From NCBI RefSeq assembly GCF_006175945.1, contig NZ_VAJL01000001.1, forward strand, positions 4,163,001-4,227,000: a stretch of DNA of 64,000 bases, read 5' to 3'. Under the pieces are notes generated by a model. That model did no database searches, had not been told where the DNA came from, and was given only the letters and a program-made list of their open reading frames with translations. The DNA comes from Chryseobacterium mulctrae (GTDB lineage Bacteria > Bacteroidota > Bacteroidia > Flavobacteriales > Weeksellaceae). Of the stretch, positions 1 through 64,000 are shown piece after piece (position 1 is the first letter of the stretch; each line of letters begins with the position of its first letter). A program made the position numbers and the translations under genes.

Positions 1-351
1 GGTGGAATTATCAATCTTTCTTCAGGTTTGGCGAGATTTGCAATGCCTGGTTCGTCGGTTTACGGTTCTATGAAAGCAGCAGTTGACCAATTAAGCAAAT
101 ACATGGCGAAAGAATTAGGCGCAAGAAAAATTAAAGTCAATGCTGTTGCACCGGGAGCGATCGAAACCGATTTTGGTGGCGGAAGAACAAGAGATGATGA
201 ACATGTAAACGCTATGGTTGCTGGTAATACGGCTTTAGGAAGAGCTGGTTTGCCGGATGATATCGGTGGAGTAGTAGCTTTTTTATGCACCGATGATGCA
301 GGTTGGATTACCGCACAAAGAATTGAAGTTTCCGGCGGAATGTTTTTCTAA
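1..351 (+). CDS. SDR family oxidoreductase, C-terminal part (5' end outside window)
   Basis: The reading frame is open from base 1, so the gene starts upstream of the window. The visible 116 residues carry the short-chain dehydrogenase active-site pattern: a Ser in INLSSG, then Tyr and Lys in YGSMKAA (YxxxK), followed by the VNAVAPGAIETD segment that follows the catalytic helix in this family. The C-terminus (GWITAQRIEVSGGMFF) is the usual SDR ending, where the strand before SGG lies near the cofactor. The N-terminal NAD(P)-binding Gly motif is not visible. The family uses NAD(P)(H) to oxidise or reduce alcohols and ketones; the substrate cannot be told from this fragment. Confidence 0.9.
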   Translation, partial: GGIINLSSGLARFAMPGSSVYGSMKAAVDQLSKYMAKELGARKIKVNAVAPGAIETDFGGGRTRDDEHVNAMVAGNTALGRAGLPDDIGGVVAFLCTDDAGWITAQRIEVSGGMFF

Positions 352-365
352 AAATAAATTTTATT

Positions 366-412
366 TCTCTCGCAGTTTTTTTTATCGCGTAATCAGCTCA
401 ATCTGCGAGAGA
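366..412 (+). terminator. Probable terminator after the SDR gene
   Basis: A perfect 10-bp inverted repeat (TCTCTCGCAG at 366-375, CTGCGAGAGA at 403-412) is followed by a T-rich run. The 27-nt loop is longer than usual. It lies 15 nt after the SDR stop codon. Confidence 0.6.
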
Positions 413-658
413 TTTTTATTTAAAGCATTCTCCAATTTTCTGTATTACCAAAAATGACTTAGGAAATGGAGGCGTTAAGAAAATAAAATTTATGAACGTT
501 AAGAAAATTCTTCTGTTCGAAGCGCGACGAAAATTCGAAAGTAAAACAATTGAGAATCGCGCAAGTTTAGAATTTTTAGAGAATAAAATTTATTTTTAGC
601 CGACAGTTCCAGTCTTGAATTTTTGTTTCTTTTGTTTCAAGACAAAAGAAAAATTACT
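413..658. other. Non-coding spacer with short repeats
   Basis: No credible gene is visible. A 12-nt direct repeat (cgttaagaaaat) occurs at 473-484 and 497-508. Near the right end two overlapping inverted repeats compete: 612-619 with 636-643, and 628-635 with 642-649. The second (8-bp stem, 6-nt loop) may help terminate the leftward aminotransferase transcript, but its T-tail is poor. Confidence 0.4.
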
Positions 659-1807
659 TTAAATTTTCGCTAAATTTTCAATCGCCCTTTCTAAGGTTTC
701 ATTCTTCTTTGCAAAACATAATCTAATCACATTTTCATTCAGTTTATCTTTATAAAAAGCCGAAAACGGAATACTTGCCACTTTATGGTTGATCGTTAAT
801 TCTGTAGCGAAATCAAAATCATTTTTATCTGAAATTTTGTCGTATTTCAAAGCCTGAAAATAAGTTCCTTCACAATCGAGAAGTTCAAATGAAGTTTGTA
901 CTAAACCCTGTCTCAGAAAATCTCTTTTTTCCTGAAAAAACTGATTAAGTTGATTATAATGTTCGTCATTTTTCATGTATTCCGCCAACGCCATTTGAAG
1001 TGGAGTATTCACACAAAAAACATTGAACTGATGTACCTTTCTGAATTCATCCGTCAAAGCTTTCGGAGCAGCACAATATCCAATTTTCCAGCCTGTGATA
1101 TGGAATAATTTTCCGAAAGAGGCAACTAAAATACTTCTTTCTTTTAGTTCAGGATATTTGCAAATGCTTAAGTGTTTGTTTCCATCAAACACGATGTTTT
1201 CATACACTTCATCACTCAAAATTAAAATATTAGTGTCTTGTACAATTTTGATTAATTCCTGAATGTCATTTTCTTTTAAAATCTTTCCTGAAGGATTATT
1301 CGGATTATTCAGAATAATCATTTTTGTTTTTTCTGAAACTAAATTTTTCACAACCTTCCAATCGATTTCATAATCCGGAGCTTTCATTTGAAAACGTTTT
1401 ACAATTCCTCCGAAAAGCTCTATGGTCGGTTCGTAACAGTCATAAGCGGGTTCAAAAATAATCACTTCATCATTTTTCTGAATGAAAGTGGCAATCGCAG
1501 TGAAAATTGCCTGAGTTCCGCCTGCTGTAATCGTAATTTCAGTTTCGGGATGGTAAATCGCTTGATGACTGTTCTCAATTTTTCTTGCAATTTCCTCTTT
1601 TAAACCCATAATTCCCCCTAAAGGAGCGTATTGATTAAACCCTTTTTTAATGAAATCATTTGCTAAATTCAGTAATTCTGAATCTGTTTCAAAATCGGGA
1701 AAACCTTGTGAAAGGTTAATTGCCTGATGTTGATTGGCGAGTTGAGACATTTGGGTAAATATGGTGGTTCCTACGTTAGGAAGTTTCGAAGAAGGAAGTT
1801 GTATCAT
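659..1807 (-). CDS. PLP-dependent aminotransferase, methionine/kynurenine type
   Basis: The 382-residue length is normal for a fold-type I (class I/II) aminotransferase. Visible motifs are the cofactor-contacting ILNNPNNPSGK, the Asp of LSDEVYENIVFD that contacts the pyridine nitrogen, and SFGKLFHITGWKIGY, whose first Lys is the expected Schiff-base lysine. The SFGK..H.TGWKIGY pattern is typical of the methionine aminotransferase (YbdL) and kynurenine aminotransferase group. It probably transfers an amino group from methionine or an aromatic amino acid to a 2-oxo acid in the cytoplasm. The exact substrate is inferred only. It is monocistronic, with the IS5 element just upstream of its start. 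Confidence 0.88.
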   Translation of the reverse strand: MIQLPSSKLPNVGTTIFTQMSQLANQHQAINLSQGFPDFETDSELLNLANDFIKKGFNQYAPLGGIMGLKEEIARKIENSHQAIYHPETEITITAGGTQAIFTAIATFIQKNDEVIIFEPAYDCYEPTIELFGGIVKRFQMKAPDYEIDWKVVKNLVSEKTKMIILNNPNNPSGKILKENDIQELIKIVQDTNILILSDEVYENIVFDGNKHLSICKYPELKERSILVASFGKLFHITGWKIGYCAAPKALTDEFRKVHQFNVFCVNTPLQMALAEYMKNDEHYNQLNQFFQEKRDFLRQGLVQTSFELLDCEGTYFQALKYDKISDKNDFDFATELTINHKVASIPFSAFYKDKLNENVIRLCFAKKNETLERAIENLAKI

Positions 1808-1891
1808 TTAAAAATTCTTTATGAATCTAAATTAGGGGAAATTTTCAAATATTCTAAAGTAAATTTCAAGAAATATGTTGTTGTAATATTA

Positions 1892-2801
1892 GAGCCTGTT
1901 TAAATTTTATTCAATAAATTTTTTATAGTGGATAATTTTACCATATTTTCAGAATTTTCCATTAGTAATTCGTAATTCCTGCATAATCTCCTGTCGTTAT
2001 CAAACCAGGAAAATGTCCGTTCAATAATCCATCTTTTAGAAAAGGGCTTAAAATCTGTTTTCTTTTCATCATTTCTCATCACCACATTGATTAGATAAGC
2101 AAACTTATTTTTCACCTGTTCTATGATTTCTCCTCTGTAACCTCCATCAGCAAGAATAATCTTCACAGGACTTAAGAAATATGCCAAAGTTCTCATGAGA
2201 AAATCAACAGCTTTACTGTCATGAACATTGGCTACAGTAACCATTATTGCTAATAAAAATCCGTTTTTATCAACCACCACATGTCTTTTAATTCCTTTTA
2301 CTTTTTTATTCCCGTCAAAACCATTTAATGAGCGGTTGTTTCCCCATCTTACACTCTGACTGTCCATTATGCCTAAACTCGGTTCTCTTTTTTGATTTCT
2401 TTTCAACCTGACTTTTTCCCGTAATTTCGAAAGAAGCAGATCAAAATCCTCTGCATTTGCCCATTTGCTGTAATAGTAATAGACCAATTCCCATTTCGGA
2501 AAATCATTGGGTAACATCCTCCATTGGCAACCGGTTTTCACCAAATACATTATGGCGTTCCAAATGGTTCTTAAACCATATTTTCGCTTTCTGTCATTGA
2601 GGTTCAAAGTCTTTTTTATAAATTGCCACTGATTGTCAGAAATGTTTGTTGAGTAATTTTTCACTGTAATTTAATTGATTAGTAACCAACAAGTTACGGA
2701 AAATAAACAACATAAACAACTGACAATCAGTTTTTTTTATAAGATTATTTTATAAAATAAACGCCATACGAATTTTTCTAATTTAATTTTTAAACAGGCT
2801 C
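1892..2801 (-). mobile_element. IS5-family insertion sequence, complete
   Basis: An element of about 910 bp is bounded by terminal inverted repeats (GAGCCTGTTTAAA at the left end, its complement at the right). It is flanked on both sides by TA (1890-1891 and 2802-2803), which fits a 2-bp target duplication as in the IS427-type members of IS5. It contains one intact transposase gene. It lies between the divergent aminotransferase and parE genes, about 90 bp from the parE start. Confidence 0.9.
1900..2664 (-). CDS. IS5-family transposase (DDE, single frame)
   Basis: The 254-residue protein has the IS5-type N-terminal domain (DNQWQFIKKTL, then GCQWRMLPNDFPKW) and a DDE transposase core: Asp in GIMDSQSVRWGNN, Asp in ILADGGYRG, and Glu in the C-terminal RWIIERTFSWFDNDRRL signature (the W..ER.F.W...R pattern of IS4/IS5 families). 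The frame is uninterrupted and the element has both ends, so it may be active. It starts about 140 bp inside the right inverted repeat and its stop lies at the left repeat, which is normal for a compact IS. Confidence 0.93.
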   Translation of the reverse strand: MKNYSTNISDNQWQFIKKTLNLNDRKRKYGLRTIWNAIMYLVKTGCQWRMLPNDFPKWELVYYYYSKWANAEDFDLLLSKLREKVRLKRNQKREPSLGIMDSQSVRWGNNRSLNGFDGNKKVKGIKRHVVVDKNGFLLAIMVTVANVHDSKAVDFLMRTLAYFLSPVKIILADGGYRGEIIEQVKNKFAYLINVVMRNDEKKTDFKPFSKRWIIERTFSWFDNDRRLCRNYELLMENSENMVKLSTIKNLLNKI

Positions 2802-2866
2802 TAAAATTTAACTAAAAATATTAATAAATAGAAACCGAAAAATTCGGATATTTTTGTCCGTTTTTG

Positions 2867-2874
2867 TACTTTTG
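2867..2874 (+). promoter_or_regulatory. Candidate -7 element of the parE promoter
   Basis: TACTTTTG matches the flavobacterial -7 consensus TAnnTTTG and ends 21 nt before the parE ATG. No convincing -33 TTG at the usual spacing is visible. The IS5 element ends about 65 nt upstream, so the promoter appears spared. Confidence 0.45.
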
Positions 2875-2894
2875 TATGTTTGCTGAAATAATAT

Positions 2895-4778
2895 ATGTCA
2901 CAAGAAATACAACCTATCTATTCCGAAGATAATATCAGAACCCTCGATTGGCAGGAACATATTCGTTTGCGTCCCGGTATGTACATCGGGAAGCTTGGCG
3001 ATGGTTCGTCTGCTGATGACGGTATTTATATTTTACTGAAAGAAATTCTGGATAACTCGATTGATGAATTCAGGATGAAATCTGGTAAAAGAATCGAAAT
3101 AAAAGTAGATGACGGAAAAGTCACGATTCGTGATTTTGGGCGTGGAATTCCTTTGGGAAAAGTCGTCGATGCCGTTTCAAAAATGAATACCGGAGGTAAG
3201 TACGACAGCAAAGCCTTCAAAAAATCTGTAGGTTTGAACGGTGTCGGTACAAAAGCTGTAAACGCTCTTTCAGATTATTTCCGTGTGCGCTCTTTCCGTG
3301 AAGGGAGAATGAAAATTGCAGAATTTTCACGAGGTATAATCACTGAAGAACACGAAGAAAAAGAAACTTCAGACAGAAACGGGACCGAGATTTCGTTCAT
3401 TCCCGATGCAGATATTTTTCTTCATTTTAAATACAGAAAAGAGTATATCGAAAGAATGCTCCGCAATTATGCGTACCTGAATCCTGGATTGAAAATTCTT
3501 TTCAACGGTGAAACATTCTTTTCTGAAAACGGACTGAAAGATTTGCTGGAAGAAGAATTGGAAAGTGATACTTTGTACCCGATTGTACATTTGAAAGATA
3601 ATGATATTGAAGTTGCGATTACCCATACTGATAAATCTCAGACGGAAACGTATTTTTCATTCGTTAACGGACAAAATACAACGCAGGGTGGAACGCATTT
3701 GAATGCTTTCCGTGAAGCATACGTAAAAACCATCAGAGAATTTTTTAATAAAAGCTTTGATGCATCTGATGTGCGAAAATCTATCGTTGCAGCCATTTCA
3801 ATCAACGTTGAAGAGCCTGTTTTTGAATCTCAGACGAAAACAAAATTGGGCTCGAATGATATGGGACCAAACGGCCCAACTGTTCGTACATTTATTATTG
3901 ATTTCTTAAAAAGTAAATTAGATAATTTTTTACATAAAAATCCTGAAATTGCAGAAGCAATTCAAAGAAAAATCTTAATTTCAGAAAGAGAAAGAAAAGA
4001 ACTTTCCGGAATTCAGAAACTGGCAAGAGAAAGAGCAAAAAAAGTATCGCTTCACAATAAAAAGCTTCGTGACTGCAGACAACATTATAACGATCAAAAA
4101 GCCGAAAGAAAAGCGGAGACACAGATTTTTATCACCGAGGGAGATTCTGCATCAGGATCTATCACAAAATCTAGAGATGTTGAGACTCAGGCTGTGTTTT
4201 CATTAAAAGGTAAACCTTTGAACTGTTATGGTTTAACAAAAAAAGTGGTTTACGAAAATGAAGAATTCAACTTGCTACAGGCTGCTTTAAATATTGAAGA
4301 AAGTCTTGAGGATCTAAGATATAATCAGGTGATTATTGCAACCGATGCCGATGTCGACGGAATGCACATCAGACTTCTTATGATTACGTTTTTCCTTCAG
4401 TTTTTCCCGGATGTGATTAAAAACGGACATTTATTTATTCTTCAGACTCCGTTATTCAGAGTTAGAAATAAAAAAGAGACAAGATATTGTTATTCTGAGC
4501 AGGAAAGAGTAAAAGCTTTGAATGAATTGGGTAAAAACCCTGAAATTACCCGATTTAAAGGTTTGGGAGAGATTTCACCAGACGAATTCAAGCATTTTAT
4601 TGGAAAAGATATTCGTTTAGAACCCGTAGTGATAGGAAAAGATCAGACAATCGATCAGCTTCTGGAATTCTATATGGGAAAAAATACGCCGGATAGACAG
4701 GTTTTCATTCTTGAAAATTTAGTCGTAGAAGATCAAGATATTAACAAAAAAGAGATTTTAAATGAAGTTGAGCTTTAA
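2895..4778 (+). CDS. parE: DNA topoisomerase IV subunit B
   Basis: This type IIA topoisomerase ATPase subunit works with ParC to decatenate daughter chromosomes. The 627-residue protein has the GHKL ATPase N-box ([10 protein letters not shown]), the GRGIP and [16 protein letters not shown]-lid motifs, a transducer domain, and the TOPRIM metal-binding residues in EGDSASGS (about residue 414) and DADVDG (about residue 482). Its length and the partner parC downstream support topoisomerase IV rather than gyrase B. A small membrane-protein gene separates it from parC, and all three genes are closely spaced on one strand, so co-transcription is likely. Confidence 0.95.
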
Positions 4779-4807
4779 AAAATAATACCCACCAAACACC
4801 ATATCAC

Positions 4808-5290
4808 ATGAGACTAAGTAACAGGAAAAAAACACCTGTGTATAATTTTTTCAATATACTATTATTGATAATATTATCAGGCGGGTGTGTAGGTTTTATT
4901 TTAGATAAAATGAGGTTCGATATTTTAGATGAAAAAAGCTGTCTTTTAATTGTTGTTCCTGTTATGTTATTGATTGTCATTTATTTGCACGGAAGGCAAA
5001 TCTTTGAATATGATAGTGACGGAGAAGCTCTTCATTTTAGAAATAGAAATATTATTTCTTTTTTAAATAAACCGTTGAGTGATGAATTTCCAAAATATAA
5101 ACTAATTAAATTTGAGATGGTTTCCTTACTGTTTTTTAGTAGACTTTATGTAACTATTTCGAGCAAAAACAATGGTTCAACAACCTTAAAATATGAAACT
5201 TCTTATTTGACGAGGAAAGAAGTGAATGATTTAAAATTATCCCTCAATAAAGTAGTAAATGCCAATAAAGATAAAAGACATCAAGAATAA
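4808..5290 (+). CDS. Small membrane protein between parE and parC
   Basis: I do not recognise this 160-residue family. It has two likely transmembrane segments (about residues 14-31 and 44-62), then a roughly 95-residue Lys- and Ser-rich cytoplasmic or periplasmic domain. It begins 29 nt after parE and ends 3 nt before the parC ATG, so it should be translated from the topoisomerase IV mRNA. Nothing in the sequence suggests a link to topoisomerase function. Its short spacing and intact frame make it a real gene. Confidence 0.75.
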   Translation: MRLSNRKKTPVYNFFNILLLIILSGGCVGFILDKMRFDILDEKSCLLIVVPVMLLIVIYLHGRQIFEYDSDGEALHFRNRNIISFLNKPLSDEFPKYKLIKFEMVSLLFFSRLYVTISSKNNGSTTLKYETSYLTRKEVNDLKLSLNKVVNANKDKRHQE

Positions 5291-5293
5291 GTA

Positions 5294-7879
5294 ATGATAG
5301 AAGACAACTCGCACGAAGGCGAAAGCTTAAAAAAAGTTTCAGGACTGTACAAAGACTGGTTTCTGGATTATGCATCTTATGTAATTTTAGACAGAGCGAT
5401 TCCGTCTGTTTATGATGGTTTCAAACCCGTACAGCGTAGAATTATGCATTCTATGCGTGAATTAGAAGACGGACGTTATAATAAAGTGGCCAATATTGTT
5501 GGTAACACAATGAAATATCACCCTCACGGTGATGCCTCTATTACCGATGCAATGGTAGGAATCGGGCAAAGAGAATTGTTGATCGACACTCAGGGAAACT
5601 GGGGAAATATTTATACCGGAGATTCTGCGGCGGCTGCAAGATATATCGAAGCAAGGTTAACTCCTTTTGCTTTGGAAGTAGTTTTTAATCCCAAAACGAC
5701 AGAATGGTCTAAATCTTATGACGGTAGAAATAACGAGCCGGTAGATTTACCGGTAAAATTTCCTTTGCTTCTTGCACAGGGAGTTGAAGGAATCGGGGTT
5801 GGGCTTTCTACAAAAATTCTTCCGCACAATTTTAATGAACTGATTAATGCTTCTATTGCTCACTTGAAAGGTAAGAAATTTGAAGTTTTCCCGGATTTTC
5901 TGACGGCAGGTTTTCTTGATGTTTCAGAATATAATGACGGTCACAGAGGTGGAAAAGTAAGAGCCAGAGCAAAGATTTCTCAGGTCGATAAGCATACTTT
6001 GATGATTTCTGAGCTTCCTTTTTCTAAAACTACAACAGACTTAATTGATTCTGTTTTAAAAGCCAACGAAAAAGGTAAAATTAAAATCAAAAAAATTGAA
6101 GATAATACTTCAGACAAAGTTGAGATTCTAGTTTACCTTCACAACGAAGTTTCGCCAGATAAAACGATTGATGCTTTGTATGCATTTACCGATTGTCAGG
6201 TTACGATCTCGCCGAATGCGTGTGTAATTGTAGGTGATAAGCCGATGTTCCTGAATGTTTCGGAAATTTTAAGAATGAATACCGATCATACGGTTTCTTT
6301 ATTGAAAAAAGAACTGGAAATCGAGCTTCATGAATTGCAGGAAAACTGGCATTTTTCATCATTAGAAAGAATTTTTATCGAAAACAGAATTTACCACGAT
6401 ATTGAAGAGGTAAAAAGCTGGGAAGAGGTTCTGAAAACAATTGATGCTGGTTTAAAACCTCACACTACACATCTTTTAAGAGAAGTTACCGAGGAAGATA
6501 TTTTAAGATTAACTGAAATCAGAATTAAAAGAATTTCAAGATTCGATTTAGATAAGTTTAAAGAAAATATTGCAGCATTAGAAGGTAAAATAGAGCAGGT
6601 AAGATTCCATTTGGCGAATCTTATTGCGTATGCAATTGAGTATTACCAAAATATTCAGAAAAAATACGGAAAAGACAGAGAAAGAAAAACAGAATTAAGA
6701 ATTTTCGATACCATTGACGCGACAAAAGTTGCCGTTGCCAACGAAAAATTCTATGCTAATTTTGAAGAAGGTTTCATTGGAACTTCTTTGAAAAAAGACC
6801 AATATCTGTTTGACTGTTCCGACATTGATGATATCATCACATTCAGAAAAGACGGAAGCATGAAAGTTGTAAAAGTGGAAGCCAAAACTTTCATCGGAAA
6901 AGATATTCAGCACGTTGCCATTTGGAAAAAAAACGATAAACGCACGGTTTACAACATGATCTACCGTGAAGGCAGAGACGGACCTTATTATATGAAACGT
7001 TTTTCGGTAACTGCGGTTACAAGAAATACAGATTATGCTTTAGGTTCAGATAAAAGAGGCTCAGAAATGCTTTATTTTTCGGCAAATCCGAATGGTGAAG
7101 CAGAAGTTGTAACAGTTTTATTAAAACCAAATCCGAGAATCAGAAAAAATAAAATGGAAATCGATTTTTCTGAATTGGCAATTAAAGGAAGAGATTCTAA
7201 AGGAAATTTGGTGACCAAATATTCTGTAAAGAAAGTTGACCTGAAAGAAGAAGGTGTTTCTACTTTGGCGCCAAGAAAAATATGGTTTGATGAAACAGTA
7301 AGAAGACTGAATGCAGATGTAAGAGGAACTCTACTCGGGAACTTTAAAGGTGATGATAAAATTTTAATCATTAATGCTCAGGGAGAAGCTAAACTGGTGA
7401 GTTTTGATCTTGGAAACCGTTTTGACGACGAATACATTATTCTAGAAAAATGGAGACCCAATCAGCCTATCACCTGTATTTATTACGACGGAGAAAAGGA
7501 TATGTATTTCATCAAAAGATTCTTGTTGGAAAACAATACCAATCTGCAAACCTTTATGCCATCGGAACATCCAAAATCATTTATTGAAAGAATTATAGTT
7601 TCTAACAATTCTACAGCCGAAATTATTTTCGCAAAAGATAAAGGGAAAGAACGCGAACCTGAAACCGTAAATATCGACGAATTTATAGCTGTAAAAGGAA
7701 TTAAGGCAATCGGAAATCAGTTTACGAAATTTAAGGTTAAAAATATCAACATCACAATTCCTGAGCCTGAAGAAGAAGAACCGGAAGTATACGAAGAACC
7801 AGATTTTACTTCATCAAACGATGATGGGGCAATAGGAAATTTGTTCGGAAGTGATGATAACGAAAATACTGCAGAATGA
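5294..7879 (+). CDS. parC: DNA topoisomerase IV subunit A
   Basis: This is the DNA cleavage and rejoining subunit of topoisomerase IV. The 861-residue protein contains the catalytic Tyr117 in AAARYIEARL, the GFKPVQRRI winged-helix region and the quinolone-determining segment YHPHGDASITDAM. The residue equivalent to E. coli GyrA Ser83 is Ala81. A coiled-coil tower follows, then a beta-propeller-like C-terminal domain with an acidic tail (EPEEEEPEVYEEPD). The start is 3 nt after the preceding gene. The stop overlaps the rhomboid gene start by 4 nt (ATGA), which indicates translational coupling. Confidence 0.95.
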   Translation: MIEDNSHEGESLKKVSGLYKDWFLDYASYVILDRAIPSVYDGFKPVQRRIMHSMRELEDGRYNKVANIVGNTMKYHPHGDASITDAMVGIGQRELLIDTQGNWGNIYTGDSAAAARYIEARLTPFALEVVFNPKTTEWSKSYDGRNNEPVDLPVKFPLLLAQGVEGIGVGLSTKILPHNFNELINASIAHLKGKKFEVFPDFLTAGFLDVSEYNDGHRGGKVRARAKISQVDKHTLMISELPFSKTTTDLIDSVLKANEKGKIKIKKIEDNTSDKVEILVYLHNEVSPDKTIDALYAFTDCQVTISPNACVIVGDKPMFLNVSEILRMNTDHTVSLLKKELEIELHELQENWHFSSLERIFIENRIYHDIEEVKSWEEVLKTIDAGLKPHTTHLLREVTEEDILRLTEIRIKRISRFDLDKFKENIAALEGKIEQVRFHLANLIAYAIEYYQNIQKKYGKDRERKTELRIFDTIDATKVAVANEKFYANFEEGFIGTSLKKDQYLFDCSDIDDIITFRKDGSMKVVKVEAKTFIGKDIQHVAIWKKNDKRTVYNMIYREGRDGPYYMKRFSVTAVTRNTDYALGSDKRGSEMLYFSANPNGEAEVVTVLLKPNPRIRKNKMEIDFSELAIKGRDSKGNLVTKYSVKKVDLKEEGVSTLAPRKIWFDETVRRLNADVRGTLLGNFKGDDKILIINAQGEAKLVSFDLGNRFDDEYIILEKWRPNQPITCIYYDGEKDMYFIKRFLLENNTNLQTFMPSEHPKSFIERIIVSNNSTAEIIFAKDKGKEREPETVNIDEFIAVKGIKAIGNQFTKFKVKNINITIPEPEEEEPEVYEEPDFTSSNDDGAIGNLFGSDDNENTAE

Positions 7880-8529
7880 ATATCATAATATTAGTTATTG
7901 CTATTACTGCAATTATCAGTTTTATCGCATTTAATAATAAAGAGATATTTGAAAAATATAAATTCAATGTTGGAGCAATTCGGCATAGAAAAGAATATGT
8001 CAGAATACTTTCTGCCGGATTTCTGCATGCAGATATAATGCATTTATTGTTTAATATGATGACTTTATATTTCTTCGGTCCTGTAATTTTAGAAGGATTT
8101 GGAAATATAGGATTTCTTATTATTTATATTGGATCTATTCTTTTAGGAAATATTTTTTCATTATTTATTTACCAAAAACAGCCGTGGTATTCTGCAATTG
8201 GAGCGAGTGGCGGAGTTTCAGGGGTTTTGTTTGCAGCGATTGCAATGATGCCCAATATCGGAATCTATTTCTTTTTTATTCCTATTCCGATTCCGGGATT
8301 TATTTTTGGACTTCTATATTTTGGATATTCTGTTTATATGATGCTAAATCCTAAACAGTGGGATAATTTAGGACATGCAGCGCATTTAGGCGGAGCGTTT
8401 TTTGGGTTGGTTTATGCTGTAATTGTTCAACCTCAGAGTGCAATCGAACATTCGATGTTTATCGGGATCATGTCACTTCCGCTCATTTATTTAAGTTATC
8501 AAGTTTTTGTTAAAAAAAATATTAAATAA
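7876..8529 (+). CDS. Rhomboid-family intramembrane serine protease
   Basis: The 217-residue polytopic membrane protein has the rhomboid catalytic motifs: the His/Asn loop FLHADIMHLLFNMM (about residues 49-62), the nucleophile Ser111 in GASGGVSG, and the catalytic His170 in GHAAHLGG. Such proteases cleave transmembrane segments of substrates inside the lipid bilayer; the substrate here is unknown. About six hydrophobic segments are visible, with no extra cytoplasmic domain. The ATG overlaps the parC stop codon, so it is the last gene of the parE-parC transcription unit. Confidence 0.92.
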   Translation: MNIIILVIAITAIISFIAFNNKEIFEKYKFNVGAIRHRKEYVRILSAGFLHADIMHLLFNMMTLYFFGPVILEGFGNIGFLIIYIGSILLGNIFSLFIYQKQPWYSAIGASGGVSGVLFAAIAMMPNIGIYFFFIPIPIPGFIFGLLYFGYSVYMMLNPKQWDNLGHAAHLGGAFFGLVYAVIVQPQSAIEHSMFIGIMSLPLIYLSYQVFVKKNIK

Positions 8530-8553
8530 AAAACACATTAAATAAAAATACAT

Positions 8554-10602
8554 ATGAAAAAAAATATTTTTCTCTTGTTGCTGATTTTTAGTCATTATTT
8601 TTCAGCTCAAAACAATTTTACTTTAGTTACTCCAAAACCTACGGATCAAAAAGCTGTTAAAATTGTTTTTTCTACTGATAATGTTGGATTTATCATTAAC
8701 AATAATAAAGAATTGTTAACAACAAATGACCAAGGTCTGAATTGGAGTATTAAACAGACATTAAATTTTCTTCCGCGTGATATAAAATTCAGAAATAATA
8801 TTGGATTTATTGTGGGTGAAAATACAATCCTTCGTACAGCAGATTATGGAGCGACTTGGAATTCAATACCTAATTATGGAACAAGTCTTAATTCCATCAA
8901 TTTTATTAGTAATGATATTGTTTATATTTCCGGACAAACTCAAATTTTAAAATCTTCAGATAATGGAGTGACATTTCCTGAACAGAAAATAATGAACGGA
9001 ATGTCAGTTTCTATGTCGGTTTTTACCGATGCAAATACAGCTGTTGTTACATGTTTTGACGGAAGAATCAGGAGGACGACCAATGGAGGAGATAGCTGGA
9101 CGACGAATTATTCGGATAATAGTTCTGCAAATACCTTATATACATTAGTTTTCCCTTCTCAAAATATTGGATATGCTAATAAAGGATTCGGAGAAATGCT
9201 TAAAACAATAGACGGAGGACAAACATGGACAGCTTTTGGATATAGTACTTATTATAAGGAAACTTATGGAATGCAGTTTTTTGATGACAATAACGGAATT
9301 GTAGTAGGATATGGTGGTGCAGTTTATAAAACTACAAACGGAGGGACGTCTTGGCAATGGATGAGTCCAAACTCACCTTATTCCACCGATACTGATTATA
9401 ATTTAAATTCACTTTATTTCTTTAATAATCAAACGGGTATTTGTGTTGGGAATAATGGCAGAATTATTAAAACCCAAAACGGAGGAACTAACTGGACTAA
9501 CTATTCCCCGACTTACGATGTAATCAATGAGATTCACTTTATTGACCCGAATAAAGCCTATTTTAAAACTAATTTAGGAGAACTTTTTAAAACGCAGAAT
9601 GCAGGTAATAATTGGCAGAAAGTACAATATCCTGCACACCAGTCTTATAGTAATGGATTTGTGTTTTTAAATGAAAATGTAGGGTATTCCTTTGGTGCTA
9701 ATCAAGGTTTGGTATATAAAACAACAGATGGTGCAATAACATGGACTTCGAGTACTCTTATTCCTTATGAATCAATATATAGCTTCAGTTTTTTGAATGA
9801 AAATATAGGATTCGCAAGTGGCGGATATAGCAGTCAATATGCAGGATTTTATAAAACGACCGATGGCGCAAACTCTTGGCAGAAAATATCAGATGAAAAA
9901 TTTTCATTTTTAAAATTTTTTAATAACAATGTTGGATATGCTGTAAAATCGGGTATTTTCTATAAGTTGTTTAAAACTACAGATGGAGGAATTACTTGGA
10001 ATCAGTGCTTTGATACTGGATCTTCAGACATTCATTTTGACTTTTTAAATGAAAATCAAATATTTTTAAAAGGAAATAATGGAGATTTCTTTAAATCTAA
10101 TGATGGTGGAACAACATGGATACAATCTACAGCGCCTTATTATTCTTTTGATAAAGTCAAATTTATTAATTCTACAACAGGTTTCATTGCTGATGACAGA
10201 ATGGTTTACGGTACAATTGATGCGGGAGTAACCTGGACATTGCTTTTAGATAACAATTACAATTTTGATATCATGACACTTGAAGCTTCAGGTGATTATC
10301 TTTATATTTCTGGAAATGGAGGCAAAATTTTCAAATATTCTCTGGCTTACCTTGCTGCGAGTGAAGTTAAACCGGAAAAAAATTCTGTAAAAGTATATCC
10401 TAATCCGACGAGTGATTTTGTAAATATAAAATCTGATAAGAAAGTTTCGGAAATAAAATTAATTGATATCTCAGGTAAGATCCTTAAAACAGTAAAAGCA
10501 GCCGCTCAAATCAATATTTCTGAATATCCGCACGGAATGTATTTCTTGGAAGTTGTTTTTTCAGATAACACGAAACAGGTTTCAAAAATTATAAAGAAGT
10601 AA
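8554..10602 (+). CDS. Secreted YCF48/BNR-like repeat protein with T9SS C-terminal sorting domain
   Basis: The 682-residue protein has a Sec signal peptide (MKKNIFLLLLIFSHYFSAQ). About ten repeats follow of the form KT.DGG.TW, separated by strand-rich segments such as NVGYAVG, which is the sialidase/YCF48-like beta-propeller pattern. The last about 75 residues (starting near VKVYPNPTSDFVNI and ending KQVSKIIKK) are a type A sorting domain of the type IX secretion system, so the protein should be exported across the outer membrane and anchored or released there. No catalytic residues were identified. A strong terminator follows. Confidence 0.88.
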   Translation: MKKNIFLLLLIFSHYFSAQNNFTLVTPKPTDQKAVKIVFSTDNVGFIINNNKELLTTNDQGLNWSIKQTLNFLPRDIKFRNNIGFIVGENTILRTADYGATWNSIPNYGTSLNSINFISNDIVYISGQTQILKSSDNGVTFPEQKIMNGMSVSMSVFTDANTAVVTCFDGRIRRTTNGGDSWTTNYSDNSSANTLYTLVFPSQNIGYANKGFGEMLKTIDGGQTWTAFGYSTYYKETYGMQFFDDNNGIVVGYGGAVYKTTNGGTSWQWMSPNSPYSTDTDYNLNSLYFFNNQTGICVGNNGRIIKTQNGGTNWTNYSPTYDVINEIHFIDPNKAYFKTNLGELFKTQNAGNNWQKVQYPAHQSYSNGFVFLNENVGYSFGANQGLVYKTTDGAITWTSSTLIPYESIYSFSFLNENIGFASGGYSSQYAGFYKTTDGANSWQKISDEKFSFLKFFNNNVGYAVKSGIFYKLFKTTDGGITWNQCFDTGSSDIHFDFLNENQIFLKGNNGDFFKSNDGGTTWIQSTAPYYSFDKVKFINSTTGFIADDRMVYGTIDAGVTWTLLLDNNYNFDIMTLEASGDYLYISGNGGKIFKYSLAYLAASEVKPEKNSVKVYPNPTSDFVNIKSDKKVSEIKLIDISGKILKTVKAAAQINISEYPHGMYFLEVVFSDNTKQVSKIIKK

Positions 10603-10622
10603 TATTCTAGGAATCTAACTTA

Positions 10623-10659
10623 AAAAAAAGACTGTTTTTAATGGAAACAGTCTTTTTTT
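10623..10659. terminator. Bidirectional rho-independent terminator
   Basis: A perfect 15-bp stem (10623-10637 with 10645-10659) with a 7-nt loop carries A-run and T-run ends. It separates the convergent T9SS protein and lipoprotein genes. Confidence 0.95.
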
Positions 10660-10676
10660 ATTGTTTTTGAAAATTA

Positions 10677-11126
10677 CTATTCAGCCCAGGCAATTGGAAT
10701 ATAAACATTCACATAACCGTCTTGTCCAATTGAAGATGGTGTCAAGGTTACTGTAGTAGAGCCATAACCAACCCAGCCTCCTTGACCTTGATAAGCCGAA
10801 ATTTCATAAGTTCCTTCCGGAAGATCATTAAAATATCCTGGTAATTTTGCAAAGCCACCAACATAAGTGATGTATCCGTCATAAACATCACCTGTATTTA
10901 CGTCGGTTGCATAAATTCCACCCATGTCATAAGTTCCGTTCATGTAGTTTACTCCGTTTTGGGAAGTCCCTACTTTTAGCTGATAAGTCTGTTGTTTCCT
11001 ACTATTCTCACTTTTATTGGCAAGATTCATTTCAGAATCCGTCAGAGTTGTCGCATCAGTGCTGCAACTGAAAATCGTAAATAAAACTCCGCAAGCAAGC
11101 AGAGCGCTTTTCATTGAATTTTTCAT
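10677..11126 (-). CDS. Small predicted lipoprotein
   Basis: The 149-residue protein starts with a lipoprotein signal peptide (MKNSMKSALLACGVLFTIFSC; lipobox ending in Cys21). After the Cys, a polar linker leads into a Gly- and Tyr-rich beta domain with NYMNGTYDMGGIY, DLPEGTYEISAYQGQGG and a C-terminal IPIAWAE. The PEGTYEISA stretch resembles a carboxypeptidase-regulatory or Ig-like strand pair, but no family is recognised. It is probably anchored in the outer membrane and monocistronic. Confidence 0.75.
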   Translation of the reverse strand: MKNSMKSALLACGVLFTIFSCSTDATTLTDSEMNLANKSENSRKQQTYQLKVGTSQNGVNYMNGTYDMGGIYATDVNTGDVYDGYITYVGGFAKLPGYFNDLPEGTYEISAYQGQGGWVGYGSTTVTLTPSSIGQDGYVNVYIPIAWAE

Positions 11127-11232
11127 AAAAATAATTTTTGTTTGGTGTGATAAAATTAAGAATATAAAAATAAAACGAAATTGTATTACAATTAACTTTA
11201 TATGAATTATAAAATACTATTTTGTTGGAAAA

Positions 11233-11404
11233 CGCAAAGGCGCAATTTTTTTCTTTTTTAGTTTTTAAGGCGCAAAACACTTCGACTTCGCTCAGTGTGA
11301 CTAAAAAACTTCATAAAGAATTTAGAAATAAAACAGTTGAAATTTTATCGTAGATAAAATTCTTGCGCCTTAAAACAGTTTATATTATAAATTGCGCCTT
11401 TGCG
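11233..11404. repeat. Nested inverted-repeat element (REP/MITE-like) in an intergenic gap
   Basis: Outer arms cgcaaaggcgcaat (11233-11246) and attgcgcctttgcg (11391-11404) are perfect complements. Inner arms at 11263-11275 and 11363-11375 (13 bp) are also perfect complements. The centre holds the short dyad cacttcgacttcgctcagtg. No coding frame is evident. The architecture fits a non-autonomous palindromic repeat family. Confidence 0.65.
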
Positions 11405-11413
11405 ATTGCCAAC

Positions 11414-12367
11414 TTATTTAATTCCAAAAATAAAACGGTCGTTTTCGCTAAGATCTTTTATCAATTCAGCTTGTGAAAAATCTTTGTATAATTCTAGAGT
11501 TTCCATCCCTAATTTCTGATTGATTTCTAAGAAAAGCAAACCATTTTTATTTAAATGTTTTTTAGAATCTTCAGCAATTTTTCGGTAAAAAATTAAAGCA
11601 TCAGAAGTTGGAGAAAACAATGCCATTGTAGGCTCAAATCCCTTTACAGAGTCTGCAATTTCGTTCTCTTCATCAATCCCAATATAAGGCGGATTTGAAA
11701 TAATGACGTCGAAATTTTGATTTAAATCTAAACTCAAATAATCAGCATGAATAAAATTGATATCAAGCTGGTGAAAATCTGCATTTTTTTTAGCAACTTC
11801 TAAAGCTTTTTCCGAAAAATCAATCGAACTAACTTCCGCTTCCGGGAAATGTTTTTTTAAAACTAAAGGAATAATTCCGCTTCCGGTTCCGATGTCCAGG
11901 ATTTTGAGGGTAGAGTCGGATGGTCGGAGAGTTTGAGAGTTTTTTTCTTCCGAAAAATCACGGTTATTTATATCCGAAATCTCTAAACCCGAATCTCTGA
12001 AAGCGAATCTCGTATCTCGTATCTCCAATCTCGAATCTCGAATCTTCTTAATAGCAATTTCCAGCAACTCTTCGGTTTCCGGACGTGGAATCAAAACATT
12101 TTCATCCACAAAAATTTTCATTCTGTAAAATTCGGTTTCGCCCAAAACCTGTAAATAAGGTTTTCCTGTTTTTAACTCTGAAATGATTTCTTGAAATCGG
12201 TTTGTATTTTCATCAGACAATTCCAAATCTGCAGATTGTCTTTGCTGAAAATTATTTAAATCTAAAATATGTTCAGCAAAAATTTGAAATATAAAGACCG
12301 TTTCAGAATCGGTATAAACTTCCGAAAGAGAATCTGAAAAATGCTTTTTAAGTTGTGATAGCGTCAT
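11414..12367 (-). CDS. prmC: Peptide chain release factor N5-glutamine methyltransferase, with in-frame insert
   Basis: PrmC methylates the Gln of the GGQ motif in release factors RF1 and RF2 using S-adenosylmethionine. The protein has the N-terminal helical recognition domain, the conserved LIPRPETEEL motif (about residues 92-101), the AdoMet-binding loop LDIGTGSGII (about 157-166) and the catalytic SNPPYIG. At 317 residues it is about 40 longer than usual. The excess lies at residues 109-153 (bases 11909-12043), between PRPETEE and the AdoMet loop. It reads as degenerate heptads (RDSRLEI, RDTRFAF, RDSGLEI) encoded by tandem tctcgaatctcg-type repeats. It is downstream of yaaA with a 1-nt overlap, so co-transcription is likely. 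Confidence 0.92.
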   Translation of the reverse strand: MTLSQLKKHFSDSLSEVYTDSETVFIFQIFAEHILDLNNFQQRQSADLELSDENTNRFQEIISELKTGKPYLQVLGETEFYRMKIFVDENVLIPRPETEELLEIAIKKIRDSRLEIRDTRFAFRDSGLEISDINNRDFSEEKNSQTLRPSDSTLKILDIGTGSGIIPLVLKKHFPEAEVSSIDFSEKALEVAKKNADFHQLDINFIHADYLSLDLNQNFDVIISNPPYIGIDEENEIADSVKGFEPTMALFSPTSDALIFYRKIAEDSKKHLNKNGLLFLEINQKLGMETLELYKDFSQAELIKDLSENDRFIFGIK

Positions 12368-13125
12368 TATCTTGTGAAAACGAGTTTTGTATCGGTCGAT
12401 TTTTCCTCATCAATTCTGTAGCCTTCATAGTTGAATGCTTTCACATCGTTTAATGTTTTTGCATTGTTTTCTGCGCAGAATCTTACGACTAAACCTCTTG
12501 CATGCTTCGTATAAACTACAATTGTTTTTAGTTTTCCGTCTTTTATTTCATAAAAATCAAAATCAATAACCTGATGATTGAGTTTTTTTCTGTCGACAAC
12601 TTTTATATATTCGTTGCTTGCCAAATTCAGAAGAATTTCGTTTTTCTTCATCTCAGAATTAAGCTGTTCTGTTACTTTTTCTGTCCAAAATTGGTAGAGA
12701 TTCTTATTATTTTCAAATTCAAAATTTCTGCCCATTTCAAGTCGGTACAGCATTACTTTGTCTGAAGGTTTCAGCAAACCGTACAAACCGGAAAGCATTC
12801 TGTAGTTTTTCTGAAGATAATCAACTGCATTTTTGTCTAATGTTTTTGCATCCAAACCACGATACACTTCACCTGTAAATGCGAACATTGCAGGAGCAGA
12901 TTCTTTTGCGGTGGGCTTAGATTTCCATTTTTGGTTTCTTTCCCAGTTTTCGTCTGCTAATTTTGCCGAAATTTCCATTAATTCGGAAAGATATTTTGGC
13001 GATTTATGTTTTAAATGAGATTGAATTAATTCTGCTTCTTCGATGAATCTTGGAGTAGAAGTTCTCAATAAATCTGTTGAGTTTTCTACGTTCATTAATT
13101 TTGCTGGAGAAGTTATGATTTTCAT
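12367..13125 (-). CDS. yaaA: Peroxide stress protein YaaA (DUF328)
   Basis: The 252-residue protein matches the YaaA/DUF328 family from its N-terminus (MKIITSPAKLM) through FTGEVYRGLDA and YRMLSGLYGLLKPSD to the C-terminal NLASNEYIKVVD region. In E. coli this cytoplasmic protein limits intracellular iron during hydrogen peroxide stress and binds DNA. It is co-directional with and overlaps both neighbours: 4 bp with the upstream CPBP gene and 1 bp with prmC. Length is typical for the family. Confidence 0.93.
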   Translation of the reverse strand: MKIITSPAKLMNVENSTDLLRTSTPRFIEEAELIQSHLKHKSPKYLSELMEISAKLADENWERNQKWKSKPTAKESAPAMFAFTGEVYRGLDAKTLDKNAVDYLQKNYRMLSGLYGLLKPSDKVMLYRLEMGRNFEFENNKNLYQFWTEKVTEQLNSEMKKNEILLNLASNEYIKVVDRKKLNHQVIDFDFYEIKDGKLKTIVVYTKHARGLVVRFCAENNAKTLNDVKAFNYEGYRIDEEKSTDTKLVFTR

Positions 13126-13829
13126 AAGTTAAGTAAAGATAAATGTTTAGAATCAATAAAATTCATGATCATCATCGAGATAAAGTCTATCAAGAAATGA
13201 CAGATTATTAGAATTTTAATGTTTGAATATTTTTTATAAAATAAAGCAAATACGATCCCAATAAAGAAAGGGACAACAACCTGACCGATTGTTCCGTAAG
13301 TACTGTGTAAAATGCCAAATAAAACTGCTGAAACAACCACACCCAACATCGGACTGTTGTATATTTTTTCAATTCTTGGCTGAATATAAGCCCGCATCAG
13401 TAATTCTTCGATAATTCCGGCGGTAAGACAGGTGAAAATGATGAGGAAATAATTATTGTTAAATAAAATTTTAAACTCCAGAAGTCTTTTGCTTGCTTTT
13501 TCTTCGGTTAAAAAAATAATAATTGCATTCAGAAAAGCTCCGCCAAATACACAAATAAAGTATAAAGCGATTACAGCACCCAAATAAAATAAAGGGGAAT
13601 ACTTTTTTTCTTCCCAAACAAAAAATGATCTGTTTTCAATAAAAAAATTATAGACTAAAATCAAAATTAAAACCAACCACAGAGAAAGTCTATCGTAAAA
13701 AAAGAGATCAGCCGTTAAGGTTTTATAATTCAAAAATGAATTAATTGTCTGGATTGAAAACAGCATTGAAGCGGCAAGCAATACGAAAGTAAGGATTATG
13801 CCTAAAGAATATCTTCCGCTAAGACTCAT
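13122..13829 (-). CDS. CPBP-family (CAAX/Abi) intramembrane metalloprotease
   Basis: The 235-residue membrane protein has about six to seven hydrophobic segments and the three signature motifs of this glutamic-type protease family: EELLMRAYI (EExxxR), the FGILHSTYG His motif and CHFLIDF. Members cleave within the membrane and include prenyl-protein endopeptidases and bacteriocin-immunity proteins. The role here is unknown. Its stop overlaps the yaaA start (ATGA), suggesting translational coupling in a four-gene leftward operon. Confidence 0.88.
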   Translation of the reverse strand: MSLSGRYSLGIILTFVLLAASMLFSIQTINSFLNYKTLTADLFFYDRLSLWLVLILILVYNFFIENRSFFVWEEKKYSPLFYLGAVIALYFICVFGGAFLNAIIIFLTEEKASKRLLEFKILFNNNYFLIIFTCLTAGIIEELLMRAYIQPRIEKIYNSPMLGVVVSAVLFGILHSTYGTIGQVVVPFFIGIVFALFYKKYSNIKILIICHFLIDFISMMIMNFIDSKHLSLLNL

Positions 13830-13842
13830 TTTATCGATCGTT

Positions 13843-14460
13843 CTAAATTTCTCCCTTTCCTTGTCTGATAATTTCCGGCTCGCCCGATGTAAGATCTACA
13901 ATGGTTGAGGCAATGTTGTCTCCGTATCCTGAATCTATTACAATATCAACCAGATGGTCATATTTTTCTGCAATCAGTTCCGGATCTGTAGAATATTCAA
14001 TGATTTCATCATCATCTCTAATAGAAGTTGATGCAATCGGATGTCCTAATTTTTCAACAATCAACTGCGGAATGGAATGATCGGGTACACGAATACCAAT
14101 CGTTTTATGACCCTTATATGCTAAAGGCAAACTTTTATTTGCTTCCAGAATAAATGTGAACGGACCAGGAAGATGACTTTTCAAAAACCTGAAAACAGAA
14201 GTGTCGATAGGTCTTGTAAAGTCTGATAAATGGCTTAAATCATTACAGATAATTGAGAATTTTGCTTTCTCAAGCTTCTGTTTTTTTATTTGTGCCAGTT
14301 TTTCCATGGCTTTAATATCAAAAATATTACAGCCTAAAGCATAAATGGTATCAGACGGATAAATAATCAGTCCGCCATTGTTCAGGGTTTTAATCACCTC
14401 ATTGATAAGGTTTTCCTGAGGATTGTCGGGATAGATTTTCAAAATTTTTGCCATAAACAA
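13843..14460 (-). CDS. Sua5/YciO/YrdC-family protein (threonylcarbamoyl-AMP synthase-like)
   Basis: The 205-residue protein has the YrdC-fold signature: LIIYPSDTIYALGCN near the N-terminus, IKKQKLEKAKFSI, HLPGPFTFILEA and IGIRVPDH, with a C-terminal STIVDLTSGEPEIIRQGKGEI. TsaC/Sua5 enzymes make threonylcarbamoyl-AMP from threonine, bicarbonate and ATP for t6A37 tRNA modification. The KKQK in place of KRP and the short C-terminus favour the YciO-like branch, whose role is less clear. Two ATGs lie two codons apart (14460 and 14454); either may be used. It is the first gene of the leftward group. Confidence 0.85.
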   Translation of the reverse strand: MFMAKILKIYPDNPQENLINEVIKTLNNGGLIIYPSDTIYALGCNIFDIKAMEKLAQIKKQKLEKAKFSIICNDLSHLSDFTRPIDTSVFRFLKSHLPGPFTFILEANKSLPLAYKGHKTIGIRVPDHSIPQLIVEKLGHPIASTSIRDDDEIIEYSTDPELIAEKYDHLVDIVIDSGYGDNIASTIVDLTSGEPEIIRQGKGEI

Positions 14461-14554
14461 ATGTACGAATATTTAAATAAATTTTATAAAAATGCTTTAT
14501 TTAAAAGGATTGCTTGCAGTTTTGAAATATATTCGTATATTTGCAATCCAATAT

Positions 14555-14627
<73 letters not shown>

Positions 14628-14660
14628 CTACGAAGCTTTTTTGAGCTTAAAATGGTACAT

Positions 14661-14733
<73 letters not shown>

Positions 14734-14772
14734 CTAAAAAAAGTGCTTTCGGTAAGCACTATAAAGATACAC

Positions 14773-14845
14773 CGCGGGGTGGAGCAGTAGGTAGCTCGTC
14801 GGGCTCATAACCCGAAGGCCGCACGTTCGAGTCGTGTCCCCGCTA
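14773..14845 (+). tRNA. tRNA-Met (initiator, CAT), copy 3
   Basis: This is an initiator tRNA with anticodon CAT and C1:T72 mismatch. It is identical to copy 4 over its length. It is followed by a hairpin spacer (agtgct/agcact) almost the same as that between copies 2 and 3, so the repeat unit is about 111 bp. Confidence 0.95.
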
Positions 14846-14883
14846 CTAATAAAGTGCTGACGATAAGCACTATAAAGATACAT

Positions 14884-14956
14884 CGCGGGGTGGAGCAGTA
14901 GGTAGCTCGTCGGGCTCATAACCCGAAGGCCGCACGTTCGAGTCGTGTCCCCGCTA
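14884..14956 (+). tRNA. tRNA-Met (initiator, CAT), copy 4, prophage integration site
   Basis: This is an initiator tRNA identical to copy 3. Its last 16 bases are part of the attL core, so its 3' end is shared between host and prophage. After integration the gene is still intact, but the following bases are phage-derived. Confidence 0.95.
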
Positions 14957-14957
14957 C
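14941..14957 (+). other. attL core (17 bp, tRNA 3' end)
   Basis: AGTCGTGTCCCCGCTAC here is repeated exactly at 53763-53779, the right edge of the phage region. The flanking bases differ on both sides, so the core is 17 bp. The integrase gene starts just inside. Confidence 0.92.
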
Positions 14958-15047
14958 TATTTTTTTTTAAGAGAATAAATACATTAACGCTATTAAGATT
15001 TGCTTCAAAACAATTTTGATTAGAAATGTGTCTATTCTCTTTTTTTT

Positions 15048-15085
15048 GTCACGAATCTCGTCACGTTAAAAAAAAAGTCGTGACG
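15048..15085. promoter_or_regulatory. GTCACG repeats and hairpin upstream of integrase
   Basis: GTCACG occurs at 15048-15053 and 15060-15065, and its complement CGTGAC at 15079-15084. CGTCACG (15059-15065) pairs with CGTGACG (15079-15085) around a 13-nt loop. Candidate integrase arm sites, an operator or an mRNA hairpin; the structure argues against translation through this stretch. Confidence 0.45.
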
Positions 15086-15172
15086 GCCGGTTATAAATTT
15101 CTAATTATGATCGGACAAAATCAATTATTACCATTTATTAAGAGCAAAGATGTTAACAACATATTTGCACCT

Positions 15173-16282
15173 ATGGATTACACATTCTATTTAAAAAATG
15201 AGCCTGATAAGCGAGGGAGAAAACCCGTATATATTAATATTAATGTAGGAGGTAGAAGAAAGAGAATTCCTGCAGCAGTAAAAATTGAGGAGAAATATTG
15301 GGATTCAAAAAACATGAGGATTTTTGATACTCCGGAAAGCCGGGATCAACATCTACTTTTAAAGCAGATTGACGCAAAGATTACTTCAATAAGAATGAAG
15401 CATCGCCTTTCTGAAGTTCCATTGACACTACAGTCTTTTCTTGATCAATTAAAAACAGCTCCGTCGACCGTTGATTTCGGCCAATTCTATAAAAGTATCA
15501 GGGACATTCAACCAATGAAACCTAATACATTAGCAAAACATGATTCTGTTTTTGAAAAATTAAAAGATTTTAGAGCGCTCGTAGCATTTCAAGATATAAA
15601 TTATAAGTTTATTGATGAATTCAGATCGCATTTAAAGACAAAATTCAAAAATGCTCAGTCAACAATTAATTCAAACATTGCCGTTTTAAAAAAGTATCTT
15701 TCACTTGCTGAGAAGTATGGAATAAAGCTGGGTTTTGATTTAGATGATATTCAGGTTGGCGATACCGGAGGAAGAATAATCTGGCTTGATGAAAAAGAAA
15801 TTAGCAAATTACATGAATATTATTTTTCTAGTTTCATTCCAGATAATTACAAACTTTCCCTTGGATATTTTTTGATCGCCTGTTACACCGGTTTAAGAAT
15901 TTCAGATGTAAAAGCAAGAAAAAGAGAAGAGATGCTGGAGGAGTTTCTCCGGGTTGTTTCATTTAAAGGTGGAAAAGATTTAACCCTTTACCTTATTCCA
16001 AAAGTTCATGATATCATAAATTCGAATCCGGATCTTTTCATAACGTTATGGACAGAAGTAACAATGAATAAGCATTTAAAGAAAATATCCAATACTTGTG
16101 GAATAAGAAAACGTCTTTATTTTCATGTTGGCAGGCATTCTTTCGCTACGAATTATCTAATTAAAGGTGGACAAATAGAAAACCTGCAGACAATTTTAGG
16201 TCACACCAAAATTATGACAACGATGAAATATGTACATGTTGCAAAAGATACTGCAGCACGAAGCATGATATTAATGCAATGA
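15173..16282 (+). CDS. int: Tyrosine-type phage integrase
   Basis: This site-specific recombinase catalyses integration at, and possibly excision from, the tRNA-Met site. From the chosen ATG the order is: arm-type DNA-binding domain (YTFYLKNEPDKRGRKPVYI), a SAM-like core-binding domain, and the catalytic domain with Arg in CYTGLRISDV, the beta-hairpin Lys in SFKGGKD, His and Arg in HVGRHSFAT, His in LGHTKIM and Tyr in MKYVHV. All catalytic residues are present. The frame is open back to ATGs at 15026 and 15107, but the added residues are unlike the family and cross the GTCACG hairpin, so 15173 is preferred. It is 215 bp inside attL and convergent with the tail genes. Confidence 0.92.
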   Translation: MDYTFYLKNEPDKRGRKPVYININVGGRRKRIPAAVKIEEKYWDSKNMRIFDTPESRDQHLLLKQIDAKITSIRMKHRLSEVPLTLQSFLDQLKTAPSTVDFGQFYKSIRDIQPMKPNTLAKHDSVFEKLKDFRALVAFQDINYKFIDEFRSHLKTKFKNAQSTINSNIAVLKKYLSLAEKYGIKLGFDLDDIQVGDTGGRIIWLDEKEISKLHEYYFSSFIPDNYKLSLGYFLIACYTGLRISDVKARKREEMLEEFLRVVSFKGGKDLTLYLIPKVHDIINSNPDLFITLWTEVTMNKHLKKISNTCGIRKRLYFHVGRHSFATNYLIKGGQIENLQTILGHTKIMTTMKYVHVAKDTAARSMILMQ

Positions 16283-16283
16283 A

Positions 16284-16309
16284 AAACGGAGACTAATAAG
16301 TCTCCGTTT
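16284..16309. terminator. Bidirectional terminator between integrase and tail genes
   Basis: A perfect 11-bp stem AAACGGAGACT / AGTCTCCGTTT with a 4-nt loop starts 2 nt after the integrase stop and overlaps the last codons of the convergent tail gene. Confidence 0.9.
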
Positions 16310-18137
16310 CAATGTCTACCATATAATATTGATCAGATTCAGAATTCTTTACCCAGGACTTGATCCAATGCTTTTTATTGTAAGCATAAATTTCGGACCT
16401 GATATTGTATTTTCTAAGTTTTGATTTCAATATTTTAAACGACCATTTGAAAGTCCAATTTCTTAATCTATTCAAAAACCAATCTTTTACGCTTTCTGCA
16501 AAAGCAATTCCGTGAAGCCCGTCGGGGTTTTTTGCATGATTATCTCCATTGTTATCCAGGCCATCATAATATACGAGCATAAAAGAATTACTCTCACTTA
16601 AAGCCCTAGCGGTTCTAACTGATCTGAAATCAAATAATGGAAGGCAGAATCCATTGATTTGAATTTCGGTTGTGTCCTTTGGAACTTCTTTTTTATTCAG
16701 CTCGTAACCATTTTCATCAAAAAATACAGATGGTAAATCTACTCCTTCGACTTCTGGAAATTTTATATTAAAATATGTTTTATCATTACGGCTTCGATCA
16801 GGATCTTCAACCTCAGTATCTCGAAAATCTTCTGGTTCCTTAGTTTTGTCAATAATGATCCTATTCATTACTGCAGTATTATTTTCAAATGATAAATCAT
16901 AATTTCTAACATTCTTAATGAAGTTTACGAGTTCTCCAAAAGTCATGTCCGGAACGGCTCTTTTAAGATCAACCCGGTTAAAATTAAATACAAAAGGAAT
17001 TGCATCTCCAGCAGCTGTATTTTGTCTCATCGGATTAATTTTAATATCAGCTACACCCGTGTTGACACCTTCAACATCAATAAGATCATAGGATACACGC
17101 CCGAAAAATTCTAAAGTTATCTCCGGCTTATCTTCAGCATCATCAATACCAACCTCAATTACCTGATCAAAATTTAAAAAAGCCTGTGTAGTGCCGCTTC
17201 CAATAGTGCTTAGAATGACGCCGTCTCTCTTAATTGATAACACACTATTTCCGTCATTATTTGTGAAGCAACGACCAATTATTCTATACTTTCCGGGAGC
17301 ATCAATTTTAAATTTTTTAATCCAACGACCGAAAATATTGCCTGCAACCACTTCATTGTCATAAAATTCGTTGACAAAAACCAAACTCTTCTGATAGTTT
17401 TGCTCACCGGTAGTGTAATATTGTTCTGCAGAAAATAAGAGCCTCTGCTTTAGTACAGGATCTTCTAAAATATCTCCGGTTAAAATAAATCCTGCATCTT
17501 GAAAACCTACTTTTAAAACATGGAGTAAATAAGGAAGAGGATGCAAGATATTTTTGTTTACAACATCCCATCCATTCGAATTTTCCTGAATTTCATTTTT
17601 TGGAAATTCTTTAGTATTTGTAAGTGGATTTAATTTTCTTTCATTTATAAAAGAATTAAAATACTTCCAAGCTTCACTCTCCAGATCAAATTCTGAAGTG
17701 TACAATTTTGGAAAATTATAATTAGTTTCCGGATATTTTTTCGACACAATTTCATTTGCATGAGCATAAATATCATTTACCATTTTGTACTCCAGAGGAA
17801 GTTCTTTAATCTTCTTTTCAAAGTTTGGAAGTTCCTCAAACCCTGAATCTATCTGAATCACTGCATATTTTTTTCTGATTTTAGTAAATTGAAGTTCGCC
17901 CTTCATTATCTTTCCTTCAAAAACATGTGAACACTTATATTTTTTTTCTAGTTCTGCACTGATGATTGAAGAATAGTGCCCAGCTGTACTTAAAAAATTC
18001 CGATCATAAAAAAACTTAAAAGGCAATGTGTATTTTGTCCAAATACTATCTTTAAATCTTGGATTTTCTTCTGTGAAATTTGTTTCCAATCCTGATAAAG
18101 GAATTTCAAATTTTTCGGTTACTACCTTATCTTTCAT
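16293..18137 (-). CDS. Phage tail-tip/baseplate protein, last gene of the late block
   Basis: I cannot name the family of this 614-residue protein. It has no signal peptide or membrane segment and is rich in aromatic strand-forming segments. It lies after the tape measure and a large Ig-like protein, where siphophage distal-tail, hub or tail-lysin proteins are encoded. A middle part (about residues 250-350) looks like a beta-sandwich carbohydrate-binding-type fold (GKYRIIGRCFTNNDG, VISITLEFFGRVSYD-like strands). Its start overlaps the upstream gene by 11 bp, so it is translated in the same unit. Role as tail hub is inferred from position only. Confidence 0.7.
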   Translation of the reverse strand: MKDKVVTEKFEIPLSGLETNFTEENPRFKDSIWTKYTLPFKFFYDRNFLSTAGHYSSIISAELEKKYKCSHVFEGKIMKGELQFTKIRKKYAVIQIDSGFEELPNFEKKIKELPLEYKMVNDIYAHANEIVSKKYPETNYNFPKLYTSEFDLESEAWKYFNSFINERKLNPLTNTKEFPKNEIQENSNGWDVVNKNILHPLPYLLHVLKVGFQDAGFILTGDILEDPVLKQRLLFSAEQYYTTGEQNYQKSLVFVNEFYDNEVVAGNIFGRWIKKFKIDAPGKYRIIGRCFTNNDGNSVLSIKRDGVILSTIGSGTTQAFLNFDQVIEVGIDDAEDKPEITLEFFGRVSYDLIDVEGVNTGVADIKINPMRQNTAAGDAIPFVFNFNRVDLKRAVPDMTFGELVNFIKNVRNYDLSFENNTAVMNRIIIDKTKEPEDFRDTEVEDPDRSRNDKTYFNIKFPEVEGVDLPSVFFDENGYELNKKEVPKDTTEIQINGFCLPLFDFRSVRTARALSESNSFMLVYYDGLDNNGDNHAKNPDGLHGIAFAESVKDWFLNRLRNWTFKWSFKILKSKLRKYNIRSEIYAYNKKHWIKSWVKNSESDQYYMVDIETETY

Positions 18138-20172
18138 CGTCTAAAATTTTAAATTCTAATTCCATACACAAAGTATTATCTTCGCCCTTTAGTTCATTTT
18201 TTTTACCAATAGGATAGGCTTTAAAGCGCTTTCCTTCAGAATATATAAAACAAAGCCTACTTGAAAGGATATCATCAATTAGACTGATTTCTTCTTTTAG
18301 AATCCACCCTGTATTGATGGTTAATGGTCTTGATTTATCAGTATCAAACTTTTCTTCAGGAAAATCTTTAGATTCACCAAGTAGGTGTTCAAGTTCTGCA
18401 GTTGGATTAACATATCCGGATCCGCTAAACCAATCAAAAACTAAATTTTGATTTTCCCACTCAATATGGATCGTATTCTCTGGATTTGGCAGCGGGATAA
18501 ATAGCATTTCATTAGCCTCAATTAAATTGGTTTTGAGTGCATCTTTAAATTCACTTCGGAGAAAAGTGAATTGATCAACTGTAAACTTCGGAACATGAGC
18601 CGGCTTAAGGTTTTTGTATTGTTGAAATAACTTATTAATATCATCCTTCTCAGTAAGTCGATCTATACTCAGTTTCAAAATACTGTCTGAATACGTCGAT
18701 CTAATATTGTGATCTGTAAAAAGAGGAAAATATTTAGGCTTTTTTCCAGGAGCGAAATAAACATTATTGACTGTGAATGTAGATAGAACCTGATCCTGAT
18801 CATTAAGTTCTTCAAAGGTCATATTAACCAGGGCTAAATCATATTGATAAACCGGGTCTAAAGAATTAACTACATTTTTAGCTTTAATAAAAAAATCGTT
18901 AATCTCATTACCTGGATAGAACTCAGCTATTCCCTTGAAAAAAGGAATGGCATATTCTTGATTTTCTTGATAAGTTTCACCAAAACCTTTTAAATACATA
19001 TCTAACGTCATTCTTACGTAAGTTGAACTTGAAGCTGTTTTAGTGATTAGAACTTTGTTTTTATCTTTCGCAAAATAGTAGGTTGAGCCACTGAAATCAT
19101 GTTTAATCGACTCAATCACATTGATGGCCAACATTACTTTTCTTATCACGCTGCCAGACCTTAGCAATACTTCGCCGGAATAGTTACCAACTGCCAGTGA
19201 TGATGAATTCACTGTTGTTATTTTCAAAATTCCGTTTACTATAACTGCTGATTCTATGAAGGATGGGATTGTGTCGACTGAAATATTTAAATTATTCGGA
19301 TTAGAAATTGCAACATCAAAAGATTTTACTTCAGATAAATTCCGCTGTAATGAGAAATTGAGATTGGTAGGATTTACATAAAAAAGTGTAGCATCGTTAA
19401 TTACTGCCAAATTAACGGTTACGTTTTTTGTGAATGATCCAATCTGTAAATTTACAGTACCAGAATAATTTCCTACAGCTTTAGCCTGAAGAACTGAATT
19501 ATTTTGAAAAGTAAGATGTCGCTGCGAATTCACTGATTCCTGCAGTAAACTAATAAAAGGCTCAGAAGCTGTAACAGTTATTGGATCGGACACAAAAGCA
19601 ATAATTTTAGAATCGCCGGACAAAGAATTATCTGCTTTATTAAAGCTCAAATTATAAACACTTTTGTCAGTAGGAATTCCGGTACCGGCTTGAACCGTTA
19701 TTGAAATTTCAGTGTAAAACGATTCTAAAAAATTTTCCTGGTTATTTTGCAGACCATAAGCTTCAATTACTACAGGAATGATGTGCGTTCCTACAGATAA
19801 ATTATCCAAATTCTGAAAATCACAGAATACTCTTTCAGTGATCAAGTTTGTTTGATTGAATGTATCCCCGACTAATTTAACAGATGTTAGATTCGCAAAG
19901 TCAACAGAATTTATATTTTTCTTCAGCTTAAAGCGAAAATTGGTATAGTTACTGTAAACAAATTCAAGCTCTGGAAATGTGATATCCTGGAATAATTGTC
20001 CCGGCGTAGATGTACCCATTTGCCACACTTTATTTAATTGAGAAGGAGTTATTTTCCAGTCTCTGATTGGGACTTCTGTTTGTGCTGAAACAATCGTACA
20101 CATAGAGCCTCCTCCATGACCTGGAGGGCAAACAGTATAATACTGAGTTACAAATTTGGTTCTAATTGGCAT
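18127..20172 (-). CDS. Phage tail protein with BACON-like repeated beta domains
   Basis: The 681-residue protein has two related segments of about 85 residues (about residues 170-260 and 265-350). Each has the pattern of a hydrophobic strand pair, VGNYSG[TE]V, then a conserved L..GS....K.V.L.I ending, typical of BACON/Ig-like carbohydrate-binding repeats. The N-terminus lacks a signal peptide and carries a Gly- and Cys-containing stretch (CPPGHGGGSMC). The C-terminal half is mixed and ends RLCFIYSEGKRFKAYPIG. Its position downstream of the tape measure suggests a distal tail or host-contact protein. It overlaps the neighbouring genes on both sides by 11-25 bp. Confidence 0.72.
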   Translation of the reverse strand: MPIRTKFVTQYYTVCPPGHGGGSMCTIVSAQTEVPIRDWKITPSQLNKVWQMGTSTPGQLFQDITFPELEFVYSNYTNFRFKLKKNINSVDFANLTSVKLVGDTFNQTNLITERVFCDFQNLDNLSVGTHIIPVVIEAYGLQNNQENFLESFYTEISITVQAGTGIPTDKSVYNLSFNKADNSLSGDSKIIAFVSDPITVTASEPFISLLQESVNSQRHLTFQNNSVLQAKAVGNYSGTVNLQIGSFTKNVTVNLAVINDATLFYVNPTNLNFSLQRNLSEVKSFDVAISNPNNLNISVDTIPSFIESAVIVNGILKITTVNSSSLAVGNYSGEVLLRSGSVIRKVMLAINVIESIKHDFSGSTYYFAKDKNKVLITKTASSSTYVRMTLDMYLKGFGETYQENQEYAIPFFKGIAEFYPGNEINDFFIKAKNVVNSLDPVYQYDLALVNMTFEELNDQDQVLSTFTVNNVYFAPGKKPKYFPLFTDHNIRSTYSDSILKLSIDRLTEKDDINKLFQQYKNLKPAHVPKFTVDQFTFLRSEFKDALKTNLIEANEMLFIPLPNPENTIHIEWENQNLVFDWFSGSGYVNPTAELEHLLGESKDFPEEKFDTDKSRPLTINTGWILKEEISLIDDILSSRLCFIYSEGKRFKAYPIGKKNELKGEDNTLCMELEFKILDDER

Positions 20173-20546
20173 AAGTATGGGATTTTGTCTTTATATAATT
20201 TTTTAGTTTTGTCAGTATTTCTCTCGAGATAATTCCAAATTTCAATTGCAAAATTTTGTAAATAAATTATCAGTCTTTCAGGACGCTCTTCTATCATTTT
20301 AGCCATCGGAAATAAAATATTTTTGTTTCTGATTAACTTCTGAAAACCGATCATTGAGACTATGAAATCAATATCTTTTATTCTGTATTCTTCAGTAAAA
20401 TCACCGTTTAGAATTTTTGAAACGGATCCAACCAAATACAGATTTTCACCGGTGATCTCTCTAACATTTTTAACCAGGATATCACAATACTCATTCAATA
20501 CCGGCGCTTCGAAAATCTCGAGATTTTGAAAATTATTTTCTTGCAT
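20148..20546 (-). CDS. Small protein with a nucleotidyltransferase-like motif, inside the tail module
   Basis: The 132-residue protein contains LYLVGSVSKIL followed 12 residues later by KDIDFIVS. A hydrophobic strand, G-S, a helix and then D-x-D is the core signature of the DNA polymerase beta-like nucleotidyltransferase fold. The C-terminal half is helical. Its 5' end overlaps the tape measure gene by 14 bp and its 3' end overlaps the next tail gene by 25 bp, so it is an integral part of the tail operon. Whether it is an active transferase or has a structural role is unknown; a third carboxylate is not obvious. Confidence 0.6.
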   Translation of the reverse strand: MQENNFQNLEIFEAPVLNEYCDILVKNVREITGENLYLVGSVSKILNGDFTEEYRIKDIDFIVSMIGFQKLIRNKNILFPMAKMIEERPERLIIYLQNFAIEIWNYLERNTDKTKKLYKDKIPYLCQLEPNL

Positions 20547-23500
20547 TTCTACTCTCTATTTTGTCGCTTTTTTTGACAGCTGTTTTTATTAATTTTCCAT
20601 TTTTCTCATTTGCAATCATGTAGGCAATGATTCCTTCATCATCTAATTTTCTAAGCAAAACCAAAAGTTCCTGAAGAACATAATTGTTTTGGATCATGTA
20701 CTCGGTGCTTTGTGTATTAGGGGTATTTGGAGCGATATCATTTGTAGTGTTTTCAACAAGTCCTCCTTCAGCATAACCTTTATTATTACCTTGTCTGACG
20801 CTTTCCAGGTAGTCAATTACTTTTGCATATCGGGGATGTTCTACCATCCATTCAGGAGCAACCCATTCATTTGCGTGAACTACACCTGCAGGAACAGCTC
20901 CGGTTTCATCTGGAGAACCAAAGCCAGTTCCTGTGTGACCACCTTTAAAAAAACTTGGTTTATCAGGAAGAGGAGTACTCATTACAGTTCCTAACTGAAT
21001 AGCACCTAAAGTTCCAATTACTACAGCTGCTATTGTTCCTCCAATCGGTCCGAGTTGACTGTAAGCCTGCATAATTGCCAAAGATGTACTTGCAACGATT
21101 TCGGCCACTTTAAGTGCTCGTTCTACCTTTGCCTGCTTGTAAGATATTTCAGCCTTTTTATTTGCGGTTTCTGCCTCGATGAGTTGTACTTTTTTGTTGT
21201 ACTCTTCCTGGCTAATTAGTCCTTCATTTAATTGTCTTAACAGTTCTTTTTTCTTGTTAGAATTGTCTTTTTCAAATTTTGACATTTCACGATTGGCCAA
21301 ATTTTGCTGAAGCTGAGCAAAACTTTGAAAAGCACTTGAAAGAGCTTGTACAACCATCCTAACGGCTGTGATTTTTCCTTTTGTCGTGTCAAGATTTTTC
21401 CAGGTATCTTCCCATTCTTTCGCCGAAAATCCGAGGATATCAATCTTTTCTTTTTCAGCATCGTTTTCCTCAACTACTTTTTTCGAATCGGCTTCATTTC
21501 CACCTTTCATGGCAGATTTTACACCGGTGATTCTGATATTTAATTCATCAAGATCTTTTTTTAATTTTGCAGTAGCTTCTGAAGAAAGAGAAGGATCATT
21601 AATTAGTTGATTAAGCAGTTTTTTTTGTTCCTCAAGAAACTTTAACTGAGAATCTAAATAAGCACGATCTGCATTTTCTCTGAGTGCTTTTTTTGCATCT
21701 TCCAAAGTCCGGATGTTTCTCAGCTCTAAATCCGTGAGCTTCAGATATTGCATCTCTGTAAGAGCCTCACGAGCCTGATCCATGGAAGTTATGTTGTTGA
21801 TCATATCTTCCTGAGAATTTCTCTCTAGATCAGCTTTTCTTTGAAAGTTCTCAGCAGCCAGATCATAAGATGACATTTGCCACTTTTCCTCAATTCGTAA
21901 AAGATTGAAACCGTGGGTTTGGAACATTTGATCTTCAATCTGATTATTCAGACCGATAAGTTCTTGTCTCTTTTTATTGGTTTCCTGAAGCTGAGCAATT
22001 GCATTATCAAAATTTTTCTGAGCCTCCGGAGATTTAGTTTCTTTACGATCCCGCTGCAGCTTTAAAATTTCATCATCAGTTTTCTTGATCTGATTTTTAA
22101 TTTCAGTATTTTGCTGGCCGATTTCAGATTTTCTATTTTCGTAATCCTGGATTTCGAGATCCCATTCCTTCTGTTTGCTTTCCTGAAGTATTTTAAATTC
22201 TTCGTCTTTCTTGGATCGCTCCAGCTCTAGAAATTTTTTGTCTGAATCAGCTTTTGCTTCCAGAGATTTGTTGTAAGCTTCACGGGCTTTTTCCAGATCA
22301 TCATTCTTCTTTTTCTCAACTCCTGCAGTCTTGTCTTTCTTCGCATCCGGAACAACTATATTTTTTGGAACAACAACATTATCAGTGGGGGTATCATAAG
22401 TTGATAATTTTGTTATTTCATCACTAAGTTCACCAGCTTCATCGTTCAGGCTTTGAATCGCTTTATTTCTTTTTTCATAAATATATCCGTAAGTATCCAT
22501 CATACTTTTGGCATAATCATCTCCATATTTTTTTCTCCAGGTATTAAATTGCTTTATTTGATTTTTATCAAGATTTTTCAACTCAGAAGGAGAAAGAAAC
22601 GACATATTCCTATCGATCCAATCGCCGCCATCCTTCGCAAAATCTTTAATATCCTGATCTTCCAAATCGATTTTTTTCTCCGAAACTTCATCAAGTTTTT
22701 TGTTCAAAACTTTGATTCTTGAGTTACGTAGGAGCGCATCTGAATAGGCTTTAACAGCGTTGGTTGCTTCCTGAGTCTTTATGTTTTCAAGAGTTAGATT
22801 GCCCAGGTACTGAGGACTTAATTCGTTAAGTTTTTTGATTGCAGCACTTCGTTTCTCTTTTGAAACATTATCATCCTGAGCAACTTTTAAAAGTTGATTT
22901 AATTCATTTTTTTGCGAGACAATTCCCTTTTCAGATTCTTTATTTATTGCGTTGAGCTTTTTTTGTTTTTCAGCAGCTTCATCAATTGAATCTGAAAACA
23001 TAACCATAGCAGTTACAACAGCTGTGATGACTGCGATTAAAACTCCTATAAGGTTAGCTTTTGTCGCAATATTAAACGCTCGCATCGCAACTGTAGCACG
23101 AACGGTATTTCCGGTTAATAGGGCTTTTGCGGCTGCATATAATAATGTGGCAGCTCGAGCGGTAGTATCCCAGAATACTTTTGCTTTTTGGACCAGATTA
23201 TATACTAGAGTTTCACGAGTTGCATTTTTAGTTGTTAGAACCAAAATTAAAAGTGCAGCATTGTATCCAATTACAGCAGAAACAGCTACTATAAAAAGTT
23301 TGTAAAGAGCAGATAACCTCTCTTTGAAAATAATAATTCCGTCACCGGATTCATCAGTAACACCAGTTAACCAACCAACAGCCTGGATAAGACTTTCGAA
23401 CCTATTAATGATGTTCGTAGACGTAAACATGTCTCCGAAAGCATTCTTTATTTTTTCAAGAATGGCTGGAGCGTTATTGTTTTTTTTGTTGAATTCATCG

Positions 23501-24666
23501 GTTAAAGACGTCATTTTATCCATCTCTTCACCGGCAGTTTGCATCGATCTTCTAAAGTCGTCAGTTCTATTCGCAGCAGCACCGATCACTTTCTGAACTT
23601 CCAGTGAGTTCAATTTTAGACTTTCAAAGATTTTAGAGGTCTCAGTTCCTGATACACCCTTCATTCCGGAGGCGAATCTTAAGAAGAATTCTTCCGGCTT
23701 TGTATTTAATAATTTTTCAGCTTCAGCAACTGACATCTGCATAGAAATAGCAAAACCTTCAATATTTCCTCCGGCTGTAGATAGAAAATTTGAGATACCT
23801 GAAGATGCAATCTGAGCATCGATTCCGGATTCTTCAAAAGCAGCTCCAAGACCCAATACCTTATCAATTGCAGGACGCAATGATTCGGGTAAGTTCCCGA
23901 CCCGGAGTGTGAAATTTGCAATATTTCCTTCGCTCGCAGTTCCTTGAGCTGCCAAAGTATTCATTGCAGAACCAACTTTATTAATTGCGTCTGCATAAGT
24001 CAGTTCTTTTGTGCCGTTGAATAAGCCTTTGATTTTTCCTAGTTGATCAACTACGCCCTCAAGACCGCCATCAAAAGAATCTCCTAAAGCCACATAAGCT
24101 TTATCAACTTCCTGGACAAAATCTTTCATTTCCTCCAGAGGAACTCCCAAACGACCTCCAACTTCAGCAATTTTCAAACGTTCAAGCTTACCAGTTCTGG
24201 TATCCATCTCATCGAATTGAGTCCAGAGATTTTTAACTTGATCTGAAGACATCCCGGTTGTTTTCTCAACGTCAGTCATCGCGTCAGCAATTTTCAGAAG
24301 CTGATCAACAGTCGCTTTGCCTTTTGAAATCAAATTTTCAAAAAACATCGAAGCTGTATTTGCCGTAAAAACTTGTCTGAAGGTATCGCCGAAACTTATT
24401 AAGCCGTTACGGAACAGACCTAAAAAACCACGCGATCTATTAAGAGCGCCATCAAGTGTATTGATTTCATTTCGCACTTCTGCAAAGCGAGCTCGAGCTC
24501 TACTCAGTTGTTCTGCAGTTGCTGTAAATTCTCTGGTACCAACTGGAAGACGACGAAGATCACGCTCTAAACTTCGAGTGATTCGTTGGACATTCTGAAA
24601 TGTATTTTGTACTTGATTTCCGTTGATATATAGAACTCCGGTTGTGGAGATTGTATTTCCTGCCAT
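20533..24666 (-). CDS. Tail tape measure protein
   Basis: The tape measure sets tail length and occupies the tail lumen. This 1377-residue protein is the largest in the prophage. The N-terminal part is Ala- and Asn-rich with TP901-type tape-measure segments. Two hydrophobic regions lie at about 450-480 and 535-560, a long Lys/Glu-rich coiled coil at about 760-1170, and a third Gly/Ala hydrophobic segment at about 1200-1225. The C-terminal FFKGGHTGTGFGSPDETGAVPAG region is common at the ends of tape measures. A 4.1-kb gene implies a long tail by family comparison. A terminator and a TGTCCTTT box lie just upstream of its ATG. Confidence 0.93.
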   Translation of the reverse strand: MAGNTISTTGVLYINGNQVQNTFQNVQRITRSLERDLRRLPVGTREFTATAEQLSRARARFAEVRNEINTLDGALNRSRGFLGLFRNGLISFGDTFRQVFTANTASMFFENLISKGKATVDQLLKIADAMTDVEKTTGMSSDQVKNLWTQFDEMDTRTGKLERLKIAEVGGRLGVPLEEMKDFVQEVDKAYVALGDSFDGGLEGVVDQLGKIKGLFNGTKELTYADAINKVGSAMNTLAAQGTASEGNIANFTLRVGNLPESLRPAIDKVLGLGAAFEESGIDAQIASSGISNFLSTAGGNIEGFAISMQMSVAEAEKLLNTKPEEFFLRFASGMKGVSGTETSKIFESLKLNSLEVQKVIGAAANRTDDFRRSMQTAGEEMDKMTSLTDEFNKKNNNAPAILEKIKNAFGDMFTSTNIINRFESLIQAVGWLTGVTDESGDGIIIFKERLSALYKLFIVAVSAVIGYNAALLILVLTTKNATRETLVYNLVQKAKVFWDTTARAATLLYAAAKALLTGNTVRATVAMRAFNIATKANLIGVLIAVITAVVTAMVMFSDSIDEAAEKQKKLNAINKESEKGIVSQKNELNQLLKVAQDDNVSKEKRSAAIKKLNELSPQYLGNLTLENIKTQEATNAVKAYSDALLRNSRIKVLNKKLDEVSEKKIDLEDQDIKDFAKDGGDWIDRNMSFLSPSELKNLDKNQIKQFNTWRKKYGDDYAKSMMDTYGYIYEKRNKAIQSLNDEAGELSDEITKLSTYDTPTDNVVVPKNIVVPDAKKDKTAGVEKKKNDDLEKAREAYNKSLEAKADSDKKFLELERSKKDEEFKILQESKQKEWDLEIQDYENRKSEIGQQNTEIKNQIKKTDDEILKLQRDRKETKSPEAQKNFDNAIAQLQETNKKRQELIGLNNQIEDQMFQTHGFNLLRIEEKWQMSSYDLAAENFQRKADLERNSQEDMINNITSMDQAREALTEMQYLKLTDLELRNIRTLEDAKKALRENADRAYLDSQLKFLEEQKKLLNQLINDPSLSSEATAKLKKDLDELNIRITGVKSAMKGGNEADSKKVVEENDAEKEKIDILGFSAKEWEDTWKNLDTTKGKITAVRMVVQALSSAFQSFAQLQQNLANREMSKFEKDNSNKKKELLRQLNEGLISQEEYNKKVQLIEAETANKKAEISYKQAKVERALKVAEIVASTSLAIMQAYSQLGPIGGTIAAVVIGTLGAIQLGTVMSTPLPDKPSFFKGGHTGTGFGSPDETGAVPAGVVHANEWVAPEWMVEHPRYAKVIDYLESVRQGNNKGYAEGGLVENTTNDIAPNTPNTQSTEYMIQNNYVLQELLVLLRKLDDEGIIAYMIANEKNGKLIKTAVKKSDKIESRNARK

Positions 24667-24713
24667 CTTGCTGTAAGAATTTCCTGCAAGATGTTATCTG
24701 AAGAGATTTTTAG

Positions 24714-24721
24714 AAAGGACA
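24714..24721 (-). promoter_or_regulatory. TGTCCTTT box before the tape measure gene
   Basis: TGTCCTTT on the coding strand, 54 nt before the ATG at 24666 and directly after the T-tail of the upstream terminator. It is one of eight such boxes in the prophage. Confidence 0.6.
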
Positions 24722-24761
24722 AAAAAACTGTGTACATCAAAAGCGTTTTTATGTACACAGT
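24721..24761 (-). terminator. Terminator upstream of tape measure gene
   Basis: An 11-bp perfect stem ACTGTGTACAT (24727-24737 with 24751-24761) is followed on the minus strand by seven T. It ends the transcript of the 24778-25236 gene. Confidence 0.9.
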
Positions 24762-24777
24762 CTTCTAAGTATGTACA

Positions 24778-25236
24778 TTAAATATTAGAAATGATTCTCC
24801 GGATATCAACCATAATTGCTTCTGATCTGAGCCTTACAATTTCATTCATGACAAATTCTTTCACGCCTGAAGCTTCCACGGCATCATCAATAAATGGTTG
24901 AGCTGCCATTTTCATCACATGAGCTTTAAAATTATAAGTTGTCTCCTGGGGACGGTGCCGAGTTCTGGATCCGGCATCTCTGACACCGTCAACTCCAAAA
25001 TTTTGGATAAAGCCATGTTTGGCCATCTTAATCGCAAGACTTCGCATGAAAAACTTTTGATTCCCGGCTCTGGCAGTTCCATACTTTTTAAGTTTTGCGA
25101 CCGATGTTGCATCTTTCAAAGATTTATCGCCTTCCTTTCGGTTTACATGATCAGCAAAGGAACTGGTTTTACTTCGCAGTGAAGCTTCCAACATTTGTTC
25201 AGCTTTGTCTGCAACTTCACGTTCGTTATTGTACAT
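24778..25236 (-). CDS. Conserved phage protein before the tape measure
   Basis: I do not recognise this 152-residue basic protein. It has a helical, charged N-terminus (ADKAEQMLEASLRSK), a central RAGNQKFFMRSLAIKMAKHGFIQNFGVDG stretch of which only the helical character can be judged, and a hydrophobic C-terminal helix ending RRIISNI. Its position directly upstream of the tape measure, but separated by a terminator, is where tail completion or minor tail proteins are encoded. It has its own TGTCCTTT-like box 50 nt upstream and a terminator downstream, so it may form a single-gene transcription unit. Confidence 0.65.
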   Translation of the reverse strand: MYNNEREVADKAEQMLEASLRSKTSSFADHVNRKEGDKSLKDATSVAKLKKYGTARAGNQKFFMRSLAIKMAKHGFIQNFGVDGVRDAGSRTRHRPQETTYNFKAHVMKMAAQPFIDDAVEASGVKEFVMNEIVRLRSEAIMVDIRRIISNI

Positions 25237-25262
25237 TGATTTTATTTTGAGCTAAAATAAAA

Positions 25263-25294
25263 ACTCCGGATATCCTTGTAAAGGACTCCGGAGT
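25263..25294 (-). terminator. Two-part hairpin terminator, overlaps a TGTCCTTT-like box
   Basis: The stem ACTCCGGA/TCCGGAGT (25263-25270 with 25287-25294) encloses an inner stem TCCTT/AAGGA. On the minus strand it is followed by TTTTTATTTT. It should end the transcript from the 25397-26232 genes. Confidence 0.8.
25280..25287 (-). promoter_or_regulatory. AGTCCTTT variant box, 50 nt before the 25236 start
   Basis: AGTCCTTT on the coding strand matches seven of eight bases of the prophage box. It lies inside the terminator stem, so its role as a promoter element is less certain than for the other copies. Confidence 0.4.
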
Positions 25295-25396
25295 AGGGAA
25301 TGTTTGTGTAATTCTGTAAACTAATTGAAAACTAAATTTTTAAGACTAATTTAAAAACTGTAACAAGAGTTTTTTGATGCAGAATAAAAGTGTAAA

Positions 25397-25702
25397 TTAA
25401 GTTCTTTCGTAAAGATTCCAAACTAAAATTCTACCGACTTCTTGCTCTTCAGAAATTTCTTCAGTCCACTGTGTTTTCTTTTTAATTATAACTTTTTCAG
25501 TTAGAATTTTCTGAGAATGTTTAAATCCTAATTCTTTCAAAATATCAAAAACATCATGCTGTGTAATAGGTTCATTGGGTATCACACCTCGAAACCAATT
25601 TAAGACAGCACCGGTTTGCATTTGAATATTATCACCTCCATCTGGAGTGGGTGAATAATACTGAAGGATAATATCCTTCATTTCTTCTTTGTAATCATCC
25701 AT
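25397..25702 (-). CDS. Unknown phage protein (101 residues)
   Basis: No family is recognised. The protein is acidic, with a central EPITQHDVFDILKELGF segment that looks like a small helix-turn-helix-type helical pair followed by strands (KILTEKVIIKKKTQW). Its start overlaps the stop of the preceding gene by 8 bp, so it is coupled to it. It is the last gene before a terminator in the short unit 25397-26232. Confidence 0.6.
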   Translation of the reverse strand: MDDYKEEMKDIILQYYSPTPDGGDNIQMQTGAVLNWFRGVIPNEPITQHDVFDILKELGFKHSQKILTEKVIIKKKTQWTEEISEEQEVGRILVWNLYERT

Positions 25703-25952
25703 GAGCTTCAGGTTTTAAAATTAGCATTAACGACTTAAATTTAGCCGGATTTCTGTTAATAACATGGTACAAAGAATTAAGATTTGAAAGTTGATTTTTT
25801 ATTAATTTCTCGTGATTTTCAACAACATCGTTGTCAATTCCTAAATTAACAATTACTTCATTTAAATCAGCTCTTAATTCTGCACTTGAATTCATGACAT
25901 CGTAGAAATCTTCTAGCCAGTCAGAGAATGCCTCATTAAATTGCTTTGCCAT
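25695..25952 (-). CDS. Unknown small phage protein (85 residues)
   Basis: An all-helical protein (FNEAFSDWLEDFYDVMNSSAELRADL and a second Leu/Asn-rich helix) with no known signature. It overlaps the upstream gene by 17 bp and the downstream gene by 8 bp, which supports translation. A heptamer TTTAAAA near its 3' end could in principle cause slippage, but the -1 frame stops at once. Confidence 0.6.
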   Translation of the reverse strand: MAKQFNEAFSDWLEDFYDVMNSSAELRADLNEVIVNLGIDNDVVENHEKLIKNQLSNLNSLYHVINRNPAKFKSLMLILKPEAHG

Positions 25953-26232
25953 GACCTTCGTATTTTTCGTTAAAATTTTTGATCATGTTCACATAGGCGA
26001 GGTCGAAAGTAGGACCGAAAGCAAATGCAGTTCTTTTGGTGGTATAAGAACTGAAGAGACATTTTACAATGCCGGCTTCCATGTAGCTGGAGGAAATGGT
26101 GCCATTATTCTGTTTAAGAAAATCAAAATTCTTTGATAGAATTGGTCTTTCAGATAATAATCTGGTTTGTCTTCTTCTTCCTAAAAACTTACTTAAGCTT
26201 CTGTTTTTAGTTGTTTTGGATGGGTTTCGCAT
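25936..26232 (-). CDS. Unknown basic phage protein, gene with a long structured leader
   Basis: The 98-residue protein has a strongly basic N-terminus (KTTKNRSLSKFLGRRRQTR) and a C-terminal helical half. No family is recognised; an RNA- or DNA-binding or minor tail role would be guesses. Its start codon lies in a 10-nt sequence (GCGAAACCCA) that recurs at the 5' end of its leader, with the complement in between. It heads a three-gene overlapping unit. Confidence 0.6.
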   Translation of the reverse strand: MRNPSKTTKNRSLSKFLGRRRQTRLLSERPILSKNFDFLKQNNGTISSSYMEAGIVKCLFSSYTTKRTAFAFGPTFDLAYVNMIKNFNEKYEGHGKAI

Positions 26233-26419
26233 TTTATATTTATTTAAAAATTGTTTTCAAATAAACCAAGAAAGAAAAGAAAGTCTTGATTTTCTTGGCA
26301 GTCGCGAAACCCAATCATCCGAAGAAGATATCCAATACTCATCAAGACCTAAGTCTTATTTTTATCGTAAAAAGTTAGTTGAAGATTTTTAGGACTTCTT
26401 CAGGTCAACTGGGTTTCGC
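26221..26419 (-). promoter_or_regulatory. Leader with two competing 10-bp pairings at the start codon
   Basis: On the minus strand GCGAAACCCA occurs at 26419-26410 (expected mRNA 5' end) and at 26230-26221 (containing the G of the start codon). The exact complement TGGGTTTCGC lies between them at 26313-26304. The middle copy can pair with either end: with the start-codon copy it would block translation, with the 5' copy it would free it. Alternatively these are three protein-binding sites. Confidence 0.55.
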
Positions 26420-26424
26420 TGTAG

Positions 26425-26453
26425 CAAAGATATATAAAAAAAACAATCTGCAA
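26425..26453 (-). promoter_or_regulatory. Candidate flavobacterial promoter
   Basis: On the minus strand TTG (26453-26451), 18 nt, TATCTTTG (26432-26425) matches TTG-N17-23-TAnnTTTG. Transcription would begin near 26420, at the first GCGAAACCCA copy. The -33 region overlaps the terminator stem. Confidence 0.55.
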
Positions 26454-26472
26454 AATTTATTGCAGATTGTTT
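26441..26472. terminator. Bidirectional terminator
   Basis: A perfect 13-bp stem AAACAATCTGCAA / TTGCAGATTGTTT with a 6-nt loop carries A/T runs on both sides. It ends the leftward 26488 gene transcript. Confidence 0.9.
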
Positions 26473-26487
26473 TTATGTTTAGTGTTC

Positions 26488-26814
26488 TTAACCTATAACC
26501 GGAGACTTGTAATAACATAGACATATCGCAAGATCAAGATCAATGTCTTGGGATTCAAAATGCTTCTTAAAAAAATCTCTTTCAAATGTACTTTCCATCA
26601 ACTCGTGAGCTACCTCCAAAATATCCAAAGCCATCTCAATGTTTCGAACCGCACACAGATAAGTAGCTATTTCATTTTTATCATTAGTTAGTTTAAAGTT
26701 ATGTCTTGCTTGTATTCCCATTCCTTCGAATGGAAGCCCATCCACCAGGAAACCTTTATTACTTTTTGCGAGATCGGAAATGTTTTTTGCATGTGTTCTA
26801 ACTGTAGTATTCAT
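26488..26814 (-). CDS. Unknown phage protein (108 residues)
   Basis: A mixed alpha/beta protein with no recognised family. It has a helical C-terminal half (NIEMALDILEVAHELMESTFERDFFKK region). It lies between two transcription signals in the tail assembly region, 26 nt after the next upstream gene, and is followed by a strong terminator. A role in tail assembly is possible only by location. Confidence 0.6.
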   Translation of the reverse strand: MNTTVRTHAKNISDLAKSNKGFLVDGLPFEGMGIQARHNFKLTNDKNEIATYLCAVRNIEMALDILEVAHELMESTFERDFFKKHFESQDIDLDLAICLCYYKSPVIG

Positions 26815-26840
26815 AAATTATAATTTTTTCTAAAATTACA

Positions 26841-27161
26841 TCATTTTGAATATTTTGCCAAATAGATAGCTGAAATAGCAGCTTGTTTTGTTACGCCAAT
26901 GTTCGTATCTGCATTGTCAATTACATGTCTTAAAATTTGCATTTCTGTGACCGGTTCAGGATATTCCTCTTTAATTTTTTTCTTTAACGTAATCAAGCAC
27001 GAAGTAAGACCATTTAAGTTCTTTTCACTTTCCGAAAGTTTATATTTAGAAAGAATCATTCTTATCAGCGGTTTAATTTCCTGAACTTTCGGAAAACCAT
27101 CAAATTCTACAGACATCACTGTATATGGATCAACCTTGATAGTGTTTTTTTGCTTTTTCAT
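26841..27161 (-). CDS. Unknown phage protein (106 residues)
   Basis: The frame is open to a TTG at 27200, but the first ATG (27161; MKKQKNTIKV) is a better start because a promoter-like sequence covers the intervening bases. The protein is basic and helical in its second half (LNGLTSCLITLKKKIKEEYP). No family is recognised. It lies between 27191-27694 and 26488-26814 in the same direction. Confidence 0.6.
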   Translation of the reverse strand: MKKQKNTIKVDPYTVMSVEFDGFPKVQEIKPLIRMILSKYKLSESEKNLNGLTSCLITLKKKIKEEYPEPVTEMQILRHVIDNADTNIGVTKQAAISAIYLAKYSK

Positions 27162-27170
27162 ATTTTTTTC

Positions 27171-27200
27171 CAAATATAAATATTGTCTGATCACTGACAA
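27171..27200 (-). promoter_or_regulatory. Near-perfect flavobacterial promoter inside the late block
   Basis: On the minus strand TTG (27200-27198), 19 nt, TATATTTG (27178-27171) fits the -33/-7 consensus exactly. The predicted start is within about 10 nt of the ATG at 27161, so the mRNA would be nearly leaderless. Confidence 0.45.
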
Positions 27201-27694
27201 ATATCTTCTAAATCTTTCCAGTCTGCAAAATCAACCTTTAACGGCTGCTTATTTTTAAGATTAAATAAAACATCAACACCAAAATCACCTGCAGATAATT
27301 CGACCGGTTTGATCTCGACAGAATCTTTCAGGAAGGCGTTGTACAAAAAATGATCAGAATTGAAAGATTCGTATCTCATCCTTGCGAGTATTTTTATGGC
27401 CAATTGCTCAGCATCATGAATTGCCTGGTACTGAGCATCAAGATCGCCGGGTTTAATTTTGTTAAACATAATCGCAAAACCAATTTTTCTCACAGCGACT
27501 GAGTTATCGTTTTGTCCGTCGAAGCCTAATGTATATCTGAAGAGCGCTAGAACCGGCGATTTTAAGCCCTTTACAGATGATGTTTTAGAACTCCATTCTC
27601 TCTCAAAAAAACCAACGAAATCATTAAGAAACGTTGACTGCATTACTAAATTTTCGAAGTAATTTTTCACTTCCAAATAACTATTTTCTTTCAT
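27191..27694 (-). CDS. Unknown phage protein (167 residues), tail assembly region
   Basis: No family is recognised. It has an N-terminal amphipathic helix (YFENLVMQSTFLNDFVGFFEREW) and a mixed body with LFRYTLGFDGQND and a C-terminal acidic DFADWKDLEDICQ. Size and position (between the 260-residue protein and the genes leading to the tape measure) would suit a tail completion or terminator protein, but no motif confirms it. Its start overlaps the preceding gene stop by 14 bp, indicating coupling. Confidence 0.6.
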   Translation of the reverse strand: MKENSYLEVKNYFENLVMQSTFLNDFVGFFEREWSSKTSSVKGLKSPVLALFRYTLGFDGQNDNSVAVRKIGFAIMFNKIKPGDLDAQYQAIHDAEQLAIKILARMRYESFNSDHFLYNAFLKDSVEIKPVELSAGDFGVDVLFNLKNKQPLKVDFADWKDLEDICQ

Positions 27695-28463
27695 TTGATT
27701 GGGCTTTTGCTTTTGCGCGGTGATATAAAATACTTTCTGACAGTACGCTTAAGAACTCGTACACACGGACTTTATTGACATCTTGTTTTTTTCCTAAAGG
27801 CTGAAGCTCGTCCATTGACATCCCTATAATAATTTTATCGAATGGAATAAACTGATCATCTTTTTTGGTGAATACGGGTTGCAGTTTTTTTTCTTCAGAA
27901 TCCTTTTTTGCTTCAGGAAAAACGACTTTAAAGGTTTTTGAAATTTCATTCCTGGTGAAGAGATAGGCGAGGGCTATAACCTCCATTTGCTTCACCGGAA
28001 TTTTTCTTGTGATGGCATCTACAGCAGCGATATCTAAATCATCGTATTCTTCTTTGATTCTGTACAACGATGCTACAAGTCTCTTTAAATTAAGAGTTGT
28101 CCGATCTTTATTCCAAAAGTAGAAGTACGTGTCGATTGCATTAAATTGACGGACTGTAATGTCACCAATTGCGTCAGCTGGTTTAATTAAGCCGGGGATA
28201 TCCGGGAATGAATAAAAATCTGCTTTCTCTTTGATGAAAGTTGTGTATTTACTGAGTTCTGATAATGGAACGTTTCTCCGGAGCTTATCCCAATTATACA
28301 GATCAGAATTTGAAGTTGATTTTTGGTAAATGATGATAATCATTTGAATGTAAGCTTCTGAGAAGTCCTCAACCGGAGTGTTTAAATAAAGATGTGCGAT
28401 CTCCTGAAGCTGCCATTCGTTAAGGCCATCCCACGATTTTGCGATCTCGATATATTCTGCCAT
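27681..28463 (-). CDS. Unknown phage protein (260 residues), tail assembly region
   Basis: The frame extends to a TTG at 28535, but the ATG at 28463 (MAEYIEIAKSWDGLNEWQL) is preferred; it lies 50 nt downstream of a TGTCCTTT box. The protein is largely helical with Trp/Tyr-rich segments (YFYFWNKDRTTLNLKR) and an acidic-basic C-terminus. No family is recognised. Its location upstream of the tape-measure group may indicate a tail assembly or chaperone role. It begins a transcription unit running leftward. Confidence 0.62.
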   Translation of the reverse strand: MAEYIEIAKSWDGLNEWQLQEIAHLYLNTPVEDFSEAYIQMIIIIYQKSTSNSDLYNWDKLRRNVPLSELSKYTTFIKEKADFYSFPDIPGLIKPADAIGDITVRQFNAIDTYFYFWNKDRTTLNLKRLVASLYRIKEEYDDLDIAAVDAITRKIPVKQMEVIALAYLFTRNEISKTFKVVFPEAKKDSEEKKLQPVFTKKDDQFIPFDKIIIGMSMDELQPLGKKQDVNKVRVYEFLSVLSESILYHRAKAKAQSNERK

Positions 28464-28506
28464 TCTTTTAATTTGATGGCAATATTGGATATCTTCTGAC
28501 AGGTAA

Positions 28507-28514
28507 AAAGGACA
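28507..28514 (-). promoter_or_regulatory. TGTCCTTT box before the 28463 start
   Basis: Exact TGTCCTTT on the coding strand, 50 nt upstream of the ATG at 28463. Confidence 0.58.
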
Positions 28515-28565
28515 AACTTTCCAAAAAATTTTCAAGAATTTTCCAAAGTTTTTTAATTTTGAAGA

Positions 28566-28832
28566 ATGAAACTAAGAGCTATTATTGCAGAGGCAGTTCT
28601 GCCTGAATCCTTTTTAATTGTTATAAAATTTGAAGGCGATAACAGAAATAAAAAATTTCATGTCGCTTGCTCATTTAATCCTTTTCAAAAAGGAATGAGA
28701 ATCTTCGAGACCTGGGAACTTATATTGAAGTTAGATAGCGAGGAAGTTATTACCGATGGTTTTGTAAAATATGAGACTATTTTGACTTGTGATAAAGCTT
28801 CACCGGTGGAAGAGATTGGAAAAGGAAAATAA
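28566..28832 (+). CDS. Small protein on the opposite strand, possible moron
   Basis: An 88-residue protein, beta-rich (AIIAEAVLPESFLIVIKFEGD, then FHVACSFNPFQKG), with no recognised family. It runs opposite to the late genes. A TAATTTTG sequence (28554-28561), matching the -7 consensus, sits immediately before the ATG, so the transcript would be nearly leaderless, or the match is coincidental. It could be an independently expressed lysogenic gene. Confidence 0.5.
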   Translation: MKLRAIIAEAVLPESFLIVIKFEGDNRNKKFHVACSFNPFQKGMRIFETWELILKLDSEEVITDGFVKYETILTCDKASPVEEIGKGK

Positions 28833-28911
28833 TATTTTAAAAAAGACTTTTCTTTTAAAAATATTTAAACTATATTTTTTTATAAGTTTATCATATTAAA
28901 CTTTTTAAACT

Positions 28912-29262
28912 ATGAACGAATTTAATTTCAGTGAGGTCTTCAATAAATATGAAGATAAAATAGGAGAGATCACTACAAATTACATTAATGACCTGAAAAG
29001 TCAGAATTTATCGCATTTTGATATGACTAGTTATATGACTCACAAAATAGTCGAATTAGAATCCGATTTGACCAACGAGTTGTCTCAATTTGCAACCACG
29101 TATGTTAATGATACAGCAGACCTGAGAGCGCAACAATTAATCACTACTGATCCGACGGTTTTGATTAGCTTTCAAATTCATATAAATATGCCGAAAATCA
29201 AACTATTAATAGCTATGTACAATCATGAAGCCGATATTGTAATGAGACGATTCATTCCATAA
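28912..29262 (+). CDS. Small helical protein on the opposite strand, possible moron
   Basis: A 116-residue protein, predicted all-helical, with many Asn/Thr and acidic residues (VFNKYEDKIGEITTNYIND; VELESDLTNELSQFATTY). No family is recognised. It runs opposite to the surrounding lysis and tail genes and is followed by a shared bidirectional terminator. With the 28566 gene it forms a two-gene rightward unit that could be expressed in the lysogen. Confidence 0.55.
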   Translation: MNEFNFSEVFNKYEDKIGEITTNYINDLKSQNLSHFDMTSYMTHKIVELESDLTNELSQFATTYVNDTADLRAQQLITTDPTVLISFQIHINMPKIKLLIAMYNHEADIVMRRFIP

Positions 29263-29277
29263 CTAATGTAAAACAAT

Positions 29278-29310
29278 AAAAAAGAGTATCAAACTTTGAT
29301 ACTCTTTTTT
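29278..29310. terminator. Bidirectional terminator between moron unit and endolysin
   Basis: AAAAAAGAGTATCAAA (29278-29293) is complementary to 29295-29310. The effective hairpin is GAGTATC/GATACTC with A and T runs outside. Confidence 0.92.
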
Positions 29311-29315
29311 ACTGA

Positions 29316-29879
29316 TTAAACTAAATCGTCATATTTTTTCAAAATATTCGCAAGACCTTTTCCGATGACATCTTTAAATGATACAATACTTTCAACAGCT
29401 CCGATTCCTGTAATGAAATCAACTTCTACCAAAACCGAAATTCCGGATCCGAGATTCAGAATTCCAATTCGAGAATGCTGAGAGTTATTTTCAGGCTTCA
29501 CTCCACGATTTTTAATTCCTAGTGTTTGACTCAAAAATTCATTAACCTCGTTCGCCATTTTGTAAGAATTTGAATTTTTGCTTTCAAAATCTTTTTTGTT
29601 GACATAACACTCAACGCCGCGAGTCGTATTGCTTACTGCAGCGTTCAAATGGATATCAAAAACAACTGAACCTGAAGCCGGTTTAATTCTGGTTTGATAC
29701 TGCTTGTTTGTTTCCCAATCTTTATCTACAACGATGTTTTTGTCCTCACTGTAATCAACGATTGAATCGCGGATGATCTTAGTGATATCGGCCTCCTTGT
29801 GGCCATTTGCTACGGCTCCCGGATCAGCATTGTTGTGACCTGCAGAAACGTATGTTCTTAATGGAGAAAATTGTATCAT
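29316..29879 (-). CDS. N-acetylmuramoyl-L-alanine amidase (endolysin)
   Basis: This zinc amidase of the Amidase_3 type cuts the bond between N-acetylmuramic acid and L-Ala of peptidoglycan. The motifs are SAGHN..DPGAVANGHKEADI (zinc His and Glu), DIHLNAAVS (zinc His), RGVECYV and, near the end, VLVEVDFI (catalytic Glu). The 187-residue length is that of a catalytic domain alone, with no signal peptide and no cell-wall-binding repeats, so it would need the holin to reach the periplasm. The frame reaches a TTG at 29891, but the ATG at 29879, one nt after the upstream gene's stop, is the likely start. It is last in the lysis cassette. Confidence 0.9.
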   Translation of the reverse strand: MIQFSPLRTYVSAGHNNADPGAVANGHKEADITKIIRDSIVDYSEDKNIVVDKDWETNKQYQTRIKPASGSVVFDIHLNAAVSNTTRGVECYVNKKDFESKNSNSYKMANEVNEFLSQTLGIKNRGVKPENNSQHSRIGILNLGSGISVLVEVDFITGIGAVESIVSFKDVIGKGLANILKKYDDLV

Positions 29880-29880
29880 A

Positions 29881-30045
29881 TTATTTGTCAAAAATTGATT
29901 TTACAGCCCACATTTTTGCGGTTTCTAAGTTTGTGATCGCTACAGCTCTCGATCTTGGATCAAGCTCAGTGTTATCATTTAGCGTTTTCTTAAGCTCTTC
30001 GAACTTCTTTTCAAATTCAGCTTTTGTTTCTAAAGGTGATTTCAT
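29881..30045 (-). CDS. Acb2/Tad1-like small protein (candidate anti-CBASS)
   Basis: A 54-residue frame fills the gap between the u-spanin candidate and the endolysin. It has a charged helix (ETKAEFEKKFEELKKTL), then LDPRSRAVAITNLETAKMW and AVKSIFDK. The pattern R...A.TNLE.A.MWAVK is, from memory, the signature of the Acb2/Tad1 hairpin domain, a phage protein that sequesters cyclic oligonucleotides made by CBASS or Thoeris-type defence. The helical-hairpin length also fits. ATG at 30045, stop at 29881, one nt from the endolysin ATG, so it is translated in the lysis operon. The match rests on recognition, not a search. Confidence 0.6.
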   Translation of the reverse strand: MKSPLETKAEFEKKFEELKKTLNDNTELDPRSRAVAITNLETAKMWAVKSIFDK

Positions 30046-30049
30046 TCTT

Positions 30050-30586
30050 TTATTGTTTGTTGATTAATCTTAAATACCAATTACTTTTCTTTAACCAGTT
30101 CCAGAGCCACCGCAATATTTCCCGGAGCATAAATCCGGCAAACAAAATATAGTACCAGGGATAGGCTTCTTTGTATTTATCAACGTATCTAGTCACAGTT
30201 TTATAAGTGGTTTGCGATTTGTAAGTTATATGAGACCAATAGGTAGTTATGGTATTGGTTTCGGTAGTTCGTACAACTTCTTTCTTCTCTGATTTCTTTT
30301 CAAAATTGATTTCTGCATTGGTAGTTCCGTGAAAGAGCTGACCATCTGGAGAAGTAAAATTGAAATAAGAATTTTGGCCATTTACAGGTTTTACTGAAAT
30401 ATTGTAGCCATCATTCACAATCCGTATTGAAGCATTTTCAAAAGTCCGGATGTTTGTATTTCCTCCAGATGATTCTGTGAAATCTATTTTTTCAGTTCCT
30501 TCAGAAGTTGAAGTCAATTTGTTTTTTTTCATTGATCCACATGAGATCAATAAAAAACTAAGCAGCGTTATTAAGATCGTTTTCAT
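30050..30586 (-). CDS. Lipoprotein with C-terminal membrane segment, candidate u-spanin
   Basis: The 178-residue protein starts with a lipoprotein signal (LLSFLLISCGS; Cys16). It has a periplasmic part rich in Thr and Lys with a helix at residues 90-140, and ends in a transmembrane segment (YPWYYILFAGFMLREILRW, about 142-162) and a basic tail. An outer-membrane lipid anchor joined to an inner-membrane segment is the architecture of unimolecular spanins, which fuse the two membranes in the last lysis step. It lies between the holin and endolysin. Its start overlaps the holin gene by 29 bp. Function is inferred from architecture and position. Confidence 0.7.
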   Translation of the reverse strand: MKTILITLLSFLLISCGSMKKNKLTSTSEGTEKIDFTESSGGNTNIRTFENASIRIVNDGYNISVKPVNGQNSYFNFTSPDGQLFHGTTNAEINFEKKSEKKEVVRTTETNTITTYWSHITYKSQTTYKTVTRYVDKYKEAYPWYYILFAGFMLREILRWLWNWLKKSNWYLRLINKQ

Positions 30587-31118
30587 CGTTTAATTTTTCA
30601 ATTTTTTTAATTTTCATGTTTAAAATTTTTGTCAGCGTTACAGCTGCTCTAATTTCCATCTTTGCCATGTTTTCGGCGATACTCAGAAGAATGAATATTC
30701 CTATGGTCAAGACAAAGGAGTAGTGTATTGTAGCTACGGTTCCGACGCCCATGTCTTTAATCCAGTCCGGAGTGATAGCAGAAGTTTCCAGTCCTCTTTT
30801 AAAAGTATTGGTTAAGAAGATCACGGAAAACATCACGAATGGCTTAAATATCCCCCTGAAGAAACGATCACTTTCAAATTTCCCATCTAAATAGACAAGA
30901 TTTGCATAAAGACCGACACCCAGATCTACTAAGGTTCCTGCGGCGAAGAAAACCCACAGCAACATCGAAATACCACTGTGAGTTTCAATAAATCCGGAGA
31001 AGATCCCGAAAGTCAGCGAGCTCGCAAAAATACTTCCAAATAATGGGTGGTATTTTCCGAAGAAATCAGCAACATTTAGGAAACCCATGAGCTGAAGAAT
31101 ATAGTTTATTGTTTTCAT
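30558..31118 (-). CDS. Phage holin (holin 4-like family)
   Basis: The 186-residue membrane protein has four hydrophobic segments and the toxin-secretion/phage-lysis holin pattern (LLWVFFAAGTLVDLGVGLYANLVYL, GKFESDRFFRGIFK). A charged helical C-terminus ends in ENDLNNAA. It would form holes in the inner membrane at lysis time. It heads the lysis cassette: holin, u-spanin candidate, Acb2-like, amidase, with overlapping or very short junctions. Confidence 0.85.
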   Translation of the reverse strand: MKTINYILQLMGFLNVADFFGKYHPLFGSIFASSLTFGIFSGFIETHSGISMLLWVFFAAGTLVDLGVGLYANLVYLDGKFESDRFFRGIFKPFVMFSVIFLTNTFKRGLETSAITPDWIKDMGVGTVATIHYSFVLTIGIFILLSIAENMAKMEIRAAVTLTKILNMKIKKIEKLNDENDLNNAA

Positions 31119-31156
31119 TGTATAATTTTTTCATATTTTCGCAGTAAATAAAACTG

Positions 31157-31411
31157 ATGATTAAATTTTTTAACAGCCTGATCAATCTATTTAGTTCAAA
31201 TTCTGCAAGAAATATTGACAAGAATTTGGCTTATTACCAACGAGAGGCTAAAAATTATCATTTAGATACTTCGCATCTTCAAAACTTGGAAGTTTCTATT
31301 AAAAACACTGAAGATCCAAAACTGAAGCATCAACTTAAAGTTGAATTAAAAAATTTGTTAGAATCATTGGTTTTTAGTAGCCCTGAAGGTCAATCAGACA
31401 GAGCTTGGTAG
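31157..31411 (+). CDS. Small unknown protein on the opposite strand
   Basis: An 84-residue helical protein (MIKFFNSLINLFSS amphipathic start, then LKHQLKVELKNLLESLVF). No family is recognised. It is divergent from the holin and convergent with the receptor-binding gene, 4 nt from that gene's stop. Coding status is moderately supported by an undisturbed frame and by neighbours ending around it. Confidence 0.45.
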   Translation: MIKFFNSLINLFSSNSARNIDKNLAYYQREAKNYHLDTSHLQNLEVSIKNTEDPKLKHQLKVELKNLLESLVFSSPEGQSDRAW

Positions 31412-31415
31412 TACA

Positions 31416-33419
31416 CTATTTAAGAATCTCCGGAATATCTATAAAAACACGTTTCAGCATTTCTTGACAACCAACTTCAATCGGATGAAGGTTATCGTAA
31501 AACAATGCAGAATTAATATTTTGTCCGTTATTGTTTAGAGATGTTGCCAAATTAAATTTGAATCCAATCTCACTTTCTTTAACTGCTTGAATTATTCTAC
31601 TATTGATAGTATTGTGATCAGATCCATTAGTGCAAGTCAACAAACAAAATTTGGGATTTATTCCAGCTGCCAGACACTTATCTCTTAAAATTGTATAGTT
31701 TTCGACAGTTGCATTGTTAATATTATTGATTCCTATTAAAAAAATGGCGTATTTAGGTTTTAAAATTCCTAACTCACTATCAAACTTGTTAATAATATCA
31801 ACAAGTGTTTGCCCGCTTCTTGCACAGACTCCCAATGATCCTTTAATATGTGGTTCCATCAGTTTACACCATCTTTTAGACTTATCATAAACCATTATTC
31901 CTTCGGTAATCGAATCACCTAAAATTATAGTATCAAAATATCTTTTTAAAGAAAATATTTTTAGATCCTTTATTGAAATTATACCTCCTGAGTTTGTGTA
32001 GAAGGAATATGATTGCTGCTGTCTTCCACCAGACCATCCATTAAAAATCAGTTGAGATTTTGCGCCACTTATTGTATCGATAACAATTAATGTATGAAGC
32101 ATATCTTCAAAACGCAGTTCAACAAGATATTCACGACCGGCCACATACGGTATCAAATTTTCTTCCTTTAAAACTGAAACATCAGAAACACCTGCAGTTG
32201 CAATTTCTGCATTAGGCCATTGACCTAACAAGACATTAAATATTTTTAATTTTCCCTCAGCAAAATTTATAGCAAACATACTTGCACCATCATCATTAAC
32301 TGCATACCAGTTTTTTAGTTCTATTCTAAAATCTGTATTTGCAGATGGCAGAATCCTAAAAATAATTTTTCGTTGATTTAAATTATAATCCTTTCTAAGA
32401 ATTAAATTGTTATTTCTCCCGTTTATTGTTGATGTAATTTTTTTATTTGCTGTATCCAATTGCCATGATGACCCTAAGAAAACTGGATTAGGTTTGGAAA
32501 AATCTTCAGCAAAAAGTAATTTGATAGTTTCATCATCAGTTTGACTTAGTTTTGATTCTATTAATTCATTGATTTTGCCTTTAACTACAACCGTATTCGA
32601 AGCAGAACTAAAGGTATATTCCAGTGGCATTGTGATGTCAAAAACTCCCAATGGATTGTTTGCATGAGTATCTACACCCTTACCTGTATTGTCATAATAG
32701 AATTTACCAGAACCTTCTGATGCCATTCCTATCCTATTGTTTGCAGGTAAATTTAGATTCAGATTTTGAAAAACATTATCACCATCTATCGAGAGATTTA
32801 ATGTAGTTAGAAGAGTAGGATTAAATTGTTCATCTACAGTGTAAAGCTTAATTGTACTGAATCCTCGTATTCTAATTCTACTTATAATAGTGTCCACATT
32901 TGACGGAACAATCATAGGCGTGTAAATAATTCCATTTTGTGCGGAACCGGTTCCTTCTGTGAAAAAACTCCAATCAGAATTACTGGAAGCAATACTTTCT
33001 CCAGCGACTTTTACCCCGCCAAAATATTCGACATCTAATAACTTTGCTGAAACCGCATGTTCAGAATCGGTCTTATCATAGGACTGAGCCATTGATAATC
33101 CTTGAATTTCAATTTCAGATTTATCCCATGCTAATCCATCATAAGAAAGAATATTAAAATTTTTGCCTAAAAATGTGAATCCACCATAGTTAGGATATGT
33201 CCCTTCTTTTGCAATAAACCATTTTGATTGTCCTGGTGTAGTTGATATGATATCAGAAGCTTTAACAATACCGCCAAAAGACGAAGTTAACATTGCATCA
33301 TCAGGAATTATACTTGCAATTGAATTTAAAATTAAATTCATTACTTGTCCTGTTATTTCCTGAACGCCATTACCGGTAATGTATTCATTTATAGCGGCAA
33401 TAAGTTGTTGTTTGTTCAT
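31416..33419 (-). CDS. Receptor-binding/tail fibre protein with C-terminal SGNH hydrolase domain
   Basis: The N-terminal about 140 residues resemble a phage fibre attachment region (NKQQLIAAINEYITGNGVQEITG). The middle is a long beta-rich section with two jelly-roll-like parts. From about residue 495 a GDSL/SGNH esterase domain follows: block I TIILGDSITEGI (nucleophile Ser), block II Gly in GVCARSGQT, block III FLIGINNIN (Asn), and block V YDNLHPIEVG (Asp and His). The full set of catalytic blocks suggests an active O-acetyl esterase that could deacetylate capsule or LPS during adsorption. The family assignment is strong; the substrate is unknown. Confidence 0.82.
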   Translation of the reverse strand: MNKQQLIAAINEYITGNGVQEITGQVMNLILNSIASIIPDDAMLTSSFGGIVKASDIISTTPGQSKWFIAKEGTYPNYGGFTFLGKNFNILSYDGLAWDKSEIEIQGLSMAQSYDKTDSEHAVSAKLLDVEYFGGVKVAGESIASSNSDWSFFTEGTGSAQNGIIYTPMIVPSNVDTIISRIRIRGFSTIKLYTVDEQFNPTLLTTLNLSIDGDNVFQNLNLNLPANNRIGMASEGSGKFYYDNTGKGVDTHANNPLGVFDITMPLEYTFSSASNTVVVKGKINELIESKLSQTDDETIKLLFAEDFSKPNPVFLGSSWQLDTANKKITSTINGRNNNLILRKDYNLNQRKIIFRILPSANTDFRIELKNWYAVNDDGASMFAINFAEGKLKIFNVLLGQWPNAEIATAGVSDVSVLKEENLIPYVAGREYLVELRFEDMLHTLIVIDTISGAKSQLIFNGWSGGRQQQSYSFYTNSGGIISIKDLKIFSLKRYFDTIILGDSITEGIMVYDKSKRWCKLMEPHIKGSLGVCARSGQTLVDIINKFDSELGILKPKYAIFLIGINNINNATVENYTILRDKCLAAGINPKFCLLTCTNGSDHNTINSRIIQAVKESEIGFKFNLATSLNNNGQNINSALFYDNLHPIEVGCQEMLKRVFIDIPEILK

Positions 33420-33421
33420 TT

Positions 33422-34006
33422 CTAAGGTGAGAGTTTATTTTTAAAAAAATCATTATTAAAATCGTTATTGAAGTCACCAGGTATGGCTAAATGATCAATT
33501 GAGGAGCTGTATAGAAAAACCGGTGAATTGCAATTAATACCGATGGCCGCACCAGATATATCTTCATATTTTTTGGCGGTTCCAGCTTCAGAAGTGTCAA
33601 TAAATGCTCTATTGCGCATGTGTCCAATCTGCCAATTATTTCCATTTGAATCCTGAATAAAAAATACAAAAGGAATATTTTTACCTCTTTCTAGAAATCC
33701 GAGAATTGAGGGTAAGAATCCCAAAATGTAAATTGACAGATTTCCTCTAGTTTTTTTGCGCCCTGCATTTCCTGAAATAAAAGCTTTCAATTCGTTTTCA
33801 TCGATAAGAATATCAATGCAGCTTAGCTTTCTATCTTTTCTCATCAGGATTTGATCAGTAATGATGATCTCAGATTCCAAACTTTCTGAAGGTTTAGGAA
33901 GTGGAGTAGTAAAGAAAAATTCTTCCGGAGCATAAAATAATTTACATTTTACTCCTGAATTATATTCTCGCAAATACGAATATTTTATGTCTTGAAAGTC
34001 AATCAT
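33422..34006 (-). CDS. Paralogue of the 43965-44519 structural protein
   Basis: The 194-residue protein aligns with the 184-residue protein at 43965-44519 over most of its length. Both have LIDENELK or VIDENELK, a GN.G block, GFLERGKNIPF versus GFSKRHKNTPM, a DS.G..W core, and TAKKYEDISG versus TAKKYEESSG. One copy follows the capsid and this one lies between the portal block and the receptor-binding gene. The shared fold could be a tail tube, neck or decoration protein; I cannot say which. Its upstream gap holds a terminator and a CGTCCTTT box. Confidence 0.72.
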   Translation of the reverse strand: MIDFQDIKYSYLREYNSGVKCKLFYAPEEFFFTTPLPKPSESLESEIIITDQILMRKDRKLSCIDILIDENELKAFISGNAGRKKTRGNLSIYILGFLPSILGFLERGKNIPFVFFIQDSNGNNWQIGHMRNRAFIDTSEAGTAKKYEDISGAAIGINCNSPVFLYSSSIDHLAIPGDFNNDFNNDFFKNKLSP

Positions 34007-34013
34007 TACTCCA

Positions 34014-34039
34014 CAAAAAAACCGATATCGTTATCGGTT
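34014..34039 (-). terminator. Terminator after the 34052-34942 gene
   Basis: An 8-bp stem AACCGATA/TATCGGTT with a 4-nt loop is followed on the minus strand by seven T. Confidence 0.88.
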
Positions 34040-34041
34040 CA

Positions 34042-34049
34042 AAAGGACG
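34042..34049 (-). promoter_or_regulatory. CGTCCTTT variant box, 42 nt before the 34006 start
   Basis: Seven of eight bases match the prophage TGTCCTTT box. A terminator hairpin lies between it and the ATG, so a promoter here would be attenuated or inactive. Confidence 0.42.
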
Positions 34050-34051
34050 TT

Positions 34052-34942
34052 TTATGTTAAATAAATTCCTGAAGCTTTCGCCTGAATTTTTCGGTCCGGA
34101 ATAGGCCCCGAATAACAAGGGAATTCATCGATATGGGTTTTTATATAGTCAGTAATCACTTTTACAGTTGAATCTCCAAGCTTCAAAAATTGTTTTCCGG
34201 ACATAGCTTTCTCATCGAAGCTTAAAACCTGTGATTTTTGCCATGGAAGTTCCTCGTATTGTATTGCTACAGCATTCTGAAGAAACACGAAATTTGGTAG
34301 CAGTGAAGCGTAGTAGAGCGAATAATATACGTTCGCTTGTTTTAGAATTTTGTAGAGATTGGGTTTAGTTTTAATTTGATCCAAACAATCTGGCTGAATT
34401 TTATCCAAAATGTTAAGCGCATAAGCTTGCTCTAAAAAACTCTGCAGTAATGAAAAAACTTTCGGAGAATTTTTTATTGAATAAATCTTTTCAAACTCAT
34501 CCGGAGTTTTAATATCTCCGGAAACATTTTCAAAAAAAGGAATTCTTTGTTTTAAAGCTTCTACAAACGAAAGTTTAGTGATTGCTTCGGAAAATAATTT
34601 GTCGGCAAATTTCAGCAACGACAAGCCCAAATCCCGAACGTCCCACCATGGTGCAGACTTTGTTTTACCTTCAGTAAATTGTTGAACACCATAATTGGTG
34701 ATATGAACTTTAATTTTTGGAATTGAAAAAACGAAAGAGTAGTGTGTAGCTGCTTTCGTAAGTAGTCTACAAATTTCTTTTTCCACTTCTAACTCAGATT
34801 CTTTCAAATCCAAATAAACATCAATTGGGATAATTTCAAAAATTTCTCCAAATCCAAGCTCCTGATCAACGAGATCCCAATCAAAATTTTGTGGTAAAAT
34901 AAAATAATTTTGAATCTCATCTTTTGAAATATAATGTTCCAT
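34052..34942 (-). CDS. Conserved phage protein (DUF6712-like)
   Basis: The 296-residue protein resembles the DUF6712-type family of Bacteroidota prophages: an N-terminal helix, HYSFVFSIPKIKVHITNYGVQQF, then WWDVRDLGLSLLKFADKLF. It has no known catalytic motif. It lies directly after the portal gene, with 33 nt between them, so a head-tail connector or head completion role is plausible. Its 5' region carries a 29-nt sequence also found before the 47707-48162 gene. A terminator follows. Confidence 0.68.
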   Translation of the reverse strand: MEHYISKDEIQNYFILPQNFDWDLVDQELGFGEIFEIIPIDVYLDLKESELEVEKEICRLLTKAATHYSFVFSIPKIKVHITNYGVQQFTEGKTKSAPWWDVRDLGLSLLKFADKLFSEAITKLSFVEALKQRIPFFENVSGDIKTPDEFEKIYSIKNSPKVFSLLQSFLEQAYALNILDKIQPDCLDQIKTKPNLYKILKQANVYYSLYYASLLPNFVFLQNAVAIQYEELPWQKSQVLSFDEKAMSGKQFLKLGDSTVKVITDYIKTHIDEFPCYSGPIPDRKIQAKASGIYLT

Positions 34943-34966
34943 ATTTTCGGCGCAGTTTTCTGCATA
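34938..34966 (-). promoter_or_regulatory. Conserved 5' sequence shared with the 48162 start
   Basis: The 29 nt around the ATG (minus strand AGAAAACTGCGCCGAAAAT then ATGGAA) recur at 48158-48186 with two mismatches. A shorter relative lies at 31131-31145, next to the holin start. Confidence 0.5.
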
Positions 34967-34975
34967 AGTTTTTTG

Positions 34976-36307
34976 TTAATTAACTACTTTCTCTTGTCCG
35001 TTTTTATTTTTGTCCAAGGTTGTAAGATTGATGTTGGGAAATTTTCCAAAAACCGTCGGATCCCATGAGTTCCAGAACTTAATATTTTCAAAAATCTGAA
35101 GTGTTCTGATTTGTTTAATTGGAAGTTTTGCGCAAAGAATTGTCCAGGCTTCACGCTTATCGGATCCGGAACCGGACAATGTCTTTCCTCCGAACGCTCC
35201 GCCAGTGATTAAACATGGATCAACACCCATTGCTGTAAGAAGCTCGTAATTTGCTGCAGAACTATCTAAAAGAAAATCGCCATTACCTTGAGGTTGCTTA
35301 ATCTCATCAATCTGAATACCCTTGATCTCTTTTCCGTTTTCATCCCGGAAGAACGGCGATATAATGGATTTTCCTCCACCTTTTGCGCCTTTTAATTCTG
35401 TATCAATGAGATTTACCAGATCATCTCTTTTCTGTTGTTTTTCTAATGGAGAAAAAGCATCCCAATCTTCCTGATAAATATGTTTGAAATAATCGTCAGC
35501 AATATGAATTAGATATTTTACGCTGAGTTGCTGATCGAACATTGCTTTTTTAAAAGCCGGAATTGCCAGAACTACATCAACCCATCCGTTTTTAAATGAG
35601 GCGTGCCACCCAACGGACGGATAAGATTTTTCGATAAGAAGAGTATCAATAACCGGAATAGTAAATCGGACAATTCCCTTTTCTTTACAGTAAGCTTTGA
35701 CTTCTTCGATAGGTATATTAGCTCCAAAACATGGAATTACTGCAGTATTTTCTGTCTTATAATTTCCCCAGTCGGTATTGACACCAATATTGTTTATGAT
35801 CCCATTTTTATCAGGAACTTCAAAACGGCATTCGGCTGCTTTTAATCGTCTAACAGAAATAATTTTATCTCCATTGGGAGAAAGTAGGTACTCAGGAAAA
35901 GCGACTCTGAAAGTTTCAAAATCTGTGATAATTTCAGAATTGAATATGTCGAATTTTGTTCGATAGTAGAAGGCAGCGATATCCGGAAACGAGCTCACTA
36001 ATCTTTCTTTAAAAATTATAGCCTCTTCAGTTTCCTGACCTTGATAAAGTCTAAAGCCGGTGCCAAAATGAGCAGCTGTAAGAACTTCAAGACCACCGAC
36101 CGCTACACCGGTCATTTTTAGTTTTGCAGCGAACTCTTGAGGGTACAAATTGTTATCACCCCAGGGTAACCACTTATTATCAATAAGCGTTTCTGTATTG
36201 GTAATTTTGAGATTTGAGTGTTGTGGTTCGCCTTTGACTTTATTAAAAAAAATTGCTGTCTGATTAGAGCGCCCTCCAACGGAATAAATTCCCTGAGAAA
36301 TTTTCAT
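34976..36307 (-). CDS. Phage portal protein
   Basis: The portal is the dodecameric vertex ring through which DNA enters and leaves the head. This 443-residue protein has the typical mid-region of Bacteroidota portals: WGDNNLYPQEFAAKLK near the N-terminus, the VKYLIHIADDYF stem region and the C-terminal GSGSDKREAWTILCAKL motif. Its position two genes after the large terminase supports the call. It is followed closely by the DUF6712-like gene and preceded by a 105-residue protein with 3 nt between them. Confidence 0.82.
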   Translation of the reverse strand: MKISQGIYSVGGRSNQTAIFFNKVKGEPQHSNLKITNTETLIDNKWLPWGDNNLYPQEFAAKLKMTGVAVGGLEVLTAAHFGTGFRLYQGQETEEAIIFKERLVSSFPDIAAFYYRTKFDIFNSEIITDFETFRVAFPEYLLSPNGDKIISVRRLKAAECRFEVPDKNGIINNIGVNTDWGNYKTENTAVIPCFGANIPIEEVKAYCKEKGIVRFTIPVIDTLLIEKSYPSVGWHASFKNGWVDVVLAIPAFKKAMFDQQLSVKYLIHIADDYFKHIYQEDWDAFSPLEKQQKRDDLVNLIDTELKGAKGGGKSIISPFFRDENGKEIKGIQIDEIKQPQGNGDFLLDSSAANYELLTAMGVDPCLITGGAFGGKTLSGSGSDKREAWTILCAKLPIKQIRTLQIFENIKFWNSWDPTVFGKFPNINLTTLDKNKNGQEKVVN

Positions 36308-36310
36308 AGT

Positions 36311-36628
36311 CTAAACGACATCAACGCCGTTGAATTTAATGATGAATAAAATGTGAATTTTCTTTATACCTTCATTCGTTTTAAGGTTTCTGGTACGGTT
36401 GGCAAAATGATTAGGATTCTTGAAATCAATTTTTTGAGATAGACGAATAAGTCCGGGCTTTTTCGGTGGTTGCATTAGTACAGCATTTTCATAAGTGACC
36501 AATCGACCGCCGGATTTATTTTGACTGTTATAGGTTCTTACAGTAACATCAAAAGGGATAGGATTTTTGTGTTCATCCAACCTTCTCATTTCCGTGAGAA
36601 CATCACTCAAAAGTATCTCATTTTGCAT
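36311..36628 (-). CDS. Unknown phage protein between terminase and portal (105 residues)
   Basis: The frame is open to an ATG at 36727, but the ATG at 36628 (MQNEILLSDVLTEMRRLDEH) fits better: it lies 39 nt after a TGTCCTTT box and starts a compact domain. The body has FDVTVRTYNSQNKSGG and strands ending HILFIIKFNGVDVV. No family is recognised. It is 3 nt upstream of the portal gene, so it is co-translated with it. Confidence 0.65.
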   Translation of the reverse strand: MQNEILLSDVLTEMRRLDEHKNPIPFDVTVRTYNSQNKSGGRLVTYENAVLMQPPKKPGLIRLSQKIDFKNPNHFANRTRNLKTNEGIKKIHILFIIKFNGVDVV

Positions 36629-36660
36629 ACTGCGAATATCAACCTGACACCTGACGAAAT

Positions 36661-36668
36661 AAAGGACA
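36661..36668 (-). promoter_or_regulatory. TGTCCTTT box before the portal operon
   Basis: Exact TGTCCTTT on the coding strand, 39 nt before the ATG at 36628. The sequence TAAATAGTGTCCTTT here is shared with the box at 47206. Confidence 0.62.
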
Positions 36669-36985
36669 CTATTTAAAAGCGATAATTTACACCCTCGTTT
36701 CTCATGGTCATTTTTTTTAAGTATCAATAATTCAAATTTTTAGCAAAATTTTGAGGGGTCATTCTCAACGCTTTTTCTCATTGAATGAGGTTGACCCACA
36801 CAGTCGCCTTATACCTTTCTACAATTGCAGTTTTCGATTTTTACGAAATATGCCAGGGCAAAATCTCAAAAAACGCCCTCACAGAGCGTATAAAGCCGAT
36901 TTTCGTGAAATTTCAATGAAAATTGATGCAAATCCGGACCCCGACACGAGTCGCGGGACGTTGACGCGCCGATTCGACACGAAAA
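36669..36985. other. Structured non-coding region between terminase and portal operons
   Basis: About 317 bp without a convincing gene and with higher local GC (36930-36980) than the rest of the prophage. It contains GGGTCA/TGACCC (36756-36761 with 36792-36797) around the dyad CTCATTGAATGAG (36777-36789), a CCCGAC...GTCGCGGG hairpin near 36940-36957, and CGACACGA twice. It could be a structured RNA, a packaging (cos/pac) site or a decayed gene. Confidence 0.4.
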
Positions 36986-37004
36986 AACCTGCGTTGTGCA
37001 GGTT
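36982..37004 (-). terminator. Terminator of the terminase operon
   Basis: The stem AACCTGC/GCAGGTT (7 bp, 5-nt loop) is followed on the minus strand by TTTTTT. It overlaps the large terminase stop codon. Confidence 0.88.
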
Positions 37005-38565
37005 ATTTCAGTATTAAATTGGTAACAGGGAATGATGAGTGTCTTCGAAGGTTGATCAGGTGCCAGAACTGCCAGAACAAACAGTAATCAAGCGTATCAC
37101 TAAAGTGAGTTGCATGTTCCTGAAGAGTAGTAGTGCTTCTCTCAGAGCCTTTATCTTTTTCAAATGCATCATTACCTTTCAGCGGTGCATTCTCCATTGA
37201 TATAATAAGGTTAGGACAGTTATCGCTATTGATTCTTACAGCTGGCAGCATTACATTTGTTTCAGATAAGATCGCATTGATGAGCTTATACTTATCAGCA
37301 TGAGCCGGGTTGTTTGTATTAGGAGTCTTATTAATAACCTTCCATCCGGCCATTCGTAGCTTATTCATAACATCCTCGGCCAATGTGGTCTTTGAGTTGG
37401 CCTCCTTCTTATTTCCATACTTATCGTAATACAAATGGATCTCGTTTGAACTGGCCTTATGTGACTCATAATAATCAATGAAGTCCTGTATCAGATCATC
37501 CAGGATATCAGGATTCTTCCGGTAGAATTCTTTAATGAAGTTTACTTTGTTCTGAGACTTCAGATATTGAGATACTGTCAGACAGTTGATCTTTCCACCA
37601 AAGTCAAGATTAACCTGAAGCGGTTGTCCTCGTACCAAATCATCATCATACTTACAGCTCGGCTTGAAGGTTTCACTAAGTTCTAACCCAACCATTGCAA
37701 TATTATATTTATAGTTATAATAATGCACTGGAGGCTTTAGTTGAGCATAGAAGCCGTCCTGTACTCCGATAGGATCAATGTTTAAGATTTCGGCATTAAA
37801 GAGCGTCTTTGACAGTGCCTCTTTCTCCATGTCATTAATCCATCCATCCTTCAGGTTGTGAGCATTGACATAAGCATTTGCTTTAATAAACAAATGTTTC
37901 TTCAGATGTACTGGAACTTTGTTTCTTACTTCCTCCAGGTGAAGTTTCTCTCTATGATGAATCCATTCACCCTTTTTGGTCATAGGAACCGAGGTCACAA
38001 AGATTTGAGCGTGTAACATCGGTCTGTTTTCAAAGATGGCTTTCTTTGCTCTGTTAGTCGTGATAACGTTGTTGTAGAGGCGCTCATAAGTTAGTAGCGC
38101 TGCTTCATCTCCAATTACCCAGTAAGCATTAATACCACGACCGGAATCTTTGTTGTCTAGCGAGACCATAACTGCAATTGTACCGTTGCTGAAATGAATG
38201 ACATTACCCCAAGAATCCGGAGCCTGAAACGGCATCTCGAAGCCTAAATCTTTACCACATTTTCCGACAACATAATCGATCCCTTCGTAAAGACCGAACA
38301 TTTCCATTCCTTCTTTTGTAGATGGAAGAGTTCTAGTCTTGATCTGAACGAAGGTTTCGCCTACAATTACTCCGGTTGATCTAGGCAGCCATTTCACAGC
38401 TGTCTTGATCGCATCACCTAAAATTGTAGACTTTCCGGTTCCCCTGGCAGCCTTAACCGTAATGTTTGGAATCTTAATGGTATTGATCGCAAAATCAACT
38501 GCAACCTGCATCAGGTTCAGTTCTATATCCCGGATTGGAAGATTGTATTTTGAAAAATTACTCAT
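37003..38565 (-). CDS. terL: Terminase large subunit
   Basis: The packaging motor ATPase and nuclease. The 520-residue protein has Walker A AARGTGKST (residues 39-47), Walker B with the catalytic acid in YWVIGDEAAL (about 148-157) and a coupling SVP motif (IFVTSVPM). The C-terminal nuclease domain includes VNLDFGGKINCLTV and a later acidic pair. Its start overlaps the small terminase gene by 8 bp. A terminator overlaps its stop. Confidence 0.93.
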   Translation of the reverse strand: MSNFSKYNLPIRDIELNLMQVAVDFAINTIKIPNITVKAARGTGKSTILGDAIKTAVKWLPRSTGVIVGETFVQIKTRTLPSTKEGMEMFGLYEGIDYVVGKCGKDLGFEMPFQAPDSWGNVIHFSNGTIAVMVSLDNKDSGRGINAYWVIGDEAALLTYERLYNNVITTNRAKKAIFENRPMLHAQIFVTSVPMTKKGEWIHHREKLHLEEVRNKVPVHLKKHLFIKANAYVNAHNLKDGWINDMEKEALSKTLFNAEILNIDPIGVQDGFYAQLKPPVHYYNYKYNIAMVGLELSETFKPSCKYDDDLVRGQPLQVNLDFGGKINCLTVSQYLKSQNKVNFIKEFYRKNPDILDDLIQDFIDYYESHKASSNEIHLYYDKYGNKKEANSKTTLAEDVMNKLRMAGWKVINKTPNTNNPAHADKYKLINAILSETNVMLPAVRINSDNCPNLIISMENAPLKGNDAFEKDKGSERSTTTLQEHATHFSDTLDYCLFWQFWHLINLRRHSSFPVTNLILK

Positions 38566-39139
38566 CGTCCTCCGTCTCTTCTACATTTTCATCGGCCTCT
38601 TTCCAGGATACATCTTCAGCTCCGATCTTATTGAAATCAACCACACCTCCTTCAAACATTGCTTTAAGCATGTTGTTTGCACCTCTTGGAAGATTAAGTT
38701 TGTAAACTGAAGCTTCAAGTTTTTTAGGATCGACAGTTGATTCTTTATGATCAAAGTCAAATAAAGCAGTGTAAGAATCCAAGGCTTTTCGTGCAGATTC
38801 TTCATTTCCTTTCTTTAAGGCCATTTGGTAGAGATTCCAATAATTCTCTACTAATACCATCCTTTCTGCGGCAAGATTTATTTTATCAATCGAGCCAAAA
38901 AGCTCCATAGCCAACGAGTAATCACGGTAAGCGGTTGCTTGAGATACGTTGTGATCCCGGATCAGAATTTTAACAGATTGTGCCGGAGAATATTTGTTGT
39001 TAAGTCGAAGACTCCAGATGTGAACGAGTCTGTCTTTCCGGAGAATTTCTTCAGGCGTCAGTTCCACCGAATCTTCATCGATGTACCAGGCTTTAATTCT
39101 CTGAAATGTGTTGTCTTTGGTAAATTTTACAATATCCAT
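38558..39139 (-). CDS. Terminase small subunit-like protein
   Basis: It has an N-terminal helix-turn-helix region (SVKILIRDHNVSQATAYRDY), a helical core (VENYWNLYQMALKKGNEE) and an acidic C-terminus (ENVEETEDDE), the usual layout for DNA-recognising small terminase subunits. The frame reaches an ATG at 39181, but that codon abuts the T-run of a terminator. The ATG at 39139 is 40 nt after a TGTCCTTT box, as for other late genes, so it is preferred (193 residues). It overlaps terL by 8 bp. Confidence 0.75.
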   Translation of the reverse strand: MDIVKFTKDNTFQRIKAWYIDEDSVELTPEEILRKDRLVHIWSLRLNNKYSPAQSVKILIRDHNVSQATAYRDYSLAMELFGSIDKINLAAERMVLVENYWNLYQMALKKGNEESARKALDSYTALFDFDHKESTVDPKKLEASVYKLNLPRGANNMLKAMFEGGVVDFNKIGAEDVSWKEADENVEETEDDE

Positions 39140-39172
39140 GACAGCGAAAATATCATCGCAAATCAGGTCAAT

Positions 39173-39180
39173 AAAGGACA
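39173..39180 (-). promoter_or_regulatory. TGTCCTTT box before the terminase operon
   Basis: Exact TGTCCTTT on the coding strand immediately after the T-tail of the upstream terminator, 40 nt before the ATG at 39139. Confidence 0.62.
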
Positions 39181-39181
39181 T

Positions 39182-39208
39182 AAAAAAAGCCTGACAAGTG
39201 TCAGGCTT
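39182..39208 (-). terminator. Terminator of the amidoligase cassette
   Basis: AAGCCTGAC/GTCAGGCTT stem followed on the minus strand by seven T. The stem is identical to that of the terminator at 40561-40584 on the other side of the cassette. Confidence 0.9.
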
Positions 39209-39260
39209 AAGTGTGTAAATAATTGAATTTAAACTTGCAACAGCAAATTTATAGTGTTAC

Positions 39261-39274
39261 CTTAGACATGGTCT
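39261..39274. repeat. 14-bp inverted repeat, left copy
   Basis: CTTAGACATGGTCT here is the exact complement of 40598-40611. The pair brackets the amidoligase cassette. Confidence 0.6.
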
Positions 39275-39277
39275 CTT

Positions 39278-39523
39278 CTAGTTAAGACCAACCGTTTCGG
39301 TGATTTTTATGTGATTTTCTTTTATCAAATCCTCTACAAATTCTGTGACTGAATTTGCTCTGATATTTTCATCATTTGTCAAAACTGCACGACGTGAATA
39401 ATTAACCATAAATTCTTCAATCGTTTTTTCTTTTTGAAATGAATTCTGCCAAAGAAAAAGCACGATATCATAATTTGATATTGCCGTAAATTCTTTGTTG
39501 TCAATGATAATCTTTACCCTCAT
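39278..39523 (-). CDS. Small partner protein of the amidoligase cassette
   Basis: An 81-residue protein from ATG 39523 (MRVKIIIDNKEFTAISNYD). The frame is open to 39601, which would overlap the amidoligase gene by 50 bp. No family is recognised. It is alpha/beta with a helical middle (KTIEEFMVNYSRRAV) and lies alone downstream of the amidoligase, so the two may work together. Its start codon sits in a 10-bp hairpin, which suggests coupled translation. Confidence 0.6.
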   Translation of the reverse strand: MRVKIIIDNKEFTAISNYDIVLFLWQNSFQKEKTIEEFMVNYSRRAVLTNDENIRANSVTEFVEDLIKENHIKITETVGLN

Positions 39524-39537
39524 AATCTGAGGGTAAA
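39513..39537 (-). promoter_or_regulatory. Start-codon hairpin coupling the partner gene to the amidoligase
   Basis: TTTACCCTCA (39513-39522) pairs exactly with TGAGGGTAAA (39528-39537), loop 5 nt. The ATG at 39523-39521 spans loop and stem. A ribosome ending the amidoligase gene at 39552 would be close enough to open it. Confidence 0.5.
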
Positions 39538-39551
39538 GGTAATCATTTTTA

Positions 39552-40475
39552 CTATGCAAGCGAAAGCTCTCTGTCTTCGAAAAATTCCTGTAAATTTTCA
39601 TCTAGTATTTGGTTTAAGTCGGTTATTAAAATATTTTGCTTAGAAAATTCTACAAGCCTAGCGCAAATTAAAATCCAATTTTTTATTTTCAAAAAATTAG
39701 TGCTAGCACCGTGCTGTCTGAATTCTACCGTTCCGTGTCTTTGAAAGCTTTGTAAGTTTAATTTATAGTATCTGCTTCCGAAATATTGAGCCATTTGATT
39801 TACCGTTTGGCAGTTGTCTATTTTTTCAAAAAGCGTGGTTCTTCCGAGGCTTTTAAATCCTTTGCAATATCTGTTTGCGTTTGCCCTTCTGCTTGAGGGC
39901 ATAATTTTGTCTATTTGCTCCTCAATCAAAAATTGGTTTTTTACAAGTGTTTTGAAATTTTCTATCGAATAATCATTTGCGTCAAGGTGAACGTGAACTC
40001 CGCAGGTTGTATTTACTTGAGCGTTGCTTTGTCTCAAGGCTTTGCAGGCTTTTCTAAAATCTGCTAGGCCTTCTTTTCCCTGTAAAATTGGGCTTACCAT
40101 TTCTTGAGCGTTGATTCCCCTTATTGAAGCGTCCGATACAAATTTCCAGTGTGGTCTGCTTGAGTGGTTGTAGCTTTCGGTTCTGGCTTCAAGGCCTGAA
40201 TTTCTAAAGTTTTGCGTTAGGCTTGGATTTGCTCCAAAAAATTCAATTTCTACTCCAAATTTTCTTGTAAATTCAAATTCAAAATTTATCGGTGTAGTTG
40301 GTTGTGGGTTGGCGGTTCTTGCTTCGTTCCATTTTTTCCAAATGTTGTAAGAAAAGCCTCTGTTACCGTTACAAATTAAATCAGCGACCTGAAGTCTGGT
40401 GAAGCCTAAGTCGAATAATGCTTCTCCTTTTTTCGTTTTTGTCCAGTTGCTGTTTAAAATTTCTTCGCGTGTCAT
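39552..40475 (-). CDS. Amidoligase-family enzyme (Amidoligase_2)
   Basis: Amidoligases of the COOH-NH2 ligase superfamily join an amine to a carboxylate using ATP. The 307-residue protein has FGVEIEFFG (first metal-binding Glu), WKFVSDASIRG with EMVSPIL, TCGVHVHLDA, and GTVEFRQHGAS near the C-terminus, which match the family's conserved motifs. The N-terminal 50 residues contain a small helical domain (GFTRLQVADLICNGN) typical of DNA-binding. It is an accessory gene between the methyltransferase and terminase operons, with its own terminator and a plausible promoter (TTG, 17 nt, TAGACTTG near 40490-40520). The substrate is unknown. Confidence 0.85.
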   Translation of the reverse strand: MTREEILNSNWTKTKKGEALFDLGFTRLQVADLICNGNRGFSYNIWKKWNEARTANPQPTTPINFEFEFTRKFGVEIEFFGANPSLTQNFRNSGLEARTESYNHSSRPHWKFVSDASIRGINAQEMVSPILQGKEGLADFRKACKALRQSNAQVNTTCGVHVHLDANDYSIENFKTLVKNQFLIEEQIDKIMPSSRRANANRYCKGFKSLGRTTLFEKIDNCQTVNQMAQYFGSRYYKLNLQSFQRHGTVEFRQHGASTNFLKIKNWILICARLVEFSKQNILITDLNQILDENLQEFFEDRELSLA

Positions 40476-40560
40476 ATCGTATTGTTTTCTAATTATTTAC
40501 AAGTCTAAGTACGCTCTAAACCGTCAAACACGCAAGTCATAAGTGCTTTATTTTCAATAA

Positions 40561-40584
40561 AAAAGCCTGACTAATGTCAGGCTT
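40561..40584 (-). terminator. Terminator of the methyltransferase operon
   Basis: AAGCCTGAC/GTCAGGCTT with a 4-nt loop and T-run on the minus strand. Same stem as at 39182-39208. Confidence 0.9.
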
Positions 40585-40597
40585 CGCAATGTCTTAA

Positions 40598-40611
40598 AGA
40601 CCATGTCTAAG
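40598..40611. repeat. 14-bp inverted repeat, right copy
   Basis: AGACCATGTCTAAG, exact complement of 39261-39274. Confidence 0.6.
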
Positions 40612-40638
40612 ATAAATAAAATAAGGTGCAGAAGCAAG

Positions 40639-41973
40639 TTATTCTGCTACTATCTGGGGCAATAATTCATCAATCTGCTCATTTGTGAGCTTTGTACCAT
40701 TTCTTCTGATTTCATACGTCAGGTTGTTATCTTTCATGTAATGGATCCAACGACGGGCGATCACATCTGCAAACCTTGGATCCAACTCAATCCCGCGGCA
40801 TTGTCTCCAGGTCATTTCACAAGCGATCAAAGTTGATCCGGATCCAAGGAAAGAATCTCCGACGATATCCTTTTGTTTTGATGAATTTTTAATCAGGTAA
40901 CTCACAATATCCAAAGGCTTCATTGTTGGATGATCGGCATTGCGCAGCGGCTTATTGAATTCTAAGATTGTGGATTGTTTTCGGTCCGAAAACCATGGAT
41001 GCGAAGCGCCTTCTTTCCAGCCGTACAGAATTGGCTCATGCTTCCAATGATAATCCTGACGACCCATTACGATTGAGTTTTTTGCCCAAATCAAGCATTG
41101 CGATAATTTGTATCCGGATTGCTTCAGGGCATTTCGGAAATTAGCACCTTCAGAATCTGCATGAAATACATAAATAGGTGCTCCAAGCTCGGCGTTAATA
41201 AAACATTCCTGGTAGAAAAGATATAAGAAACTGAAGAACTCATCGTTCGACATATTATCATTTTTAATCTTCAATTTATCCTTTGTCCCACCTTCGTAGT
41301 TTACGTTGTAAGGCGGGTCTGTAACGATTAGGTTGAATTTGTCGTCTCCTAGAATTTTTTTGTAATTTTCTGAAAGTGTAGAATCTCCACACGTAAAAAC
41401 GTGCTTAATTCCTTTTTGAGTAGATATCAGTTCGTAGACATCGCCTTCGACGGTTCTAGGAACTGCAGGTGGTTCCGGATCAAAGTCTTGTTCCTCTTCA
41501 TCCGGAACAAATGCATTATCTTTCAAAAATTCTTCAAACGCTCCTAAATCCATTCCGATATCTTCCAGATCAATATCCTGGAAAAATTCTTCGATCTTAC
41601 TCCAGTCGAATTCACCATTGTGAATATTTGATCTCAGCATGTATTCTTTGAATTCCTCCTCAGATAATTTCCGGTTGGGAACTCTCACATCGATAAGATC
41701 ATCACCACGTTTCAGGATAAATAAAGCAGCTACTCTCTGATGTCCGGCGAGTAAAATATTATCGAAATCAATCACCGGTATTTCAACCAGGTTAAATTTC
41801 TCCAGGCTTTTCTTAAGCCGTAATAATTCCTCTTCAGATATTTGCCTTGGATTAAAATCACAAGGGATTAATTCGGACACCGTTCTTTGCACGGTGTACC
41901 ATTCTAATGGGGATGAAATAATTTTTTCATCACTTAACTTGTCAGTTCTCATTTTATAACTAAATTTGCTCAT
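40639..41973 (-). CDS. ParB-domain DNA methyltransferase
   Basis: The 444-residue protein fuses an N-terminal ParB/Srx-like domain (about residues 15-110; LAGHQRVAALFIL) to an amino-methyltransferase domain of beta type: motif IV DPPYNV (about 228), then the C-terminal motif I SFLGSGSTLIACE. It would methylate adenine N6 or cytosine N4 in phage or host DNA; the target is not predictable. No restriction gene is next to it, so it is an orphan enzyme that may protect phage DNA. The GTG at 41991 lengthens the frame, but the ATG at 41973 lies right after a long leader hairpin. Confidence 0.88.
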   Translation of the reverse strand: MSKFSYKMRTDKLSDEKIISSPLEWYTVQRTVSELIPCDFNPRQISEEELLRLKKSLEKFNLVEIPVIDFDNILLAGHQRVAALFILKRGDDLIDVRVPNRKLSEEEFKEYMLRSNIHNGEFDWSKIEEFFQDIDLEDIGMDLGAFEEFLKDNAFVPDEEEQDFDPEPPAVPRTVEGDVYELISTQKGIKHVFTCGDSTLSENYKKILGDDKFNLIVTDPPYNVNYEGGTKDKLKIKNDNMSNDEFFSFLYLFYQECFINAELGAPIYVFHADSEGANFRNALKQSGYKLSQCLIWAKNSIVMGRQDYHWKHEPILYGWKEGASHPWFSDRKQSTILEFNKPLRNADHPTMKPLDIVSYLIKNSSKQKDIVGDSFLGSGSTLIACEMTWRQCRGIELDPRFADVIARRWIHYMKDNNLTYEIRRNGTKLTNEQIDELLPQIVAE

Positions 41974-42096
41974 CTCACTTTTCAAATACACAAAGACCCC
42001 AGACAGAAGACTTTTATAGTCCTCCGCATGGGGTCTTTGTACTCAATATTTGAAAGGTGAGATTTTTGAATTTTGCGGAGGACGTTTCTTCCTCCT
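41973..42096 (-). promoter_or_regulatory. Methyltransferase leader with mutually exclusive hairpins
   Basis: A long hairpin has an outer 16-bp arm with one mismatch (41973-41988 with 42047-42062) and an inner 12-bp perfect arm (41990-42001 with 42029-42040). It covers the bases just before and including the A of the ATG. Its apical GTCCTCCGCA (42019-42028) is complementary to 42074-42083, which can also pair with GGAGGA near 42091-42096. A 15-codon frame (42029 to 41982) overlaps. Confidence 0.6.
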
Positions 42097-42136
42097 TGAG
42101 AATTTGTTCAAATGAAGTGAGATCAGCACACTGAGT

Positions 42137-42144
42137 AAAGGACA
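42137..42144 (-). promoter_or_regulatory. TGTCCTTT box upstream of the methyltransferase leader
   Basis: Exact TGTCCTTT on the coding strand, preceded by a T-run. The next ATG is 170 nt away, beyond the structured leader. Confidence 0.58.
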
Positions 42145-42191
42145 AAAAAAACTATCAACAATTGCTGAGAGTCTGTTTTAGCAGAAATTTA

Positions 42192-42422
42192 CTAATCCTT
42201 TTTTTGTTTGTCATATTGATGAATGCTGTATCTTGTTAGCTCATACATTTTATTAAAATCGTCCTGTATCATATCAATCAATTTTTGAATAATAATTAAT
42301 CTCACTGAAGTTTCGTTTCGCCGGCTTAACCGGATCATTTTTCTAAGCCTCTTCTTTCTTTTTCTCAAAATAATTCTATTAAAAGTAAGCAATCCAAGAA
42401 GCACAAGAACCCACAAAATCAA
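42192..42422 (-). CDS. Small membrane protein (start uncertain)
   Basis: A frame of 76 codons, starting at TTG 42422 or an internal codon, with an N-terminal hydrophobic segment (ILWVLVLLGLLTF) followed by a strongly basic stretch (LRKRKKRLRKMIRLSRR) and a helical tail. It overlaps the previous gene by up to 44 bp. A single-pass inner membrane protein with a basic cytosolic tail is predicted. Function unknown. Confidence 0.45.
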   Translation of the reverse strand: MILWVLVLLGLLTFNRIILRKRKKRLRKMIRLSRRNETSVRLIIIQKLIDMIQDDFNKMYELTRYSIHQYDKQKKD

Positions 42423-42588
42423 AAGTCACATTTAATGTTTTATTCGAGTCTTTGAATTGTTTTGTAAGACGTGAAGATATTCCAACACCGATTGATTGGC
42501 CAGACAGATTAATGAAAATTTCATTTTTTGTTTCTCGGTAATAAATTCCCATTTTTTTTAATCGTCTCTTACTGTAGAGTTTTTTCAT
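42379..42588 (-). CDS. Unknown small phage protein (69 residues)
   Basis: A small basic protein (KKLYSKRRLKKMGIYYRETKN) with a beta-rich C-terminus (IGVGISSRLTKQFKD). No family is recognised. It overlaps the upstream gene by 20 bp and the downstream membrane protein frame by 44 bp, as in compact phage operons. Confidence 0.5.
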   Translation of the reverse strand: MKKLYSKRRLKKMGIYYRETKNEIFINLSGQSIGVGISSRLTKQFKDSNKTLNVTFDFVGSCASWIAYF

Positions 42589-42847
42589 CTCTTTTTAAAT
42601 AATGTTCAAGTAAATAATTGAGTTTTGAACCAGAAATTATTTTTTTAAACTTCTTAAGACTGGGCGTTTTACCGTCATAAAGTCTTTCAGTAAGAGGGTT
42701 GTATTGTAAATCGATGAATAATTTATCTTCAAAAAAAGCGAAATAAACATCTATATCTCTCTGACCTACGAAACTGTATATCTCAGGACTAAGATCACTC
42801 ACATGAGCTCCTAACATTTCTAAAAAAGTTTGTATTTCTTTTTTCAT
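42569..42847 (-). CDS. Unknown small phage protein (92 residues)
   Basis: An acidic N-terminal helix (EIQTFLEMLGAHVSDL), strands around GQRDIDVYFAFFEDKLF, and a basic C-terminal helix (LKKFKKIISGSKL). No family is recognised. It starts 24 nt after the stop of the coiled-coil gene upstream and overlaps the next gene, so it belongs to the same leftward unit. Confidence 0.55.
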   Translation of the reverse strand: MKKEIQTFLEMLGAHVSDLSPEIYSFVGQRDIDVYFAFFEDKLFIDLQYNPLTERLYDGKTPSLKKFKKIISGSKLNYLLEHYLKRDEKTLQ

Positions 42848-42871
42848 GGGAACAAATAAAATAATTGTCCG

Positions 42872-43579
42872 CTAATCAGACAACAATTCCTGAATCTTTT
42901 CCTGGTCTAAAATATATTCCTGAAGCTGCTCAATTTTTCTCTGCACTGCAGCAGCTTTTTTTCTATAATTCTGATCATCATCCGGAGGTAATTCGTTCTG
43001 CATTTTTACAATGGTTTGTCTCCTTCTGCAGATAAGAGATTCAAGGTTTTTGTATTTATGGTCGAGCTGTACGATATTTAAATTTGAAAAATCATTTTTG
43101 CTCTTCATTGGTAGAACTCGCTTATGCTCCAGATAATAATCTAAAATATATTTATGCTTATCAAATTTCTTCATAACCTCCAAAATCTCCATCTGTACTT
43201 CATAAGCATCTGCTTCCTGATCTGCAGGAACTAAGTTAAGCTCAAGCTTCAGCTCACAGAATTCAAACCACAAAGAATCTACTTCCTGATAAGTTCGGTG
43301 CAGTTCCGGAGGATACTGAGCAATCACACCTATAAACTTTGGTCTTTCTCTTTTAAATTTTTCTGCAGGTTTTGGTTTTTCAATCTTCAGCCCTGGAGAA
43401 GTTATTGGAGAATTTTCAGGATCTCTTGGAGAATTGGAAATAACAACATTTGGCAGCTGTGAAATGAGATACGCAATCTTTGCCCGGTTTTCTAAGGTTG
43501 GGCTTTTATATCTGATTGCAAGTTTTGGATCTCCACCTGAAGAAAGGTAATTCTGTATGTTTTGTATGTGCTTTTCCAT
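42872..43579 (-). CDS. Coiled-coil phage protein (235 residues)
   Basis: It has a Pro-rich linker after residue 55 (SPRDPENSPITSPGLK), followed by two long helices likely to form coiled coils (about 100-150 and 180-235; YRKKAAAVQRKIEQLQEYIL). No family is recognised. It could be a scaffold, injection or regulatory protein. It lies downstream of the capsid block with a terminator before it, so it starts a separate unit. Confidence 0.62.
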   Translation of the reverse strand: MEKHIQNIQNYLSSGGDPKLAIRYKSPTLENRAKIAYLISQLPNVVISNSPRDPENSPITSPGLKIEKPKPAEKFKRERPKFIGVIAQYPPELHRTYQEVDSLWFEFCELKLELNLVPADQEADAYEVQMEILEVMKKFDKHKYILDYYLEHKRVLPMKSKNDFSNLNIVQLDHKYKNLESLICRRRQTIVKMQNELPPDDDQNYRKKAAAVQRKIEQLQEYILDQEKIQELLSD

Positions 43580-43584
43580 ATTTG

Positions 43585-43611
43585 AAAAAAGCTCCTATTT
43601 CTAGGAGCTTT
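43585..43611 (-). terminator. Terminator of the capsid block
   Basis: AAAGCTCCTA/TAGGAGCTTT, 10-bp stem with 4-nt loop, followed on the minus strand by TTTTTT. Confidence 0.92.
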
Positions 43612-43652
43612 GAAAATAAAAATATTAAATATAAAAAATAAAAATTATGGCC

Positions 43653-43961
43653 TTATTTATTTTGCACTGGCTTGTCTTCAGGTGCAGGTTTTTTTGCAGA
43701 TTTCAATAATGTTTTCAAAAGTTCAATTTCCGCTTTGAAACCGACTTTAGTTCGAATCTCAATAAGTTTTTGAATTTGTTCTTTTGAATAATCATTAAGA
43801 ATTTCTACACCATCTTTTTTCAGACATAAAGTTCTGGTTCCGTTTTCCCATAAACTTAAAGCATTAGCCGGTACACCGGTTAATTTCGTTTGAGAACCGT
43901 CGGATCCTATAATTGTGGATCCGACGGGAACTGTTAATATGAAATTTTTACTACTATCCAT
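43653..43961 (-). CDS. Unknown phage structural-region protein (102 residues)
   Basis: Beta-rich N-terminal half (FILTVPVGSTIIGSDG, LTGVPANALSLWENG) and a helical C-terminus (FKAEIELLKTLLKSAKK) with a Pro/Lys tail. No family is recognised. It is 3 nt from the preceding 184-residue structural gene and is the last gene of the capsid block, so a minor head or connector role is possible. Confidence 0.6.
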   Translation of the reverse strand: MDSSKNFILTVPVGSTIIGSDGSQTKLTGVPANALSLWENGTRTLCLKKDGVEILNDYSKEQIQKLIEIRTKVGFKAEIELLKTLLKSAKKPAPEDKPVQNK

Positions 43962-43964
43962 TTT

Positions 43965-44519
43965 TTAAACGTCTGGAGTAACTACAATTTCACCATTGAA
44001 AGCATACAGTGAACTGTTTGCGATTACGTTGAAAGCAATTCCTGAACTTTCCTCGTATTTCTTTGCGGTTGTAGCATCAGCCTTAGTCATATAAGCATCA
44101 AGAACAACCCACTTCTGACCTGTACTGTCAACAATCACATAACACATTGGAGTGTTTTTGTGTCTTTTGCTGAACCCGATGTTTTTTGGAATGAAGTTTC
44201 CAAGCATTCCATCGAACTGAGCCTGATCCTTCATATTTCCTTTGTTTCCAACCAGGTTGCTTTTCAATTCGTTTTCATCAATTACTAATGTAATTTTTTT
44301 GAAACCTTTGTCAACCGCTGGAGTCAAGGCCGTCAGAGTGATACTTTCTGCATAAGGAGTATCAACCGTAACAACCGGTTTGGTGACCGTCTGAAGTTGA
44401 TCCATTGGAATGTAAAAAATATCGGCTTTAACACCACCGACTACGTCTTTATTTGGGCAATAACCTAAATTTTCGGTTCTTACTGTTTTGAATGAACATT
44501 CGTCTAATTCTTCTGGCAT
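43965..44519 (-). CDS. Phage structural protein (paralogue of 33422-34006)
   Basis: The 184-residue protein has the conserved core ITLVIDENELKSNLVGNKG, GFSKRHKNTPM, VDSTGQKWVVLDA and TAKKYEESSGIAF. It shares all of these with the protein at 33422-34006. Position four nt after a small protein that follows the major capsid suggests a head-decoration, connector or tail-tube protein. A duplicated gene of this type in one phage is unusual. Confidence 0.72.
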   Translation of the reverse strand: MPEELDECSFKTVRTENLGYCPNKDVVGGVKADIFYIPMDQLQTVTKPVVTVDTPYAESITLTALTPAVDKGFKKITLVIDENELKSNLVGNKGNMKDQAQFDGMLGNFIPKNIGFSKRHKNTPMCYVIVDSTGQKWVVLDAYMTKADATTAKKYEESSGIAFNVIANSSLYAFNGEIVVTPDV

Positions 44520-44523
44520 CGTA

Positions 44524-44859
44524 TTAATTTTTAATGATTAATGGTGATCTGCCTCCAATGAATTGCAACAAAACTTCCTCGTTGTCTACGAGTTCTTGTC
44601 TTGAGAATTTTTGGCCGGCAAAATTGATGATTTCCGGAGCTTTTTCTGAAAAGGAATAGCTTTCTCCCTCGAAATCAAAAACAGTTACTGATTTTGATCC
44701 TTTTGCAAGTCCTTTAGATTTTTCGAAGTCTTTTTTTTCCTTTTCAAAATCTTCACGATCTTGAGCTAATTTTTCCGACTTAGTCTTCAAATCAGCTTCT
44801 TTTTTTTTAAGCAGCTCCTCAGTTAAAGGAGCTGCTTCTGTTGTTTGTTTTTCAGACAT
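44524..44859 (-). CDS. Small coiled-coil phage protein (111 residues)
   Basis: N-terminal Lys/Glu coiled coil (ELLKKKEADLKTKSEKLAQ) and a C-terminal beta strand region (VFDFEGESYSFSEKAPEIINF, QKFSRQELVDNEEVLLQFI). No family is recognised. It lies between the major capsid gene and the 184-residue structural protein, where head-tail joining or capsid-associated proteins are found. Confidence 0.62.
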   Translation of the reverse strand: MSEKQTTEAAPLTEELLKKKEADLKTKSEKLAQDREDFEKEKKDFEKSKGLAKGSKSVTVFDFEGESYSFSEKAPEIINFAGQKFSRQELVDNEEVLLQFIGGRSPLIIKN

Positions 44860-44885
44860 TTTTTAAAAATGATATGATTGATTAA

Positions 44886-45890
44886 TTACAAATCGCTAGG
44901 ATACCAAAGCTTGTGATCAGACGGGTCTGCTAGACCTCTGTCTTTCGTTCCGTCAGCAGTGTGAAGGAATAGATACTGATCAAATCCGAAATCATATCCC
45001 AATGAAAATTCAGATAGCATGTCTAGAACTCTATGGTTCACCTGCACATCTGTAATCTGACCAGGATTTTCAACGACATCAACCAATTCCAGGAAGTTGT
45101 TGTCAATGGTAGCGAACACAGTTCCTTTTGTCAAGCCTGGTACACCAACAATTTCACGTTTTCCGAATCTCGTTTTAACCATACCTGATTGATCGTAGGT
45201 AGGACGATTTCCAAACTGATTGTCGTAATCTTCTTGATACTCTTCCAAATCCTCTTCAGAAGTAAAAATCTTTTTTACTTTTGGTTTGGCCATTGAAGGA
45301 ATGTCTTTTTCAAATTTTGAAATAACAGAAACAGTATTGTTAGCTGTCAATGCGTCTCCAGGAACGTAGAAAGGATTACCGGCTGCATTGATTTTAGTTA
45401 GAACTTCGTTAAGTCCGTCCATTGAAGTACCGAACACCGGAACTGGAGCTCCAACTTTAGAAGCATCAAACTTTCCATTTACTGACAAATAATTCAAGTC
45501 ATCGATGATTTTGGCAATAACCAATTTCATTACTTCTTTGGTAACTGTTTTGTCTTTAGGATTTTTTCCTTCGTCAAACATTTCAGCATAAACGCTTCCC
45601 AAAACTTCAGCTGGATCTAAAGTAAAATCTACTTTTTGTCTGAAGGTTTTTAGTACTTTTTCTTTAAACTTTACATCATCATAAGGTGTGAAAGTTTTAG
45701 AATAGTATGATTGTACGACATGACCGATAAGTGCTACTACACTACCGTATTCGCCGTTAATTTTCGTCAATCTTTTAGTGTGTTTACTCAAGAAAATTTC
45801 TCCTGAAAGCAAAGCACCCTGAAAGAAAGTCTTGTTTCCGTTGATATAGCCAACGAGGTCTTTTCTTAAGTCTGATAGATCAAAAGGCAT
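44886..45890 (-). CDS. Major capsid protein
   Basis: The shell subunit. The 334-residue protein follows the prohead protease and a scaffold-like protein in the order expected for HK97-type heads. Its N-terminal region (LRKDLVGYINGNKTFFQGALLSG) and the YDFGFDQYLFLHTADG and DVQVNHRVLDMLSEF segments resemble the capsid proteins of Bacteroidota siphophages. I see no strict HK97 motif, so the call relies mainly on context and size. The stop is followed 26 nt later by the next gene. Confidence 0.7.
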   Translation of the reverse strand: MPFDLSDLRKDLVGYINGNKTFFQGALLSGEIFLSKHTKRLTKINGEYGSVVALIGHVVQSYYSKTFTPYDDVKFKEKVLKTFRQKVDFTLDPAEVLGSVYAEMFDEGKNPKDKTVTKEVMKLVIAKIIDDLNYLSVNGKFDASKVGAPVPVFGTSMDGLNEVLTKINAAGNPFYVPGDALTANNTVSVISKFEKDIPSMAKPKVKKIFTSEEDLEEYQEDYDNQFGNRPTYDQSGMVKTRFGKREIVGVPGLTKGTVFATIDNNFLELVDVVENPGQITDVQVNHRVLDMLSEFSLGYDFGFDQYLFLHTADGTKDRGLADPSDHKLWYPSDL

Positions 45891-45898
45891 ATTGAAAA

Positions 45899-46348
45899 TT
45901 ATTTTAAGGTTTTGAATTTGTTTTCGTTCAGAATCTGATTGTGTGCATAGTTTGCACTTTCATTCTTGTCATCTTTATCAATTCCGTCTGTAGAGATGAG
46001 AGAATGAGTATTGGCAGATTCACCATACTCTTTACACTTTGTGGAAAGTGTAGCAATTGCGTCTGCAGCAGAAGTTCCTTCAGGAAGCTCCAGTCCATTA
46101 GCTTCAAATGCTGAAGCAATAGCAGTGTTGATAGTGCCTAGCGTCGCTGAATTTTCACCAACTGTTGTAGTCAGATTTTCGATCTGAGTATTAAGACCAG
46201 CTACATCGTTTGCAGCCAAAGAAGATTCAATCTGATCCAGCTGCTCTTCAGTAAGTCGAACATGTGATTTTGCAAAAGGATTTACACCAGAATGAGTTTC
46301 TAAAACGGTTAAACCTAAAAGACCTAGAATAGCGGTATGTTTATTCAT
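45899..46348 (-). CDS. Scaffold-like phage protein
   Basis: The 149-residue protein is helical, Ala/Thr-rich (NTQIENLTTTVGENSATLGTI) and low in aromatic residues, typical of head scaffolds. It lies between the protease and the major capsid, 2 nt from the former and 8 nt from the latter. It could alternatively be a delta-domain-like protein removed by the protease. No family is recognised. Confidence 0.65.
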   Translation of the reverse strand: MNKHTAILGLLGLTVLETHSGVNPFAKSHVRLTEEQLDQIESSLAANDVAGLNTQIENLTTTVGENSATLGTINTAIASAFEANGLELPEGTSAADAIATLSTKCKEYGESANTHSLISTDGIDKDDKNESANYAHNQILNENKFKTLK

Positions 46349-46350
46349 AA

Positions 46351-47160
46351 TTAAAATTTTGAAAGGGCTTGTTCCAGAGTCATTATTTCGTCCACCAAGC
46401 CAATTTTTAGGGCTTCAGTAGCGTTGTATGTCTTTCCTTTGAAAACATGACCGTCATCCGTGAGTTTTTCGCCGTAATTGGCCTTGATGGTCGAGATAAA
46501 TTCGTCTGTAATTATTTTAAGGCGCTCTTTGTAAGGCGCTTCGTTACCGGTGATCAATTCTTTGATATCGGCGTTTTTTTCTGTGGATTGAGGCGCATAG
46601 ATTTCATAAATCTTTGCACCCCATTTTTCGAACATTGCTGAGAAGTCCTGAAATGACAGGTACGTTCCAATAGAACCAATGTGACTCGCAAAAGGGCTGG
46701 CAATTTTCATATTACAAGCTGACGCGATCCATTCAGCAGCTGAACATTGCATTTCTGAGGTGAAAGCAATTGTTGGTTTCTTCATGTTTTTGATGAAGTC
46801 TGCAAATTCAGCAGTTCCGGAAACTTGTCCGCCTCCAGAGTCGATATTGAAAAGAACTCCGGAGATATTTGGATTAGCATCAATATTTCGAAGAATACTC
46901 TGCATGTCCAAGGTTCCGAGGATATTGTATGTTGAATACTTTACAATCGGACCGATAATGTTAAATACAATTGGATATTTACTAGCACCATTAGAATTGG
47001 CGCTCATTTGTGCATCAATAGATTTAACGAATTTTTCCTGCACTTTTTCTGCAGAAACAAGAGTATTGGTTTTGAAGCCAATAATCATTTCAGTTAAAAA
47101 TGACATTAGATAATTTTTATCTATTGCCAGAGGAGTATTAAAAAAATTAAGTCCGTGCAT
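46351..47160 (-). CDS. S49-family prohead protease
   Basis: This SppA/ClpP-fold serine protease matures phage proheads. The 269-residue protein has the oxyanion-region FNIDSGGGQVSG, the nucleophile Ser140 in MQCSAAEWIASAC, then SHIGSIGTYLSFQDF. The Ser-Lys dyad is likely completed by a Lys about 50 residues later (IKELITGNEAPYKERL). Length is shorter than cellular SppA, as usual for phage proteases. It heads the capsid block. A TGTCCTTT box lies 52 nt upstream of its ATG. Confidence 0.88.
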   Translation of the reverse strand: MHGLNFFNTPLAIDKNYLMSFLTEMIIGFKTNTLVSAEKVQEKFVKSIDAQMSANSNGASKYPIVFNIIGPIVKYSTYNILGTLDMQSILRNIDANPNISGVLFNIDSGGGQVSGTAEFADFIKNMKKPTIAFTSEMQCSAAEWIASACNMKIASPFASHIGSIGTYLSFQDFSAMFEKWGAKIYEIYAPQSTEKNADIKELITGNEAPYKERLKIITDEFISTIKANYGEKLTDDGHVFKGKTYNATEALKIGLVDEIMTLEQALSKF

Positions 47161-47205
47161 CTTGTTGATTTCACGGACAAAATTGTTTTAATGTCGAAGG
47201 TTAGG

Positions 47206-47213
47206 AAAGGACA
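47206..47213 (-). promoter_or_regulatory. TGTCCTTT box before the capsid operon
   Basis: Exact TGTCCTTT on the coding strand, 52 nt before the ATG at 47160. It shares TAAATAGTGTCCTTT with the box at 36661. Confidence 0.62.
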
Positions 47214-47705
47214 CTATTTAGTAAAAATCAAGATGATTTTATTACAACTAAATTGAATAGAGAAGTCTTCAAATTCCTTCAATTTTTTACAAAATTCACT
47301 GGAAAGCTCATTTGCACTAAATTCAAAAATAAATTGAAGCCCATTATCTGTAAATGAGAAACTAGAGTAGTGTAAGCTTAATAAAGTAAATAATTTATTC
47401 CTCATTAAACCTAAGTTTTTTGTATTTCTTGCTCTATTATAAGTCTTATTAACTATTTTAATTTTAGATCTGAATAATGCAACTAAATCATCGGTTATTT
47501 CTTCAGCTAACCAGCAATATTTTGCCCCTCTTCCCGTTCCCGTTTTTATGATTATATTTGATGAATAAAGAGCTTCTCTAGCCGAATCAGACATAGAACT
47601 ATCATTGATCAGGCGAGATAGACTAAAAGTTTCGTTCGTTTTAATTTTAGCTTTTAAAGCCTTTAAAAATTCCTTATATTTTTTTATAATTTCCGAGTTA
47701 TTCAT
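47214..47705 (-). CDS. Unknown protein (163 residues), possible regulator
   Basis: No family is recognised. The N-terminal half (LSRLINDSSMSDSAREALYSS) looks like a winged or helix-turn-helix fold and includes a GTGRGAKYCWLAE segment. The C-terminal half is beta-rich (FIFEFSANELSSEFC). It lies 1 nt from the 47707 gene and just upstream of the capsid operon, so a regulatory role in late expression is possible but unproven. Confidence 0.55.
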   Translation of the reverse strand: MNNSEIIKKYKEFLKALKAKIKTNETFSLSRLINDSSMSDSAREALYSSNIIIKTGTGRGAKYCWLAEEITDDLVALFRSKIKIVNKTYNRARNTKNLGLMRNKLFTLLSLHYSSFSFTDNGLQFIFEFSANELSSEFCKKLKEFEDFSIQFSCNKIILIFTK

Positions 47706-47706
47706 T

Positions 47707-48162
47707 TTACAGATTTGTTATTTTTGGTTTGATAATAGTTTCTCCAGAGATTGCAATGGTATATTCATCGTCTCCAGAATTATTATTTAACCGATTGTCA
47801 ATGAAATCGATCTTTAACGATTCCCGACTATTTCCATAGAGTATTTTATCAACGTTTGTGACTTCTATGATAGCGAAACCTTTACGATTAAAGTATTCTT
47901 CGCATTTTTTTATATTATCTGAAGATAAATCCAACAGTGGGAAATTAATATCCACTGCAGTAAAATCATTACCCAGTCTTCTCTTTGAAAGAATACTTCT
48001 GGATAATGTCTCCGGGAGTAAATGAAATACATATAGAACTTTAATTGGATCTGGGAAAACTCCATTAAAAGCATTGATGTATGAAACATCTAAGGCTCGG
48101 TAAATTTCGATTGATCTTACCTCTCTAAAAAAGGACTCAGATTGATTTTTAAATTCTTCCAT
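47707..48162 (-). CDS. Unknown phage protein (151 residues)
   Basis: The N-terminal helix (FKNQSESFFREVRSIEIYRAL) leads into an alpha/beta body. No family is recognised. Its 5' region shares a 29-nt sequence with the 34052-34942 gene. It precedes the possible regulator at 47214 by 1 nt and the two are probably co-transcribed. Confidence 0.6.
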   Translation of the reverse strand: MEEFKNQSESFFREVRSIEIYRALDVSYINAFNGVFPDPIKVLYVFHLLPETLSRSILSKRRLGNDFTAVDINFPLLDLSSDNIKKCEEYFNRKGFAIIEVTNVDKILYGNSRESLKIDFIDNRLNNNSGDDEYTIAISGETIIKPKITNL

Positions 48163-48186
48163 ATTTTCGGCGCAATTTTCTACATA
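48158..48186 (-). promoter_or_regulatory. Conserved 5' sequence, second copy
   Basis: 27 of 29 bases identical to 34938-34966, including the ATGGAA start. Minus strand AGAAAATTGCGCCGAAAAT. Confidence 0.5.
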
Positions 48187-48189
48187 AAT

Positions 48190-48447
48190 TTATTTGAACT
48201 TATGCAGATTTTTAAGTTTGTAACGATTAAAATCTTTTCTCAGAGTTTCATAGGATAATTCCTCCTCCGTGATGTCATACATTGCAAGAAAATCAAGGAT
48301 CGTTGTTTGAAATTCTATTCCATAATTGATCTGATTAAAAATGCAAGTAGTGTAAAGTTCCTCCCTGATATTTCTTTCAATCAGGTGCGACAATTGGAAA
48401 GCTCGTTTTTGGCCATGTTGGAAGCCATTTCGTTGAGCCTTGTCCAT
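48190..48447 (-). CDS. Small phage protein abutting the IS21 element, possibly 5'-truncated
   Basis: From ATG 48447 (MDKAQRNGFQHGQKRAFQL) the frame gives an 85-residue helical protein ending LKNLHKFK. The reading frame continues upstream into the IS21 end, where it would start at 48480 with IS-encoded residues. Only about 20 nt of phage DNA remain before the IS, so the natural promoter and perhaps an N-terminal part have been lost. No family is recognised. Confidence 0.5.
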   Translation of the reverse strand: MDKAQRNGFQHGQKRAFQLSHLIERNIREELYTTCIFNQINYGIEFQTTILDFLAMYDITEEELSYETLRKDFNRYKLKNLHKFK

Positions 48448-48635
48448 TCCCAGGGTGGAAAAGACGGTCAAATTGACCACCTAATTTCGGAGTAAATTGA
48501 CCACTGATTTCGGAGCAAAGTGACCACCACTTTCCGGTCCAAAATGACCACCTGTTATCTGGGTTATATTTGAGATAAAAACGACTTGATTTTTTCATGA
48601 TGTTAGCGTCATACATTCGTTAAAAAAAGCGGATT

Positions 48636-50186
48636 ATGGCAAATAAAATAACAGACATGAGTAAAATTAGAAAAGTCATAAAATTCTACAGCACTGGAAA
48701 GAGCAAGTTATTTATAAGCAGCTATTTATCCCTTTCCAGAAATACCGTTAAAAAATACATCTCATTGTATGAGATTCTGGGCTTAAACCTTGATGCGATC
48801 AATGCCAAGACAGATGCCGAGCTGGAACTTTTGTTTTCCAATACCACCGCGGAGTCCATTAGCCCCAAACTACAGTCCCTGTACGATTTTTTCCCAAAGA
48901 TGGAACGTGAGCTCAAAAAGGTAGGAATCACTATCCATCATATGTGGGAGCAATATCTTGCACTGCATCCTGATGGTTTTCAGAGTTCACAGTTCCGGCA
49001 TCATTACAAGATATGGGGCAAGCGTGTGAACCCGGTGATGCATATGAATCACAAATCCGGTGATAAGATGTATGTCGATTATGCAGGGAAAACACTCTCC
49101 ATTATTGATAAGGAAAGCGGGGAGCTTAAAGAAGTTCAGTTTTTTGTAGCTATTCTGGGAGCAAGCCAGTACACGTATGCTGAAGCCTCTATGAGCCAGC
49201 AGAAGGAAGATTTTGTACGTTCTGTAGAAAATGCCATCCGCTTTTTTGAAGGCACACCGGCAGCGATCGTTCCTGATAATTTAAAATCCGCAGTGATCAA
49301 AAGCAGCCGTTTTGAACCCACCATCAATGAGACCCTGGCCGATCTGGCCGAACATTATGAAACGACCATCTTGCCTGCCAGGGCTTACAAACCGAGGGAT
49401 AAATCCTTGGTAGAGGGAGCGGTAAAGATCCTGTACAGAAGGATCTACGCCAACCTTCAACAGGGATCCTGCGGCCTGGATGAACTAAATAGTGAGATCT
49501 GGGATCTGTTGGACTCTCATAACAAACGCAAGCTCACAGGACGCCCTTACTCCCGCTACGAGCTGTTCCTGGAGGACGAGAAGCAGCAGCTGCGCCCACT
49601 GCCTGAGCGTCGTTTTGAGATCAGGTACCAATCCTTTGCAACAGTGATGCAGAACGGGCACGTACAGTTGAGCCGGGATAAGAACTACTACAGTGTTCCG
49701 TACCAGTATATCAAGAAAAAGATCAAGATCCTATACACATCTTCCACTGTGGAGATCTACTATAAATACAACAGGATCGCGATGCACAGGCGCAATTACA
49801 AGCCTTATGTCTACACGACCATTACAGAACATTTAGCCAGCACCCACCAGTTCGTGGCCGGATGGAGTGCTGCCCGCTTTATCGATTGGGCAAACAGTAT
49901 TGATACTGCAGTGGGAGAATATATCCTCCAAATTATCGACAGTCGGAATCATCCCGAGCAAGCTTACAAAAGCTGCCTGGGAATCCTGAACTTCGAAAAG
50001 AAAGTAGGAAGAGAGCGATTGATAAATGCTTGTAAACGGGCATTGGATTTTAAGATCTACAGCTTTAAGACCGTACAGAAGATATTGGAGAACAATCTGG
50101 ATCAGATGATCGATCCGGAAAAAGAAGAAAAGGAGCAGGAACTGCCTGATCACGGCAACATCAGAGGAAAACAATATTATCATTAA
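48636..50186 (+). CDS. istA: IS21 transposase IstA
   Basis: The 516-residue transposase has an N-terminal helix-turn-helix (SKLFISSYLSLSRNTVKKYI) and a DDE core: first Asp in MYVDYAGKTL, second Asp in AAIVPDNLKSAV, Glu in DKSLVEGAVK. The C-terminal domain is beta-rich. Length fits the family. It is followed 12 nt later by istB in the same direction. Confidence 0.95.
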   Translation: MANKITDMSKIRKVIKFYSTGKSKLFISSYLSLSRNTVKKYISLYEILGLNLDAINAKTDAELELLFSNTTAESISPKLQSLYDFFPKMERELKKVGITIHHMWEQYLALHPDGFQSSQFRHHYKIWGKRVNPVMHMNHKSGDKMYVDYAGKTLSIIDKESGELKEVQFFVAILGASQYTYAEASMSQQKEDFVRSVENAIRFFEGTPAAIVPDNLKSAVIKSSRFEPTINETLADLAEHYETTILPARAYKPRDKSLVEGAVKILYRRIYANLQQGSCGLDELNSEIWDLLDSHNKRKLTGRPYSRYELFLEDEKQQLRPLPERRFEIRYQSFATVMQNGHVQLSRDKNYYSVPYQYIKKKIKILYTSSTVEIYYKYNRIAMHRRNYKPYVYTTITEHLASTHQFVAGWSAARFIDWANSIDTAVGEYILQIIDSRNHPEQAYKSCLGILNFEKKVGRERLINACKRALDFKIYSFKTVQKILENNLDQMIDPEKEEKEQELPDHGNIRGKQYYH

Positions 50187-50198
50187 ATATCAACAGTT

Positions 50199-50936
50199 AT
50201 GAACGAACCGACAGTGAGCAAAATGAAGCAAATGAAGCTTTACGGCATGCACAATGCCTTTAAGACCGCTATTGAAAGCGGAAGGACAGACCATTATACC
50301 CTCGACCAGTTTATATCGATGCTCATCGATGCCGAATGGGATGAGAGGCACAACAGGCGCATAGAGCGAAGCATCAAAAATGCAAAGTTCCATTACAGGT
50401 CCAGTATTGAAAGTATCAACTTCGATGACACCCGCAATCTCGACCGTAATCTGGTAATGTGTCTTGCAGGATGTGAGTTCGTAGAAAAAAATGAAAACAT
50501 CCTGATCACAGGAAGTACAGGCGTGGGTAAAAGTTACCTGGGAACCGCATTGGGCTATCAGGCCTGTATCGAAGGCTTCAAGGTCAATTATTTTAATACT
50601 TCCAAGCTGTTTGCCAAACTAAAAATGGCAAAAGCAGACGGGTCATACCTGCGCGAACTTGCAAAAATACAAAGACAGGATGTGATCATCCTTGATGATT
50701 TTGGTCTTCAGGCTTTGGACAGTGCCAACAGGATAACCCTTCTGGAGATCATAGAAGACCGTCACAACAACGGATCCATCATTGTAACATCGCAGATCCC
50801 GGTGCAGGGCTGGTATGACATTATTGGTGAAAAGACCATTGCCGATGCTATTCTGGACAGACTTATACATCAGTCTCACCGCCTGGAACTCCAGGGGGAA
50901 TCTATGAGAAAAAAGAGAGGAGTTAACAGGGAGTAA
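50199..50936 (+). CDS. istB: IS21 helper ATPase IstB
   Basis: This AAA+ protein of the DnaC/IstB type helps IstA with target DNA. The 245-residue protein has Walker A GSTGVGKSYLG (about residues 105-115) and Walker B VIILDDFGLQ (about 164-173), with sensor TSQIPVQGW. It is intact and paired with istA. Confidence 0.95.
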   Translation: MNEPTVSKMKQMKLYGMHNAFKTAIESGRTDHYTLDQFISMLIDAEWDERHNRRIERSIKNAKFHYRSSIESINFDDTRNLDRNLVMCLAGCEFVEKNENILITGSTGVGKSYLGTALGYQACIEGFKVNYFNTSKLFAKLKMAKADGSYLRELAKIQRQDVIILDDFGLQALDSANRITLLEIIEDRHNNGSIIVTSQIPVQGWYDIIGEKTIADAILDRLIHQSHRLELQGESMRKKRGVNRE

Positions 50937-51060
50937 TTATTTATTATATTTGAATACTAATTGACACATGAAAAACAAGAGTTTTTATCAAATTTAAGGG
51001 TGGTCAATTTAAACCGAAATTACCTGGTCACTTTGAATTGAAATTGGGTGGTCAATATCA

Positions 51061-51334
51061 CTGGAATTTACACCTACAGGCACTAAAATCTATTAATTCT
51101 GTAGTACTATTAAAATGGGACAAACCTGATAATGTGAAAATTGGCAATATATGGGCTATGAAGGTTTCTTACGAAAGAAAATTCTTAGGAAATGAAATAG
51201 TTAGGAATTCATCGTATTATATTCAAGATAGCGATAGAATTCACATCATTTCTCTTAGTTATAAAGTTAAAGAGGAAGATATCTGGAAGCCTATAATGGC
51301 GAAAACTATAATGTCACTAAATACAAATAATTAA
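51061..51334 (+). pseudogene. 3' fragment of an unknown gene cut by IS21
   Basis: The open frame begins within the IS21 end (51038) and continues for 91 residues of non-IS sequence (NLHLQALKSINSVVLLKWD ... IMAKTIMSLNTNN). No start codon or leader typical of a gene is left. It looks like the C-terminal part of an alpha/beta protein of unknown family. The IS removed its 5' end. Confidence 0.6.
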
Positions 51335-51718
51335 ATGACAGATAATCGAAAGCTTCCATCACTAAAATCCTTAGGTATTGCAAGTAACATATCAAGTTGT
51401 TTGATGACAATTATTTTATGTTTACCTATTCCTATTTTATTCTTTTTTTTACAGAAAAGAATGACGAGAATATTTTCAATCTATAATAGCTACACGAAGT
51501 TTATCGAAGGAGAAATAGAGTTAGAAAAATTCAGTAAAAAGCTTACTAAAACTAAAATAGGTCTTTTTGTATTTGCATTTGTTTGGTTACTTATTACCGT
51601 TTTGGTGTGCATAAATAGTGATATGAAGAATATAATAGGAAATTCGGTGGTTATTTTACCTATAGCTTTAACTGTTCCATGTATAATTCTATGTAATAAA
51701 ATAAAACGTTATTTGTAG
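51335..51718 (+). CDS. Small membrane protein (127 residues)
   Basis: Three hydrophobic segments (about residues 20-40, 75-93 and 103-120) separated by a charged loop (KFIEGEIELEKFSKKLTKTK). No family is recognised. Its ATG overlaps the TAA of the truncated gene upstream, so it was part of the same operon. It is in the accessory region near attR. Confidence 0.6.
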   Translation: MTDNRKLPSLKSLGIASNISSCLMTIILCLPIPILFFFLQKRMTRIFSIYNSYTKFIEGEIELEKFSKKLTKTKIGLFVFAFVWLLITVLVCINSDMKNIIGNSVVILPIALTVPCIILCNKIKRYL

Positions 51719-51799
51719 TTTTAACTGCAAGTGCTTATTCATAACAAGTATAAAATTGCACTTCTTTGGAAAGCTTGAAACTATCTTTAAACATATTTA

Positions 51800-52183
51800 A
51801 TGAATCTCGACTTTAATGAAACATTTTATACTATTAGTTCATTTATATTATTTGGACTTACTGTATTCATATCAATAAAAACAGAATTATCAATTTCGGA
51901 AAATAAAAAGGAAATATCTATTATTTATCTTGGTGCAATTGTATTAATTCTCCTAATAATGTCAGCCATTTTTGGCATAGATAAAACATCAATGAAAATC
52001 GGAAGAATAATCGGAGATTTGATTCAGAAAAGTATTCTTTTAATAGTAGGTATAATGTGTTTCGCTATTGTAGTATTTTCTTTTTTCATTCTGATTACAA
52101 AAGATAAGAAACGGTTTATTAAGAATGCTAAAAATGATATTGTTAATTTTTTTAAAGTGAATAATGAAGATTCAGATAAATAA
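51800..52183 (+). CDS. Small membrane protein (127 residues)
   Basis: Three hydrophobic segments (about 10-26, 38-55 and 76-100) with a basic C-terminal tail (KDKKRFIKNAKNDIVNFF). It resembles the previous gene in length and topology but not in obvious sequence. No family is recognised. Its 3' end overlaps the next gene by 20 bp. Confidence 0.6.
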   Translation: MNLDFNETFYTISSFILFGLTVFISIKTELSISENKKEISIIYLGAIVLILLIMSAIFGIDKTSMKIGRIIGDLIQKSILLIVGIMCFAIVVFSFFILITKDKKRFIKNAKNDIVNFFKVNNEDSDK

Positions 52184-52799
52184 CTCCTTAAAGCATTTAA
52201 AACAGCTCAACGACAATCCTTTTACATTACAAAAGATTGCTTATTGGTTATATGAATATCATGGTCTATACAAAGAAGTTAAAGCTTATTCTGAAACTCT
52301 TTGCGAACAATGTCAGAAATGGCAACAAAAAGGATTGCCTTATGACTGTTTACAACAAGCCGATTATTGTACTAAGAGATATAGGTTTTTTACAAGCTTT
52401 TACGATGAAGTTGAATATGGTATTAAAGTTCAGGAATTAGATGCAGTTTGTAAAGTTGCACTTGAAGAATATAAAACCAACAACAATGATTCACAATTAA
52501 AAGAATGGTTGATAAAGTACTTTGATATTGGCTACAACAAACTGGCTATTTTCTATTATGACCATTTGGATTATAGTGTTGATAATGATGAGGTAGTTCA
52601 TCCTCATTTTGGAAACTCGCCAATAGGAGAATTTGGAGTTTGTATTGACAGAAAGTATTACGAGAACCTTATTGAATTTGATGATGTATTTAAAATGCTA
52701 TTTTATGAGAGAAAAATATATCCAGAAAAACTAAAAGAAATAGAAGAGGAAATGCAGAAGGTAGCTATACCTATGATTCCAATTCCTAAAATTGATTAA
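52164..52799 (+). CDS. Unknown soluble protein (211 residues) with paired Cys
   Basis: A soluble, acidic protein with a central CEQCQKWQ and later C-x6-C in a helical segment (YDCLQQADYCTKRY), which could hold a metal ion. The C-terminus ends AIPMIPIPKID. No family is recognised. It overlaps the membrane protein gene upstream, and a terminator follows immediately, so the two membrane proteins and this protein may form one small operon. A toxin-immunity or defence role is possible only by context. Confidence 0.6.
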   Translation: MKIQINNSLKHLKQLNDNPFTLQKIAYWLYEYHGLYKEVKAYSETLCEQCQKWQQKGLPYDCLQQADYCTKRYRFFTSFYDEVEYGIKVQELDAVCKVALEEYKTNNNDSQLKEWLIKYFDIGYNKLAIFYYDHLDYSVDNDEVVHPHFGNSPIGEFGVCIDRKYYENLIEFDDVFKMLFYERKIYPEKLKEIEEEMQKVAIPMIPIPKID

Positions 52800-52802
52800 C
52801 AG

Positions 52803-52824
52803 CCACCTTTTGGGTGGTTTTTTT
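52803..52824 (+). terminator. Rho-independent terminator
   Basis: CCACC/GGTGG stem with a short loop and a run of seven T, directly after the 52164 gene. Confidence 0.88.
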
Positions 52825-52838
52825 ATACCCTTATATTA

Positions 52839-53225
52839 ATGAAAAACAATATTTATGATTACTTGATTTTTAAACTTGATAGTGAATATGCAGATTATGA
52901 ATTTGACTTAATTTCTATTCCGCCTTATGAATTTATTGAGAATGGATTGTCATTAGAGCCTTATGAATACTTTGGTGAGATACTTGAGGTTTTAGAATTA
53001 AGAACAAAGCACATTCTTATGTATTTTAATGCTGATGTATTGATGAGAGTAGAATTCCTATATCCAGGTGACATATTAGATTTTTTAAAACAGAAATTAG
53101 AAGAGATACAGGGTATTAAGTTACCAGAATATATGATGTTGATTCTGAGAATGGATAAGAAATTCTCGGTATTGATGTATCAGAATAAGCTATTACAAAA
53201 CAATTTAAATCAAAGAAATGAATAA
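52839..53225 (+). CDS. Unknown acidic protein (128 residues)
   Basis: A soluble protein with an N-terminal YDYLIFKLDSEYADYEFDLI and helical EYFGEILEVLELRTKHIL regions. No family is recognised. Its stop overlaps the RadC-like gene start by 8 bp, so the two are coupled. Confidence 0.58.
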   Translation: MKNNIYDYLIFKLDSEYADYEFDLISIPPYEFIENGLSLEPYEYFGEILEVLELRTKHILMYFNADVLMRVEFLYPGDILDFLKQKLEEIQGIKLPEYMMLILRMDKKFSVLMYQNKLLQNNLNQRNE

Positions 53226-53667
53226 AACCATATCAGAAGTTTCTGAAATCCAGGTTTCTTACAAACCTAACAAAATTGTAATTTCAAAGATTGCTACAAG
53301 CTTTGATGCTGTTCAAATTATAAGAAAGTTTTGGAATGAAGAAACAATAGAAATGCAGGAGGAAGTAAAAGTAATCTTGCTTAATAATTCAAACTGTGTA
53401 TTAGGAATCTATAATTTATCCAAAGGTGGAATTACAAGTAGTTTAGTAGATATTAGACTTGTATTATCAGTAGCATTAAAATGCTTAGCTCAAGGTATTA
53501 TATTAGTCCACAATCATCCAAGTGGAAATTTAAAGCCAAGTTCAGCAGATTTGGACATTGTAAAGAAATTAAAGGAAAGTTGCAAGATTATGGATATTAA
53601 TTTGTTTGATAGCATTATTATAACAAAAGAAAGTTATATGAGTTTTGCTGATGATGGACTTATTTGA
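53218..53667 (+). CDS. RadC-like JAB-domain protein
   Basis: The 149-residue protein is a MPN/JAB-fold metalloprotein of the RadC family. It has the zinc motif HNHPSGNLKPSSADLDI (HxHPSG...S..D) and the conserved EEVKVILLNNSNCVLG strand with its Glu. The RadC N-terminal HhH domain is absent, as in the short JAB proteins often carried by genomic islands and plasmids. Its biochemical role is not established. It is the last gene before attR. Confidence 0.88.
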   Translation: MNKTISEVSEIQVSYKPNKIVISKIATSFDAVQIIRKFWNEETIEMQEEVKVILLNNSNCVLGIYNLSKGGITSSLVDIRLVLSVALKCLAQGIILVHNHPSGNLKPSSADLDIVKKLKESCKIMDINLFDSIIITKESYMSFADDGLI

Positions 53668-53762
53668 GCAGATTAATATTCAAGAGGCATACAATTCGGC
53701 ATACCAAAATCCGAAATCTATTTTAAGTTATTGTAAATAAGTTAATTATAGAGTAGGGTGGT

Positions 53763-53779
53763 AGTCGTGTCCCCGCTAC
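53763..53779 (+). other. attR core
   Basis: The 17-bp exact repeat of the attL core. It is followed by CAACAGG, so host DNA here reads CCCCGCTACCA: the pre-integration tRNA encoded its 3' CCA. Confidence 0.92.
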
Positions 53780-53783
53780 CAAC

Positions 53784-53813
53784 AGGAGAATCAGAAATGG
53801 TTCTCCTTTTTTT
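53784..53813 (+). terminator. Terminator of the original tRNA array
   Basis: AGGAGAA/TTCTCCT stem with a 10-nt loop and T-run, 4 nt after attR. It probably ended the tRNA transcript before the prophage integrated. Confidence 0.88.
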
Positions 53814-53837
53814 GTCATTTATGCTAAAGTTTAAAAC

Positions 53838-53873
53838 AAAAAGATCCCACTTCATTGAAACGGGATCTTTTTT
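53838..53873. terminator. Bidirectional terminator
   Basis: AAAAAGATCCC/GGGATCTTTTT stem with a 13-nt loop, just before the leftward 53888 gene end. Confidence 0.92.
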
Positions 53874-53887
53874 GTTTATGTAGTTCC

Positions 53888-54460
53888 TTATTTAACCAAA
53901 GTATCGAAAGGAGCCAATTTGAAATCTTCAGATTTTACCTGTTCAAAATAAGATGCTTTTGTCATCCCTTTTAATTTACCTGCTGCTTTTGAAGCTGCTG
54001 TAAAGTCAGTATCGATTTTAGTAGCAATCTCTGTAGGCTTAAAATCTTTTTTCACAGAATCATCTTCTACTCCTAAATATCCGTTTTTCTTTGTGATATA
54101 ATTAATGAAGTTATCGTAATTACCTAATGTGTTTCTGAAATACAACGTGTGATAATTCATACATTTTGTTGCTTTCTTAGAAGATTTATTGACGATACAG
54201 CTTGCCATATTTCCTCTGTAAAGATCAAACTCTAATGCAACAGCATCGTATTCTTTTTTAAGAGCAGTTTTACCATTGGTAAGAATGGAGTTATCATTCT
54301 GCGATTCGCTTATTTTTTTCAAATGTTCCAAAACTAAAGGAACGGTGTTTTCAATTTTTGTTTTTGCTTCAGTAACCGACCCGAAAACAGAAGATGTCTG
54401 CGCTGATGTTACATTAAATATCAACAACATTAAAACAGAAAGTAGAGTATATCTTTTCAT
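53888..54460 (-). CDS. Secreted protein of unknown function (190 residues)
   Basis: It has a Sec signal peptide (MKRYTLLSVLMLLIFNVTSAQ) and a mature helical domain with paired Cys (NMASCIVNKSSKKATKCMNYH) that may form a disulphide. The C-terminus is SEDFKLAPFDTLVK. No family is recognised. The product is probably periplasmic. Bidirectional terminators flank its 3' end. Confidence 0.68.
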   Translation of the reverse strand: MKRYTLLSVLMLLIFNVTSAQTSSVFGSVTEAKTKIENTVPLVLEHLKKISESQNDNSILTNGKTALKKEYDAVALEFDLYRGNMASCIVNKSSKKATKCMNYHTLYFRNTLGNYDNFINYITKKNGYLGVEDDSVKKDFKPTEIATKIDTDFTAASKAAGKLKGMTKASYFEQVKSEDFKLAPFDTLVK

Positions 54461-54695
54461 TAGAAATTTTTAAAGCACTAAAATAAATATATTTTCTCAT
54501 TCTGTCCACATTCATTTTAATTTTATTTAATAAAATTTAACAAGTTTTAAGAATTTACACTCATATTTAGCTTTTCTCTGATGATTAATAATTGCATATT
54601 TTCTATTAATTAAAAATTTAACATATTTTAATATTTTTTAATTATTTGATTATCAGTAATTTATTTGTTTTTAATTTTTATCACTAAAAAAATAG

Positions 54696-54725
54696 TTGTT
54701 CGATTGAAAAATATTTCTACATTTG
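54696..54725 (+). promoter_or_regulatory. blaI-type operon promoter
   Basis: TTG (54696-54698), 19 nt, TACATTTG (54718-54725) matches the flavobacterial promoter consensus exactly. The rest of the 329-bp gap upstream is AT-rich with no gene seen. Confidence 0.75.
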
Positions 54726-54748
54726 TATAACTAATTTATTAGTGATAC
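54718..54748 (+). promoter_or_regulatory. Operator dyads over the -7 and start site
   Basis: TACATTTGTA (54718-54727) is a TACA/TGTA dyad like BlaI/MecI operators and overlaps the -7 box. GTATAACTAAT/ATTAGTGATAC (54725-54748, one mismatch) follows. TATCACT half-sites also lie near 54679 and 54768. Confidence 0.6.
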
Positions 54749-54789
54749 GATTTTTTTAGTAATTTTATCACTTAATCTAAATTAAAATT

Positions 54790-55155
54790 ATGATCATCCA
54801 AACTTTAACAAAAGCAGAAGAACAGGTAATGCAGTTTTTATGGAAACTCGAAAAAGGTTTTCTTAAAGATGTTTTGGATCTTTATCCGGAACCAAAGCCT
54901 CATACCAATACAGTTTCTACGATTCTGAAAGTTTTAAAAGATAAAGAGTTTGTAGATTATAATGTGTACGGAAGACAACACGAGTATTTTCCTTTGGTTA
55001 CCAAAGAGCAATATTCTGGGAAAACGATGAAGAGTCTGGTGAAAAACTATTTTAAAGGTTCTTACAAAAGTGCCGTTTCTTTTTTGGTTGAAAAAAACGA
55101 AATGACTGTTGAAGATCTTGAAATGTTATTAAGCGAACTTAAAAATAAAGACTAA
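54790..55155 (+). CDS. BlaI/MecI/CopY-family repressor
   Basis: The 121-residue protein has the winged-helix DNA-binding domain of BlaI-type repressors (TKAEEQVMQFLWKLEKGFL, PHTNTVSTILKVLKDKEFV) and the helical dimerisation end (EDLEMLLSEL). Members keep their operon off until a membrane protease cuts or releases them. It is 1 nt upstream of a BlaR1-like gene, and a dyad covers the promoter, so autoregulation is likely. Confidence 0.92.
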   Translation: MIIQTLTKAEEQVMQFLWKLEKGFLKDVLDLYPEPKPHTNTVSTILKVLKDKEFVDYNVYGRQHEYFPLVTKEQYSGKTMKSLVKNYFKGSYKSAVSFLVEKNEMTVEDLEMLLSELKNKD

Positions 55156-55156
55156 T

Positions 55157-57172
55157 ATGGAAGCTCTGATTTTTTACTTCGGAAAAGTAATCATCTGTTC
55201 GGGTGTAATGTTTTTGTATTATCAGTTGTCTTTAAAAGACAAGACCTTTCATCATTACAACAGATTTTATCTTTTGTCGGCAATGTTGATCTCGATTTTG
55301 CTGCCTTTGATTAAAGTGGAAGATTTTACCATTGAGGTTAATGAGAATCTGTTTGTGTTGATTAATAAGTTACAAAATTTAAATACAAATAAAACCATAA
55401 GCCATGACTACATTTATTTTAGAATTATTTTTTCAGCTTTGGGGCTGGTTTCTCTCTATTTTTTAGGGAAATTCATGTACGGGATTTTCAGAATCCAACA
55501 GCTCAAAAATCAGTTTAAAAAAGAAAGTTTTGAAGGGGTAAATTTTTACCAGACCAATCTTTCTGAGGCTCCGTTTTCGTATTTCAAAAATCTTTTCTGG
55601 AAAAACTCTATTGTTATCAATTCAGAAGTTGGAAAGCAGATTTTAAAGCACGAAATGGTTCATATTGAACAAAAACACTCTATCGACAAGATTTTTATAG
55701 AGATTCTTACTTCTGTTTTTTGGTTCAATCCGTTCTTTCATATCATCAAAAAAGAAATCAATTTAATACACGAATATCTGGCTGATAAAAAAGCCGTCAA
55801 ACAATCGGACACAAAAGCATTTGCGCAGATGCTTTTAGCAAGCCACTTTTCCGGAAAACCGTTGCCTGCGACCAGTCCGTTTCTAAGTTCAAACCTTAAA
55901 AAACGACTCAAAATGTTACAAAAACCTCAAACAAAATTCGGGTATGCGCGCAGAATATTTGCCTTACCGGTTTTATTCACCGTTGCATTTGCATACATGG
56001 TTAATGCAAAAAACAAAGAAATAAAAGAAGTAAATAACGAAATTGAAAAAGCAGTTGCTGAAATTAAAAGAGACACTATCTCTCCAAAAAATGAAACAGA
56101 GCAAATTGTAAAATTGCAACAGGAAAAAATATCAAAAGCTAATGAAAAGCTAAAAATTCAGTCTGACAAGCTTAAAACTTTAAGTGAAAAATCAAAAGAA
56201 AAAGCTGCCGAACTTCAGAAAATAGCAAAAGAAAAAGGTGAAAAAAGCTATGAATTTGAACTCAAAGCTAAAGAGTTGAAACAGCTTTCCGGAGAAATGG
56301 ATAAAATTGCCCGTGACAAGCAGTTTTCTATGGATTTTGATGATTTGCTAAGCAGAAGAGACAAAATGCTGGCTGAAAATGATGCTAAAGTTATTCTTAA
56401 AGACATGAGTTTTAAAAGAGTATTTCCTGATGGAGATAACTATAAAATAAGCGTTAATGGGGAGGAATTAGATTTAGAAAAAATGTTTGATTCTAAAGAA
56501 TTCAAAGAGAAAACGGGTTTAACTGATGAAAAGATTAAGTCTTTAAAAAGTACTTTTTTATCGCCTGAATTTAAAAAGAAATACAACAATATCAATAAGT
56601 TCTATATAAACGGAAAAGACGTATCTGCAATTACTCCAGAAAATTCGAAAAAATTAGAAGTTTTTAGAAATTATGGCTACAGAATTTTAGATGGTGAGCT
56701 TGATCGTAGAATGGATCAAATAGTAAAAGGTAAAAATAACCTTTCTAAAAGAGATCAAAGAAAACTTGAAAAATTGTCAAAAGAAAAAGCAGAACTTTCT
56801 AGAAAGCAAGCAGAACTCTCTAAAAAACAAGCAGAAATCATCAGAGAAAAAGCTCAAAACAATCCGTGGATTGTTTCAGTAAACGCTCATGCACCGAAAG
56901 TAAGTTACTCTGCAAGTTCTTCTTATACAGATTTTTCAAAGCCTTCTAATAGTAAATTTCTTTCTACAGGCGGAACTTTCCAAACCAATGTGAAAGATAT
57001 GATTAAATCTAATTCTGTGGGTGATATAAAATATTTCATTGATGGGAATGCAAGTTCTAGTGAAGAAATGCAAAGTCTTGATCCAAAGAATATAGAATCT
57101 ATTAATATCAATAAAACGAAAATTTCAGGCAAAGACGCAGGGGAAATTCATATCAAAACAAAACAAAAATAA
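55157..57172 (+). CDS. BlaR1/M56-type membrane protease with C-terminal coiled coil and plug-like segment
   Basis: The 671-residue sensor-protease has N-terminal membrane segments, a cytoplasmic zinc protease motif HEMVH (residues 165-169) with helix HSIDKIFIEILTSVFW, and EYLADKKAV as the third zinc ligand region. A transmembrane segment (about 270-285) leads to a periplasmic part of about 380 residues: a long Lys/Glu coiled coil and a C-terminal FIDGNASSSEEMQSLDPKNIE, then GEIHIKTKQK, resembling a TonB-receptor plug or signalling segment. There is no penicillin-binding sensor domain, so the ligand is not a beta-lactam by sequence. Confidence 0.88.
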   Translation: MEALIFYFGKVIICSGVMFLYYQLSLKDKTFHHYNRFYLLSAMLISILLPLIKVEDFTIEVNENLFVLINKLQNLNTNKTISHDYIYFRIIFSALGLVSLYFLGKFMYGIFRIQQLKNQFKKESFEGVNFYQTNLSEAPFSYFKNLFWKNSIVINSEVGKQILKHEMVHIEQKHSIDKIFIEILTSVFWFNPFFHIIKKEINLIHEYLADKKAVKQSDTKAFAQMLLASHFSGKPLPATSPFLSSNLKKRLKMLQKPQTKFGYARRIFALPVLFTVAFAYMVNAKNKEIKEVNNEIEKAVAEIKRDTISPKNETEQIVKLQQEKISKANEKLKIQSDKLKTLSEKSKEKAAELQKIAKEKGEKSYEFELKAKELKQLSGEMDKIARDKQFSMDFDDLLSRRDKMLAENDAKVILKDMSFKRVFPDGDNYKISVNGEELDLEKMFDSKEFKEKTGLTDEKIKSLKSTFLSPEFKKKYNNINKFYINGKDVSAITPENSKKLEVFRNYGYRILDGELDRRMDQIVKGKNNLSKRDQRKLEKLSKEKAELSRKQAELSKKQAEIIREKAQNNPWIVSVNAHAPKVSYSASSSYTDFSKPSNSKFLSTGGTFQTNVKDMIKSNSVGDIKYFIDGNASSSEEMQSLDPKNIESININKTKISGKDAGEIHIKTKQK

Positions 57173-57210
57173 TCTTTAAAGATTTAAATACTCACAAAAT
57201 AAGTTTTAGA

Positions 57211-58041
57211 ATGAAAAAACTAATAACCGTTTTCAGTGTATTGCTCATCGGGATCTTTACCAATGCTCAAAACAAACGTTTCACTTACGAATACCGTTTC
57301 ATACCAGATTCTACCAATGTAAGCGATGTAAAAACGGAGATGATGAATCTTGATATTGCCGATTCGGGATCTAAATTTTACAGCTACACTGCTTATCATT
57401 CAGATTCTATTATGAGAGTTGATTTGGAAAAACAATTGGCTTCAACCGGGATGATAAATGTTAAGACTGATGATCGAAAAGGCTCGGTAAGATATTCAAT
57501 TTCCAAAAAATATCCGAAATATGAAGTTTTCCTTCATAACAGAATTTTGAGAGATCAGTATAAAGTTTCTGATGACCGAAAAATAGATTGGAAAATAAGC
57601 TCAGAAAAGCAAAAAATCGGAGAATGGAATACACAGAAAGCTGAAACTGAATTTGGAGGAAGAAAATGGGCAGCTTGGTTCACTTCAGATATTCCGATTC
57701 AGGATGGACCGTACAAATTTCATGGTCTTCCCGGTTTGATTGTAAAGCTTGAAGATCTTAGTAAATCTCATGTTTTTAATCTGCAGGCTGTAAAAAATCT
57801 CACGGAAATTCCAAAAGATGTTTTTGGAGAAAAGGAAATTTTAGTCAATCAAAAGCAATACGATAAATTGGTTAAAGAATATGAAAATGATCCTACAAAA
57901 GGATTAAAACAAATGCAGATGGGCGGTGTTACGATGATTATGAAAGAAGGTACCGGTAATCAAATGAAAGATCAGGAAGAACGTCTGAAAGCAAGAATAA
58001 AAAAAGATAACAACAGAATAGAACTTAATAAAACAAAGTAG
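57211..58041 (+). CDS. GLPGLI-family protein, copy 1
   Basis: The 276-residue secreted protein has a signal peptide (MKKLITVFSVLLIGIFTNAQ) and the eponymous FHGLPGLIVKLED motif preceded by DIPIQDGPYKF. The family is common in Bacteroidota and of unknown function. It shares the order and most motifs with the next gene (ADSGSKFYSYTA, GRKWAAWFTSDI). It is 38 nt after the M56 gene and 1 nt before copy 2. Confidence 0.9.
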   Translation: MKKLITVFSVLLIGIFTNAQNKRFTYEYRFIPDSTNVSDVKTEMMNLDIADSGSKFYSYTAYHSDSIMRVDLEKQLASTGMINVKTDDRKGSVRYSISKKYPKYEVFLHNRILRDQYKVSDDRKIDWKISSEKQKIGEWNTQKAETEFGGRKWAAWFTSDIPIQDGPYKFHGLPGLIVKLEDLSKSHVFNLQAVKNLTEIPKDVFGEKEILVNQKQYDKLVKEYENDPTKGLKQMQMGGVTMIMKEGTGNQMKDQEERLKARIKKDNNRIELNKTK

Positions 58042-58042
58042 A

Positions 58043-58939
58043 ATGAAAAAAATATCTTTAGCACTTTTATTAATTATAGGATTCTCAAGTTTTGCTCAAA
58101 ACCGTTTTTTCTACGATTATAAATTTATTCCCGATTCTACAGATAAAGCAAACGTTTTGAAAGAAATAATGCTTTTGGATATTGATAAAAGCGGATCAAA
58201 ATATTACGGTCAGGAAAAGTTTATAGCAGATTCTACTTCTCAGGCAGATTTAGAGAGACAATTAAAATTGAGTCCCAACAACATTAGTATCAGTAGAAAC
58301 GATAAACCGGGAATGATTTCTTACAAGGTTACCAAACAATATCCTGATTTTAAAACTCACCTTTTTACAAGGATTTCCAACGACAGTTATAAAATTGAAG
58401 AAGATAAAAAACCTGAATGGAAAATTCTTCCCGAGAAGCAGAAAATTGGAGAATACAATGCTCAAAAAGCAACAACAAAATATGGCGGAAGAGAATGGAC
58501 GGCTTGGTTTTCGACGGATTTACCATTTCAAGACGGACCTTATAAATTCTACGGACTTCCCGGTTTGATTGTGAAAATTGAAGATAAAACAGGTTCACAT
58601 TCTCTGACTTTAGTTGGAAATAAAACGATTCAAGCTACTACAGAAAAGGAGATGAATCTTCCGCAAGGAGTTCAGCTTTATGGAATGGGAGGGAAGGATA
58701 TTGAGATTAATAAAGCTCAGTTTAAAAAAGCATGGAAAGCATATAAAAGTGATCCCACGAAAAATATGCGAGAAATGATGTCTAAAAATTCTGATACCAA
58801 TAAGATTGTTTTTAAAACAAAAACAGCCGATGGAAGAGAGATTTCAGATCCTAATCAGGTTTTCAGAGAAATGGAGAAAAAAGCAAAGGAAGGTTTTAAA
58901 AAGAACAATAATCCTATCGAGCCGGAATTGTATAATTAG
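58043..58939 (+). CDS. GLPGLI-family protein, copy 2
   Basis: A 298-residue paralogue of the previous gene with signal peptide (MKKISLALLLIIGFSSFAQ), FYGLPGLIVKIED and GREWTAWFSTDLPFQDGPYKF-like strands. The C-terminal part differs and is Lys-rich (FREMEKKAKEGFKKNNN). Both copies are in the operon controlled by the BlaI-like repressor. A terminator follows 65 nt later. Confidence 0.9.
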   Translation: MKKISLALLLIIGFSSFAQNRFFYDYKFIPDSTDKANVLKEIMLLDIDKSGSKYYGQEKFIADSTSQADLERQLKLSPNNISISRNDKPGMISYKVTKQYPDFKTHLFTRISNDSYKIEEDKKPEWKILPEKQKIGEYNAQKATTKYGGREWTAWFSTDLPFQDGPYKFYGLPGLIVKIEDKTGSHSLTLVGNKTIQATTEKEMNLPQGVQLYGMGGKDIEINKAQFKKAWKAYKSDPTKNMREMMSKNSDTNKIVFKTKTADGREISDPNQVFREMEKKAKEGFKKNNNPIEPELYN

Positions 58940-59003
58940 TTGTTAGATTATTTGAATTTAAACTATTAAATATTTTCAGAGACTGTAAAATCTCATTCAT
59001 AAT

Positions 59004-59039
59004 AAAAACAAGCGAGGAAATTTTTCCCCGCTTGTTTTT
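59004..59039. terminator. Bidirectional terminator
   Basis: AAAAACAAGCG/CGCTTGTTTTT, 11-bp stem. It separates the convergent GLPGLI and M61 genes. Confidence 0.93.
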
Positions 59040-59137
59040 ATTTTAAATTCTTTGAATAATATAATTTTTGATTTTTACATAGGATGGATGTCAAACCATC
59101 AACTATCAACCAAAAACGATCAACAAAATAAATTAAC

Positions 59138-60994
59138 TTACTTTTTTCCAGTCAACCACTGATCCTGAAGTTTCTGTTCTGCAGGAGTAGGATTGGCTTT
59201 AAATTTAAGCGTTTCCAGCGTTATTTTATCTAAAACAGCTTTTCCTTTCAAATCAATTTTGTCCATTTTATCGCCGTTTTTACGAAGAATGGTTACGGTA
59301 ACGTTTTGTCCGTCTTTAATCGATTGTGCATAGCCGATAAATTCCTGTGCATTTTGAATATTGATAGTTTTTCCGTCTAAAGCAAAAACTTGATCGGTAA
59401 TTTTCATTCCGATGCTTTTTGAGAATGGTGACAATGCAGAATGATCATCAAAAGCAAAAGCATTGTTCTTCTCATCATATCCGGTTTGTGCAGGATCTTT
59501 GATAAACCAAAACATTGGCGGAGTTTCTTGTTTCGTGATTTCAACACCCACTTCTTTCAGATATTCTGCATAAGGAGTTGGCTGACTTCCTGCAATATAT
59601 TTATTGTAAAAATCTTTTACTTGCGGATATCCAGTGATGGTTACCAATTCGTCAATCAGTTTATCATCTTTAAAAGGTTTGTTTTCACCAAATCTCTGAG
59701 ATAATTTTCTGATCATATCGCGATAACCCATTTCTCCGTTTGATAATTTTCTCAGTTCAATATCAAGACACATCGTCAAAAGCGTTCCTTTTTCGTAAAC
59801 GTTTCTGTACTGATCTTTATACTGATCCTGAAGAATATTTTTACTCATCACCGTAAAAGGCATGGTGTCATCATAGCTTTTAGAGTTTTTGATCTTGTCG
59901 CCGATTCTCTGTAAAAACTGGTCTTTCGTAATCAATCCTTCCTGAATCTGGAATAAATTGGCAAAATATTCGGTTCCGCCTTCATACATCCAAAGATGCT
60001 GAGACATTTTAGGATCTGCATAATCGAAATAATGAATTTCTTCAGAATGCGTCTTCAAAGGATTTACAGTGTGGAAAAACTCATGAGAAACTACATCAAC
60101 AATAGACTCGTCAATTGCTTCTTTAGGCATCATCTCGTGAAGGACAACACTTGTAGATTCGTGATGTTCCAAAGCTCCGAAACCTTTGATTTGCGGACCT
60201 TCAGTTCCTGCAAGATAAAGCATGATTGCATATTTCTTATTGGTATTCATATCACCCAAAAATTTCTTTTGAGCAACGACCATTTTTTCTAAATTTTCTT
60301 TAAAATCTGCAGCTTTGTATTTTCCTGTCGGAGAATAAACACCCAAAACAAGATCCATTCCGCCTGCATTGAATGTAATGTAATCAGGTTTTGAATACAT
60401 TAAAGGAGAATCGGTCAGTTTAGCATAATTGGCTAATGTAAAAGTATCTGTTGCTTCAGATTTATCCTGATCTACCAAAGCGGTCGTTCCGTAAAAATCA
60501 TTAGGTTTCTGAATTACCAATTGATACGGAACATCCTGCATATTGTCGATATAACCTACAAAACCGTGTGTGTTAATCAAATAAACTTTTCCCTGTTCGA
60601 TATCTGTTCCGGAAGGGGAAAATACAGCTTTATGTTTACCGGTTTCGTTTTCCTCATCAAAACTGTCGTTTACCCAATACGTAATTTTACTTAAAGCTTT
60701 TGCGTTTTTTAGGGAATAGGTATTGTCATTCACTTTGGTAAAAGCGATCTCTTTTCCTTTATTATCTAAAAATTTTATTCCTTCTATAAATCTTCCGTAA
60801 TCATCCACAGAATAAGTTCCGGGAACCGTCTTTGGAAAGTGAAATTTTACGTCATTCGATTTCATTTTCGGAAATTCCATCGTAACGGCGATTTTATCGT
60901 CTTTTACATTCACCAAGTCGATGTTTGTTTTTATAGATTGCGCTTGAACGAAAGCCACCGCAAGAATTCCTAAACTAATTGCTATTTTTTTCAT
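59138..60994 (-). CDS. M61-family peptidase (glycyl aminopeptidase-like) with PDZ domain
   Basis: The 618-residue secreted metallopeptidase has a signal peptide (MKKIAISLGILAVAFVQAQ), an N-terminal beta domain, and a zinc motif HEFFH in VVSHEFFHTVNPLK with the downstream Glu in WMYEGGTEYFANL. A C-terminal PDZ-like segment follows (SIGMKITDQVFALDGKTI). M61 enzymes cut N-terminal residues, often Gly or Ala. It is probably periplasmic. The next gene upstream is another metallopeptidase in the same direction. Confidence 0.92.
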   Translation of the reverse strand: MKKIAISLGILAVAFVQAQSIKTNIDLVNVKDDKIAVTMEFPKMKSNDVKFHFPKTVPGTYSVDDYGRFIEGIKFLDNKGKEIAFTKVNDNTYSLKNAKALSKITYWVNDSFDEENETGKHKAVFSPSGTDIEQGKVYLINTHGFVGYIDNMQDVPYQLVIQKPNDFYGTTALVDQDKSEATDTFTLANYAKLTDSPLMYSKPDYITFNAGGMDLVLGVYSPTGKYKAADFKENLEKMVVAQKKFLGDMNTNKKYAIMLYLAGTEGPQIKGFGALEHHESTSVVLHEMMPKEAIDESIVDVVSHEFFHTVNPLKTHSEEIHYFDYADPKMSQHLWMYEGGTEYFANLFQIQEGLITKDQFLQRIGDKIKNSKSYDDTMPFTVMSKNILQDQYKDQYRNVYEKGTLLTMCLDIELRKLSNGEMGYRDMIRKLSQRFGENKPFKDDKLIDELVTITGYPQVKDFYNKYIAGSQPTPYAEYLKEVGVEITKQETPPMFWFIKDPAQTGYDEKNNAFAFDDHSALSPFSKSIGMKITDQVFALDGKTINIQNAQEFIGYAQSIKDGQNVTVTILRKNGDKMDKIDLKGKAVLDKITLETLKFKANPTPAEQKLQDQWLTGKK

Positions 60995-61079
60995 TAGGTT
61001 TATTTTATTGATAAGTAGTTGATTTTAAATTGAGTTTGTTACAGAGAAATTTATAATTTTTTGCTAAACTTTAGTTAAA

Positions 61080-61113
61080 AAAAGCAAAACCATACTTATG
61101 ATTTTGCCTTTTA
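61080..61113 (-). terminator. Weak terminator after the M1 peptidase gene
   Basis: GCAAAA (61084-61089) pairs with TTTTGC (61102-61107), flanked by A and T runs. It lies just past the M1 stop. Confidence 0.4.
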
Positions 61114-61121
61114 AAATTTCA

Positions 61122-62750
61122 TTAAATCTGTTTATACTTAATATAATAATTCTTGCTAAACTCTACCGGATCTGAATTTTTAAGCTTCAAAGTCTGCCAA
61201 GATTCACTCGGTGAGATGGTATATTCACCGAATCTTATCGGAAGGTTTAGGTTTTTTACACCTTTTACAAAACGGTATTTCAAATCTGTCCCTTTTTGAG
61301 CATATTCTAAAACGGGAACATCGGTTGTCCGTAAATATTGGTTAAAAATCGATGTGAAATCGAAACCTGCTTTCTCTGAAATATATTTTTCAACTTGCTC
61401 GGTTGTAACGGTTTGATGATAAAAATCTTTATTTAAACCTCTTAAAATTTGTCTGAATTTTGCATCATCATTAATGATCTGTCTCATCGTATGAACCATA
61501 CTTGCGCCTTTCGCATACATATCGCCGCTTCCTTCATTTCGGACTCCATATTTTCCGATAATAGGAACATCGTTTTCAATATTATTCTGAATTCCCTGCG
61601 CATACATATCCGCAGATTTTTTATCCATATAATTTTCGGTGAAAAGAACTTCAGAATAATTGGTGAAAGCTTCATGAATCCACATATCGGCTTGATCTTT
61701 TGCCGTAATATTATTGGCAAACCATTCGTGTCCACTTTCATGAATAATGATGAAATCCCAGTTTAAACCAACTCCGGTCTCTGAAAGATCTCTGCCTAAA
61801 TATCCGTTTTGGTAACCATTTCCGTAAGCGATATTGCTCTGATGTTCCATTCCCAAATGAGGGGAATCTACCAATTTGTAAGAATCTTCATAAAAAGGAT
61901 AAGGACCAAACCAATATTCAAACGCTTTTAGCATTGGTTTTACCTGTTGAAACTGTTTTTTTGCTTTTTCTAAATTATAGTCGATTACCCAATAATCAAG
62001 ATCCAGTTTTCCTTTTTCTCCAGTGTAAGAATCTTTAAAATTTACATATTTTCCGATATTCGGAATAATAGAATAGGCATTGATCGGGTTTTTGACTTCC
62101 CAGGTGAAAATATTTTTATTGTTCTCTGTCTTTTTGCTGATTAATCTTCCGTTTCCAACTCCAACTAAATTTTTTGGAGTAATAATTTTCATAATGATTC
62201 CGTTATCGGGTTCGTCACTCCAAATATCTTTTGTAGGAAGCCAGACTGAAGCACCAATTCCTTCATCGGCAACGCTCATCCACGGATTTCCTTTTTCATC
62301 TTTTGTAAAAATCCAGCCTCCGTCCCAAGGTGCTCTTTTTGCAATCGTCGGATTTCCGGAATAGCCAATATCAATGGTGTATTTTTCTCCCTTTTTAAAG
62401 TTTTTATGAGAGGAAATAAAAATAAAATCACCTTCTCTTTTAAATGGTTTAGAAGTAGGGAAGCTACATTGTACAACATCAGCTTTCATTGGCTGTTGCA
62501 GATCAATCTGAAAAACAGGATTTGAAATATCTTTGGTAATCTCAAAACTTATTTTATTATTTCCCGCAATACTTTTTTGCTGAAAATCAGCTTCTACAGA
62601 AAGTTCATACTTTTTTACATCCCAGAAATTTCTGAATTCGGTATTAGAACCTTTTAAGGTGTCCTGTTTTGTAAATGTTTTACCTTTTTCGAAAAACTGA
62701 CCGAAAGCTAAACCTGAAACTAATAAAATTGAGTAAGATATTTTTTTCAT
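61122..62750 (-). CDS. M1-family metallopeptidase (aminopeptidase)
   Basis: The 542-residue secreted protein has a signal peptide (MKKISYSILLVSGLAFGQ), an N-terminal beta domain and the M1 thermolysin-like zinc motif HESGHEWF with the third ligand Glu in WIHEAFTNYSE. The exopeptidase GxMEN motif is represented by LGMEHQSNIAYG. It probably trims N-terminal residues from peptides in the periplasm. It lacks the C-terminal ERAP-like domain, as usual for short bacterial M1 enzymes. Confidence 0.93.
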   Translation of the reverse strand: MKKISYSILLVSGLAFGQFFEKGKTFTKQDTLKGSNTEFRNFWDVKKYELSVEADFQQKSIAGNNKISFEITKDISNPVFQIDLQQPMKADVVQCSFPTSKPFKREGDFIFISSHKNFKKGEKYTIDIGYSGNPTIAKRAPWDGGWIFTKDEKGNPWMSVADEGIGASVWLPTKDIWSDEPDNGIIMKIITPKNLVGVGNGRLISKKTENNKNIFTWEVKNPINAYSIIPNIGKYVNFKDSYTGEKGKLDLDYWVIDYNLEKAKKQFQQVKPMLKAFEYWFGPYPFYEDSYKLVDSPHLGMEHQSNIAYGNGYQNGYLGRDLSETGVGLNWDFIIIHESGHEWFANNITAKDQADMWIHEAFTNYSEVLFTENYMDKKSADMYAQGIQNNIENDVPIIGKYGVRNEGSGDMYAKGASMVHTMRQIINDDAKFRQILRGLNKDFYHQTVTTEQVEKYISEKAGFDFTSIFNQYLRTTDVPVLEYAQKGTDLKYRFVKGVKNLNLPIRFGEYTISPSESWQTLKLKNSDPVEFSKNYYIKYKQI

Positions 62751-62798
62751 TAAGATGAAATTTGACTAAGGTCAAAATTAAAGAATATTGATTGGAAT

Positions 62799-63449
62799 CT
62801 ATTCATAAAAAGATATAAATCTCTTGAGTAAAGGTATATTTTTTTCTCCGTAAACATATCTTGAATAAGGATGGTAGTAGGGATTGTCAATTATATCTTT
62901 ATAACTGAAATAATTAAATTTTGAATTTTTCACATAATCAAAAATTCCTCTTGCTGTCTTTTGTAAATATTCAGAATGCTTTGTTTTACGATAAGTGTAA
63001 AAATGAAAAAAACCTAAATAGACGGGTTTGTTTTTAAATTCACTAATCACTTTGTGTAAATCAATATATAATAAATCCTGATTAGCATTTTCAGCCTTTT
63101 GATAAGCAAGGTTTATTTTTGGTTCACAGATGTTATATAGATTGTAAATTTGAATTATACCATTAAGTTTTAAATCTTTGTCTACATGGTTACCATTAAA
63201 AATTGTAGCAATCTTTCTTATGGTAGGATCATTACTAGATACTGACCAGGTTGCGCTATTTATTTTTTCTCCTAAAAAATTTGAAATGTTTTGGTAAGTC
63301 GAATCGTCTAATGCAATTCCGGGCTTTGCGCTCCCCGGATTTTTCATTACTATAGAACCAATTAAGTCCCAAGAATCTCCGAATTGTAAAAGTGTTTTTG
63401 TACGAAATTGTAATCCATTATGTTCTATAAACTCTGCGAAAACTTTCAT
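62799..63449 (-). CDS. DUF1643-like protein
   Basis: From ATG 63449 (MKVFAEFIEHNGLQFRTKT) the 216-residue protein contains GDSWDLIGSIVMKNPGSAKP and SSNDPTIRKIATIF, then IIQIYNLYNICEP. The order [IL]M.NPG.A, DPTIR, then N-L matches the DUF1643 pattern. No function is established for that family. The frame extends upstream to 63539, but the extra residues are hydrophobic and unlike the family. Confidence 0.65.
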   Translation of the reverse strand: MKVFAEFIEHNGLQFRTKTLLQFGDSWDLIGSIVMKNPGSAKPGIALDDSTYQNISNFLGEKINSATWSVSSNDPTIRKIATIFNGNHVDKDLKLNGIIQIYNLYNICEPKINLAYQKAENANQDLLYIDLHKVISEFKNKPVYLGFFHFYTYRKTKHSEYLQKTARGIFDYVKNSKFNYFSYKDIIDNPYYHPYSRYVYGEKNIPLLKRFISFYE

Positions 63450-63539
63450 GTTTTTTTCATATTTAATATTTATCAAATATATAATCTGAAATGCAAAATC
63501 TATATCATTTCTACTAATTAATTGATAGCAAGAAAACAA

Positions 63540-63570
63540 GCGGCGCGAAAATCTTTGATTTTCGCGCCGC
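63540..63570 (-). terminator. GC-rich hairpin after tatC
   Basis: Perfect 14-bp stem GCGGCGCGAAAATC/GATTTTCGCGCCGC with a 3-nt loop in an AT-rich context, 21 nt after the tatC stop. It probably ends the tatC transcript. Confidence 0.7.
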
Positions 63571-63590
63571 TACTATTTATATTAATTTTT

Positions 63591-64000
63591 TTAAGATTTT
63601 TGAACCGTTTTTAAAGCGACATCACGTTTTTGTACCTTTTTATAAGTGTAACCACACATTACAATACTGAACTCATACAATAATAAAAGCGGTAAAGCAG
63701 CCATAATCATACTCAAAACATCAGCAGGAGTAATAATTGCGGCAACCACCATAATCAAAACAATAGCGTGTCTTCTGTACGTTTTCATAAACTTAGGATT
63801 CAGAATTCCGATATTGGTAAGGAAATAAATTAAAACCGGAAATAAAAAGACAACGCCCATTCCTAAAACAACCTGTAAAAATAGAGTAGTGTAATCACTA
63901 AGGTCATATAACGGAATAATAATGTCTGAAATTTTAAAAATAACTCCAAAATTTACCGCAAAAGGTAAAATCAGGAAATATCCGCATAAAACTCCGGTCA
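63591..64000 (-). CDS. tatC: Twin-arginine translocase subunit TatC, C-terminal part
   Basis: The frame is open to the window edge, so the gene starts beyond 64000. The visible about 135 residues contain hydrophobic segments and the conserved TatC stretches GYFLILPFAVNF, GVVFLFPVLIYFL and ITPADVLSMIMAALPLLLLYE. TatC binds twin-arginine signal peptides in the inner membrane. An internal Met at 63860 is not the start. A GC-rich hairpin follows the stop. Confidence 0.93.
   Translation of the reverse strand, partial: TGVLCGYFLILPFAVNFGVIFKISDIIIPLYDLSDYTTLFLQVVLGMGVVFLFPVLIYFLTNIGILNPKFMKTYRRHAIVLIMVVAAIITPADVLSMIMAALPLLLLYEFSIVMCGYTYKKVQKRDVALKTVQKS

Follow-up and report, generated by a model that had tools for sequence, protein, structure and literature searches.

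Late regulators of the RinA, ArpU and Ltr type are encoded between the early and late genes of Firmicutes phages, in systems that have a single late promoter. Ltr of phage Phi13 is the subject of one study (PMC13123087). In the middle promoters of phage T4, a phage box read by MotA and centred near -30 supplants the upstream promoter element, and the downstream element of the host stays (PMC6755090). The promoters of Bacteroidota hosts, used by the primary sigma factor sigma-ABfr, have the elements TTTG (-33) and TAnnTTTG (-7) (PMC7366714, PMC6847099). In searches of the open-licence PubMed Central literature, we found no description of late-gene activation in Bacteroidota phages.

The window, by which we mean the whole stretch of 64,000 nucleotides of Chryseobacterium mulctrae DNA that was analysed, holds a prophage in which an eight-base box, TGTCCTTT, is repeated before late operons. 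We consider it likely that these boxes are late promoters read by the product of a phage gene, c7, together with the host RNA polymerase. As in T4 middle promoters, a phage box would supplant the upstream element while, judged by sequence, the host downstream element stays, and one phage protein would read every box. Unlike the MotA box, the box here lies at -40 to -33, is paired with a sigma-ABfr -7 rather than a -10 element, and precedes late rather than middle genes; c7 itself had no match to MotA in Pfam, PHROG and PDB searches, which a distantly related fold could escape. The position of a small putative regulator gene just upstream of the late operon recalls RinA, ArpU and Ltr, but there would be about eight late promoters here versus one there. 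Compared with host sigma-ABfr promoters, the -7 element is of the same type and the overall spacing similar, whereas the -33 element is replaced.

Table 1. Box sites and neighbouring genes of the prophage in the window.
Feature	Coordinates	Strand	Associated elements
TGTCCTTT box, prohead protease	47206..47213	-	-7-like element 47178-47185; predicted +1 47173; ATG 47160
TGTCCTTT box, methyltransferase gene	42137..42144	-	-7-like TCATTTG (A missing) 42109-42116; predicted +1 42104
TGTCCTTT box, terS	39173..39180	-	-7-like ATTTTCG 39145-39152; predicted +1 39140; ATG 39139
TGTCCTTT box, small gene between terL and portal	36661..36668	-	-7-like ATATTCG 36633-36640; predicted +1 is the A of the ATG, 36628
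CGTCCTTT box	34042..34049	-	-7 element 34014-34021 (A missing); predicted +1 34009; ATG 34006
TGTCCTTT box, 28463 gene	28507..28514	-	-7-like ATATTGC 28479-28486; predicted +1 28474
AGTCCTTT box, 25236 gene	25280..25287	-	-7-like ATTTTAG 25252-25259; predicted +1 25247
TGTCCTTT box, tape measure gene	24714..24721	-	-7-like ATCTTGC 24686-24693; predicted +1 24681; ATG 24666
163-aa gene	47214..47705	-	no relative in ten other genomes compared
Gene directly downstream of c7	47707..48162	-	joined to the family of 43965-44519 and 33422-34006 (iterated profile search)
3' remnant of c7	48190..48480	-	retains residues 64-152 (full length about 152); 94% identity with the complete copy in genome G125
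IS21-type element	48470..51060 (ends approximate)	+	IstA-like 48636-50186; IstB 50199-50936; 13 copies in genome

All eight boxes reported by the first-pass annotation (six TGTCCTTT and two variants, on the minus strand) were found in place (Table 1), and the observation is confirmed in a form stronger than first claimed. A terminator-like hairpin adjoins the terS box on its upstream side, a hairpin in the spacer of the CGTCCTTT box has a T run that also serves as the -7 element, and the AGTCCTTT box lies by eye within an inverted repeat that is followed by T. A further AGTCCTTT at 48130-48137 was rejected as a promoter because it lies in the coding sequence of gene 47707.

Over the whole window the number of TGTCCTTT matches was unremarkable (7 versus 3.42 expected), and since 8 of 100 shuffles reached it, this count was rejected as stand-alone evidence. 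The late-gene strand of the prophage has six copies versus 0.56 expected, which none of 500 simulations reached; this strand and region were picked once the sites were known, and the weight of evidence was therefore placed on relatives. A search of related prophages, proposed as a check in the first-pass annotation, showed that TGTCCTTT recurs on the late strand ahead of the same late operons. There were 47 copies on the late strand and none off it in 13 viral loci, 59 and 9 in 19 genome pieces containing host DNA as well, and 314 on-strand versus 20 off-strand in a larger survey of 76 loci, some of which are close duplicates or pieces of one phage that overlap. Counts per gene were made over 11 genomes, allowing any base at the first position of the box, and are lower bounds as some genome pieces end inside terS. 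A box stood before the prohead protease gene in at least 10 genomes; before terS, the gene between terL and portal, and the 25236 gene in at least 8 each (in the TGTCCTTT form in six of those 8 for the 25236 gene); before the tape measure and 28463 genes in at least 7 each; before the 34006 gene in at least 5; and before the methyltransferase gene in at least 4. Where terS/terL are inverted, in genome G590, the box is inverted with them.

A host -7 box had been described as not evident at most sites, which was mistaken, as a -7 element is present at fixed spacing. All eight sites in the window have TT 25-26 nt past the box with a G after it at 27 or 28, and six of them have the A at 22 nt. The motif was originally derived from 74 non-redundant sites aligned by the box alone, which remained of 100 after those more than 75% identical to a kept site were dropped; the same filter reduced the sites used for counting spacing from 314 to 216 for TGTCCTTT and from 81 to 60 for TGTCCTAT, a box carried at all operons by a sister phage group. 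The A of ANNTTY[GA] followed the box at a distance of 22 nt in 109 of the 216 TGTCCTTT sites, the strict pattern being absent at that distance from the other 107, and in 42 of the 60 TGTCCTAT sites; at any other distance the pattern reached a maximum of 11 and 3, respectively. TAnnTTTG is the host -7 element, with 2.40 occurrences per kb upstream of genes versus 0.55 inside genes in a 400-kb sample, and the corresponding positions in F. johnsoniae are T-12, A-11, T-8 to T-6, and G-5 (PMC6847099). Given a host-type -7 element at fixed distance, the box occupies -40 to -33, the slot of the host TTTG. The sigma-ABfr -7 sequence TAnnTTTG was found at phage sites, with variants TTCG and TTGC also present. 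The TTTG of the -33 element was not, the box being followed by G at 5 of 216 TGTCCTTT sites and at none of the 60 TGTCCTAT sites.

With the predicted +1 set from the -7-to-start distance of F. johnsoniae (PMC6847099), transcript 5' ends are expected about 33 nt past the box, within the 30-40 nt that the first reading had anticipated. The predicted start coincided with the A of the start codon, giving a predicted leader of 0 nt, at 73 of 216 TGTCCTTT and 29 of 60 TGTCCTAT sites, versus 87% of predicted leaders being longer than 10 nt in F. johnsoniae (PMC6847099). Many late mRNAs may thus be leaderless, starting on the A of AUG. The start codons that had been chosen by box spacing for the genes at 28463 and 36628 fit the box-to-start distances in relatives, and the one chosen at 39139 fits within 1 nt.

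The first-pass annotation had supposed a phage-encoded activator or sigma-like factor and offered genes 47214 and 47707 as candidates, both of which were rejected. Gene 47214 occurs in one of 11 genomes compared and also in a viral contig with identical terL (L039), and 47707, whose product is probably a virion protein, joins a family repeated in the late operon, according to an iterated profile search of a kind that carries a risk of drift. Overlooked between 47707 and the IS21-type element was c7, of which the last 89 residues are left in the window, the rest being missing with the break at the element. Because c7 is broken there, the prophage in the window is probably unable to activate its own late genes.

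In other loci c7 encodes a protein of about 152 aa. It was present in 97 of 135 loci and lay upstream of the prohead protease gene, on the same strand and within 1.5 kb, in all 83 loci holding both. Among 320 family genomes it was found in 10, all of them among the 11 genomes with close terL. Of the gene clusters shared by 9 or more of the 11 genomes, all lay past the protease promoter, in the late region, except two: c7 and the gene directly downstream of it. One genome (G309) has kept the boxes and lacks c7, along with the protease and capsid genes, and c7 was not found in a locus (L166) that has boxes and the protease gene with 2.3 kb upstream.

In Pfam and PHROG scans of 72 c7 members, no family matched more than one member, no DNA-binding domain was recognisable, and the MotA family was absent; none of the RinA, ArpU and Ltr families was among the matches listed for c7. 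The Pfam matches of the 72 members at E 0.01 included no sigma family, whether for region 2 or 4, and a PDB fold search gave no match at E 0.001. The retention of the host -7 element also argues against a phage sigma factor reading both promoter elements, and the sigma-like part of the first proposal is therefore not upheld. The c7 model (pLDDT 88.0) has C-terminal helices at 113-123 and 133-151, separated by a loop of 9 residues, more than a classic helix-turn-helix has. We regard c7 as the best predicted candidate for the reader of the box.

The TGTCCTAT box of the sister group was counted 82 times on-strand and 6 times off-strand in 18 loci, and in two distant phages the repeated box is TGTCACAA or TGTCGTTT instead of either. 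Labels were given by count, a locus needing two or more boxes of one type and no more than one of the other, which left 3 of 97 ambiguous; the separation of types is thus partly definitional. The absence of mixed loci is not: none of the 97 loci (80 distinct c7 sequences) had two or more of both TGTCCTTT and TGTCCTAT on the c7 strand. One survey step took the best 80 of the 97 loci. Eleven more distant c7-like loci were fetched, of which three were too short to judge. The eight with 20 kb comprised two with repeated TGTCCTTT (one of which, G1173, is possibly the already seen L163), one with repeated TGTCGTTT and a weak c7 match (E 6.6e-4), and five in which no more than two near matches were seen. 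Distant phages whose c7-like gene lies near the protease gene also carry TGTCCTTT with an in-register -7 element, at two of three sites in Cellulophaga phage Ingeline_1 and at two of two in a Porphyromonas phage; a clear box was looked for in Flavobacterium phage 6H and none was seen. The isolated Polaribacter phage Leef_1, a member of the Helgolandviridae (PMC8776804), has a terL 41.6% identical, six TGTCCTTT on-strand and none off-strand, and a c7 homologue, gp39, annotated as hypothetical. Leef_1 differs in that most of its -7 elements are of TTGC- or TTAG-like form. The word "promoter" is absent from the main text of the Leef_1 paper (PMC8776804).

On a c7 tree made without the C-terminal helix (short and ambiguous rows removed, 80 to 73), the box type needed to change once (support 74), and the TGTCCTAT proteins form one side of one branch. 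On the trees of terL, portal, capsid and a fourth gene, made from only the loci holding each gene (63, 59, 71 and 57 rows), it needed 2, 2, 3 and 2 changes, and forcing the TGTCCTAT phages together on terL was rejected (p-AU 0.0028). Among the columns differing by box type, residues 141, 143, 144 and 139, around R142, ranked 1, 4, 7 and 13, with columns outside the C-terminal helix (97, 113, 106 and 111) ranking equally high. One TGTCCTTT pair (L147/L220), whose terL is nested among TGTCCTAT phages, has TGTCCTTT-type c7 residues at 139, 141 and 143; the link of residues to box consists of two independent pairs, too few for significance.

From these sequences we infer the late-promoter activity itself, binding by c7, cooperation with sigma-ABfr and the AUG starts. 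Each box would form the upstream half of a phage late promoter, with TGTCCTTT in the host -33 slot and a host-type -7 element kept. The c7 protein would bind the box, probably through the C-terminal helix around the invariant R142, and would recruit the RNA polymerase of the host to every late operon at the same time, presumably working alongside the primary sigma factor and not in its stead. As TTTG is missing at -33, the late promoters would be weak until c7 is made. An unlikely alternative is that another phage protein reads the box, encoded by a poorly conserved early gene or by the gene downstream of c7. The lack of a known DNA-binding domain in c7 is in its favour, as is the nearly equal linkage of the downstream gene (94 matches just after c7 in 97 c7 loci). 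However, that neighbour belongs to the repeated late-region family, the widespread clusters outside the late region are only these two genes, and box type tracks the c7 tree better than it does the four structural genes.

A reader of host origin, either an alternative sigma factor or a regulator, that the phages exploit would account for the -7 half belonging to the host, but is very unlikely and was rejected. Phages of a single host genus carry one box type or the other (TGTCCTTT in Flavobacterium bernardetii, TGTCCTAT in F. erciyesense and F. urumqiense), and the arrangement was absent from 20 host chromosome stretches totalling 400 kb (both strands), where none of nine TGTCCTTT had T[TC]G at promoter spacing. 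In the 4.87-Mb host genome, TGTCCTTTN{20,21}ANNTTYG had 8 matches versus 7 for a reversed control; three of the eight sit in the prophage, and only such clustering favours the promoter reading. It is highly improbable that the boxes belong to ordinary host promoters as no more than poor -33 elements, read constitutively by the primary sigma factor. The box does end in TTT where the host consensus is TTTG, and the -33 element is weak in F. johnsoniae anyway (PMC6847099), but eight bases recur from operon to operon, the operons changed jointly to TGTCCTAT, and the G that would complete TTTG is rare. A signal other than a promoter, such as a mark for processing or packaging DNA or a piece of a terminator, is scarcely credible. 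A terminator-like hairpin directly precedes the box at 36 of 216 sites and a hairpin lies within the spacer at 13, but any of three hairpin kinds occurred at only 57 of 216 TGTCCTTT and 20 of 60 TGTCCTAT sites in the same scan, so that most sites have none, the spacing to the -7 element and start codons is rigid, and the boxes stand ahead of operons. What stands of the first interpretation is a probable promoter element, most likely with a phage-encoded reader; its missing -7 element and both named genes do not.

If c7 does read the boxes with host polymerase, this would explain how late genes are switched on in these viruses across several Bacteroidota groups. The analysis yields a defined promoter, a base-exact start prediction and one candidate activator of an unnamed family, with TGTCCTTT and TGTCCTAT available as a natural specificity pair. 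For a phylum in which promoters differ from the E. coli type, it would provide a promoter system specific to phages, along with a collection of mRNAs predicted to be leaderless in bacteria without Shine-Dalgarno sequences. We see about an even chance that c7 is the founder of a new family of promoter readers taking the -33 slot, serves as the general late switch of a large Bacteroidota phage lineage, is old (common to Flavobacteriaceae and Porphyromonas phages), swaps specificity (TGTCCTTT, TGTCCTAT, TGTCACAA, TGTCGTTT) operon-wide via residues near one arginine, and drives largely leaderless late mRNAs.

An inverted repeat spanning the start codon was rejected as a general rule. Inverted-repeat arms of at least 6 from the -7 element occurred at 67 of 216 TGTCCTTT sites versus 48.6 in a recombined control (maximum 57 in 20 draws), and at 24 of 60 TGTCCTAT sites versus 14.2 (maximum 21). 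Arms of at least 9 were found at 11 of 216 sites versus 0-3 in the control and at 8 of 60 versus 0-2; only these long inverted repeats are conspicuous.

All of the boxes listed in the first-pass annotation were present in the sequence. Their octamer, TGTCCTTT, was not over-represented in the window as a whole, with 7 occurrences reached in 8 of 100 shuffles. In the prophage, counting the late strand alone, it occurred 6 times against 0.56 expected, a count reached in none of 500 simulations. Because this strand and region had been picked after the sites were seen, we examined relatives, defined by the large terminase subunit (terL). Close terL relatives were found in 11 of 320 family genomes, its own included (22 had a terL match at any level), and a search of viral contigs yielded 13. 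In these 13 viral loci there were 47 copies of TGTCCTTT on the late strand and none on the opposite strand. The counts for 19 genome pieces, which include host DNA, were 59 and 9, and one genome alone (G008) was almost balanced, with 4 on and 3 off. When the first base of the box was free to vary, a box preceded the prohead protease gene in 10 of the 11 genomes, the small terminase subunit gene, the gene after terL and the 25236 gene in 8 each, the 28463 gene and the tape measure gene in 7 each, the 34006 gene in 5 and the methyltransferase gene in 4. Three of 72 sites lay deep within a frame, and a further 3 were AGTCCTTT close to the start of a gene of the 47707 family.

The terL alignment yielded 37 genome loci and the best 80 of 97 viral loci. 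In most of the 118 loci scanned, either TGTCCTTT or TGTCCTAT recurred on one strand. With the strand set by c7, a phage protein family discussed below, 76 loci were of the TGTCCTTT type (314 copies on-strand, 20 off-strand), 18 of the TGTCCTAT type (82 and 6) and 3 ambiguous, and none held at least two copies of both. Near-copies and overlapping pieces are counted among these loci, and the distinct c7 sequences number 80. Phages of both types were present within a single host genus, Flavobacterium.

The statement in the first-pass annotation that a host -7 box is not evident at most sites was refuted, as TAnnTTTG was found in register with the box. The motif was derived from 74 non-redundant sites among 100 TGTCCTTT sites aligned on the box only, in which, numbered from the first box base, A30 (63/74), T33 (69/74), T34 (74/74) and G36 (54/74) were conserved. 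Judged by its sequence, this element is the Bacteroidota -7 element; in 400 kb of host DNA, TAnnTTTG was 4.3 times as dense upstream of genes as inside them. The distance to the -7 A was 22 nt at 109 of 216 TGTCCTTT and 42 of 60 TGTCCTAT non-redundant sites, and likewise at 9 of the 20 off-strand TGTCCTTT copies, which may be promoters of inverted genes. Judged from sequence, the putative promoter family is close to certain.

In F. johnsoniae the -7 element runs from T-12 to G-5 with the start site 4–5 nt on, according to PMC6847099. This distance places the predicted +1 at position 41 and the box at -40 to -33, in the slot of the host -33 element, for which PMC7366714 gives the consensus TTTG. 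A G directly followed the box at 5 of 216 TGTCCTTT and 0 of 60 TGTCCTAT sites, as if the host -33 element were avoided in the putative phage promoters. The start codon, scored as the first in a frame of 60 codons or more, stood exactly at the predicted +1 at 73 of 216 TGTCCTTT and 29 of 60 TGTCCTAT sites, and a second class of leader, 10–13 nt long, was present at 55 of 216. From this spacing, we predict that the late mRNAs with the start codon at +1 are leaderless. PMC6847099 reports leaders of >10 nt in 87% of F. johnsoniae predictions.

Clustering of the frames of the 11 genomes identified two genes outside the late region conserved in at least 9: c7 (10/11) and the 47707 family (9/11), side by side immediately upstream of the protease gene. 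The 47707 gene, a reader candidate of the first-pass annotation, was rejected because iterated profile searching joined its family to that of 43965–44519 and 33422–34006, making a virion role likelier. Three genes of this one family thus lie along the late region (33422–34006, 43965–44519 and 47707–48162); the profile gave 248 matches in 120 loci, with drift possible.

C7 was present in 97 of 135 loci, and in all 83 loci with both genes it lay on the same strand as the protease gene and within 1.5 kb. Three loci (L166, L178 and L221) had >1 kb upstream of the protease gene and no c7. In L178 and L221 the upstream gene is of the 47707 family and only 476 and 510 nt remain, a stretch roughly as long as c7 itself, and a copy truncated at the edge could therefore have escaped detection; L166 is a clear case of c7 not being found. 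Among the 320 family genomes c7 occurred in 10, each with a close terL, and in the eleventh such genome (G309) no c7, protease or capsid genes were seen. A box stood within 200 nt upstream of c7 itself in 6 of 86 cases. Pfam and PHROG scans of 72 members found no family matched by more than 1. The AlphaFold2 model, which is confident (pLDDT 88.0, pTM 0.79), has a C-terminal helix pair and no PDB match at E 0.001; among viral structures its sole strong match (E 2.8e-10, TM 0.83) was to an uncharacterised Polaribacter phage Leef_1 protein.

On a c7 tree built without the C-terminal helix, box type needed a single change (support 74), compared with two changes on the terL, portal and fourth-gene trees and three on the capsid tree. 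The two terL changes were forced by well-supported branches, and a terL tree made to unite the TGTCCTAT phages was rejected (p-AU 0.0028). Near the invariant R142, columns 141, 143, 144 and 139 ranked 1, 4, 7 and 13 in separating the types; columns beyond the helix did so too (97, 113, 106 and 111, ranks 2, 3, 5 and 6). Residue 141 was Q, S or F in 15 of 16 TGTCCTAT and 1 of 57 TGTCCTTT proteins, and L147/L220, TGTCCTTT phages whose terL is nested among TGTCCTAT phages, matched the TGTCCTTT type at residues 139, 141 and 143. That residues around R142 track box type is suggestive and not significant, because only two independent pairs exist. We infer, with good support, that c7 reads the box. 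The promoters would then work in a manner like the MotA-type promoter of T4, but c7 looks unrelated to MotA and the polymerase differs.

Outside the lineage, Leef_1 has TGTCCTTT on-strand six times, and its c7 is gp39. A c7-like protein was also encoded upstream of the protease gene in each of three further phages, with E values taken over the frames of ten loci: Cellulophaga phage Ingeline_1 (E 1.4e-6), Flavobacterium phage laban6-1 (E 9e-9) and a Porphyromonas phage (E 8e-8). Ingeline_1 and the Porphyromonas phage had 3 and 2 on-strand copies of TGTCCTTT and none off-strand, with a strict -7 at 2 each. Laban6-1 (L241) had TGTCACAA 4 times on-strand and 0 off, with the -7 strict at 3 and imperfect at 1, and also TGTCCTTT and TGTCCTAT, both without a -7. 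No clear box was seen in Flavobacterium phage 6H, and a Microcystis phage had three copies of TGTCCTTT on-strand and one off-strand, with no c7-like match. The class search detected c7-like genes in 12 of 395 genomes and the phylum search in 5 of 395, its own included; of the 11 loci fetched, 3 ended early at contig ends. G1173 (probably the same contig as L163) and G1068 had TGTCCTTT 4 times on-strand and 0 off. G1311 (L271), whose c7 match was weak, had five on-strand copies of TGTCGTTT and none off-strand; each was in register with a -7 and was followed by a conserved TATCGCA. The remaining five of the eight full loci had 1–2 near matches each, 7 in total versus 2 off-strand.

The window (4,163,001–4,227,000 of the contig, in a 4.87 Mb genome) holds the prophage from the integrase gene to past 48 kb, with the late genes on the minus strand. 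PHROGs matched its prohead protease, methyltransferase, large terminase subunit and tape measure, and the portal weakly. An amidoligase-like gene (phrog_2443) and a ParB-like/methyltransferase fusion (phrog_498) also lie in the late region (39552–41991).

Features of the prophage and its integration site
Feature	Position	Remark
Four tandem tRNA-Met genes	14555-14957	Integration site; adjoin integrase gene
Tyrosine integrase gene	15026-16282	Pfam PF00589
c7 remnant and IS21-type element	48190-51060	IS21-type element cuts c7
17-bp repeat of tRNA end	53763-53779	Second copy; likely right attachment site

Only the last 89 residues of c7 are left at the IS21-type element, which has 13 copies in the host genome, and no second c7 was found in the rest of that genome. 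The early region seems mostly lost, as no frame between this element and 53 kb was related to any early gene in the other ten genomes. Based on both the cut c7 and these missing early genes, the prophage is probably defective and its boxes are probably orphans.

Hairpins were observed around the predicted promoters. A spacer hairpin in which the T run serves as the -7 element occurred at 13 of 216 TGTCCTTT sites (0–2 in shuffles) and 0 of 60 TGTCCTAT sites, and a terminator-like hairpin immediately upstream of the box at 36 of 216 and 13 of 60 (0–2 in shuffles); the scan gave one fusion of each kind in the window, at 34014–34049 and 39173–39220. Long inverted repeats with 9–12 bp arms, linking the -7 element with the first part of the leader, occurred at 11 of 216 TGTCCTTT and 8 of 60 TGTCCTAT sites, against 0–3 in controls, in L141, L143, L155, L167, L184, L204, L209, L215, L222, L225 and L234. 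Their sequence varies from phage to phage, and several finish in a T run. The protease start codon lies inside an inverted repeat, GTCCGTG/CACGGAC (47151–47178), which recurs in relatives and has another sequence in G313. After the methyltransferase promoter (42080–42144), a Shine-Dalgarno-like string, TTCTCAAGGAGG or close to it, is kept in several relatives, which is unusual for Bacteroidota.
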